Shown here piece after piece: positions 1 to 35,450 of a stretch of DNA of 35,450 nucleotides (position 1 is the stretch's first letter; the number at the start of each line of letters is the position of its first letter). Source of the DNA: Candidatus Gastranaerophilales bacterium. Lineage in GTDB: Bacteria > Cyanobacteriota > Vampirovibrionia > Gastranaerophilales > Gastranaerophilaceae. The notes beneath the pieces are model-generated. The model saw only the letters and a list, made by a program, of their open reading frames with translations, was not told the DNA's origin and ran no database searches. The translations under genes were made by a program, and so were the position numbers. The stretch lies in NCBI GenBank assembly GCA_900552525.1, contig UNSK01000017.1:1-35450 (forward strand), given 5' to 3'.

Positions 1-1
1 C

Positions 2-544
2 GCATTACTGGCCAAAAAATCAGGATATTCACTTAACCCTGCTAAAATGCTTAAAAATATTAAAAAATCTTTCTTAGCAAATGTAAAATTCCACGATAAA
101 GAAGTTATAACTATTGGAGCAGGCTCTTGTATAGGTGGGCTTGCCGGCGGATATATGGTTGATAAAAATCCTGAGAATAGAAAAGCAAAACGACGTGAAA
201 CAGTCATGCAGCTTGGTAATATTTCCATACCAATTATTACAGTAGAAACGTTTGCTAAGTTCGGTAAGAAGTTTGGTAAGCTAGCTCAGGCAGCTTCTGC
301 AATTGCCGGTATATTTACAGGAGTTTATGTAGCCAATATTCTTATGAACAAGCTCGGTAATCTATTGTTCAGGAATAAAAACGAAAGAGGTGTCAAGGCA
401 ACAGATTTTTCTGCTCACGTAGATGATATGGTTGTTGCAGCATCTTATATATCTGATAATAAGTATGTACATTCTATTGCCAGAATTGTTCCTCTCGCAC
501 TTATGATTCCAGGCTATGAAGTTGGTACGAAAAAAGTCCATTAG
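2..544 (+). CDS. Unknown membrane protein, 5'-truncated by the window edge
   Basis: The reading frame is open from base 2 to the TAG at 542-544, so the ATG at 47 is probably internal and the true start lies outside the window. The visible 181 residues are basic and contain Gly/Ala-rich hydrophobic stretches that look like membrane segments, around ITIGAGSCIGGLAGG, around AASAIAGIFTGVYVANILM and near the C-terminus (IARIVPLALMIPGYEVG). A basic loop (NPENRKAKRRE) lies between the first two. I do not recognise a family. Its style, hydrophobic Gly-rich helices between Lys-rich loops, resembles the unknown proteins at 22034 and 23109, but I cannot show homology. It is followed by a hairpin terminator at 546-584. 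The coding call is reliable; the function is unknown. Confidence 0.75.
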   Translation, partial: ALLAKKSGYSLNPAKMLKNIKKSFLANVKFHDKEVITIGAGSCIGGLAGGYMVDKNPENRKAKRRETVMQLGNISIPIITVETFAKFGKKFGKLAQAASAIAGIFTGVYVANILMNKLGNLLFRNKNERGVKATDFSAHVDDMVVAASYISDNKYVHSIARIVPLALMIPGYEVGTKKVH

Positions 545-545
545 A

Positions 546-584
546 AAAGGACAAAACTACACACAACCAGCAGTTCTGTCCTTT
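546..584. terminator. Hairpin between convergent genes, probable bidirectional terminator
   Basis: Inverted repeat AAAGGACAAAACT / AGTTCTGTCCTTT with one mismatch and a 13-nt loop, starting 2 bases after the stop of the partial gene. The plus side is followed by an AT-rich stretch ending AATTTTTC. The minus side runs into CCTTTTC, so it could also end the convergent 50-aa ORF. T-tracts are modest on both sides. Confidence 0.6.
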
Positions 585-624
585 AGATTAAATTTTTCAT
601 ACTCCCTAAATCTCTGTAAAACTC

Positions 625-777
625 CTATGCTAATCCCAAAGCCTTTCTATACCATGAGAATGATTGAATTTCATAACCATTGAAAGTTGTTTTAACCTGT
701 TGTTTTTTTAGGTAGTTTTCGAATTCGTCACTAAATGCAGATTTAACTGTCTTTGTTTCTTTAGAAATCAGTTTCAT
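625..777 (-). CDS. Small ORF, 50 aa, unknown function
   Basis: The minus strand encodes a 50-residue protein beginning MKLISKETKT and ending WYRKALGLA. Its ATG is preceded by a strong Shine-Dalgarno (AGGAG, then 7 nt). About 90 bp upstream is a good promoter (867-895), with a second possible -10 at 828-836, and its 3' end faces a hairpin terminator. That combination makes it more credible than a chance ORF. The composition is charged with aromatic residues near the end (FNGYEIQSFSWYRKAL). There is no signal peptide or membrane segment, and I recognise no family. The rest of the 500-bp stretch 545-1043 holds only its promoters and a possible promoter for the oxidoreductase gene. Confidence 0.6.
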   Translation of the reverse strand: MKLISKETKTVKSAFSDEFENYLKKQQVKTTFNGYEIQSFSWYRKALGLA

Positions 778-827
778 CGTTTTTTCTCCTATATTATAAG
801 TAACACACCAATATATAAAAACCGTGA

Positions 828-836
828 ATTATACCA
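828..836 (-). promoter_or_regulatory. Possible second promoter: extended -10 TGGTATAAT
   Basis: The minus strand carries a perfect TATAAT at 828-833 with TG one base upstream. No convincing -35 is present, as expected for extended -10 promoters. It would give a leader of about 44 nt to the 50-aa ORF. Confidence 0.4.
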
Positions 837-866
837 GTTAATTTTCTACACCACTTTTATGGGTCT

Positions 867-895
867 ATTTTAGCATAAAAATTGAGGTTTAGCAA
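867..895 (-). promoter_or_regulatory. Sigma70-type promoter for the 50-aa ORF
   Basis: On the minus strand, TTGCTA (890-895) lies 17 bp before TAAAAT (867-872), which carries an extended -10 TG (TGCTAAAAT). Transcription would start near 860, giving a leader of about 80 nt before the ATG at 777. The same TTGCTA box with 17-bp spacing and an extended -10 is found in front of fabI. Confidence 0.55.
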
Positions 896-954
896 TTAGT
901 ATGTAAAGAAATGTAAGCGAATTTGACAAAAATTATTCTCAAGAATTAGAAGTA

Positions 955-960
955 TATAAT
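955..960 (+). promoter_or_regulatory. Possible -10 box for the FAD oxidoreductase gene
   Basis: A perfect TATAAT lies about 84 bp before the ATG at 1044. No good -35 is at normal spacing; the TTGACA at 923-928 is 26 bp away, too far to pair with it. Transcription would start near 967. Confidence 0.3.
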
Positions 961-1043
961 CACAAAGAATATGAGTATATATTGATTTCATAACCTGTTT
1001 AAGCTATTGTAAATAAGTAATAGGGTAGTTAGGAGTATTATCA

Positions 1044-2420
1044 ATGTATAATGTTGCAATCATCGGCGCTGGTCCTGCCGGAATATTTTCTGCGCTTGAG
1101 ATAATTAAGCTGCGTCCGGAATGGAAAGTTATTCTTATTGAAAAAGGGCAAAAAATAGAAAAACGTAAATGTCCGATTAGAGAAGGTTCGCCAAAATGCG
1201 TAAACTGCAAACGCTGCGGTCTTTTATGCGGCTGGGGCGGAGCCGGTGCATTTTCTGATGGTAAACTAACACTTACGCCTGATGTTGGCGGCCACCTCGT
1301 AGATTATATGTCAAGAGAAAAAGTTGAACAGCTTATTAAGTACGCTGATAACATGTATTTGGAGCATGGTGCTACTGATGAAGTGTTTGGTACTGACATG
1401 GAAGTTTTTAGAGAAATAGAAAGAGAAGCTGCTTTAGCTGAATTAAAGCTCGTACATTCTCCTGTCAGGCATCTAGGAACTGAAAGGAGTCTTGATGTTC
1501 TAAAACATATGCAGGATTTTCTTGATGAAAGAATTACAATTCTCAATAATGTTACTGCCCAAAGCCTTATTGTAGAATGTGAACAGGTTAAAGGTATTGT
1601 TCTTGATAACGGAGAAACCATAAAAGCACAATATACAATTATAGCACCTGGTAGAGAAGGAGCAGATTGGCTTACACATGAGTTTGCTAAAAATAAAATA
1701 GGCATGGTTAACAATGCTGTTGATATCGGGGTAAGAGTTGAACTTCCTGCTCCTGTGTTTGCACCTTTGACGGATAAGTTGTATGAGTCAAAGCTGGTGT
1801 ATTATTCACCGACATTCGGAGATGAAGTTAGAACATTCTGTATGAACCCTAATGGTGAGGTAGTGCAGGAAAATTATAACGGTATCGCAACAGTAAACGG
1901 GCATAGCTATGCAAACATCAAGACAAATAATACAAACTTTGCTCTTCTGGTAAGCAAAAAGTTTACAGAACCATTTAAAGAACCTATTGCTTACGGGCAG
2001 CATATTGCAAGTCTTGCTAATATGCTTGCAGGCGGAATACTAGTACAAAGATTTGGCGATTTGCTTGAAGGAAGACGTTCAACACCAGACAGAATTAAGT
2101 CAAGTATCATAACACCAACTCTTAGCTGCGCAACTCCGGGTGATTTGAGCCTTGTAATACCTTACAGGCAAATGAAAAGCATTATTGAAATGCTGTTTGC
2201 GCTTGATAAAATTGCACCGGGGACGGCTTCCAGATATACACTTCTTTACGGTATAGAGGTAAAATTCTATTCAGCAAGGGTAAAATTGACAAATGAACTT
2301 GAAACAGAAGGGGTTAAAAATCTATTTACAATCGGTGATGGAGCCGGTGTAACAAGAGGGTTAATACAAGCTTCTGCCTCAGGTGTTTATGTAGCCCAGA
2401 CTATCTGCGCCCGCGGTTAG
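1044..2420 (+). CDS. FAD-dependent oxidoreductase of the COG2509 type
   Basis: A 458-aa flavoprotein. Residues 4-16 form the dinucleotide-binding signature VAIIGAGPAGIFS, and a GDG motif near the C-terminus (LFTIGDGAGVTRG) is the usual second FAD contact. Between them lies a Cys-rich segment, C-x-x-C-K-R-C-G-L-L-C, followed by GWGGAGAFSDGKLTL; both are typical of the uncharacterised FAD-dependent dehydrogenases of COG2509. AGGAG at 1031-1035 fixes the start. The substrate of this family is not established; the Cys cluster may bind a metal or act in redox chemistry, which is inference. It is a single gene with its own upstream region, ahead of the fliI-like gene but separated from it by 130 bp. 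Confidence 0.85.
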   Translation: MYNVAIIGAGPAGIFSALEIIKLRPEWKVILIEKGQKIEKRKCPIREGSPKCVNCKRCGLLCGWGGAGAFSDGKLTLTPDVGGHLVDYMSREKVEQLIKYADNMYLEHGATDEVFGTDMEVFREIEREAALAELKLVHSPVRHLGTERSLDVLKHMQDFLDERITILNNVTAQSLIVECEQVKGIVLDNGETIKAQYTIIAPGREGADWLTHEFAKNKIGMVNNAVDIGVRVELPAPVFAPLTDKLYESKLVYYSPTFGDEVRTFCMNPNGEVVQENYNGIATVNGHSYANIKTNNTNFALLVSKKFTEPFKEPIAYGQHIASLANMLAGGILVQRFGDLLEGRRSTPDRIKSSIITPTLSCATPGDLSLVIPYRQMKSIIEMLFALDKIAPGTASRYTLLYGIEVKFYSARVKLTNELETEGVKNLFTIGDGAGVTRGLIQASASGVYVAQTICARG

Positions 2421-2535
2421 TGCTACGAACGTAGACATTTTGATGGCAGACACAAGCAATATTACAAGATTAAATATTACTACAAGCCTGCCTCGAAGTT
2501 GGACTAATAGAATATTAGCGTAATCGGTTAATCTA

Positions 2536-2544
2536 TGCTAAAAT
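2536..2544 (+). promoter_or_regulatory. fliI: Extended -10 promoter for the FliI-type ATPase, probably leaderless
   Basis: TGCTAAAAT at 2536-2544 (TAAAAT at 2539-2544) is an extended -10 box. A start point 6-7 bp downstream falls on the ATG at 2551. No Shine-Dalgarno precedes that ATG. Only a poor -35 (TTAGCG, 18 bp upstream) is present. Confidence 0.45.
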
Positions 2545-2550
2545 AAACTT

Positions 2551-3897
2551 ATGGATGGAGTCGATCAGGAATTTATAGACAATCTTAAATCCCGCGTAAG
2601 TGAGAAAATTGAGCATCTTGATTTGTACCAGTTTAAAGGCAGCGTATCAAAACTTGTTGGCTTGACTGTAGAAGTCAAGCTTCCAGGACTTAAAATTGGC
2701 GATTTATGCTATATTGAAGCTGCAAACGGCGAGAAAAAACCGGCAGAAGTTGTTGCGTTTAAAGGTGATGCTGCGCAATTGCTTTTGCTCTATGACGGTA
2801 CGGGAATCGGGCAGGGAAGTCTTGTTACAACGACCGGAAAACCTATTATAATTCCTGTGGGAGATTTTCTGCTCGGCAGGCTGATAAATCCTATGGGAGA
2901 TCCGATTGACGGCAAGCCTATGGATATAGAAGGCGCTCTCTGGCGTCCTGTAGAAGGACCGCCGCCGGGACCTTTTGAAAGACCTATTATTACAGAAATG
3001 TTCTCTACAGGTGTAAGGGCGATTGATTCATGTTTAACCTTCGGCTGCGGACAGCGTATGGGCTTGTTTGCCGGTTCTGGAGTCGGTAAAAGTACACTTC
3101 TCGGTATGATTGCTAGAAATTCTGATGCAGACGTAAACGTTGTTGCGCTAATAGGAGAACGCGGCAGAGAGGTTAAAGAATTCGTTGAGGACGCTCTTGG
3201 CCCTGAAGGTATGAAAAAATCAGTACTTGTCTGTTCAACAGGTGACCAGCCGCCTCTAATCAGACAAAAATGTTTATTAACTGCAACAGCAGTCTGTGAG
3301 TACTTTAGGGATCAGGGTAAAAAGGTTTTCTTGATGACAGATACTGTAACGCGTTGTGCGATGGCCGGACGTGAAGTTGGACTTTCAATTGGTGAACCGC
3401 CAACGATGAAAGGTTATCCGCCTTCAATATTTTCATGGCTTCAAAAAGTCCTTGAACGGGCTGGAAACAGTCCAAAGGGCTCAATAACAGCTTTTTATAC
3501 CGTACTTATGGAAGGTGATGATATTAATGATCCTATCGTTGATACTGTGCGTGGTATTACAGATGGTCACATTTTCTTATCCAGAAAAGTTGCAGAAGCT
3601 AACCACTATCCTGCTATCGATATACTGGGCAGTATTTCAAGACTTATGTCTGCAATTGCCAGCCAGCCGCATAAAGAGGCTGCTGCTAAACTTCGTAAAA
3701 TTATGGCAATGTACAGGGAAAATAAAGATTTGATTGACGTTGGTATGTATCAGCCTGGAACTAATCCGAAACTGGATATTGCTATTGAAATGATGCCTAA
3801 AATCAATGCATTCTTACAGCAAAGAACTACAGACAGCGTTAATATGCAGAATACAATCGATACGCTTATTAATATGATGTCTGGAGTGGATATTTAA
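2551..3897 (+). CDS. fliI: Flagellar/type III export ATPase, FliI/YscN family
   Basis: A 448-aa homologue of the rotary ATPase beta-subunit fold. The Walker A loop is GLFAGSGVGKST at residues 171-182, followed by the ALIGERGREVKEF segment near residue 200. Later come the YTVLMEGDD and DGHIFLSRK-x-A-x-x-x-x-YPAID motifs that mark FliI/YscN over the F1 ATPase. It drives unfolding and export of flagellar (or injectisome) substrates at the cytoplasmic membrane. No other export component is adjacent; the next gene encodes a FliJ-sized coiled coil, and a Maf-type flagellin glycosyltransferase lies at 17245, so flagellar export is more likely than an injectisome. The length is normal. The start has an extended -10 box but no Shine-Dalgarno. 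Confidence 0.88.
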   Translation: MDGVDQEFIDNLKSRVSEKIEHLDLYQFKGSVSKLVGLTVEVKLPGLKIGDLCYIEAANGEKKPAEVVAFKGDAAQLLLLYDGTGIGQGSLVTTTGKPIIIPVGDFLLGRLINPMGDPIDGKPMDIEGALWRPVEGPPPGPFERPIITEMFSTGVRAIDSCLTFGCGQRMGLFAGSGVGKSTLLGMIARNSDADVNVVALIGERGREVKEFVEDALGPEGMKKSVLVCSTGDQPPLIRQKCLLTATAVCEYFRDQGKKVFLMTDTVTRCAMAGREVGLSIGEPPTMKGYPPSIFSWLQKVLERAGNSPKGSITAFYTVLMEGDDINDPIVDTVRGITDGHIFLSRKVAEANHYPAIDILGSISRLMSAIASQPHKEAAAKLRKIMAMYRENKDLIDVGMYQPGTNPKLDIAIEMMPKINAFLQQRTTDSVNMQNTIDTLINMMSGVDI

Positions 3898-3968
3898 AAA
3901 ATAGTTCTCATTAACTAGCAAATTTTATTTTTAGGCGGTTTATCCTTTTTAAAGAAAGGAGTTCTGTC

Positions 3969-4301
3969 TTGAAAGTTACATTACAAACCAACCAGCTGTC
4001 TTGCAAGGCATCAGCCAGAGATTTAAAATTTTTGGACAGCATTCGCGATAAAAATGTTGCTGTATTTGATTCTTTGCAGAAACAAAAAATTGAAACTCTC
4101 TTAAAATATAGGGAAGTGCAAAAGGTTATAGAAAATTATCATGATCTTTTGAATAATTACTCTAATTCCGGTGTGGCTGCAGAGATTATTATGAAAGCTA
4201 AAAGCGATTTAGAGGATATGAAGGTATTTAAAGATACTTTATGGAATAAATTAAGGGAAATTAACTTTGCAATTTTAGCAGAGGAAGAAAAGAATTATTA
4301 G
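3969..4301 (+). CDS. Small coiled-coil protein after the FliI-type ATPase, FliJ-like candidate
   Basis: 110 aa, starting at a TTG preceded by AAAGGAG at 7-nt spacing. The sequence is almost wholly alpha-helical and charged, with heptad-like spacing (KIETLLKYREVQKVIENYHDLL; SDLEDMKVFKDTLWNKLREI). In flagellar operons fliI is usually followed by fliJ, an antiparallel coiled coil of about 140-150 residues that acts as the ATPase stalk and chaperone escort. Position and fold fit that role, but the protein is shorter and the sequence alone does not prove it. The 71-bp gap after the ATPase gene holds no terminator, so co-transcription is likely. Confidence 0.6.
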   Translation: MKVTLQTNQLSCKASARDLKFLDSIRDKNVAVFDSLQKQKIETLLKYREVQKVIENYHDLLNNYSNSGVAAEIIMKAKSDLEDMKVFKDTLWNKLREINFAILAEEEKNY

Positions 4302-4312
4302 GAAGGGTCTGT

Positions 4313-5371
4313 ATGTTAATAGGTAAAATAAATTCCGGTAATTTAGGGTTTAAAGGTATATATGATCCGAATGTATTAATTACCGGCAGTTCAGGATATA
4401 TTGGAAGTCATTTGGTCCCCAAACTTGCAGATGACGGGGTTAATTGTATAGTGTGTTGCAGAGATAAATATAAACAGGAGTATCTAGATACTATTATTGC
4501 AGAGATAAACCGCTATAAGACTGATAAGAGTTTATGTTCTTTTGCAAATTTTGATTTGACTAATGAAGCAGAAATCAATAAACTTTTAAAAGAAAATAAG
4601 CCTGTGGATGCAGTTATCCACCTTGGAGGGTCAACATATAATTCCGAATCAATAGTTAATCCAAGGAAATATTATGATAACAATGTTATTGCATCAAGAA
4701 ATCTTGTTAACTCTATGCTTGACAATGATGTTAAAAATATCTTGTATGTTTCAACAGCATCAATTTATCCCAAAACTGTTCAAGGAAGAGTTTCCGAAAA
4801 AAGAACACCAGTTCCCAAAACCCCTTATGCAAAAACAAAATTCATTACAGAACAATTGATTAATGATTACAAGGTTTATGGTTTAAAATCTACAATCCTA
4901 AGACTTTTTAATGTTGCCGGAGCTCACGGGTTTAATGATTTGGATATTGGTAAAAATGTAATAACGGTACTTCTAAATTTGATAAAGGATAATAGGCTGT
5001 TTACATTAATGGGAAATGATTATCCTACTCCGGATGGTACATGTGTAAAAGATTTTATTCATGTTGATGATGTTACAGAGGCAATTGGTAAATCTGCGGC
5101 AAAGCTTTTAGAACCGGATACAGCTTCTCAAACTTATAATTTAGGTACCGGTAAGGGAACTTCTCTGGGTGAGCTTATAAGAAAAAGTATTGATATAACT
5201 GGTAAGGAATTAAAGCTTCGTATAGGAGCAGCATTAGAAGACGAAGTTCCAAGTTTAATTGCCAATAATACAAAAATTAAAAAAGATCTTGGATGGGCGC
5301 CTCAAAAAAATATAGATGAGATAATAACAAGCTGCTGGAAATGGATACTCCAGAACGGAGGTAAAAGATGA
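4313..5371 (+). CDS. NAD-dependent sugar-nucleotide epimerase/dehydratase (GalE-like SDR), with N-terminal FKG motif
   Basis: An extended short-chain dehydrogenase of 352 aa. The NAD-binding glycine motif GSSGYIGSHL lies at about residues 25-34, the Ser/Thr is in the STASIYP segment, and the catalytic pair is YAKTK (Tyr-x3-Lys). HVDDVTEAI and the C-terminal LGWAPQKNIDEII are typical of UDP-glucose 4-epimerases and related enzymes; the exact sugar cannot be read. Before the Rossmann fold sits an added N-terminus, MLIGKINSGNLGFKG, nearly the same as that of the 1599-aa GH13-like protein. The last 4 bases overlap the glgA start (ATGA), so the two are translationally coupled. It probably supplies or interconverts nucleotide sugars for the glycan cluster. 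Confidence 0.82.
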   Translation: MLIGKINSGNLGFKGIYDPNVLITGSSGYIGSHLVPKLADDGVNCIVCCRDKYKQEYLDTIIAEINRYKTDKSLCSFANFDLTNEAEINKLLKENKPVDAVIHLGGSTYNSESIVNPRKYYDNNVIASRNLVNSMLDNDVKNILYVSTASIYPKTVQGRVSEKRTPVPKTPYAKTKFITEQLINDYKVYGLKSTILRLFNVAGAHGFNDLDIGKNVITVLLNLIKDNRLFTLMGNDYPTPDGTCVKDFIHVDDVTEAIGKSAAKLLEPDTASQTYNLGTGKGTSLGELIRKSIDITGKELKLRIGAALEDEVPSLIANNTKIKKDLGWAPQKNIDEIITSCWKWILQNGGKR

Positions 5372-7989
5372 TATTAGCTGTAAGTGTAAATAATACCGGT
5401 TATACAAATAGGATACGTGCAAAAAAATCTGAGAAATTACAAAATAAATATTCAACAATCGCTTTTAAAGGCGGAGAAAATCCAAAGCAGGTTGCATTTG
5501 TTTCTTTTGAAACAGTTCCGATAAATAAAACAGGCGGTATGGCTGATGTTGTAGGCGAACTTGCACCGGAGTTAAATAAACGCGGTATGGATGTGAGATG
5601 TGTAATTCCTCTGCTTAATGCTCAGGGCGGAGTTCCTGTCAATGATAAGGGACAGCAGATATATAGAACACCAAAAGGCAAGGAGTTTCCTGTTAATGAT
5701 CTTGGAATAGATTTTGATTACGATTATGGTACAAAAAGCGGGAAAGGGAAGATTTTTAAGGTAAATGACAGTCGTGTAAAGTTTCCTGTGTATGTTCTTT
5801 ATTGTCCTGATGATGTTTCTAATAACAAAACAGAGTATCAGGGTTGGATAATGGATCAGGTTAAAAATCAGGAAGCTTTCTGTAAAGCAGGACTTGAAGC
5901 TCTTAAAAAACTAAAAGATGCTGAAGATTTTAACCCTAAATACGTTATGTCATATGAATGGACAACTGCACCGATTATAGAAGCTATGAGTAAGGATGAG
6001 TTTTATAAGGATAAAATTAAAATAGCAAATATAAATAATTTCGGGCCTGTCTATCAGGGGCGTGTAGGTGCGCCGGTAGCTGCACCATATATTTTGAACA
6101 ATCAGGAACTTGACAAACATTGTGCTGAACCGCGTGTAAGGGCTCTTCTTGAAGAAATCAGCAGAGCAGTTGAAGCTAGAGCCGGCGAGTTACATCCTTT
6201 AAATATTAATGAAGAAATTTCGAGAGGTGATTATAAAGCGGCTTATTTAAAAGTTGCTGAAAATTATGAAAAATATATTCCATACACAACAAATCATCTT
6301 GGATTTATGGATAGTATGGTTATGGACAGTTTTCCTAAAAAAGGGTGGTTTAAACAATATTATAACTTTTATGTACCTGCAGTTAGGACATCAGATTCAA
6401 TAGTAAGTTGTTCTGATACATACATAAGAGAATTAGCAGAGGAAGACAGGTATTCAGATGGTGTTTCTAACCTGATGAACTTAGAAAGGCTTAAGAGTTT
6501 TGGCATAACAATCGGTATGGATTACAGCCTCCATAACCCTGCTGCAACTGAAAAAGAAACAACTAACCCTGTTAAGTATCCATTTTCTGCTAATGAAAAA
6601 GAGCTTGAAACAAATTCCAATTTGTTAGATTATAAAACCGGTAAAGCTATGAATAAATCTTACCTTCAGGAAATTTTAGGGGCCAAGGTACCAGATAAGG
6701 AAACTGCTTTTAATAAAACAGTAGGTGCAAAGCAGTATGGTTTCCTTGAGAATGACCCGAATGCACTCGTTTCGACCTTTATTACACGATACGATCCACA
6801 GCAGAAGGGTGTTGATATTGTAATAAAAGCAGCAGAAAAATTGCTTGAAGAAGAAAAGGATGCACAAATAATTCTTGCAGGGCCGGATTTTAGTAAAGAT
6901 TATGCTCTTATAAAAGAGTATCTGGAGAATGTAGTGTATAAATATCCGGGCAGGGCAGTTTTGTGTGACGGTTTTATAAACAATATTTCACAGTTTTATG
7001 CAGGATCGGACACAGTTTTAATTCCCAGCAGATTTGCACCTTTTGAACTAGTTCAGCTTCAGGGTATGAGGATGGGGGCAATTCCGATAGTATCTAACGC
7101 TGGAGGGCTTGCCGAAATTATTGTAGATCCGCGGGAAGGCAGGGACGAAGAAATTCTCGGGTTTAAAACTGAAAAATCTCTTTTCCTTACGGATGATCCT
7201 TACAAATCATACTGCGATACAATAAAACGGGCACTTGATATTTATAGAAACGAACCGGCAACGTGGGATAAAATGCTTCTTAACGGTCTTAGATACAAAC
7301 GCAGCTGGGATTTGCCTGCACAAAAATATTTGGAAACAGTATTTAATCCTAAAAACTATAGTAACATTAAAGATTTGTTCTATATTGATTCAAAGTTTAG
7401 CACAGGTGAAATAACCTCAGAAAATCTTGAGAAACAAAGAGAAGATTTGGAGTACTTAAGGCATAAAGGTTATTCACAAATTATCCAGATTGATAAAGAG
7501 AATAAACAATTAAAAAATCTTGCTGCAGAATACGGTATAAAGTATAAAAATATCGAACTGGGTGATACTCCGACTGAGGAAAGTGCGGTAAAATTGCTAA
7601 AAGAAATTGATAATGACAGTGAAAAAAGTTTTATTAACGAGTCAGAAGGAAAAAATAATAAATCTGTACTGGCATGTTTCTACCTTGCATATAAAACTCT
7701 CGACAGCATCGATAAAATTATGGGAAAAATATGGACAGAGCGGGAGAAGGATTTTTATGAAGTAATATGGGGGGACAAAAATAAGATTAAAAATATTATG
7801 ACAAAGCTCTCAATACTTGGCGAGAAATATAGTCATGATATCAAAAAACTTTCTCTGGGCGAACTATTCAGTGTAAATGCCGGTTTTATAAATTCAGCAG
7901 CAAGAAGAACCAGAGAAATTCTTGAAAAATTCAAGGAATTGAACTCCTGGAAAGAGGTAGTATACTCAGGCAGACATTATATAAAATAG
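5368..7989 (+). CDS. glgA: Glycogen/starch synthase GlgA with N-terminal FKG motif and C-terminal extension
   Basis: An 873-aa GT5 glycosyltransferase that transfers glucose from ADP- or UDP-glucose to alpha-1,4-glucan. The N-lobe carries INKTGGMADVVGEL, the KTGG nucleotide-sugar loop (K54-G57). The C-lobe has the LVSTFITRYDPQQKG and ILAGPD segments, then PSRFAPFELVQLQG and NAGGLAEIIVD. It is far longer than the usual 480-500 aa, with an insertion in the N-lobe and about 200 extra C-terminal residues that are charged and helical. Where typical GlgA has SRFEPCGL, this protein has SRFAPFEL: Ala557 replaces the conserved Glu and a Glu appears at 560. Residues 29-35 (STIAFKG) carry the shared motif. 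GGAGG before the ATG and the 4-bp overlap set the start. Confidence 0.85.
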   Translation: MILAVSVNNTGYTNRIRAKKSEKLQNKYSTIAFKGGENPKQVAFVSFETVPINKTGGMADVVGELAPELNKRGMDVRCVIPLLNAQGGVPVNDKGQQIYRTPKGKEFPVNDLGIDFDYDYGTKSGKGKIFKVNDSRVKFPVYVLYCPDDVSNNKTEYQGWIMDQVKNQEAFCKAGLEALKKLKDAEDFNPKYVMSYEWTTAPIIEAMSKDEFYKDKIKIANINNFGPVYQGRVGAPVAAPYILNNQELDKHCAEPRVRALLEEISRAVEARAGELHPLNINEEISRGDYKAAYLKVAENYEKYIPYTTNHLGFMDSMVMDSFPKKGWFKQYYNFYVPAVRTSDSIVSCSDTYIRELAEEDRYSDGVSNLMNLERLKSFGITIGMDYSLHNPAATEKETTNPVKYPFSANEKELETNSNLLDYKTGKAMNKSYLQEILGAKVPDKETAFNKTVGAKQYGFLENDPNALVSTFITRYDPQQKGVDIVIKAAEKLLEEEKDAQIILAGPDFSKDYALIKEYLENVVYKYPGRAVLCDGFINNISQFYAGSDTVLIPSRFAPFELVQLQGMRMGAIPIVSNAGGLAEIIVDPREGRDEEILGFKTEKSLFLTDDPYKSYCDTIKRALDIYRNEPATWDKMLLNGLRYKRSWDLPAQKYLETVFNPKNYSNIKDLFYIDSKFSTGEITSENLEKQREDLEYLRHKGYSQIIQIDKENKQLKNLAAEYGIKYKNIELGDTPTEESAVKLLKEIDNDSEKSFINESEGKNNKSVLACFYLAYKTLDSIDKIMGKIWTEREKDFYEVIWGDKNKIKNIMTKLSILGEKYSHDIKKLSLGELFSVNAGFINSAARRTREILEKFKELNSWKEVVYSGRHYIK

Positions 7990-7992
7990 AAA

Positions 7993-8020
7993 TTGAAATT
8001 TGATATTTATGTAATATAAT
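7993..8020 (+). promoter_or_regulatory. Sigma70-type promoter for the 1599-aa GH13-like gene
   Basis: TTGAAA (7993-7998), 16-bp spacer, perfect TATAAT (8015-8020). This is the strongest consensus promoter in the window. A start near 8027 gives an AT-rich leader of about 125 nt, in which I see no strong structure. It would allow the GH13-like and AAA genes to be expressed separately from the epimerase and glgA. Confidence 0.6.
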
Positions 8021-8152
8021 TAAATGTGAAATTTAGTGGTAATGTGTATTATATACAATATTAAATTTTGTAAAATTTTTAATTTACATGCCGGATAAAT
8101 GGCAAAAAATATTTTTTTACATTCTTTATATATTTAGAAGGAGTTTCAGAAG

Positions 8153-11100
8153 GTGTTTGTAAATAAAATTAATAGTGTACAGAATATCGGGTTTAAAGGC
8201 TACCAGCACGTAAAGAATGATTTGGGCGAAACGGTAATGCGTTTTAATTTTCCATTTAACAGTGAAAAAGAAAACTGCGAAATCCAGATTTTCAGCGCTG
8301 CGCCGACAGAAAACTATAACTATAAGCTTTCTGCGGCTCCAATTGCTACAATACCTTTAAAACCGGAAGGTGTAGATGTTAATTTACAGGATATTACTAA
8401 CTTAGATAAAGATGCGCCTTTTGCATATAAAGTGGTTAGAAAAGACAAATCTACAGGGAAGGTTGTCTGGGAAGGTGCTGATACCGGTGTTAAAGTTAAA
8501 GAGCAAAATGGCGAATATGTAAATCGATTACAAGTGCATAATGTTGGTTTAGTTGAATCAAAAGATGGTACAAAAACTCTTGATTATGTTGGAGATCCTA
8601 TTAGCAATTATACACATACACTTGTTTCACGCAAGGGAACTACTCCAATAGTTCAAGGTGCGGGGTATTTGATTACTCCTGATTCTTTAATGCCAGGTGC
8701 AATGTATAGAGGTTTTACAGAAGAAAATACCGGTGAAATCTATTATGATAAAGATTTCCAAAATAAAATGGAAGGTGTTATAAAAAACTTTTCTAATATT
8801 TACGGCGGAAGTATTGCAGGTGCTCAGAAGGCAATTCCTTACTTGAAGGAAAATGGATACAAATATATGTTCTCTACTCCGATTGCAAACGGTTCCAAAG
8901 GCTGGTCTCTCGGATACTGGAATAAAAACAACATGCAGGTTTCTCCGAACATGGGGAATACAGAAAACTTTGCATCATTTTTCAGAGATTTGTATACAAA
9001 TGGGATGAAATACGTTTATGATGGTACATTTACTTCAGAAGGACTTGAAGGTATTCACTTCCAGTATGCTTTGAGATGGGCGGAAAAAACTCCTCAATCA
9101 TATTACTGGTTCAGAATGAGCGGTTTGAAAAATTCAAATCTGGGGCTGGGGGCTATCCCTAAAAATAAGGAAAACCTGAGATTTAGAGTTGTTAATGCGC
9201 CTTATAATTATCAGCTTCAAGCTAATAGTACGTATAAAAAAATCGTAAATCCTGATTATAATTCTAAAAAAGAAACAATGTTTCAGATTTATGATGCTTC
9301 TCAGGCAAGCGAGAAGCAGATAAAAGCATTAGATAAAGCTATAATTAACTATGAAAAATTAACAGAAGGCAAAGCGCTTGATATAAATAACCATGACGAT
9401 ACTGTAATTAACTTTATATTCCAGATAGACCCTAAAGAATATGATAGAAGAATTGATGTTATTAATGAACTAAATAAAAAATTTGGTAAGAATATTAACC
9501 TTGACTCTGCTGATGGTACAATCATGGCAGCTCAGTTCTCTAACTTTAAAATTGATAAGAAAACAGAGGGCGGATTTGTTACCTGGGATGCTAACACTGA
9601 TATGGTAAAAATGAATTACGGTATTTCCGGCTACGATGAAAAATTACTGCAGGCAATCGTAAGCCGTTCTGAACGTGATTATGAAAAACAAATGATTGAG
9701 CGCGGTGCTAGAGAAGTACAAGACTTGACTATTCAGTCTGGAAAATACTGGACTGGTAAAGTTAAAGATATTCAGACCATTTATACTGCTCAAACCGTGG
9801 GAAAAGCAAAAACAGTTGAAGACATCAATAAATTAATCAAAGATGGAAAATTGCCGGAAGAAGCTAAACTAAATAATGAAGCTCTCAGCAATATCTTGAA
9901 CGGACAATATCTGTTGGCCCCAAAAGGAGTTATGGTTAAGGATGATGTGACTGTAAAATCATTGATGAAGCTTCCTCTTGATACTCTGGAATTTGGTGAA
10001 AATACTGTAGGTGTACTTTCTACATCATATTTCTCAAACAGAGCAACAACGGATGAAACAGTCGGAGTTTCAAGATTTGACTTGATGAAACAGAACAATC
10101 CGCATCTTGTTGAACCATATGTAAAAAACTACAAACGAGTAAATAGTTTATTTAATAATGAAATTAAAGACTTTGCTGACGCAATTATTAAGCAGGTCAA
10201 TCAAACAGCTAATGAAAAACTTTTAGATAGTAACGGCGACTATACTGAATACGGCGAATATGTAATGGAGCTTGTTGGTCAGGATATTACTAAATATGCT
10301 TTCCTCAAATCATTAGGCGGTGATAATTTTAAGACAAAAATTCTGCCAAATGGCGAAATAACTTATGATTATGAAGCTTTGAAAGAAGGAACTAGCTTAA
10401 AGGCTCTTGATATAAACGGAAACAGTCCGGAAGACGAAGCTGAGAAACTAGAAAAGAAAATAGAAAAGGGAATTAAACATCTTTCTGATAGTGATATTTC
10501 TTATGTATCAGGGGCTATATCTAAAAGAATATCCGGTACAGATACTTCCAGTTTCCGTATCGCTGAGGCTCTTGTTGATAGAACAGGTCTCGGTTTAGAC
10601 TGGAGGCTTGATGCCTGCAAAGATGTTATTGATATGGATGCAATCCGTAATGAAGATAACGCTTTTGATGATAACTGGGATGCTGTAATAAAATTTTGGG
10701 AGAAATTTGTACAAGGAGTAAAACAAGAAAATCCAAATTCCTACTTGGTTGCTGAAATTACAGATATAGAACCATTACTTCAAGAAACATATGGTTCAAA
10801 TGCATATCCTTATAATAATATGACAAATGTAGGACAGAAATTTAATGGAGAACCTGATACTTTTGTAAAATTCTTTAACGAAACAGGTATTACCTCTGAA
10901 GCTGCCTATTCTTATTTCTTTACGGATTTATTAACGAATTTTGCTCCTTCATTTGACACTGGTACTACTGATAACAGCGAAAATCATGACCGTTTTAAAG
11001 CTCGTTTTGAATTGCTAATGCAGACAAGAAGTGTTGATTATCTGAGAAACCTGTATACCTTTATGGGAAACCATGATAAGCCGCGTATGATTCATGGTCT

Positions 11101-12952
11101 GGCAGTTGATATGTCAATGTTCCATGCTAATATTCTTGGCTCAGATGAAAGAGGGCATAAAACCCGCGAGGCTGCAATAGAAGTATTATCTGGTGCAAAA
11201 ACAGCAGCAGATGTGCCAATAGAATTAAGATTAAATGTTGATAATAATGACTACTTCTTAACTACATCAGCAAGAGCCGTTGCAACAAGCAAGCTTTTGA
11301 TGGATGTAATAAATGAAGAAAAATCAATTTCAGAAGAAGATAAAAAACGCTTAATTGATGCGCTTATTGACTTAACTAATGGTAACTATCTCGGTGAAGG
11401 TGTTACTGATAGTATGCAGAAAATTAAGATTAAAGAACTTTCTTCTTTACAAGCAGCTTTCGAAGAAATTTTGAAGCTCTCTGGTGTAGCCCTTACAAAT
11501 GCAGAAATTGCAGAAGTAATAAAGAAAGCTAATGAGTTAAAGATTTCTGACTACTTAGTCCATGGTGATTTGGATTGGAAGGATATAGATCCGAAAATAA
11601 AAGAACGTAATGAAGCAAATGCAAGAGATATTTTAGGCAGTCAGAGTGATTATGGCAAGTATAGTTTATATACGGTTCAGCTTGCAAAATTACTCAAGGA
11701 TGCTTATGCCCAAACAAACCCTAAGAAATCATTAGATGAAGGCTTCAAAGCTTTTGCAGAAAAATATGATAAAAATACTGTATTAGCTAATACAGAAGGG
11801 TTTAAGCGTATTGAAGATCCTGTAACTGCAATGAAAAAGAATGGATATGCAGCAAGAGATCTTAAAGTCGCTCTAAAAATGGCTGTTAAGCAAGCAGAAT
11901 TTAAATCAGGCAAGCCTATAGAAAATAAAGAAACTATAATTGATTCTGCTTATAAATCTGCTACAGAGGCAGCTGTAGTAAAAGCTTCAATGATTATGGA
12001 ATTTTTAAAAGGGCTTCCTGGTATACCTACAATGTATTCAGGTGATGAACTTGGTATGACAGGTTATGAAGAGAAAGCTAAAAACGTATACCTTCAAAAC
12101 AGAAATGCTCTTCCTTGGACAGAAACCGAAGGTGAATCTGATATTGCGAAATATAGAAGAACTGTTATGAGTGCAATGAACGGGGCTTTAAAAGACAGAA
12201 GTAATCCTGAACTTGCTCCGTTGAATAATGGTACTCCTTATGCTCTTGAGGTTAAGGCTCACAACTTTACAAGAAGTGAAGCAACGGCAAGACTTGGGAA
12301 TATTGGTGACAGAATAAATGAGATAAATGAGCAATTAAAGAGTAAAACTGCAGATAAAGCATTAAGTGCAGAGCTGAAAAAATTAGAGGAAGAAAGAAGG
12401 TTACTATCAAAAGATTTTGCTAAGATTGCTTATATGATGCAGAGTGCAAACGGCGATATGACAGTAACTCTGTTTAATGCCGGTGATGTAGATTTTTCAA
12501 ATAGATGTAATTATTTTGAAAAATATGGTTTGGATACAGAGGAAAAACGTAAAAAATTCTTTGAAGAAAATAATATAGAAACAATAAATCCAGATAATAA
12601 ATACATTCCAATACTTCCAAAATCTGAAGTAGATGCAATTATGCTTGGAGCAGGAATTGCAATTCCGGTTGGTACGGTATTTACAAACGCTAATGCCAAG
12701 GATAAAACGCAGTATGTTGTAAAAGAGATTGGCGGAAAACTCGGCATTGTTAAAAAAGACGGCGGAAAAATTGTAATGGATGGCAAGACTGCTAAAAATG
12801 GCGTAATGATTTTGAAACATATTAAGAATATCATATTTAAAGGTGCGCCGAAGAAAGTTTATTACAATAAACAATATAATTTTGCATCATATCCGTATAA
12901 ACAGCCTGAGCAGACAATTCAAGGAGAAAAACTTTCAATTTTAGCAAAATAA
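8153..12952 (+). CDS. Giant GH13 (alpha-amylase superfamily)-like protein, 1599 aa, with N-terminal FKG motif
   Basis: It starts at a GTG with AAGGAG 9 nt upstream. The N-terminus MFVNKINSVQNIGFKG matches the epimerase tag. A beta-rich segment follows that could be a CBM48-like domain. GH13 landmarks are spread over about 690 residues: region I YVYDGTFTS (D290), region II GLDWRLDACKD (nucleophile D820), region III YLVAEITD (acid/base E868) and region IV FMGNHDKPR (D975), then LPGIPTMYSGDELGM. The catalytic triad is intact, but the region I Asn-His pair is replaced by Thr-Ser and about 500 residues are inserted between regions I and II. A further helical insertion follows region IV. There is no signal peptide, so it is probably cytoplasmic. 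Likely an alpha-glucan hydrolase, debranching or transfer enzyme; the exact activity is not readable. Confidence 0.78.
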   Translation: MFVNKINSVQNIGFKGYQHVKNDLGETVMRFNFPFNSEKENCEIQIFSAAPTENYNYKLSAAPIATIPLKPEGVDVNLQDITNLDKDAPFAYKVVRKDKSTGKVVWEGADTGVKVKEQNGEYVNRLQVHNVGLVESKDGTKTLDYVGDPISNYTHTLVSRKGTTPIVQGAGYLITPDSLMPGAMYRGFTEENTGEIYYDKDFQNKMEGVIKNFSNIYGGSIAGAQKAIPYLKENGYKYMFSTPIANGSKGWSLGYWNKNNMQVSPNMGNTENFASFFRDLYTNGMKYVYDGTFTSEGLEGIHFQYALRWAEKTPQSYYWFRMSGLKNSNLGLGAIPKNKENLRFRVVNAPYNYQLQANSTYKKIVNPDYNSKKETMFQIYDASQASEKQIKALDKAIINYEKLTEGKALDINNHDDTVINFIFQIDPKEYDRRIDVINELNKKFGKNINLDSADGTIMAAQFSNFKIDKKTEGGFVTWDANTDMVKMNYGISGYDEKLLQAIVSRSERDYEKQMIERGAREVQDLTIQSGKYWTGKVKDIQTIYTAQTVGKAKTVEDINKLIKDGKLPEEAKLNNEALSNILNGQYLLAPKGVMVKDDVTVKSLMKLPLDTLEFGENTVGVLSTSYFSNRATTDETVGVSRFDLMKQNNPHLVEPYVKNYKRVNSLFNNEIKDFADAIIKQVNQTANEKLLDSNGDYTEYGEYVMELVGQDITKYAFLKSLGGDNFKTKILPNGEITYDYEALKEGTSLKALDINGNSPEDEAEKLEKKIEKGIKHLSDSDISYVSGAISKRISGTDTSSFRIAEALVDRTGLGLDWRLDACKDVIDMDAIRNEDNAFDDNWDAVIKFWEKFVQGVKQENPNSYLVAEITDIEPLLQETYGSNAYPYNNMTNVGQKFNGEPDTFVKFFNETGITSEAAYSYFFTDLLTNFAPSFDTGTTDNSENHDRFKARFELLMQTRSVDYLRNLYTFMGNHDKPRMIHGLAVDMSMFHANILGSDERGHKTREAAIEVLSGAKTAADVPIELRLNVDNNDYFLTTSARAVATSKLLMDVINEEKSISEEDKKRLIDALIDLTNGNYLGEGVTDSMQKIKIKELSSLQAAFEEILKLSGVALTNAEIAEVIKKANELKISDYLVHGDLDWKDIDPKIKERNEANARDILGSQSDYGKYSLYTVQLAKLLKDAYAQTNPKKSLDEGFKAFAEKYDKNTVLANTEGFKRIEDPVTAMKKNGYAARDLKVALKMAVKQAEFKSGKPIENKETIIDSAYKSATEAAVVKASMIMEFLKGLPGIPTMYSGDELGMTGYEEKAKNVYLQNRNALPWTETEGESDIAKYRRTVMSAMNGALKDRSNPELAPLNNGTPYALEVKAHNFTRSEATARLGNIGDRINEINEQLKSKTADKALSAELKKLEEERRLLSKDFAKIAYMMQSANGDMTVTLFNAGDVDFSNRCNYFEKYGLDTEEKRKKFFEENNIETINPDNKYIPILPKSEVDAIMLGAGIAIPVGTVFTNANAKDKTQYVVKEIGGKLGIVKKDGGKIVMDGKTAKNGVMILKHIKNIIFKGAPKKVYYNKQYNFASYPYKQPEQTIQGEKLSILAK

Positions 12953-12974
12953 TTGGATAAACACGGGGATTAAA

Positions 12975-14420
12975 ATGAGAGTTGGAATAGTCGGAATAAA
13001 TAGCACTAATTTATTAAATAATCGGTACAAATTACACTCTAAAGTTTCAGCACCAAATATGGTTTTTCGGGGTATATTTGGATCTCCTGATGTTTCAGAG
13101 AAATTTAGATATGGTTTAGAAGCTTTGGACGAACATTCATTGCTTGTTGTGACTTCAAATGAAGAAATTGCTGATATGATTTTGTCACAAAACTCGGATA
13201 AGATAGATACTCCAATATTAAAAAAGTATACATTGAATGTTGAGAAAAAAGATTTGAAGAATAAAATTACCTTAGATTCAGATTTTGTAATATTCAAGAA
13301 ACAAGATAAGTTTTTTATTATGGGGGTGGGAAATCTTTTCCCTCTGACTGTGCAACGGCCGAAAGAAGATTTTGATAGTGATAAACACCAGTTCAAAGCA
13401 GGGCTTGTAAAAGAACTTCGTGCCGGCGAGGAAATAAGGACTGGTGAGTTGCTCTGGGGAGAAAAACCTAAATTTGTTTTTAATCCGCCTTACAAATATA
13501 ATCCTTCAAATGCAGAAAAATATTTAAAGGTGAAATCTATAACAAACCTTAAAGAGTTTAATAAAAGAACAGTGACTTCTCTTTGTACAGAAACAAATAC
13601 GTCTGATGATAAGAAAGTTTTTACATTTGCAGACATCGGAGGTTTAGATGAGGCTATAGCGACACTTAAAAAGTATGTTGTCCGTCCGATAAATTATCCG
13701 AAAGTTTTCGAAAATATAAGGCTGAATAAAGGTATTCTGTTATGGGGACCGCCAAGATGCGGAAAAACTTTATTAGGGAAGGCGCTTGCATATGAAACCG
13801 GTGCGAAGTATAGAGAATTTAACGCAAATGAGTTTAAAAGTGCGCAGGTGGGTGCTTCTGAAGCATCAATAAGAGATGTCTTTCAAAAAGCAGTGGCTGA
13901 TGCCCCATCAATTACTTTTATTGATGAATTTGATTCAATTGCTAAAACAAGGGATGGGTCTTCCAATGCTCGTTTTGATGACCCTATAGTAAATCAGTTT
14001 CTCGGTTGTATGAGTGATTTAGAAAAGAACAAAGCTCCTGCATTTATTGTTGCAGCTACAAATATGAAAAATTTAATAGATCCGGCTCTTCTTGCATCTG
14101 GACGTTTCGGACTGCATATAGAAATTCCTATGCCAAATCTTGAAGGATTGAAACAAATTTTTAAAATTCATTCTAAAAATCAACCGCTTTTTGGAGATGT
14201 TTCTGTAGATAAGCTTGTTACTGCTATGTTCGAGAATAAATTTAACGGCGCGGATGTTGCTGAAATGATTACGGATGCATTCTTTAATGCAATAGAACGC
14301 TTGGGACTTCATGAAAAAATGGATGCAAGAACTTTTGGTTTCGAAGATTTAAAAAAGATTTTAATTTCCAAAGCTGATTTTGAAAAAGCTTTGGAAAGAC
14401 TGGCTAAACAGAAGCTTTAA
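12975..14420 (+). CDS. AAA ATPase of the glycan cluster with unique N-domain and N-terminal FRG motif
   Basis: 481 aa. Residues about 216-450 form a classical AAA module: FADIGGLDEAI, Walker A GPPRCGKT (258-265), Walker B ITFIDEFD (D317, E318), NARFDDPIVNQFL, sensor-like AATNM, and DPALLASGRF, close to the Cdc48/FtsH/katanin branch. Walker A has Arg-Cys where Gly-Thr is usual. No protease motif (HExxH) or membrane segment is visible. Residues 34-215 are a domain I do not recognise, presumably the substrate or partner domain. APNMVFRG (F31-G33) is the shared N-terminal motif. It lies 22 bp after the GH13-like gene and probably remodels or unfolds a partner in the same system, which is inference from context. 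Its 3' end overlaps the convergent ldpA gene by 17 bp. Confidence 0.8.
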   Translation: MRVGIVGINSTNLLNNRYKLHSKVSAPNMVFRGIFGSPDVSEKFRYGLEALDEHSLLVVTSNEEIADMILSQNSDKIDTPILKKYTLNVEKKDLKNKITLDSDFVIFKKQDKFFIMGVGNLFPLTVQRPKEDFDSDKHQFKAGLVKELRAGEEIRTGELLWGEKPKFVFNPPYKYNPSNAEKYLKVKSITNLKEFNKRTVTSLCTETNTSDDKKVFTFADIGGLDEAIATLKKYVVRPINYPKVFENIRLNKGILLWGPPRCGKTLLGKALAYETGAKYREFNANEFKSAQVGASEASIRDVFQKAVADAPSITFIDEFDSIAKTRDGSSNARFDDPIVNQFLGCMSDLEKNKAPAFIVAATNMKNLIDPALLASGRFGLHIEIPMPNLEGLKQIFKIHSKNQPLFGDVSVDKLVTAMFENKFNGADVAEMITDAFFNAIERLGLHEKMDARTFGFEDLKKILISKADFEKALERLAKQKL

Positions 14421-15318
14421 CGAGTTCTTTTGCTTTTTCTATGCTCTGATGCTGACATTCCAAACAATCCCAGAAATCAGGAGAGTTAATATAAGGTTTG
14501 ACAACTCTTCTGGCCCAGGATCCAATTGCTATACCGTAGTAATTTATACCGCACATTTTTGCAAGCTCTGCTGTTTTTGAGTTTGTTCCGCCGGATAGAA
14601 CTATATGCACCGGCAGGTTTGCATTCTGAATGATTTCAGCCATTGCAACTGCTTGAAGGGTAGTTTTGTAGCTGTCATCTGAACCGCTCATAGGAATTCC
14701 GTCAGCTTGTACAATTGTTGTATATGGTTTTCTATGAGCAATCATATTTCTTACGCGGTCAATAACTTCTTTATTGCCGAAAAATTCTCTATCAATGCAG
14801 ATTGAAGCATACTTAGGATTACAATCATTAATCACTCCCCACTTGTAATCTAAATCCTTCTTGTCATGTCCCATAATATGCAGTTCAAGAATTTCTACCC
14901 CGTTTTCTACCATATAAGGAAGGATTTCTTTGACATTAATATCCTTTTCATACATTGTCATTGCACCTGTAGGGCATTTTTTTGCGCAAGTGCCGCATCC
15001 AATGCAGCGTTTATCATTAACCATAATAGATGGAAATATCGCATCATTGGGGCAGTGACGCAGGCAGTTACCGCATTTTATACAGACACTTTCCTTTATT
15101 TTAGCTTTTGTAATATGCTTGTCACCTTTGATTCCTACGCTTACGCAAAAATGGGCATCTTCAAGTCCGGCTAGTGAAACAGCTTCTTTAGCAGCTTCTA
15201 AAATTTCTTTTCTTGCCGATATATCAAAATATTTACAGCCGGCTTTTGCATATACATAAACCAGTCTTTTAACACTCTCGCAATCTTCATTTCCAGCTCC
15301 GCATACTATTTTTAACAT
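14404..15318 (-). CDS. ldpA: LdpA-like iron-sulfur protein (cyanobacterial light-dependent period protein family)
   Basis: 304 aa. The N-terminus (LKIVCGAGNED...VKRLVYVYAKAGCKYFDIS) follows the pattern of cyanobacterial LdpA, where a similar CGAS...AYTLAGAD segment occurs. Two 4Fe-4S ferredoxin motifs follow: C79-x2-C82-x2-C85-x3-C89 and C105-x2-C108-x2-C111-x3-C115. The C-terminal 180 residues match the style of the LdpA C-terminal domain, including VLSGGTNSKTAELA. In photosynthetic cyanobacteria LdpA senses redox state and tunes the circadian clock; here it more likely has a redox or tRNA/metabolic role, which is inference. It is the last gene of the operon, starting 2 bp after the FtsL-like stop. 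Its 3' end overlaps the convergent AAA ATPase gene. Confidence 0.78.
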   Translation of the reverse strand: MLKIVCGAGNEDCESVKRLVYVYAKAGCKYFDISARKEILEAAKEAVSLAGLEDAHFCVSVGIKGDKHITKAKIKESVCIKCGNCLRHCPNDAIFPSIMVNDKRCIGCGTCAKKCPTGAMTMYEKDINVKEILPYMVENGVEILELHIMGHDKKDLDYKWGVINDCNPKYASICIDREFFGNKEVIDRVRNMIAHRKPYTTIVQADGIPMSGSDDSYKTTLQAVAMAEIIQNANLPVHIVLSGGTNSKTAELAKMCGINYYGIAIGSWARRVVKPYINSPDFWDCLECQHQSIEKAKELVKASV

Positions 15319-15320
15319 TT

Positions 15321-15845
15321 TTAAAAACCTATTGCGTAATCAAAAATTTTCTTTTTTACCCGATGTTTTGCCGCAACTTGTGTGTCAACTGTGACTTCCG
15401 GTGTTTCAATAACCTGTCCTGCTCTCTGGAGCATATTATTCTCTTGCAGAGTTTTATCTACATTGTTGAATGATTTTAGTGTATCAAGTCTGTTTTGAAG
15501 TTCTTCATTCTCATTATTTAGAATGACAGTCTGACGGCTGAGGTCATTTAATTTCATCTCGCAGGAGATAACAAAGTAATAGCTTACAATAACAACACCT
15601 ATTAGTAAGCTTAATATGACGCATAATGTTTTATTAACTCGTTTTATTGCCATATCTTTGACTAAATTCTCCTTTGGAAAGTACCCTTCTATTATACTAT
15701 TAACAGCGAGATTTTGAACAGACTTATCAACAAAAGACTTCTTCGTCTTTTCCTGAACCTGATATTCTTTTTTATTTTCCCCCGCAAGTTTTTTTATGAA
15801 ATAGTCTAACCCAGATTTATTGTTGATTTTTAATGCCGAAACCAA
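15321..15845 (-). CDS. FtsL-like division protein: single membrane segment plus coiled coil
   Basis: 174 aa from a TTG start with GAGGAG 8 nt upstream. A cytoplasmic N-terminal part of about 70 residues, rich in Lys and Gln, precedes one membrane segment (TLCVILSLLIGVVIVSYYFVI). A periplasmic coiled coil (LNDLSRQTVILNNENEELQNRLDTL) follows, then a short basic tail. Position directly after rsmH (mraW) is the standard location of ftsL in the division cluster, and the topology matches FtsL/DivIC. FtsL proteins are usually about 90-120 aa, so the N-terminal part is long. No ftsI or mur genes follow. The family assignment rests on context and topology, not on conserved residues. Confidence 0.6.
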   Translation of the reverse strand: MVSALKINNKSGLDYFIKKLAGENKKEYQVQEKTKKSFVDKSVQNLAVNSIIEGYFPKENLVKDMAIKRVNKTLCVILSLLIGVVIVSYYFVISCEMKLNDLSRQTVILNNENEELQNRLDTLKSFNNVDKTLQENNMLQRAGQVIETPEVTVDTQVAAKHRVKKKIFDYAIGF

Positions 15846-15885
15846 TATATATACTCCTCTGCTCCCAAGGTTTAAATCCGCAACA

Positions 15886-16809
15886 TCAAATAGCCCTAAC
15901 GACTCTTAATTTTGCGCTTCGTGACGGCGGATTCTCCAAAATCTCCTTTTCGCTCGCCATTATCGGTTTCCTGTTGACTAATTCGATTCTTGGCGGCGGG
16001 CATTTGCAAATCATTTCATTGCATCTGCACTTCTGGCTCTCAAACTTGAAGATTTGTTTTACAATTCTATCTTCCAAAGAATGAAAACTTATTACAGAAA
16101 TTATACCACCTTTATCTAATAAATCCAATATGTCATGCAGTACAAAATTTACATTTTTTAACTCATTATTAACTTCTATACGAATAGCCTGAAACACTCT
16201 TGTAGCAGGGTGTATATTAGACTTAATCCTAGGAGTCGCAGCGATAATAATATCAGCAAGTTCTTTCGTTGTTCTAATCGGCTCAGACCTTCTAACTTCA
16301 ACAATCTTCTTTGCAATTCTCTTTGAAAATCTTTCTTCTCCATATTCACTAAAAATCCTCACCAATTCATCTTCCGAGTATGTATTTACTACATCATAGG
16401 CGGAAAAATTACTTTCCATGTCAAATCTCATATCAAGCGGAGCTTCTTTTGAAAAAGAGAAACCGCGTTCAGCTTTTGTCAATTGATGATAAGATGCGCC
16501 GAGGTCTAAGATTACCCCGCCTGTAATTTTTTCAATACCTAATTTTTGAAGCTCTGCTTTGATATTTGTATAAGAAGATTTGATTATTGTAAGGTTTGGG
16601 TAATCTTTCAAGCGCTCTTTAGCATGCCTTATTGCTTCATCATCAATATCAAACGAAATAAGTCTGCCGTTTGGCGAAATTCTTTTTAAGATTAATTCAC
16701 TATGGCCGCCCCCTCCGAGCGTACAGTCAACATAAATCTTACCTTTCTCACACTCTAATGCATCAACAGCTTCATTAAGCATTACGGTGTAGTGTTTAAA
16801 ATCATCCAT
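15886..16809 (-). CDS. rsmH: 16S rRNA (cytosine1402-N4)-methyltransferase RsmH
   Basis: 307 aa, the normal length. Motif I VDCTLGGGGHSELIL near residue 28 is the SAM-binding signature of RsmH (MraW). GVILDLGASYHQL, ERGFSFSKEAPLDMRFD and FHSLEDRIVKQIF are family hallmarks, and the C-terminus carries the usual NPPSRSAKLRVVRA. It methylates C1402 in the P site of the 30S subunit. The ATG overlaps the end of dtd by 8 bp with a GGAGG upstream; the FtsL-like gene follows after 40 bp. A very secure call. Confidence 0.96.
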   Translation of the reverse strand: MDDFKHYTVMLNEAVDALECEKGKIYVDCTLGGGGHSELILKRISPNGRLISFDIDDEAIRHAKERLKDYPNLTIIKSSYTNIKAELQKLGIEKITGGVILDLGASYHQLTKAERGFSFSKEAPLDMRFDMESNFSAYDVVNTYSEDELVRIFSEYGEERFSKRIAKKIVEVRRSEPIRTTKELADIIIAATPRIKSNIHPATRVFQAIRIEVNNELKNVNFVLHDILDLLDKGGIISVISFHSLEDRIVKQIFKFESQKCRCNEMICKCPPPRIELVNRKPIMASEKEILENPPSRSAKLRVVRAI

Positions 16810-17248
16810 TATGTGCCTCCAGCATAAATGTAACAGGACCGTCGTTTATTAATTCAACCTCCATCATTGCGCCGAAAACACCTGTTCCTGTCTTTATTCC
16901 GTATGATTGAACCTCTTTGATAAAATATTCATAAAGCTCGTTTGCAACTTCCGGAGGTGCTGATTTGTCAAAACTTGGTCTTGTTCCCTTTTTACAGTCA
17001 CCGCATAGAGTAAATTGTGATACTATTAACATTTCTCCTGATGTGTCAATGAGTGACAGATTCATTTTATCGTTTTCATCCGGAAAAATTCGTAGATTCA
17101 CTATTTTTTTTGCAAGTTTTTCTACCTGTTCAGTGCTGTCGCCTTTTTCTATTCCTACAAGAGCAAGTATTCCGGACTCAATTTCAGAATATAATTTGTT
17201 TTCAATTGTAACAGAAGCTTTTTTTACTCTTTGTATTAAAACTTTCAT
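16802..17248 (-). CDS. dtd: D-aminoacyl-tRNA deacylase Dtd
   Basis: 148 aa, full length. The MKVLIQRVKKASVTI start, the SQFTLCGDCKKGTRPSF segment (SQFTL motif) and NDGPVTFMLEA (the NDGPVT motif holding the Gly-cisPro specificity region) are diagnostic. It hydrolyses D-aminoacyl and glycyl mischarged tRNAs in the cytoplasm. The ATG overlaps the stop of the upstream Maf-like gene by 4 bp (ATGA), so translation is coupled. Confidence 0.96.
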   Translation of the reverse strand: MKVLIQRVKKASVTIENKLYSEIESGILALVGIEKGDSTEQVEKLAKKIVNLRIFPDENDKMNLSLIDTSGEMLIVSQFTLCGDCKKGTRPSFDKSAPPEVANELYEYFIKEVQSYGIKTGTGVFGAMMEVELINDGPVTFMLEAHNG

Positions 17249-19134
17249 AGTTTCTCCAGCGTATTTGATAATAGTTGTATAACTCTGTCAATCTTCTTTT
17301 CGGCATTATTAAAATAGTTTGAAAACTTGGCTATAAGTGTAGTTAACGTTTCTATTGTAAAGTTTCCGGTCATTTTCATCTCATAATCTATATCAATTTT
17401 TTCTGATGCAGTTATAAAATCAAATAATGTGCCGGCCTTAGAGGTACTGAGGTTTAAGAATAATTGAGAAACTTTCTTTAAATCCTTTAAAACTTCAACT
17501 GTCGGAGCTTTATATCTCTTTAAATCATTATTAAGCGTTTTTACAGCTTTTTCTCCGTTAAGAACATCTTCTTTTGTTTTTTTAAGGTTAGAAATTTCTG
17601 TTGTAATGTTGGTTTTAAGAGAGGTTAAATCCAACTTATAATCTGATTTTATTTCTCTCGTTTCTATAGGCTGAGTATCTTTTAGAGCTTCTTCAAGAGG
17701 CATGTTTTTATAACCGTCAATTTGCGCACCTTCCATAGACGTATTAATGTACTCTCTATCATTGAACATTTCTGCAAATTCTGTAAGCGGTTTTATGAAT
17801 GCTGCATAAACAGATTCTGTAGGAATTTTGTCACCCTTAATGCCTTTGACATAATAAAGAGAGTTGTTCAAATTCCTCAAACGATTTTCTGCAGCTTTTT
17901 TGCGCTTTTCTTCGTCAGGAGAGTTACTCAGCGAGTTTGCAAATTCTTCAAAATTCTTTGCTGTAATTTCCCATCTGTTATTGTCCTTATTATATCTACA
18001 TTCCAAGTCTTTGTAAGCAGAATCTTTACTGTAACATTGACCTTCAATGTATGCCAAATCTTGACCAACCATAACAATTTTTGAGCATCCAAGAATACGT
18101 GCTGTATTGAGTGCTGTATATGAAACAGTTCCCTTTGATAAATATTCATTTATGTTTTGAGCTGTCAGACTGCTCCAGATAGAGTTAACAGGCATATTTT
18201 GCGATATATGCGAATAAATCTGTTTAAATTTGAAATTTCTCAGATTAGGATTTGAGTAAGGTTCTGTTATAAAATTAACCTCTGATAAATCAAGGCCGGC
18301 TATCTGTTTAGATGAATCATAGGCCTCAATAATACATAAAAAATCAGGAGTAATATTATGTTTTGCCAGAGTTTTCATGGCAGTTCCCACAACAATTAAA
18401 ATAATATTATCTCTGTATTTTTTTAGCGTTTCAATGTTTCTGTCTAAAGTAGGCCCTGCTGATACTACTACTGCTGTCTTGCCTTTGAATACATCTTTGA
18501 TAGCGGTTAACGGAATTTCATTTAGAAGCTGAGGTATATTTCTAATAATGCTTCTTGTCAGTGGATAAAACTTTTCCTGTGTGTATTTCAAATCAAGACT
18601 GAATGATCCAATCATTCTTTGAATATTTTCAACCATTTCGTCAAAAGTTTCATTATTTAATTCCTGATATGCTTTGGTTGTCAGCATAAGCGGGGTATTC
18701 TTTGTATTTGATTTCTTATGAATATACTCTCCAAGCAGGTCAATGTTGTCTGCGATGAATACATTGTTTTTTTCAATGTCTTTAGAGAAATCTACAAGTG
18801 TAAAAGCAATTTTTAAAATATTTAAATCAGGTTCATAAAGTATAACAGTTCCGATAGAGTTAGCCGAGGCTACCTGAAACAAATATCCAAGGCCTAAACC
18901 ATATATTAAATGGATTGCAACAGGTGTGTTTTCTGCTCTTGCAAATATTTCCTGTGCTTCTCCTAACGGATTCGCAGGATTGTGCAGGCGGGTATTTTTA
19001 TAAACCAGATTGTAAAACCCGTTTTCGTTTATAAGCTGAGGCACATTTTTAATAACATAATCTGTAATTCTGCGTGCAAGTACCGGATTCTTTTGTATTA
19101 ATGCTGATATATTTTTTTGATAAACATTGCTCAT
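17245..19134 (-). CDS. Maf/DUF115-family motility accessory factor, probable flagellin glycosyltransferase
   Basis: 629 aa. The central domain has the DUF115 (MAF_flag10) signature: GKTAVVVSAGPTLDRNIETLKKY, then FLCIIEAYD, and SYTALNTARILGCSKIVMVGQDLAY with the following Y-x-x-D region. The N-terminal part carries HLIYGLGLGYLFQ...ILYEPDLNIL, also typical of Maf proteins. Where studied, members transfer nonulosonic acids (pseudaminic or legionaminic) to flagellin before export. No nonulosonate synthesis genes are in the window. The C-terminal 120 residues are helical. It starts 4 bp after rlmN and ends inside the dtd start. With the FliI-type ATPase it supports a flagellated organism. Confidence 0.82.
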   Translation of the reverse strand: MSNVYQKNISALIQKNPVLARRITDYVIKNVPQLINENGFYNLVYKNTRLHNPANPLGEAQEIFARAENTPVAIHLIYGLGLGYLFQVASANSIGTVILYEPDLNILKIAFTLVDFSKDIEKNNVFIADNIDLLGEYIHKKSNTKNTPLMLTTKAYQELNNETFDEMVENIQRMIGSFSLDLKYTQEKFYPLTRSIIRNIPQLLNEIPLTAIKDVFKGKTAVVVSAGPTLDRNIETLKKYRDNIILIVVGTAMKTLAKHNITPDFLCIIEAYDSSKQIAGLDLSEVNFITEPYSNPNLRNFKFKQIYSHISQNMPVNSIWSSLTAQNINEYLSKGTVSYTALNTARILGCSKIVMVGQDLAYIEGQCYSKDSAYKDLECRYNKDNNRWEITAKNFEEFANSLSNSPDEEKRKKAAENRLRNLNNSLYYVKGIKGDKIPTESVYAAFIKPLTEFAEMFNDREYINTSMEGAQIDGYKNMPLEEALKDTQPIETREIKSDYKLDLTSLKTNITTEISNLKKTKEDVLNGEKAVKTLNNDLKRYKAPTVEVLKDLKKVSQLFLNLSTSKAGTLFDFITASEKIDIDYEMKMTGNFTIETLTTLIAKFSNYFNNAEKKIDRVIQLLSNTLEKL

Positions 19135-19138
19135 AGTT

Positions 19139-20155
19139 TTATCCTTGTTTTCCTCTTAGTTGGCCGCAAGCCGCATCAATATCTGCTCCTCTTTCAAGTC
19201 TTACAGTAACCTTTTTACCTGAATGCTCAAGCAGATATTTGAATTTCATAATATCATTTCCGGATGGTTTTTTGTAATCATTTTCAATAACAGAATTATA
19301 CGGTATCAGATTAATGTTACATTTTATATCTTTAAGGAAGTATGCAAGTTCTTTAGCTGCAGCAGGAGTGTCATTGAAACCATGTATAAGAATGTATTCA
19401 ATTGTAATCCTGCGTCCTGTTTTCTCAATGTATTCAAGAAGAGCTTTTTTTAGCTCATCAAGCGGATATTTGTTTTCAATAGGCATAAGTTCTGCACGCA
19501 GTTTGTGGTTTGGTGCATGAAGCGAAATTGCAAGTGTAGATTGCAAATCCATTTCTGCAAGTTTTTTTATGCCAGGAATAATCCCGCTTGTCGAAATGGT
19601 TATCCTTCTTGCTCCTATCTGGAAATCATTATTAAAAATTTCTAATGCTTTAAGGACGTTATCCAGATTTAAGAGCGGTTCTCCCTGCCCCATAAAAACA
19701 ATGTTTGTAACCTTTAACCCTGTATCTCTTTGAATTGTTAAAACCTGTTCAATAATTTCTTTATAAGTAAGATTTCTTTTAAATCCGCCTTTTCCGGTTG
19801 CGCAGAAAGAACAATTTACAGCACATCCCACCTGAGAGCTAACGCAGGCAGTCAGATTAGCACGATTATCAAAGCGCATAAGAACTGTTTCTACACACTC
19901 ACCATCAGGATATTCAACAAGATATTTAATTGTTCCGTCACTGCTTACCTGTTTAATTTTTATCTTTGTTTCGGTCACAGAAGCTGTTTGTTTAAGCTGT
20001 TCTCTAAAATCTTTAGAAAGGTTTGTCATTTCATCAATTGAGGAAACGGATTTAGCATAAAGCCAGTTATGAATCTGTTTTGCTCTAAATTTTGTAGCTC
20101 CCAGCTTGTTCATTAAATCTTCTATTTCTTCAAGTTTCATTCCGGCTAATATCAT
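19139..20155 (-). CDS. rlmN: Dual-specificity RNA methyltransferase RlmN (radical SAM)
   Basis: 338 aa, usual length. The radical SAM cluster is C111-x3-C115-x2-C118 (CAVNCSFC), flanked by QVG and GKGGFKRNL. NIVFMGQGEPLLN and ARRITISTSG are family motifs, and Cys330 in AACGQLRG is the methyl-carrying cysteine that identifies RlmN rather than other radical SAM enzymes. It methylates A2503 of 23S rRNA and A37 of some tRNAs. The ATG overlaps the upstream stop (TAATG); an alternative start at Met6 cannot be excluded. Confidence 0.96.
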   Translation of the reverse strand: MILAGMKLEEIEDLMNKLGATKFRAKQIHNWLYAKSVSSIDEMTNLSKDFREQLKQTASVTETKIKIKQVSSDGTIKYLVEYPDGECVETVLMRFDNRANLTACVSSQVGCAVNCSFCATGKGGFKRNLTYKEIIEQVLTIQRDTGLKVTNIVFMGQGEPLLNLDNVLKALEIFNNDFQIGARRITISTSGIIPGIKKLAEMDLQSTLAISLHAPNHKLRAELMPIENKYPLDELKKALLEYIEKTGRRITIEYILIHGFNDTPAAAKELAYFLKDIKCNINLIPYNSVIENDYKKPSGNDIMKFKYLLEHSGKKVTVRLERGADIDAACGQLRGKQG

Positions 20156-20895
20156 TATTGCAGCTTTTCCTTATAAAATTCTATAATATCCACTTTTGCT
20201 TTTAAAAGCATTGCCTGATGAGCAACTTCATTTTTCCAGGCATTAAAAGAACAAGATGCAGGCAGCAGCTTAAGCGGATTATGAGGATATTCTCTGCATA
20301 TATTCGGACGATTTTCATATATAGTACAAACGTTGCCGTCAAGTTTAGGACAGTAATAGTAGTAAGTTTTATCCTCGACAAGCTCATTAAGCATTTCAAA
20401 ATATTCAGGATTAACTTTTTTTGCATCTTCTTCATTTTCATAAGGTACGAAAACTGAAACAAAGTCAGAAGCAAATTTATCTCCTCTCATAGCCCTTTGT
20501 TTAAGCTGAGTGTAAGAATATTCGCTTACTGCTAATTTGCAGCAGGCTGCACATCTGCTGCAGGTGTATTCGTTTTTCTTATCCATTATAGATTTGTATG
20601 CAGCTTTGAGTTTTTGTTTGTAATCACCTGCTAAAAAAGTCAAAGTCTTAAGCTGCCAGTCCCTGTATTCACAGTTCATCGGGTATGGCGAGAATATATC
20701 TTTTTTTTCAATTTTGCAATCTTTTACAGTACATTTTTTACAAACACTGTCATCAGGTTTAAATTGATTAATTTCTCTTCTTATACTTTCAGCAGCTTCA
20801 ATAAAAATTTTTTCGTAGTTGTCTTTCAAATTATCATACTGCGAGTTTAAAGAATTATTTTCCTGTGAAGTATTTGTAGAGAAAAAATTATCCAT
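20155..20895 (-). CDS. YkgJ-family cysteine-cluster protein, first gene of the operon
   Basis: 246 aa. The core is the CxxCxxCC-type cluster YTCSRCAACC (C112, C115, C118, C119), with later CPKLDGNVCTIYENRPNICREYP, the pattern of the UPF0153/YkgJ Zn- or Fe-binding family. A second, N-terminal Cys set (C52, C55, C60, C75) is an extra feature. Biochemical role unknown in the family. It heads a seven-gene operon that continues through RlmN, Maf-like, Dtd, RsmH, FtsL-like and LdpA with overlaps or short gaps. Its ATG has no Shine-Dalgarno but lies about 8 bp from an extended -10 box. Confidence 0.8.
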   Translation of the reverse strand: MDNFFSTNTSQENNSLNSQYDNLKDNYEKIFIEAAESIRREINQFKPDDSVCKKCTVKDCKIEKKDIFSPYPMNCEYRDWQLKTLTFLAGDYKQKLKAAYKSIMDKKNEYTCSRCAACCKLAVSEYSYTQLKQRAMRGDKFASDFVSVFVPYENEEDAKKVNPEYFEMLNELVEDKTYYYYCPKLDGNVCTIYENRPNICREYPHNPLKLLPASCSFNAWKNEVAHQAMLLKAKVDIIEFYKEKLQ

Positions 20896-20902
20896 ACATT
20901 AG

Positions 20903-20931
20903 ATAGTAACATAAATTGCCATCTCCGGCAA
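20903..20931 (-). promoter_or_regulatory. Promoter of the ykgJ-rlmN-...-ldpA operon, probably leaderless
   Basis: On the minus strand TTGCCG (20926-20931), 17-bp spacer, TACTAT (20903-20908) with TG one base upstream. A start about 7 bp downstream falls at or next to the ATG at 20895, leaving no room for a ribosome binding site. Confidence 0.5.
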
Positions 20932-20932
20932 T
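20915..20932. promoter_or_regulatory. Inverted repeat between divergent operons, possible operator
   Basis: ATTGCC, 6-nt centre, GGCAAT. It covers the -35 box of the minus-strand operon and lies about 50 bp before the superoxide reductase start, so a regulator bound here could act on either side. It is too short to assign to a known regulator. Confidence 0.35.
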
Positions 20933-20982
20933 GAAAATAAATAGTAAGCAGGTAACATATAAAATACAGAAAGGATATCGAT

Positions 20983-21375
20983 ATGGCAACAGAAAAATTA
21001 CAGTTATATAAATGTGAAGTATGCGGAAATCTGGTTCAAGTTATTCTATCTGGAGCCGGAGAGCTTGTTTGCTGCGGCCAGCCTATGAAACTTCAGTCTA
21101 TTCAGCATGACAAAAGTGAAACAGGTGAGAAGCATGCTCCAGTTGTAGAATTTAGGGAAAATGACAGATTTGTACAGGTGAAATCTCATCCAATGCTTCC
21201 TGAACATTATATTCAGTTTATAGAAATTTATAAAAAAGATAAATCTGAACTGCATCTTAAGTACTTAAATCCTGGTGATATTGCGGAATTTAATATAACC
21301 TGCCTTCCGGAAGAAATTGATGCAATAGAATTCTGTAATATACACGGTTTATGGGGAGAAAATAAGAATGATTAG
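20983..21375 (+). CDS. dfx: Desulfoferrodoxin-type superoxide reductase (2Fe-SOR)
   Basis: 130 aa. The N-terminal desulforedoxin domain has the four-Cys centre C11-x2-C14 and C30-C31. The catalytic domain supplies the Fe(His)4Cys site: EKHAP (E49, K50, H51), SHPMLPEHYI (H69, H75) and CNIHGLW (C118, H121). It reduces superoxide to hydrogen peroxide without releasing oxygen, typical of anaerobes. AAAGGA at 8 nt sets the start. The last 8 bp overlap the ferritin gene, so the pair is coupled: superoxide removal together with iron sequestration. Confidence 0.95.
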   Translation: MATEKLQLYKCEVCGNLVQVILSGAGELVCCGQPMKLQSIQHDKSETGEKHAPVVEFRENDRFVQVKSHPMLPEHYIQFIEIYKKDKSELHLKYLNPGDIAEFNITCLPEEIDAIEFCNIHGLWGENKND

Positions 21376-21856
21376 TGACAAAATTAATGAAATTATAAAT
21401 GAACAAATTAACAAAGAATTCTTTTCAGGATATTTATATCTTTCAATGTCTGCATATTTAAAAGAACTCGGGTTATTTGGTTTTTCTTCATGGCTAAAGA
21501 AACAGGCTAAGGAGGAAGTCGAACACGGCCTTAAACTTTTTGACTATCTGATTGAAAGAAACAGCTTTGTAACCTTGAAGCAGATAAAAACTCCTGAATT
21601 TGAGTTTAATGGAATTATCTCAATATTTAATAAAATACTTGAACATGAAAAATGTATCACAGAATCTGTCATGAAAGTTGCAAAACTTGCAGAAGAAGAA
21701 TGCGACAGAACTACTCTTTCTTTTATAGACTGGTTTATAGATGAACAGGTCGAAGAAGAACAGACAGTACGCGATATAATTAAGCGCCTTGAACTCTTTG
21801 GCGAAGACAAGGTTTCGCTTTACCTTATGGACAAAGAATTAGGAGAAAGGCAATAG
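21368..21856 (+). CDS. Non-haem bacterial ferritin
   Basis: 162 aa, a four-helix ferritin. Ferroxidase ligands are visible at E17, E50, H53, E94, Q127 and E130 (KKQAKEEVEHG and IDEQVEEEQ are hallmark segments). It stores iron as ferric mineral in a 24-mer. Overlap with the superoxide reductase gene and a GGGGAG upstream fix the start, and a strong terminator follows 4 bp after the stop, defining a two-gene oxidative-stress operon. Confidence 0.94.
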   Translation: MISDKINEIINEQINKEFFSGYLYLSMSAYLKELGLFGFSSWLKKQAKEEVEHGLKLFDYLIERNSFVTLKQIKTPEFEFNGIISIFNKILEHEKCITESVMKVAKLAEEECDRTTLSFIDWFIDEQVEEEQTVRDIIKRLELFGEDKVSLYLMDKELGERQ

Positions 21857-21859
21857 TTG

Positions 21860-21885
21860 AAAAAGGACTAATATAGTCCTTTTTT
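21860..21885 (+). terminator. Rho-independent terminator of the SOR-ferritin operon
   Basis: Perfect stem AAAAGGACTA / TAGTCCTTTT with a 3-nt ATA loop, followed by more T residues (TTTTTTC). Confidence 0.88.
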
Positions 21886-22033
21886 CTTGTATTATTTTTT
21901 TGTTTTTGTTAAATTAATTGTGTGTGTTTTATATGTCTAAAACATTGTAAAAAAATGTAAAGTTCATGCTTTTTAAATAGCAAAAAATAAAATTTTAGGG
22001 ACTTTTAATATATAGGTACCAGATGGGGTTCGT

Positions 22034-23107
22034 ATGATTAAAGCAGTAAAATTAGCAGATAATAATGTTATGTTTGGAGCTAAACCGGAGAAGAAAGAAA
22101 ACGGTGAAGTAGAATCCAGAATTTTGCCTAATACTTTACGTACAAGAATGCAGCAAAAATACCAGAAAACAACAAATGCATTTTTGCAGTATCCTGTAAA
22201 AGGCTTTAAGGGTGATGTAAACTCAGATTTCTATGAATTTTTATCAATGGGGATTGTGCCATATTTACTTGGAAGTGCTATGTTTATGGGATTATTTAAT
22301 CTGCTGAAAGATTTGAACCCGAAATCCCAGAAACTTGCAAATATTAATGGAAATAAAATGGCTCTCGGGGTTGTTTTATATGGTTTGTTTAAAACACTCT
22401 CTAACGATTTAGTTACCAGACCTGTTTACTGGGGCACCGGTGTTGATATAGAACTTCCGATTGAGCATGTATATTATCCTCTTCCAAAAGAAGCTGGAGA
22501 AGCTGCTAATATAGTTCCGCAAATACAGCAGAGAAAAGTTTATGACAGCAGGGAATTCTTTAGAAAAGATTTAATCCAAAAAGATATCGGGGTCGAATAT
22601 TACGATAAAATTGCTAAGAAAATTGGATTAGGTGAAGATTTGAATGATTCTGTAACAGAAACAACTCCTATTATTCAAAGCATTATCTCAACAACCAAGA
22701 CAGCGAAGAGTCTATCATCATATGCTTGGGCTGGCGTTGGCGTTGGACTTGCTGTTCAGAACAGCTGGACTAATTTCTTTGATGCAATTTCAAATAGAAA
22801 ACGTCATATTGCAAAACCTGGAGAGGGTTTTGGAACCAAAATGGCTAGCCGTATGAAAAATGCCGGAGAAAATTTTGTAAATATTTCTAAGACATTCGGA
22901 AAATCATTCGGTCAGGCTTTCAAATCTCTATGGACCGGTGATGCAGGCAAAAGCGGCTTTATGAAGCATGCCGGAAAAGCATGGCTGTTATTTACAGCAG
23001 CACTTACTGTAGGAAGTACAGCAAATGTTATTTACAAGGCAAGACATATGGGAAAATTGGCAAATAAAGATATTATGGACAAATCAAAAGAAAGTACGGT
23101 GATTTAG
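22034..23107 (+). CDS. Unknown membrane-associated protein with N-terminal FGA motif
   Basis: 357 aa, no family recognised. The N-terminus is MIKAVKLADNNVMFGAKPE, whose VMFGA (13-16) fits the motif shared with other glycan-cluster proteins. Hydrophobic segments lie near 70-90 (MGIVPYLLGSAMFMGLF), 228-242 (Gly-rich) and 315-334 (WLLFTAALTVGSTANVIY), with a weaker one at 108-122, so it is probably a multi-pass membrane protein. A basic stretch (residues 254-300) precedes the last segment. GGGG 6 nt before the ATG is the likely ribosome site. It is the first gene of a three-gene operon, 1 bp before the 854-aa gene; the 177-bp upstream region holds the preceding terminator and AT-rich DNA with no clear promoter. 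Confidence 0.7.
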   Translation: MIKAVKLADNNVMFGAKPEKKENGEVESRILPNTLRTRMQQKYQKTTNAFLQYPVKGFKGDVNSDFYEFLSMGIVPYLLGSAMFMGLFNLLKDLNPKSQKLANINGNKMALGVVLYGLFKTLSNDLVTRPVYWGTGVDIELPIEHVYYPLPKEAGEAANIVPQIQQRKVYDSREFFRKDLIQKDIGVEYYDKIAKKIGLGEDLNDSVTETTPIIQSIISTTKTAKSLSSYAWAGVGVGLAVQNSWTNFFDAISNRKRHIAKPGEGFGTKMASRMKNAGENFVNISKTFGKSFGQAFKSLWTGDAGKSGFMKHAGKAWLLFTAALTVGSTANVIYKARHMGKLANKDIMDKSKESTVI

Positions 23108-23108
23108 T

Positions 23109-25673
23109 ATGGCAATTAATCCTGTTCAACCAAATATTGAAAATACTAAGTCTCATATCCCTTACAGAGAAGCAAAGGGGACTATTAAAACTGACAAAAA
23201 TGTGAAACCGCTTCCGCCGGAAGGACATCTGGTTCATGATTCATGGACAATGCTTCCTAAGTATTTTCTTAAAGATATTGCGTATGATATGAAGGCGGTA
23301 AAAGATGGTTTTCAGGGAAATGCCAACGACCACCAGCTTGGCAGACTCAATGATGTAGGGCTTAAGCTGGGCGGTATCGGAATTGCAACTATGCTTGCAG
23401 CAAGAACCAAAAATCCTATGGTTAGAATCATGGAATATGCCGGTCTGGGTGCATTTTTAGCAGCAATGTCTATTTATCCGCAAGTCGCAATAAATGCTCC
23501 TTCAAGAATTGTTCAGGGATTTGATATCGGAAAAGAATATATTGATGATCAAGGCCGTAAAAAATCTGTACTCCAAGACCCTAATTATATTCCTTTTGAT
23601 ATGTATCAAGGGGATTATCCGGGGGAAGATTTAGATATCATAGGTGATAGACTTGGTATCCCTAGAGGTGTTAAAAACAGAGATGATTTAACAAAAGAAC
23701 AAATGAGAAAAATTGGTATTCAGAATAATACCCTCTGGATGATGACTGCGGCTTCTGTACCTGTATTCTCAGCTTTAATATGCTGCGGGTTGGAAAAATT
23801 AATTGCTCCGGCATTAGAAAAAGCAAGAAATTCCCGCTATAATTCTAAAATTAATCATGCTCTTAATGTTACTGAAAAAATGTCCGAGCAAATAAATAGC
23901 ATTCCTGCTAATAAACTAAGCAAAGATGTTGAAAAAATATTAGTTAATTATAAAAATCAAGAATTGCCAAAGGCAGAGTTTGATAACCTGATGAAGCTGT
24001 TTACAAAAAATATGGATGCAAATGCTTCTGAGGGGATTAAAGCTGACCTTGAAAAAATCTTTATGAATGAGAAAAATGGAGTAAAATCTTATTTGCTTCC
24101 TGACAATCTTGCTGATGATATAGCTGGTTCTATTAAGGAAAATTTATCCTCAAGAAATAGGGCAACTTTAGAAAAAGTTTTTGTTCCATCAACTTCTGAA
24201 ATAAATGAAATCTTAGGAAAAGCCGGTTCAAAAGAAATAACTGAAGAGCAGCTGCAAAATATCAAAGGTGAATTTAGAAAACTTTTCGAAAAGAATATGG
24301 AAAATGAGTCCGGAATTTCTAAAACTGCTCTTAAAGCTTATGAAAATGAAGTATTAGACTCAATATCTAAAAAGATTAAAGGTAATTCCTCAAATTATGT
24401 AAGTGAAAACAATATCAAAGATGTTGTTGATTTTGCAAAAGTTATGGGAGAATTTAAAGAAAATCAAAAAGTTCTGGATAAATGTAAATCGTTCAAGATT
24501 GAGTATGCTCCGGAAACTGTAATTGCTCGTTCTTACGGTAAATTTGAAAGTACGCTCTTAGATGTACTTGATATTAAATATAAAGATTTAAAACAAATCA
24601 GCGAGTCTGATAAATATGCTCAGGAAATCTTTGAAAAGAAACTTGAAGCTTTGACAAAAGATGAAGTAAAATATCAAAAAGCTATTGAAAAACTTTCTAA
24701 AGTTATGTCAGAGATGGAAGTTAACCTCAATGGCAAAAATGATACAGCTTCTCATATGAAAGATTTGATATCAGGAATTGAAAACAATTACAACAATACT
24801 GCAAAACGTCTTAATAACATTGGAAAATTCAAGAATACAATTGACAGGCTTGTAAAAGAAGATGTTTCTACTCTGTCAAATTCAGTTAAATCAAGAAAAG
24901 ATTTGTATGAATTTCTTGATGGTGTTAAAAAAGATAAGTATGCAGGTATCAACTATTGGGGAAATTTAGATGATGCCGGACGTCTGGAATATGCTAAATA
25001 TAATTCAAAAGGTGTAGGTTCTTCTAAAAATCTGGAAATTTCAAGAATCGTTGAAAGATATCAAGGTGCAAATAATTCATTCAATAGAATTTTACATTTA
25101 TTTGATGTCTATAAACGTCCAATTCCGGAAGGCGGATATGACAAAGAGATTCTTGCAAAAGGTAAAGAAGCTTTAATGACAGCAACATCTTCAGATCATA
25201 CATTGAAGCTTAATACGATTAATAATCCTGAGTATTATAAAGATTTGATGCGTACAATTTGGCTTCCTAATTTGGATAATACTACTCAGAAAGGGTTAGA
25301 CGCATCAAAAGATTTAGCTTCCGGAAATATCCAAGGTCGTTTAAAATCTTATATTCAAAGATTTCAGGATATTATAGGCAATAATAATATAGATTTTACA
25401 AAACCTCAGCATATTTTAAACGGCGATGCAGTTAACAACTATACAAAATCATCCCGTACAAGAATGGCTAAATTTAATCTTGTTGCACAAAATCCGGTAG
25501 ACTTGATTAAAAATGCTGCAGGAAAAAGATATGGTAATCAAAAATGGCTAAGAATAGCATCAGGCATTGGCGGGGCAGTCTTTGGTACAGCTATTCTGGC
25601 GCAGTTTGGTTTTGGTAAAATAAGAAATCCTCAAAATATACAGAAGCAGGTGAATGATGATGCAAATAGCTAA
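23109..25673 (+). CDS. Unknown 854-aa membrane-anchored helical protein
   Basis: No family recognised. Hydrophobic segments occur at about 86-98, 110-128 (AGLGAFLAAMSIYPQVAIN) and 208-228, and one at the C-terminus (816-836, Gly/Ala-rich). Between residues 240 and 810 lies one large domain, charged and mainly helical with coiled-coil-like stretches (for example EVKYQKAIEKLSKVMSEMEV), anchored at both ends. The N-terminus is polar and lacks the FKG/FGA motif. It follows the 357-aa gene by 1 bp and overlaps the GH13 gene by 20 bp, so all three products are made together. A scaffold or membrane docking role for the enzyme is possible but purely contextual. Confidence 0.7.
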   Translation: MAINPVQPNIENTKSHIPYREAKGTIKTDKNVKPLPPEGHLVHDSWTMLPKYFLKDIAYDMKAVKDGFQGNANDHQLGRLNDVGLKLGGIGIATMLAARTKNPMVRIMEYAGLGAFLAAMSIYPQVAINAPSRIVQGFDIGKEYIDDQGRKKSVLQDPNYIPFDMYQGDYPGEDLDIIGDRLGIPRGVKNRDDLTKEQMRKIGIQNNTLWMMTAASVPVFSALICCGLEKLIAPALEKARNSRYNSKINHALNVTEKMSEQINSIPANKLSKDVEKILVNYKNQELPKAEFDNLMKLFTKNMDANASEGIKADLEKIFMNEKNGVKSYLLPDNLADDIAGSIKENLSSRNRATLEKVFVPSTSEINEILGKAGSKEITEEQLQNIKGEFRKLFEKNMENESGISKTALKAYENEVLDSISKKIKGNSSNYVSENNIKDVVDFAKVMGEFKENQKVLDKCKSFKIEYAPETVIARSYGKFESTLLDVLDIKYKDLKQISESDKYAQEIFEKKLEALTKDEVKYQKAIEKLSKVMSEMEVNLNGKNDTASHMKDLISGIENNYNNTAKRLNNIGKFKNTIDRLVKEDVSTLSNSVKSRKDLYEFLDGVKKDKYAGINYWGNLDDAGRLEYAKYNSKGVGSSKNLEISRIVERYQGANNSFNRILHLFDVYKRPIPEGGYDKEILAKGKEALMTATSSDHTLKLNTINNPEYYKDLMRTIWLPNLDNTTQKGLDASKDLASGNIQGRLKSYIQRFQDIIGNNNIDFTKPQHILNGDAVNNYTKSSRTRMAKFNLVAQNPVDLIKNAAGKRYGNQKWLRIASGIGGAVFGTAILAQFGFGKIRNPQNIQKQVNDDANS

Positions 25674-27414
25674 AATTATGCCAGTTAATTTCAGAGCTGC
25701 TGCAGCAAAGCAGCCGTTGGTTAGTAAGCCTTCAGAAGAAAAGAATGCAGATAGTAATGTATCTGCAAAATATCTTGAAAATCTGGCGCGCTTAAATGCT
25801 CCTGCAGTTAAAAAGATTGATTTAGCAGCTGCTAATAAAGCACCTTATAAAAATAATTTGAGGACAATGATTCAGAATAATCAAGCCGTAATGATGGCAA
25901 TTGTCCCAAGAACATTTACAGCTCAGGATTTAAACGGCGATGATAAAGTAACGTTGAGTACAGGTGAAAAATGCGGTACTTTGTTAAGTGCAATTTCAAG
26001 GTTGGACGAATTAAAAGCTGATGGCATTAATACAATACATATTCTTCCAATTCATCCGCCAGGAAAGAAGAATGCAATGGGTACTGCAGGTTCGCTTTAT
26101 TCTCCTGCAAAATATGTAACTGACGACGGACATCTTGCTATAGATCCAATGATTGTTGATAAGAATGATCCTAGGACACCGGATGAACAATTCAAGGCTT
26201 TAATTGATGAATGCCATAAACGCGGTATCAGAGTTATGTTAGATCTTCCAAGCTGCGCATCTGTTGATATGTTTGAAGCAGAACCTGAACTTATGGCATA
26301 TGGAAGGAACGGTGAAGATAAAACTCCTCAAGGCTGGGCTGATATTAGAATGTTTGAGCCATGGGCAGATGAGGCAGAAAGAACTTTAAATCCAAAATTA
26401 TTGGAAATGCATAAGCAATATGTAGATGCTTGTATTGACCTTGGTATTGATGGTATACGAGCTGACGTTGCAAGAGCAAAACCGCCTGAATTCTGGGATG
26501 TTTTAATTAATTATTCAAGAAAAAGAGATCCAGAATTTGCGTGGCTTGCTGAAAGCTATACATATGAATGTGCTTCTCCAATGGTAAATATGCCTTATGA
26601 TAGACCGGAAGATTTATTAAGAGCTGGGTTTGATGAATATTATGGACAGTATCATATTTTCCACGACTGGAGAAATTGTTCGGATTTTAATGACTATGTA
26701 AAATTAAACTTAGACTTATCTCATAGACTACCGGCAGGGAAGAGTGTAATTGGTTCATTCTTGACACACGATGACAGTTCTTCAATGATTCACGGCGGAG
26801 AAAATTTCTGTAAGCTAACTACAATTTTACAGTCAACAATCCCAATGTGTAATCCGTATTTTATTGATGGTTTCCAGACTGGTGACTATTATGATTATAA
26901 ATATAGAGATACAGAAAATATTGAAACCTATACTGAAAAAACATTGATGAACGAGCATAGATATCGTCTGGCTCTGTTTAACCTTTCAAGAAAACCTGGT
27001 GGCGATTGTCCTGATATAGAAAGAGTCATGAAAGGTGCTCTCAAGATGAGAAGTGAAAATCTGGACGTACTGGCAGATAGAAACAGCAGTTTTATAGAAC
27101 TTGATAAACGTGAAGATAAATATGACCAGATTATTACATATGCTAGACATAACAATGGCAGAACTATACTTGTAGTTGCAAACAAAAATCCAAATAGAAA
27201 TGTAACAGGGATTATCGAAATACCTGGTTTGAAAGAAACACAGAAATTAGAAAACATGGTGCCTGAATATGGCGAAACAAGTGAATTCCAGGTAAGCGAA
27301 AACGAGTTAAGAGTAAATCTTGCACCTGCAGATGCTTATGTCTTCGAAATAGACACACCAAATTTGGAAAATGATAGAAAAGAGCACGCTTTTAAACAAA
27401 AAGTCCATGACTAA
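25654..27414 (+). CDS. GH13-family enzyme resembling GlgE-type maltosyltransferase, with N-terminal NFRA motif
   Basis: 586 aa. GH13 landmarks: region I RVMLDLPSCAS (D197), region II GIDGIRADVARA (nucleophile D271), region III FAWLAES (acid/base E300), region IV FLTHDD (D373). The segments ILPIHPPGKKNAMGTAGSLYSPAKY and AGFDEYYGQYHIFHDWRN look closer to GlgE (GH13_3, extends alpha-glucan from maltose-1-phosphate) than to amylases, and GlgE also lacks the region I His. Against this, the N-terminal Ig-like domain of GlgE is missing and no maltokinase (Pep2) gene is nearby. The N-terminus MMMQIAKIMPVNFRA fits the shared motif. A beta-rich C-terminal domain closes the protein. There are three consecutive ATG codons at the start; the gene overlaps the previous one by 20 bp. 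Confidence 0.8.
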   Translation: MMMQIAKIMPVNFRAAAAKQPLVSKPSEEKNADSNVSAKYLENLARLNAPAVKKIDLAAANKAPYKNNLRTMIQNNQAVMMAIVPRTFTAQDLNGDDKVTLSTGEKCGTLLSAISRLDELKADGINTIHILPIHPPGKKNAMGTAGSLYSPAKYVTDDGHLAIDPMIVDKNDPRTPDEQFKALIDECHKRGIRVMLDLPSCASVDMFEAEPELMAYGRNGEDKTPQGWADIRMFEPWADEAERTLNPKLLEMHKQYVDACIDLGIDGIRADVARAKPPEFWDVLINYSRKRDPEFAWLAESYTYECASPMVNMPYDRPEDLLRAGFDEYYGQYHIFHDWRNCSDFNDYVKLNLDLSHRLPAGKSVIGSFLTHDDSSSMIHGGENFCKLTTILQSTIPMCNPYFIDGFQTGDYYDYKYRDTENIETYTEKTLMNEHRYRLALFNLSRKPGGDCPDIERVMKGALKMRSENLDVLADRNSSFIELDKREDKYDQIITYARHNNGRTILVVANKNPNRNVTGIIEIPGLKETQKLENMVPEYGETSEFQVSENELRVNLAPADAYVFEIDTPNLENDRKEHAFKQKVHD

Positions 27415-27431
27415 GCAAACATTAAATAAAT

Positions 27432-27470
27432 TGCGAAAAAGAGACCGGTAAAATACCGGTCTTAGTTTTG
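27432..27470. terminator. Bidirectional terminator between GH13 and acetyltransferase genes
   Basis: Perfect 9-bp stem AGACCGGTA (27442-27450) / TACCGGTCT (27454-27462) with an AAA loop. The plus side runs into TAGTTTTGTT; the minus side into CTCTTTTTCGC, a good T-tract. The stem touches the stop codon of the minus-strand acetyltransferase. Confidence 0.85.
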
Positions 27471-28019
27471 TTCAATAGTTTTTATTACTCTTGCAGGATT
27501 TCCGACAGCAAGTGAATTTGCCGGAATATCCTTTGTGACAACTGCTCCGGCTCCTATAACGCATCCGTCACCTATGGTAACTCCAGGAAGTACAACAACA
27601 CTTCCACCCAGCCAGCAGTTTTTTCCTACAGTTATTGGCTTTGCAGATTCAATAAAAGTATTTCTTGTTTTGTAATCCAGCGGGTGTATAGGTGTGTAAA
27701 ATTGTGTATTCGGCCCAACAAATGTGTTTTTACCAATTTTAACCTTAGCACAATCAAGAACGACACAGTTTGCATTAAAATAGACATTGTCATCAAGTTC
27801 AAGGTTGCAGCCATAATCACAAAACAAGCTTGGAGTAATATAACACCCTTTTCCCATTTTTCCTAAAAAAGATTTCAAAATAGCTTCACGCTTGTCAACA
27901 TCAGGCTCAGCATTGAATTCTCTGGTCTTTTCCAGTGAGATTCTTCTTAATTCTACTAACTCTTCGTCATTCATCGGGTAGTAATCTAACCCGGCAATCA
28001 TTTTTTCATATTCTCTCAT
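27462..28019 (-). CDS. Maltose/galactoside-type O-acetyltransferase (left-handed beta-helix)
   Basis: 185 aa. The N-terminal REYEKMIAGLDYYPMNDEELVELR is the Maa/NodL/LacA cap. Hexapeptide repeats form the beta-helix (NLELDDNVYFNANCVVLD, VKIGKNTFVGPNTQ, ITVGKNCWLGGSVVVLPG, VTIGDGCVIGAGAVV), with the catalytic His in YTPIHPLD and the ending DIPANSLAVGNPARVI. It moves acetyl from acetyl-CoA to a sugar hydroxyl; the substrate is not readable. No Shine-Dalgarno precedes the ATG at 28019, while a perfect -10 box lies 7 bp before it. Met7 is an alternative start. Confidence 0.9.
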   Translation of the reverse strand: MREYEKMIAGLDYYPMNDEELVELRRISLEKTREFNAEPDVDKREAILKSFLGKMGKGCYITPSLFCDYGCNLELDDNVYFNANCVVLDCAKVKIGKNTFVGPNTQFYTPIHPLDYKTRNTFIESAKPITVGKNCWLGGSVVVLPGVTIGDGCVIGAGAVVTKDIPANSLAVGNPARVIKTIEQN

Positions 28020-28025
28020 ATGTGT

Positions 28026-28031
28026 ATTATA
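28026..28031 (-). promoter_or_regulatory. -10 box directly before the acetyltransferase, possible leaderless promoter
   Basis: Minus-strand TATAAT lies 6 bp from the ATG at 28019, so transcription would begin at the start codon. The -35 would fall inside the neighbouring terminator stem and is weak. Confidence 0.4.
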
Positions 28032-28035
28032 TAAT

Positions 28036-28066
28036 AAAAAACCTGAAGTTTAACTTCAGGTTTTTT
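28036..28066 (-). terminator. Rho-independent terminator of the 55-aa ORF
   Basis: Stem AAAAAACCTGAAGTT / AACTTCAGGTTTTTT around a 1-nt centre (the loop opens to about TTTAA), followed on the minus strand by TTTTTTATT. It starts about 10 bp after the stop of the 55-aa ORF and is symmetric enough to work in both directions. Confidence 0.85.
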
Positions 28067-28075
28067 AAATCTCTT

Positions 28076-28243
28076 TTAGCCCATATAGGCACCGGCTTGC
28101 ATTGCGTTTGCATAGTCCCATACGTTAGTTTTTTGTAATTTTTGCTGTTCAGTTTCTTTAGGTGCTGCATCTTTTTGAGCAAAATCAAACCATACAGGAT
28201 TTGCACCATTCGTTTTGCCAGCTCCGCTTGCTTCTGCAACCAT
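28076..28243 (-). CDS. Small ORF, 55 aa, unknown function
   Basis: The minus strand encodes MVAEASGAGKTNGANP...NAMQAGAYMG. AGAAAGGA lies 9 nt before the ATG and a strong terminator follows the stop, so it is a complete small transcription unit. The product is acidic to neutral, Ala/Gln-rich, with WFDFAQKD and NVWDYANAMQAG segments that look helical. There is no signal peptide or membrane segment. A nearby overlapping frame gives a longer Lys/Leu-rich ORF, but that has no ribosome site and reads through the terminator stem. I know no family. Confidence 0.65.
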   Translation of the reverse strand: MVAEASGAGKTNGANPVWFDFAQKDAAPKETEQQKLQKTNVWDYANAMQAGAYMG

Positions 28244-28336
28244 ATATTGCCATCCTTTCTTATATCATCGTATCTTCAACTTTATATATTAATAAAGTAA
28301 TATTTTTAGGATGAATTTCAGTCTTTAAATATTTAT

Positions 28337-29875
28337 TTACAATTCTTTACATTTTTTAGGTTTATTTTTTAGAAGCAGCACTAACAGTATAGCAAAGAGC
28401 ATTAATAGTGCAAGGATTGTAAAAATATCAAAGAAGGAAGCAAGCCGGGCTTGAGCTAAAAGCTGTTTATACAGCATTCCGTCAGCTTTTCTGGAAGCTA
28501 CAACACTCGGATAATACCGCATAAATTTGTGCTGAAGTGCTGTAAATTTATACAGGAACATTGGATTATGTGGTGATAAATTCCCTACAAAGTAATTTTG
28601 ATAAACCTGTGATACTCTTGCAATAAATGTAGAAGATATTGAAGTTGACATTGCTGTTAATATATTCTTAAAAAGAGCATGCAATGCAGCTGCATCAGCA
28701 TTTTTAGACGCCGGCAAAGTTTGAAACGACAGCGCTGTAATTGGTACAAATGCAATAGGAACTCCAATACAAAGCAGTATATTAGGCAGAATAATGCTTT
28801 CCATAGAAGAGTTCGGGTTCATTTGTGTAAGCATAAGAAGTGAAATTGCAATTATTATAAATCCTATTATGGCAAGCAGTCTGCCTTCAACGTATTTTGA
28901 TATTTCTCCAGCTGCAATCAATCCGATAAAACAGACGACTGCTCTTGGAAACATTAAAAGTCCTGACATAGAAGGACTATAGCCTATTAAACTCTGCACG
29001 AACATTGGTACAAGCAGCAGAGTAGAATATAAAACAACATTTATAAATGCGCTTGCAAAGGTACCGAATAGAAAATTTCTGTCCTTAAATACTCTGATAT
29101 CAATTACAGGATACTTATATTCAAGCTCCCAAACATAGAAAAACACGAAGGAAAATATACAAATACCTGATAACCAGCATATCCAGGTTTCATCAAACCA
29201 GTTATGCTGCTGTCCTTTGTCAAGTACAACCTGCAGGCATCCCATTGCTATTACGATAGAAGCGTACCCGAAGATATCAAATTTTTTGTTATATTTTTGT
29301 TTAACCGGCTGTTCATCTGGAACAAACAGTTTGACTAATAATAAAGATAAAAGACACAATGGGATATTTATAATGAAAATCCATTGCCATGAGTAGTTAT
29401 CAGTTAAATAACCTCCAATAAAAGGGCCTGCAAGCGGTGAAAACATTGCTGCAACTCCGAATAATCCCATAGCAACCCCGCGTTGTTCTTCTGGAAAAAC
29501 TTCAAGTAGAACTGCCTGACATAAAGGCAATATACAGCCGCTTCCAATACCTTGAATAACTCGTGCACCAATAAGCGCCTGAAGATTTGGCGAAATTACA
29601 CAGAGCAGGCAGCCTATAGCAAATACAATGATACTATATATAAATAATAACTTTTTGCCTATAAGCCTTACAAGATAACCTGTAACCGGAAGCATAAGGC
29701 CTCCTGATATTATGTAACAGGTGATAACGGTATTTGCTTCATATTGAGTTGCACCATAAAAACCTGCGATATGCGGCTGGCTTACATTAGTTCCAGATGA
29801 CGCAGCCAGTGCCAGAAATGATGGTAGAAGTACTGCGATAGCTATTATAAACGGGTTAATTTTCTTTTCTTCCAT
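28337..29875 (-). CDS. DHA2-family (EmrB/QacA-type) multidrug MFS transporter
   Basis: 512 aa with about 14 predicted hydrophobic segments. The N-terminal half has the DHA2 motifs, including TNVSQPHIAG, ISGGLMLPVTGYLVRLIGKK (motif A region), ARVIQGIGSGCILPL, and motif C in SPLAGPFIGGYLTDNYSWQWIFIINIP. A proton-driven drug pump of the inner membrane. It overlaps the EmrA-like adaptor gene by 20 bp, and a TolC-type channel is divergently encoded, so the three should form one envelope-spanning exporter. Substrate unknown. No clear terminator follows. Confidence 0.92.
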   Translation of the reverse strand: MEEKKINPFIIAIAVLLPSFLALAASSGTNVSQPHIAGFYGATQYEANTVITCYIISGGLMLPVTGYLVRLIGKKLLFIYSIIVFAIGCLLCVISPNLQALIGARVIQGIGSGCILPLCQAVLLEVFPEEQRGVAMGLFGVAAMFSPLAGPFIGGYLTDNYSWQWIFIINIPLCLLSLLLVKLFVPDEQPVKQKYNKKFDIFGYASIVIAMGCLQVVLDKGQQHNWFDETWICWLSGICIFSFVFFYVWELEYKYPVIDIRVFKDRNFLFGTFASAFINVVLYSTLLLVPMFVQSLIGYSPSMSGLLMFPRAVVCFIGLIAAGEISKYVEGRLLAIIGFIIIAISLLMLTQMNPNSSMESIILPNILLCIGVPIAFVPITALSFQTLPASKNADAAALHALFKNILTAMSTSISSTFIARVSQVYQNYFVGNLSPHNPMFLYKFTALQHKFMRYYPSVVASRKADGMLYKQLLAQARLASFFDIFTILALLMLFAILLVLLLKNKPKKCKEL

Positions 29876-30965
29876 CTTTTATTCTTACCTTTGGTACAAC
29901 TGACATACCAGGAACAATGTTATAACCTGAGATATCTTCATCAAACAATATTTTGACAGGAACTCTCTGGACGATTTTTACGTAGCTGCCTACAGCATTC
30001 TCCGGCGGAAATAAGCTTGATTTAGCTCCTGTGGCGCGCTGAATACTTTCAACATGGCCCTTAAATCTTTTGCCGGGATATGTATCCACTTTAATCCTTA
30101 CGCTTTGCCCTTCCTTCATATGTGTAAGCTGAATTTCTTTAAAATTAGCAACTACCCAAACCTGCTCCGGTACAATATTCATTAAAGGCTGACCGATATT
30201 AACATAATTACCTTTTTCTACACTTCTGGCTGCAATTTTACCGGACTGCGGGGCGTAAATCTTGGTGTATTGCAAATTCAATTTTGCTTGTTCTACTTCT
30301 GCTTCAAGACGTTTGATTAGTGCTTCATCAGCCTGTGTTTTAGCTCTATTTGAATCAAGAGCATGCATTGAGGCCATAGAGTTTTCCTGAGCTGCATTAA
30401 ACTCTGCCTCTGCGACTTCTAGAGCAGTTTTACTTCTTTCATAAGCCTGCTTTGATACAATTCCATCTTTGTACAGGTCTTTATATCTTGCAAAATCTTT
30501 TTGGGCAAAATCAAGCTTTGAAGAGGCTGATGTAATATCTTCATAAGACTTGTTAACTTTGGATGAACTCTCATCAACCTGCTTAACAGCAATATTTAAA
30601 CCTGCTTTTGCTTCTGCAAGCTTAGCTTCTGCCTGATCTAATGCAACCTCAAAGTCTTTCGGATCGAGCTCTACCAGTAAATCGCCTGTTTTAACTTCCT
30701 GATTATCGTCTACAAGCAGTTTTACGACCGGTGCTGCAACCCTTGGAGCAATTGACACAAGTCTTCCTTCTACAAATGCATCATCTGTTGACTGAAAATA
30801 AGTAGAGTGTATTGCAGCTACAATACCTAGTATAATTAATATAACACCTGTTATGGATGGTACTATTACACGTTTTTTCTTATATTCCGGACGTCTTTTT
30901 TTTAATCTTGCTTTTGCTTTTTTTATAAAATCTTTATTATTCTTGTCTTCATGTTTTCTAGCCAT
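29856..30965 (-). CDS. EmrA/HlyD-family membrane fusion adaptor
   Basis: 369 aa. A basic cytoplasmic N-terminus (KARLKKRRPEYKKKR) precedes one membrane segment (VPSITGVILIILGIVAAI). The lipoyl halves are STDDAFVEGRLVSIAPRVAAPV...DLLVELDPKDF and YTKIYAPQSGKIAARSVEKGNYV. Between them is a long helical hairpin (about 120 residues) that reaches the outer-membrane channel. AGGTGA lies before the ATG. It is 8 bp after the MarR stop and overlaps the pump gene. Confidence 0.93.
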   Translation of the reverse strand: MARKHEDKNNKDFIKKAKARLKKRRPEYKKKRVIVPSITGVILIILGIVAAIHSTYFQSTDDAFVEGRLVSIAPRVAAPVVKLLVDDNQEVKTGDLLVELDPKDFEVALDQAEAKLAEAKAGLNIAVKQVDESSSKVNKSYEDITSASSKLDFAQKDFARYKDLYKDGIVSKQAYERSKTALEVAEAEFNAAQENSMASMHALDSNRAKTQADEALIKRLEAEVEQAKLNLQYTKIYAPQSGKIAARSVEKGNYVNIGQPLMNIVPEQVWVVANFKEIQLTHMKEGQSVRIKVDTYPGKRFKGHVESIQRATGAKSSLFPPENAVGSYVKIVQRVPVKILFDEDISGYNIVPGMSVVPKVRIKDGRKEN

Positions 30966-30973
30966 AATCTCAC

Positions 30974-31432
30974 CTAATTTTGTATTACAACCTTGTCTTT
31001 TAAATTAACTTCTATTTTATTTAACGTTTTCAAAAATTTTTCTATTTCTTCCTCTGAAATATTTGCCACTGTATCCTGCCAGATATTTAATATTGAAGGA
31101 AGTACTTTTTCGCACACATCTAATCCTTTTTCAGTGATGTATAACTTTTTCACCATTCTTTTTTCTTTATCTATTGCAGATGTTAAGTATTCTTTTGCCT
31201 CAAGTATAGAAACAATTCTTGTTATATTGGGTCTGTCTTTAAGAGTAACGCATGCAAGCTGGCGCAGATACATACCATTATTTATTTTAAGTGTATATAG
31301 TACAGTAAATTGTTCAGGAGTAATATCAAAACAATTTTTTACAAACTGCTGGCCTGCAAAAATCTTAGATAATAGCCCTATTCTAGAGAGTCTTAAGCCA
31401 ATTTTTTGTTCTAATAAAATATCTTGTTTCAT
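30974..31432 (-). CDS. MarR-family transcriptional regulator of the efflux genes
   Basis: 152 aa from the start chosen here: MKQDILLEQKIGLRLSRIGLLSK. The winged-helix core is PEQFTVLYTLKINNGMYLRQLACVTLKDRPNITRIVSILEAKEYL, with the wing DKEKRMVKKLYITEKG, typical MarR. An upstream in-frame ATG at 31453 would add 7 residues but lies inside the operator palindrome and has no ribosome site; the ATG at 31432 has AAAGGGA just before it. It heads the regulator-adaptor-pump operon and very probably represses it and the divergent TolC-type gene through the palindrome at 31442-31463. Confidence 0.9.
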   Translation of the reverse strand: MKQDILLEQKIGLRLSRIGLLSKIFAGQQFVKNCFDITPEQFTVLYTLKINNGMYLRQLACVTLKDRPNITRIVSILEAKEYLTSAIDKEKRMVKKLYITEKGLDVCEKVLPSILNIWQDTVANISEEEIEKFLKTLNKIEVNLKDKVVIQN

Positions 31433-31441
31433 AAAATCCCT

Positions 31442-31463
31442 TTGTGTTATCATAATAACACAA
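31442..31463. promoter_or_regulatory. MarR operator, perfect 9-4-9 palindrome
   Basis: TTGTGTTAT, 4-nt centre CATA, ATAACACAA, in the 48-bp gap between the divergent MarR operon and the TolC-type gene. Candidate -10 sequences for both directions (CATAAT plus, TATGAT minus) fall inside it, so binding would block both. MarR sites are commonly palindromes of this size. Confidence 0.75.
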
Positions 31464-31480
31464 GAAGGATAAGTGTAAAT

Positions 31481-32836
31481 ATGACATTTAAAAAAATTCT
31501 AATTATAAGTTTATTTTTAATTTCACTCCCGGTTGGTGCAAAAGAATGTACAAACCGTCTGGATTATATGAATATGGACTGGTGGAAGAATTATAATGAT
31601 GAAGTGTTAATTAATCATTTCCAGACATTATATGAAAATAATCATGACCTGAGAATAGCAGCTTTAAAAACAAAGCAAGCTGAAGAAAATATTAGACTAG
31701 CCGGAGCAAATCAGCTTCCTCAATTAGGTTTTGACGGAAGTGTATCCAGAGTTTTCAGAGGACCGCGAACACAATTTGGCTCTGTGGTAATTCCTAAATA
31801 TATTCAAAATGAAATATTTTTGCCTCTGAATGCTTCATATGAAATTGATATATGGGGGCAGAATTATTTGAATCGTAAGAGTGCCAAAAAACAGGCAGAA
31901 ATTGCAAAACAGCAGGAAAGAGCTGCATATATTTATATAACCTCTAGTTTTGCAGCTGATTATTATAATTTGATTAAAATGGATGAACTTGAAAGAAATC
32001 TCTTAAAAATCATTGATTTACAAAAAAATATTGTAAGCATGACTGAAAAGAAGTATAATTCGGGACTGGCTTCAATAAACGAAGTTTTAGATGAAAAGCA
32101 GATATTAGTTAATTTTGAAAAAGATTTGAATAAGCTTAAGGAAAACAAAAAAATATTGAATGATGAGGCTGTTGTTCTGCTAGGCCTCAATACTGATAAA
32201 GCAATTGAGCTTTCTGATTATCAGTCGATATCTTCCCCTCAAACTCCTGAAACTCTTTCTACAACTATTATTCAATTCAGACCAGACTTAATTTCTTCGG
32301 AAGATTATGTGAAAAAGTCGGGTATTGATGTAAGAGTTGCAAGGCGTGAGTTTCTTCCCAAATTTATACTCTACGGCAATCTTGGTTTTAATGCCTATAA
32401 ATGGAATAGAATGTTTGCAGGAGAAACTTTTCTTGCTAATGCCGGGATAGCTCCTCGTTGGGATATATTTACCGGAGGAATTAAAATGGCAAGATATAGA
32501 ATAAATAAGTACGAATATAAAAAAGCTGTAGAGATCTATGAAAAAACTGTACTGACATCAATTCAAGAGGTTAATGACGCTCTTGCAGAAGCAAAGACAA
32601 CAAAGGCAAATCTTATAAAGTCGGATGAAGATTACTCTATTGAAAAGGAAAAGCATATATTAGCAGAAAAACAATTTAGCATTGGAGATTCTTCGATGCT
32701 TGATGAAATGAAATCAGAAGTAAATCTATACGTCGCTAAACAGAGAAACATTGCCGCAAAAATCGACAATGTTATCTCATCAATATCTTTATATAATGCC
32801 GTTGGCGGCATAGATTATACTAAAAACGATCTTTAA
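31481..32836 (+). CDS. TolC/NodT-type outer-membrane efflux channel
   Basis: 451 aa from the ATG at 31481, chosen because the signal peptide MTFKKILIISLFLISLPVGAKE begins there and AAGGA lies upstream; an ATG 57 bp earlier would lie across the operator and the MarR start. The mature protein has the internal repeat of outer-membrane efflux proteins: WWKNYNDEVLINHFQTLYENNHDLRIAALKTKQAEENIRLAGA and later DVRVARREFLPKFILYGNLGFN, with long helical pairs. NodT-type channels are often lipoproteins; here the Cys after the signal (AKEC) is not in a standard lipobox. It implies a Gram-negative envelope. Its stop overlaps the convergent thioredoxin-fold gene by 4 bp. Confidence 0.88.
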   Translation: MTFKKILIISLFLISLPVGAKECTNRLDYMNMDWWKNYNDEVLINHFQTLYENNHDLRIAALKTKQAEENIRLAGANQLPQLGFDGSVSRVFRGPRTQFGSVVIPKYIQNEIFLPLNASYEIDIWGQNYLNRKSAKKQAEIAKQQERAAYIYITSSFAADYYNLIKMDELERNLLKIIDLQKNIVSMTEKKYNSGLASINEVLDEKQILVNFEKDLNKLKENKKILNDEAVVLLGLNTDKAIELSDYQSISSPQTPETLSTTIIQFRPDLISSEDYVKKSGIDVRVARREFLPKFILYGNLGFNAYKWNRMFAGETFLANAGIAPRWDIFTGGIKMARYRINKYEYKKAVEIYEKTVLTSIQEVNDALAEAKTTKANLIKSDEDYSIEKEKHILAEKQFSIGDSSMLDEMKSEVNLYVAKQRNIAAKIDNVISSISLYNAVGGIDYTKNDL

Positions 32837-33216
32837 TTAGCAAAGAAATTAAGTTTTTCTGTAAAACAAGCTTCATCGTTTATACAGTTTTTCTGAAGAT
32901 ATCTTGATATTCTGCCTCTGTCTTTAAATAAAAGGACATATGGCAAGTTTGGATAAATATGATACTTCTGGTTGAAAAGTTTAGTATCTTCAGATGCAAT
33001 ATCTAGATAAACGAAATTGTAGGACTGGCTATATTTATTTTCCATGTTACTAAAAGCCTTTTTGATATCCTCCAGATTATCAACCCAGCTTGCATATACG
33101 AGTATTGCCATAGGTTTATTACTTTCGCTTGCTTCTTTGTATGTTATAGCTTTAGATGGCAAAGCATTAAAGAGAATTACTGTTAATAAAAAAAGTGTTG
33201 ATAATATTTTTTTCAT
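32833..33216 (-). CDS. Secreted thioredoxin-fold protein lacking the CXXC motif
   Basis: 127 aa with a signal peptide (MKKILSTLFLLTVILFNALPSKA). The following 100 residues fit a thioredoxin fold: PMAILVYASWVDNLEDIKKAF, where the active-site WCxxC is replaced by WVDNL, then YNFVYLDIASEDTKLFNQKYHIYPNLPYVLLFKDRGR with the cis-Pro loop in NLPYV. Two Cys remain near the C-terminus (KNCINDEACF), spaced C-x5-C. It cannot act as an ordinary disulfide oxidoreductase and may be a periplasmic binding or folding helper. Single gene with AGGATG before the ATG, convergent to the efflux channel. Confidence 0.72.
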   Translation of the reverse strand: MKKILSTLFLLTVILFNALPSKAITYKEASESNKPMAILVYASWVDNLEDIKKAFSNMENKYSQSYNFVYLDIASEDTKLFNQKYHIYPNLPYVLLFKDRGRISRYLQKNCINDEACFTEKLNFFAN

Positions 33217-33240
33217 ATGTACATCCTATCTTTTGTATAA

Positions 33241-33272
33241 AAGCGGATTTGCATATTTATGCAAATCCGCTT
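33241..33272 (-). terminator. Rho-independent terminator of fabI
   Basis: Perfect 15-bp stem AAGCGGATTTGCATA / TATGCAAATCCGCTT. On the minus strand it follows the fabI stop by 12 bp and is followed by TTATAC after the final T residues. Confidence 0.82.
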
Positions 33273-33284
33273 AAAGTATTAGTT

Positions 33285-34088
33285 CTACTCTGCTTTAGAA
33301 ATAACATCCATTTCTTCAGCTGAAGCGTAAGCAGAATGACATCCGCAGTCAACGTAAATAACTTCACCAGTAGTACCGCTTGATAAATCAGATGCAAGAT
33401 ATAAACCTGCTTTTCCAACGTCTTCCAAAGAAACATTTCTTTTCATTGGAGCTCTCATTGTAGCAGCCTTAAGCATTTTAGAAAATCCTGCAATACCCAT
33501 TGATGCAAGTGTTTTTACCGGTCCGGAAGATAAGCAGTTAACACGAATACCTTTGCTGCCTAAGTCTACAGCAAGGAATCTCATAGCAGATTCTAATGCA
33601 GCCTTTGCAACACCCATTACATTGTAGCTAGGAACTGATAATACAGAACCAAGATATGTTAATGCAAAAATAGAGCTGCCTTCGTTCATAAGAGGTTCAG
33701 CATGTCTGCAAACTCTTACAAGAGAATATGCGCTAACGCCAAGTGCGATATCCCAGCCTTCTTTAGAAGTATCAACAAATCTACCCATCAAATCTTCTTT
33801 AGGAGCAAAGGCAACAGCATGAACAACAAAGTCTAATTTACCGTATATTTTTTCACATTCTTTGAATACTGCTTCAACTTCTTCTTCTTTTGTAACATCG
33901 CAGCTCATAATAAGCTTAGCGTTCATACTTTCTGCAATAGGTTTAACTCTTTTTTCCATAGCTTCGCCGGCGTATGTAAATGCAATATCAGCACCTTCGT
34001 CAAATAGCTGTTTTGCAATACCATAGGCTATACCATGTGTATTAGAAACACCAAAGATTATACCTTTTTTACCCTTCATTAAATCCAT
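33285..34088 (-). CDS. fabI: Enoyl-[acyl-carrier-protein] reductase FabI
   Basis: 267 aa. The start at 34088 (MDLMKGKKG) is chosen because GAGGAG lies 6 nt upstream; an in-frame ATG 33 bp earlier lacks a ribosome site and adds an unusual basic stretch. GIIFGVSNTHGIAYGIAK is the NAD-binding motif of FabI, VHAVAFAPKEDL is conserved, and the catalytic set is LTYLGS (Tyr) with YNVMGVAK (Tyr-x6-Lys). SSGPVKTLASMGI is the substrate-loop region. It performs the last reduction in each fatty-acid elongation cycle and is the triclosan/isoniazid-class target family. Transcribed alone, with its own promoter and terminator. Confidence 0.96.
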   Translation of the reverse strand: MDLMKGKKGIIFGVSNTHGIAYGIAKQLFDEGADIAFTYAGEAMEKRVKPIAESMNAKLIMSCDVTKEEEVEAVFKECEKIYGKLDFVVHAVAFAPKEDLMGRFVDTSKEGWDIALGVSAYSLVRVCRHAEPLMNEGSSIFALTYLGSVLSVPSYNVMGVAKAALESAMRFLAVDLGSKGIRVNCLSSGPVKTLASMGIAGFSKMLKAATMRAPMKRNVSLEDVGKAGLYLASDLSSGTTGEVIYVDCGCHSAYASAEEMDVISKAE

Positions 34089-34120
34089 AAAAAACTCCTC
34101 TTTTCCTAATCTACGTTTCA

Positions 34121-34149
34121 AGAATAACAGAAAAATGAATTCATAGCAA
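34121..34149 (-). promoter_or_regulatory. fabI: Sigma70-type promoter of fabI
   Basis: Minus strand: TTGCTA (34144-34149), 17-bp spacer, TATTCT (34121-34126) with TG one base upstream. Transcription would begin near 34114, giving a leader of about 26 nt that contains the GAGGAG site. Confidence 0.6.
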
Positions 34150-34152
34150 TAG

Positions 34153-34188
34153 AGAAAGAGGAATTAATAACAATTAATTCCTCTTTCT
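34153..34188 (-). terminator. Hairpin after the prepilin-like gene, probable terminator
   Basis: Perfect 16-bp stem AGAAAGAGGAATTAAT / ATTAATTCCTCTTTCT with a 4-nt loop, starting 6 bp after the stop of the minus-strand gene. The T-tract is short and interrupted (TCTTTCTCTATT). It lies 4 bp before the -35 box of fabI, so it also insulates that promoter. Confidence 0.7.
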
Positions 34189-34194
34189 ACAAGA

Positions 34195-35450
34195 TTATTT
34201 ATATTTTTTATCCAATTCTTCCTCATAGAATTTCTGGAGTAAGCCGGTTATACATTTTGTATTTATCTCAAGCTCATATCTATATCGATCTCTTAAAACT
34301 CTTAACCACAAACCCAGCTGATTAGCTTTTGCCGTTTGGTATGCTGCACTTAAGCTTTTATTAAATTCTTTACCATCATCATCCTGAGCATAAGCAGCCT
34401 GGTATGTTTTGTTTTCAAAAGTGAATGATACCATTGCACCTTTGCCTCTTTCTAAAGGTTTTCCATTTGCGCATTCTGTATAAATCTGGCGCATTCCTTC
34501 TGAATATAACGATTTTAATCTTAAATATGCAGAGTAAAGGCAATCCTGATCAACCCCCTGTCTATTTAAAGCTATAGTGTAATAATGGCTAACCCAATTG
34601 AGTACCAGTGAAGTATCGTTGGCCAAGTTTTGAGGTAAAACTCTTTTCCAACCTTTCTTTTTAGGCCCATCAATATTTTTAGTGAATAAAATCCAGGTAC
34701 TTCCATCTAAAGATAAACCAAGATTTCTTTCAGGGATAAATGGTGGTGTAATCGAGCTGTTTGAAGTATTCGAAGTTGTTGAAGTACTAGACGATGTGCC
34801 GGAAGATGTACTGGAGCTGCTACTAGAAGTACCACTAGAACTGCTTGAGGTACCAGATGACGTGCCAGAAGATGTACTAGAGCTGCTGCTACTAGAAGTC
34901 CCGCTAGAACTGCTTGAAGTAGTAGATGATGTACTAGAACTACTACTTGAAGTGCTACTAGAAGTGTTTGAACCAGGATTGCCAGGTTCATCCGGAATAA
35001 CCGGCAAATCCGGCATGTTTACAGGTTTCTCTGAAACAGTTCCATCCTGATAAACATATATTTTGTATCTGTCATAACCGTCTTTGTTTGGTTTCTTCGC
35101 ACCATTTGTGTCTATCTGAATTATACCAGGTGTTTTTAATTCTTTGAAATCTGTAACAGGTAGAACCCAAACAATCCCGTCATTTGTTTTAAGTGTAGCT
35201 TTCCCATCAAGGCTGGCGTTAGCAATACAGCTTACCTCAGAGAGCGCATTTATTTTTGCAGCAAAAAGTCCACAAAACTTAGTTGTGCCTTCATATTTTT
35301 TGCCTTCATAAATAACCCATTCAGTATTGCCCAGAAACTGAGGAGCATTTTTGCCGTCAACTTCCGGATACAAATCCTCATCATGTACCATAGAAGGTAC
35401 AAGACGTGCAGTTAAGTTATATGCCTTTTTAAACATACGAGCTTCTCTAG
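34195..35450 (-). CDS. Prepilin-like surface protein with Ser/Thr/Gly-rich linker, 5'-truncated
   Basis: The minus-strand frame is open to the window edge (REAR before the ATG at 35436), and that ATG lacks a good ribosome site, so the start is probably beyond base 35450. The segment REARMFKKAYNLTARLVPSM looks like the end of the N-terminal helix of a type IV prepilin or pseudopilin. A globular part with two Cys (C55, C70) follows. Then comes PDLPVIPDEPGNPGSN and a linker of about 74 residues made almost wholly of Ser, Thr and Gly (156-229), followed by a second globular part of about 180 residues with Cys at 300, 322 and near the C-terminus. Probably a secreted minor pilin or fimbrial adhesin; family assignment is by pattern only. 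Confidence 0.6.
   Translation of the reverse strand, partial: REARMFKKAYNLTARLVPSMVHDEDLYPEVDGKNAPQFLGNTEWVIYEGKKYEGTTKFCGLFAAKINALSEVSCIANASLDGKATLKTNDGIVWVLPVTDFKELKTPGIIQIDTNGAKKPNKDGYDRYKIYVYQDGTVSEKPVNMPDLPVIPDEPGNPGSNTSSSTSSSSSSTSSTTSSSSSGTSSSSSSSTSSGTSSGTSSSSSGTSSSSSSTSSGTSSSTSTTSNTSNSSITPPFIPERNLGLSLDGSTWILFTKNIDGPKKKGWKRVLPQNLANDTSLVLNWVSHYYTIALNRQGVDQDCLYSAYLRLKSLYSEGMRQIYTECANGKPLERGKGAMVSFTFENKTYQAAYAQDDDGKEFNKSLSAAYQTAKANQLGLWLRVLRDRYRYELEINTKCITGLLQKFYEEELDKKYK
34750..34971 (-). repeat. Tandem repeats of about 66 bp encoding the Ser/Thr/Gly linker
   Basis: Degenerate repeats within the prepilin-like gene. A copy starting GTGCC at 34796 recurs at 34862 with few changes (66-bp period), and a third, shorter copy follows near 34925. 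The repeated Ser/Thr/Gly codons make the region low in complexity on both strands and prone to length change by slippage. Confidence 0.75.

Follow-up and report, generated by a model that had tools for sequence, protein, structure and literature searches.

The window analysed here is a stretch of 35,450 nucleotides from a contig of a Candidatus Gastranaerophilales bacterium, and all features described below lie on its forward strand. Gastranaerophilales are non-photosynthetic Cyanobacteria of human and animal guts and, to our knowledge, have hardly been studied in culture. Near its start, the window holds the C-terminal part of a membrane protein (47..544), whose N-terminus probably lies outside the window and whose orthologues have tag-like leaders (A-F-E-H, A-F-T-H, S-F-G-H). 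A gene for an export ATPase of the FliI/SctN type (2551..3897), assigned by profile cut-offs, precedes one for a 110-aa protein (3969..4301) that has no Pfam match and carries a variant tag, C-K-A (4002-4010); its orthologues read T-T-Y-K-G and P-S-Y-R-A. These are followed by genes encoding an NAD-dependent, GalE-like epimerase (4313..5371, Pfam Epimerase), a GlgA-like glycosyltransferase (5368..7989, Pfam Glyco_transf_5), a 1599-aa GH13-like protein (8153..12952, Pfam Alpha-amylase) and an AAA ATPase (12975..14420, Pfam AAA), and further downstream by those of a 357-aa membrane protein (22034..23107) and of a 586-aa GH13 enzyme, named GH13S (25654..27414). A preliminary description of the window had reported an F-[K/R/G]-[G/A] peptide close to the N-terminus of these last six proteins, and translation confirmed each of them in its ORF: F13-K-G in the epimerase (leader and tag, MLIGKINSGNLG-FKG, at 4313..4357), F33-K-G in GlgA (FKG at 5464-5472), F14-K-G in the 1599-aa GH13 protein (FKG at 8192-8200), F31-R-G in the AAA ATPase (FRG at 13065-13073), the weak tag F14-G-A in the 357-aa protein (FGA at 22073-22081) and F13-R-A in GH13S (FRA at 25690-25698). 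The polar leader said to precede the tag is indeed present in all six, and none of these leaders has the hydrophobic core of a Sec signal peptide. Two other statements hold in part. The leaders of the epimerase and the 1599-aa GH13 protein are nearly identical in this species, but most GH13 orthologues read MF[VI]NKINGV or similar. The assertion that no flagellar protein carries the tag is not strictly correct, as the FliI-type ATPase has Q-F-K-G at residues 27-30 (FKG at 2632-2640); this peptide probably belongs to the ATPase's own domain and was not counted as a tag.

The statistics of the signal were established in the nearest genome available (G001), the single genome looked at closely. 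The objection foreseen at the outset, a motif no more frequent at N-termini than elsewhere, holds for the bare patterns counted (F[KRHNQYGSTC][GA], F[KR]G, FGA and F[KR][GA]): in 1036 proteins their frequency is roughly flat over residues 1 to 120, with no enrichment at N-termini. A de novo search for enriched tripeptides returned no F-x-G word in its top 30, which were mostly hydrophobic, signal-peptide-like words. For the fuller signal the objection fails, as this signal exceeded chance. Its form is M-x-[IV]-x-x-[IV]-[NS], a polar leader, then [VIPT]-[NSAG]-F-[KRHNQTS]-[GAS]. A strict filter demanding a polar leader, which by itself removes hydrophobic ones, followed by [VILPTAFM]-[small/polar]-F-x-[GA] retained 35 of 1419 proteins, whereas eleven altered motifs in the same context gave 4 to 16 matches (Y 5, L 15, I 15, V 10, W or M 4). 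Measured against interior counts, ten of the eleven differed from F-x-[GA] (p ≤ 0.006, uncorrected), the exception being F-x-[ST], whose 16 matches were not significantly rarer (p = 0.09). An M-x-[IVL] start, with x drawn from a set of 12 residues, was found in 21/35 tagged proteins versus 209/1384 other proteins (p = 3e-9), and versus 29/101 swap-control matches passing the same leader filter (p = 0.001). The tag is present on about 2% of G001 proteins, with unrelated folds.

The strongest proof of the tag is its orthology in the AAA and epimerase families. Among the matches listed, 90/90 AAA homologues of 440-530 aa fit a broad form of the signal at residues 6-80, for which the chance level is 29/122 G001 proteins of the same length range. 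In an alignment of 43 sequences hand-picked from the 120 homologues listed, F is found in 43/43 and G or A in 41/43, with an aliphatic residue at position 3 in 41/43 and at position 6 in 42/43, while the leader ahead of the invariant F ranges from 15 to 50 residues. Within the epimerase clade, leader and tag occur in 25/25 full-length members; among the other epimerase matches listed the tag occurs in 1/91, namely P0189, itself a clade member with 68% identity across 36% of the query. Orthologues of the 1599-aa GH13 protein retain F-K-[GA] down to 42% identity. Three GlgA orthologues read FRS, FRS and FKR at the tag site, and those of the 357-aa protein with the same N-terminus FKA, FKA and FGK. 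All 120 GH13S homologues listed keep the tag (86-99% identity, many near-identical). At 58-63% identity the box was found in 0/6 GH13S orthologues, all with the polar leader kept, although five of these six genomes have SctV, an observation that speaks against export. Conservation is uneven among families, and the tag is real, N-terminal and kept in several families while its surroundings drift. These comparisons indicate a lineage-specific peptide added to unrelated folds in Gastranaerophilales. Tagged copies also sit beside paralogues of other kinds: one genome (G009) has a tagged epimerase plus a leaderless GalE-type match, G001 has a leaderless GlgA-like protein, and a GH13S paralogue carries a Sec signal peptide, judged by eye, in G001 and in 6/6 other genomes sampled. 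The Sec-type starts of GH13 paralogues differ plainly, by eye, from the tagged leaders.

The tag had been tied to glycan-related clusters, and this did not hold, since a second AAA protein, a GNAT, an HTH-repeat protein and a kinase-like protein are tagged as well, together with ankyrin-like and HNH-like matches below Pfam cut-offs; among 28 tagged proteins scanned, some of them chosen by eye outside the strict filter, 24 pass no Pfam cut-off. The proposed address to a glycan granule or shell likewise finds no support in this mixed set. Microcompartment and encapsulin cargo peptides are short and send unrelated enzymes to one place, and the tag resembles them as a short peptide on unrelated enzymes. 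It differs in being disordered in structural models and in the lack of shell genes, BMC (PF00936) and encapsulin (PF04454) families being detected in 0/57 genomes with positive controls. A shell or encapsulin cargo tag was rejected on this ground, and shells are an unlikely destination.

The ATPase upstream of the tagged genes scores above the FliI/YscN subfamily cut-off and below both the FliI and the SctN equivalog cut-offs. Its orthologue in G001 (C5:181607) is distinct from the FliI encoded at C1:157182 in a FliF-G-H-I cluster. G001 encodes two type III core sets: in the 1.55 Mb read, FlhA-type proteins occur twice at full length, and FliI, FliP and FlhB twice each. A third FliI-type protein, 31% identical, was also observed in this genome. 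The parts of the second apparatus are SctN/V/R/S/T/U-like, accompanied by FliF-, FliH- and FliN-like proteins, and it scores nearer FlhA than SctV, which tells against its being an exporter of effectors. The FHIPEP family was found in 56/57 genomes and SctV at ≥60% identity in 68/146 genomes of the class; among the 51 genomes of the 81-100% SctV group, a second full-length FlhA is listed in G001 only. Judged by gene content and profile scores, the window 'FliI' belongs to a second export apparatus, separate from the flagellar one and presumably kept beside, or without, a flagellum. The export genes of 6/9 genomes have been interpreted in earlier work as an incomplete flagellar set (PMC4040986). 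Our comparisons suggest instead a separate second type III apparatus. We propose more tentatively that the incomplete 'flagellar' sets of non-motile Gastranaerophilales may be a working second type III system with a motif-bearing signal, exporting dozens of proteins, among them parallel glycan enzymes, ankyrin-like, kinase-like and small membrane proteins.

The SctN gene lies just upstream of the tagged operon in the window, and of the 17 loci whose upstream sequence is present, 12 have it in the same co-directional run as the tagged GH13-AAA pair, the five others having a different gene upstream. In one further genome (L110; L109 is the same genome as L007), SctN is found beside the 110-aa ORF and the epimerase. 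In G001, tagged genes showed no significant proximity to genes of the second apparatus (2/21 at 6 kb or less, P = 0.11, with the neighbouring AAA gene falling outside the strict filter), so the case for linkage depends on the operon of the window and on its synteny. The tagged signal was counted in 1/492 proteins of a genome without FlhA (G060) versus 29/1930 in three other genomes (p = 0.009), a low count that ancestry explains as well; the 6 strict matches among the 492 genes of G060 include none convincing by eye. Another genome (G147) has no full SctV, with one weak match, and a GH13S without the box, and the distant AAA-like protein of this genome carries F-T-G as its box. Comparing the presence of tag and apparatus is a weak test, because nearly all members of the lineage have the apparatus and their assemblies are incomplete.

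We propose that the tag may be a bipartite N-terminal targeting signal specific to Gastranaerophilales, and put the probability that it is a type III export signal at roughly 40%. Its first part would be a disordered leader, rich in N/Q/S/T and mostly free of acids, that has aliphatic residues at positions 3 and 6; its second part would be a box centred on Phe, [VIPT]-[NSAG]-F-[KRHNQTS]-[GAS], which precedes the folded domain. Proteins so marked would be exported unfolded via the second type III apparatus, and the tagged operon of the window would be an export cargo operon directly behind the SctN gene, sending out the epimerase, the glycogen-synthase-like enzyme, the GH13 enzyme and the AAA ATPase. 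The export ATPase next to these genes and the second type III apparatus may point to export and not to an assembly site within the cell. With an N-terminal address that can be read from sequence, one could list the proteins that Gastranaerophilales send elsewhere and, if the proposal is true, the secretome of an uncultured gut lineage could be read from its genome; we know of no earlier type III signal in which a conserved sequence box allows this. If the tag is the signal of the second apparatus, what is released or injected, and into whom, becomes directly testable.

Type III signals of Pseudomonas syringae follow published patterns (PMC3338616), in which position 3 or 4 holds an aliphatic residue or Pro and the start is free of acidic residues; the tag shares both, and it is also disordered in the models. 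Among the 1075 of 1287 G001 proteins of at least 110 aa that remained once those with a hydrophobic N-terminal stretch were excluded, and with no selection on the leader, an aliphatic residue or Pro at position 3 or 4 with no acid in the first 12 residues was found in 19/47 motif proteins versus 180/1028 others (OR 3.2, p = 3e-4), an association and not a universal rule. The OR was 0.69-1.04 when F was swapped for Y, L, I or V, 0.88 for the motif placed at residues 101-153 and 0.70 in the FlhA-less G060; G081 (1/7, OR 0.98) was not significant in a small sample. One control pattern, [LIVY]-[TS]-[GAS], was positive in the same test (OR 1.9 in G001, 3.75 in G060), perhaps owing to N-terminal Rossmann folds. 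The tag differs from the P. syringae signals in being Asn/Gln-rich and not Ser-rich, the serine rule (>10% Ser in the first 50 residues) applying to 7/41 tag clusters only, and in its conserved Phe box, which does not figure among the pattern rules in the abstract of PMC3338616; the same source describes the patterns as dispensable in one effector. Against export, a plain cytosolic location is conceivable for several tagged proteins (AAA, GNAT, HTH).

This last point also bears on an intracellular docking motif, whose Phe box would bind a hub protein or membrane receptor and gather tagged proteins in the cytoplasm with no export. We consider it unlikely, although the invariant Phe, the variable disordered flanks and the tolerance at +1 and +2 resemble a receptor-binding motif, several tagged proteins are plausible cytosolic enzymes, and tagged copies occur beside leaderless or Sec-exported paralogues, a point that we also count for export: no hub protein was identified, shell families were detected in none of the 57 genomes, the tagged set has no common pathway, and docking has no obvious need for aliphatic residues at positions 3 and 6 or for an acid-poor start. 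Improbable as well is a signal for another route, whether that route is membrane insertion, another secretion system or processing by a protease at the F-x-G box. Membrane segments are predicted in 9/35 tagged proteins, which is no commoner than overall (381/1419), and the box sits near the leader/domain border, where a cleavage site would be expected, but the position following F is variable (K, R, H, N, Q, G, T, S), unlike most cleavage sites.

That the tag is part of each fold, as a first strand or cap, is very improbable, and this objection, also foreseen at the outset, was rejected for the two proteins modelled. In AAA proteins the L-F and then the P that directly follow the box are conserved as well, but leader and box are predicted to be unstructured in both proteins modelled with AlphaFold (two of the six in the window), with pLDDT below 50 over residues 1-16 of the epimerase and over residues 1-33 of a 99% identical AAA homologue (P0001), and epimerases outside the clade begin at the Rossmann strand, with no tag. 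Since the tag is disordered in both models and absent from GalE-like proteins outside the clade, the initial reading of it as a sorting or docking tag is of the right class. A composition effect, in which AT-rich genomes with N/I/K-rich N-termini yield F-K-G by chance or by descent of one duplicated leader, could explain the unenriched bare motif, the one altered motif of 11 that is not significantly rarer and some strict matches that look accidental (transporter, CysS-like and S15-like, named by eye), but is already disfavoured and scarcely credible given a Phe that does not change although leaders drift apart in both length and sequence, F-swap controls 2-9 fold lower and the M-x-[IVL] association.

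The export signal that we favour can be compared with other known systems. The gate recognition motif (GRM) of flagellar subunits has the form F-x-x-x-hydrophobic. Early rod/hook subunits combine an N-terminal hydrophobic signal with this motif and require a spacing of 19-30 residues between the two (PMC8983047); like the tag, their signal is made of two parts, small hydrophobic residues around residues 3-7 and, separate from these, a downstream motif. The box itself was rejected as a flagellar GRM: a hydrophobic residue follows at +4 at a frequency of 0.32 against a background of 0.34, and F lies at residue 7-16, below the 19-30 spacing, in 19/41 tag clusters. Chlamydia trachomatis offers another likeness, in that GlgA and GlgB acquired type III signals and, together with CT295, are reported to be glycan enzymes with N-terminal export signals (PMC9251005, PMC3722199), a precedent for the export reading. 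It differs in being an intracellular pathogen whose housekeeping enzymes gained the signals, with no second tagged copy, and the available part of PMC9251005 describes no shared motif among them.

Distant AAA-like N-termini (TTFTG, VNFTG, ISFTA and VSFTS) prompted a search with the box variant F[TS][GAS]. In G001 it gave 8 strict matches, no more than controls (5 to 21), and it added a few likely tags in G081 and G045.

The N-terminal tag of this lineage, a Phe-centred box (F-x-[GA] type) that follows a polar leader and precedes the folded domain, is real; judging by titles and the first lines of abstracts, it was not found in print. In its fuller form it reads M-x-[IV]-x-x-[IV]-[NS], polar leader, [VIPT]-[NSAG]-F-[KRHNQTS]-[GAS]. 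All six N-terminal peptides claimed in the preliminary description are present in the window. Four belong to a first co-directional run, on the epimerase (4313), the GlgA-like protein (5368-7989), a 1599-aa GH13-like protein (8153) and an AAA ATPase (12975); this run also includes SctN, a FliI-type export ATPase (2551-3897), and a 110-aa ORF (3969). The two others lie in a second cluster together with an 854-aa protein (23109): one is on a membrane protein of 357 aa (22034), the other on GH13S, a GH13 enzyme of 586 aa (25654). The GlgA-like protein keeps K-T-G-G and has F-A-P-F-E-L where the catalytic Glu of glycogen synthase would be expected; it may be altered or inactive.

The genomes compared are metagenome-assembled. 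The nearest one, G001 (AAA 69% identical), was covered in stretches for 1.55 of about 1.9 Mb, with genes called by our own gene caller and gene starts of our own making. There, the bare tripeptide, in four forms, is about as abundant in residues 1-50 as further in, so the objection that the motif is no commoner at N-termini holds for the tripeptide; it fails for the tag in context (polar leader and box), which occurs in 35 of 1419 proteins, whereas the counts for eleven altered motifs range from 4 to 16. Relative to the interior, ten of these eleven were significantly rarer than the tag, the exception being F-x-[ST] (16, p = 0.09). An M-x-[IVL] start, which is outside the motif definition, is found in 21/35 tagged proteins, compared with 209/1384 other G001 proteins (p = 3e-9) and 29/101 swap-control matches (p = 0.001). 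With an acid-free start and an aliphatic residue also demanded, matches from G001, the other loci and two further genomes (G045, G081) formed 41 clusters; several, for example a transporter and proteins resembling CysS and S15, seem accidental, and roughly 30 were judged by eye to be genuine.

We aligned 43 AAA sequences chosen among the 120 homologues listed. Besides Met1, the tag Phe is their sole invariant position before residue 80, and the 15 to 50 residues ahead of it align poorly. The motif in a broad form occurs at residues 6-80 in all 90 listed AAA homologues of 440-530 aa versus 29/122 length-matched G001 proteins. The tag is carried by 25/25 full-length members of the epimerase clade and by one of the 91 other matches listed (P0189, a clade member by identity), nearly all the rest starting at the Rossmann strand. 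The 1599-aa GH13 retains F-K-[GA] down to 42% identity; retention is weaker in GlgA, the 357-aa protein and GH13S. AlphaFold pLDDT is below 50 for epimerase residues 1-16 and, in an AAA homologue of 99% identity, for residues 1-33. Conservation and predicted disorder together argue that the tag is an added, disordered and selected peptide, at least in the AAA, epimerase and other families compared.

Putative export through a second type III apparatus, distinct from the flagellar one, is the best explanation of the tag, with a probability of about 0.4; the main rival reading, less likely in our estimate, is that the tag docks proteins inside the cell. The flagellar set of G001 comprises FliF-G-H-I (C1:153-158 kb) and FliP, FliR, FlhB and FlhA (C5:13-19 kb). 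The second set comprises the SctN orthologue (C5:181607), FliN-, FliP-, FliQ- and FliR-like genes (C1:265254-269123), an FlhB-like gene (C5:189021), an FlhA/SctV C-terminal domain encoded on its own (about 490 aa; C11:10374-11840, L188:10374-11840) and the FlhA-like SctV (C6:51707). Partial matches resembling the lone C-terminal domain are present in many sampled genomes; the SctV passes neither the FlhA nor the SctV cut-off and is closer to FlhA. The FlhB genes were assigned to sets by inference from their neighbours. Loci L058, L184 and L072 also cover locations of the second set, and in G081 SctV adjoins FliF-like and FliH-like genes. SctV at at least 60% identity is found in 68 of 146 class genomes; among 51 genomes with SctV (81-100% group), a second full-length FlhA is listed for G001 only. 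The second apparatus is kept across Gastranaerophilales, including genomes without a flagellar-type FlhA among the matches listed. The portion of Soo et al. 2014 (PMC4040986) consulted describes merely a subset of flagellar genes in six of nine Gastranaerophilales; we propose that those genes are the second apparatus. Judging by titles and abstract openings, a literature search on type III secretion in Melainabacteria yielded nothing on this subject, and one on secretion systems of Vampirovibrionia yielded no match. A family of about 420-520 aa starting with MGMAASQ[AV]R (L184:2875-4434, L247:4569-5819, G001 C2:12536, C2:192468 and C2:207017), one member of which had no match in a Pfam scan, lies within about 8-13 kb of SctV in two genomes; its members are possible parts or substrates of the apparatus.

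The tagged GH13-AAA genes share a co-directional run with SctN in 12 of 17 loci having upstream sequence, three of the 12 with the 110-aa ORF, epimerase and GlgA in between; a different gene lies upstream in the other five, and in one further genome SctN adjoins the 110-aa ORF and epimerase. Genome-wide in G001, proximity of tagged to second-apparatus genes was not significant (2/21, P = 0.11). Two of three published P. syringae patterns were found in 19/47 motif proteins, taken without leader selection, versus 180/1028 without the motif (OR 3.2, p = 3e-4; controls OR 0.69-1.04, another control pattern also being positive), and the P. syringae serine rule held in just 7/41 tag clusters. In G060, which is without FlhA, 600 kb gave no convincing tag, and a combined filter retained 1/492 versus 29/1930 (p = 0.009), a scarcity that shared ancestry explains equally well. 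Early flagellar subunits, in the part of PMC8983047 consulted, have a bipartite layout like that of the tag; the tag itself failed the tests of +4 and spacing for such a signal. There is a precedent in Chlamydia, whose glycogen enzymes have type III signals according to the excerpt of PMC9251005 consulted.

G009 has a tagged epimerase and a GalE-type match without leader, and G001 a GlgA-like protein without leader. GH13S co-occurs with a second GH13 paralogue (33-41% identity) in 52 of 146 class genomes, 65 having any match; by eye, this paralogue (for example L175:12604-14151) starts with a Sec signal peptide both in G001 and in 6/6 other genomes sampled, and the orthologue of GH13S shows a polar leader instead. 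Tagged copies can therefore coexist with cytosolic or Sec-exported ones, as expected if the tag directs the protein elsewhere. In the same six genomes GH13S (58-63% identity) keeps the leader and is without the box, which counts against an indispensable box. Some GH13S homologues at 99% identity are named in their source as Candidatus Gastranaerophilales bacterium HUM_3, HUM_13 or HUM_18.

The proposed link to glycan-related proteins did not survive a Pfam scan of 28 tagged proteins from G001 and other loci, some picked with the strict filter and some by eye. The four that passed the cut-off were a second AAA, a GNAT, an HTH-repeat and a protein-kinase-like protein (31.8 bits, cut-off 31.7); the tag has no glycan specificity. 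Sub-cut-off matches were ankyrin-like (two proteins), HNH-like and coiled-coil, and many had no Pfam match. Some tagged proteins of about 100 aa have a membrane segment after the tag, with no excess of such segments in the G001 tagged set (9/35 versus 381/1419). At 47-544 of the window lies a membrane protein whose N-terminus is probably beyond the window start; its orthologues carry about 61 additional residues and have tag-like leaders. A 252-aa protein (L052:8746-9504) with a tag-like leader and no Pfam match contains the text DCYLMSSLETLS, which we take to resemble a calpain-like active-site region.
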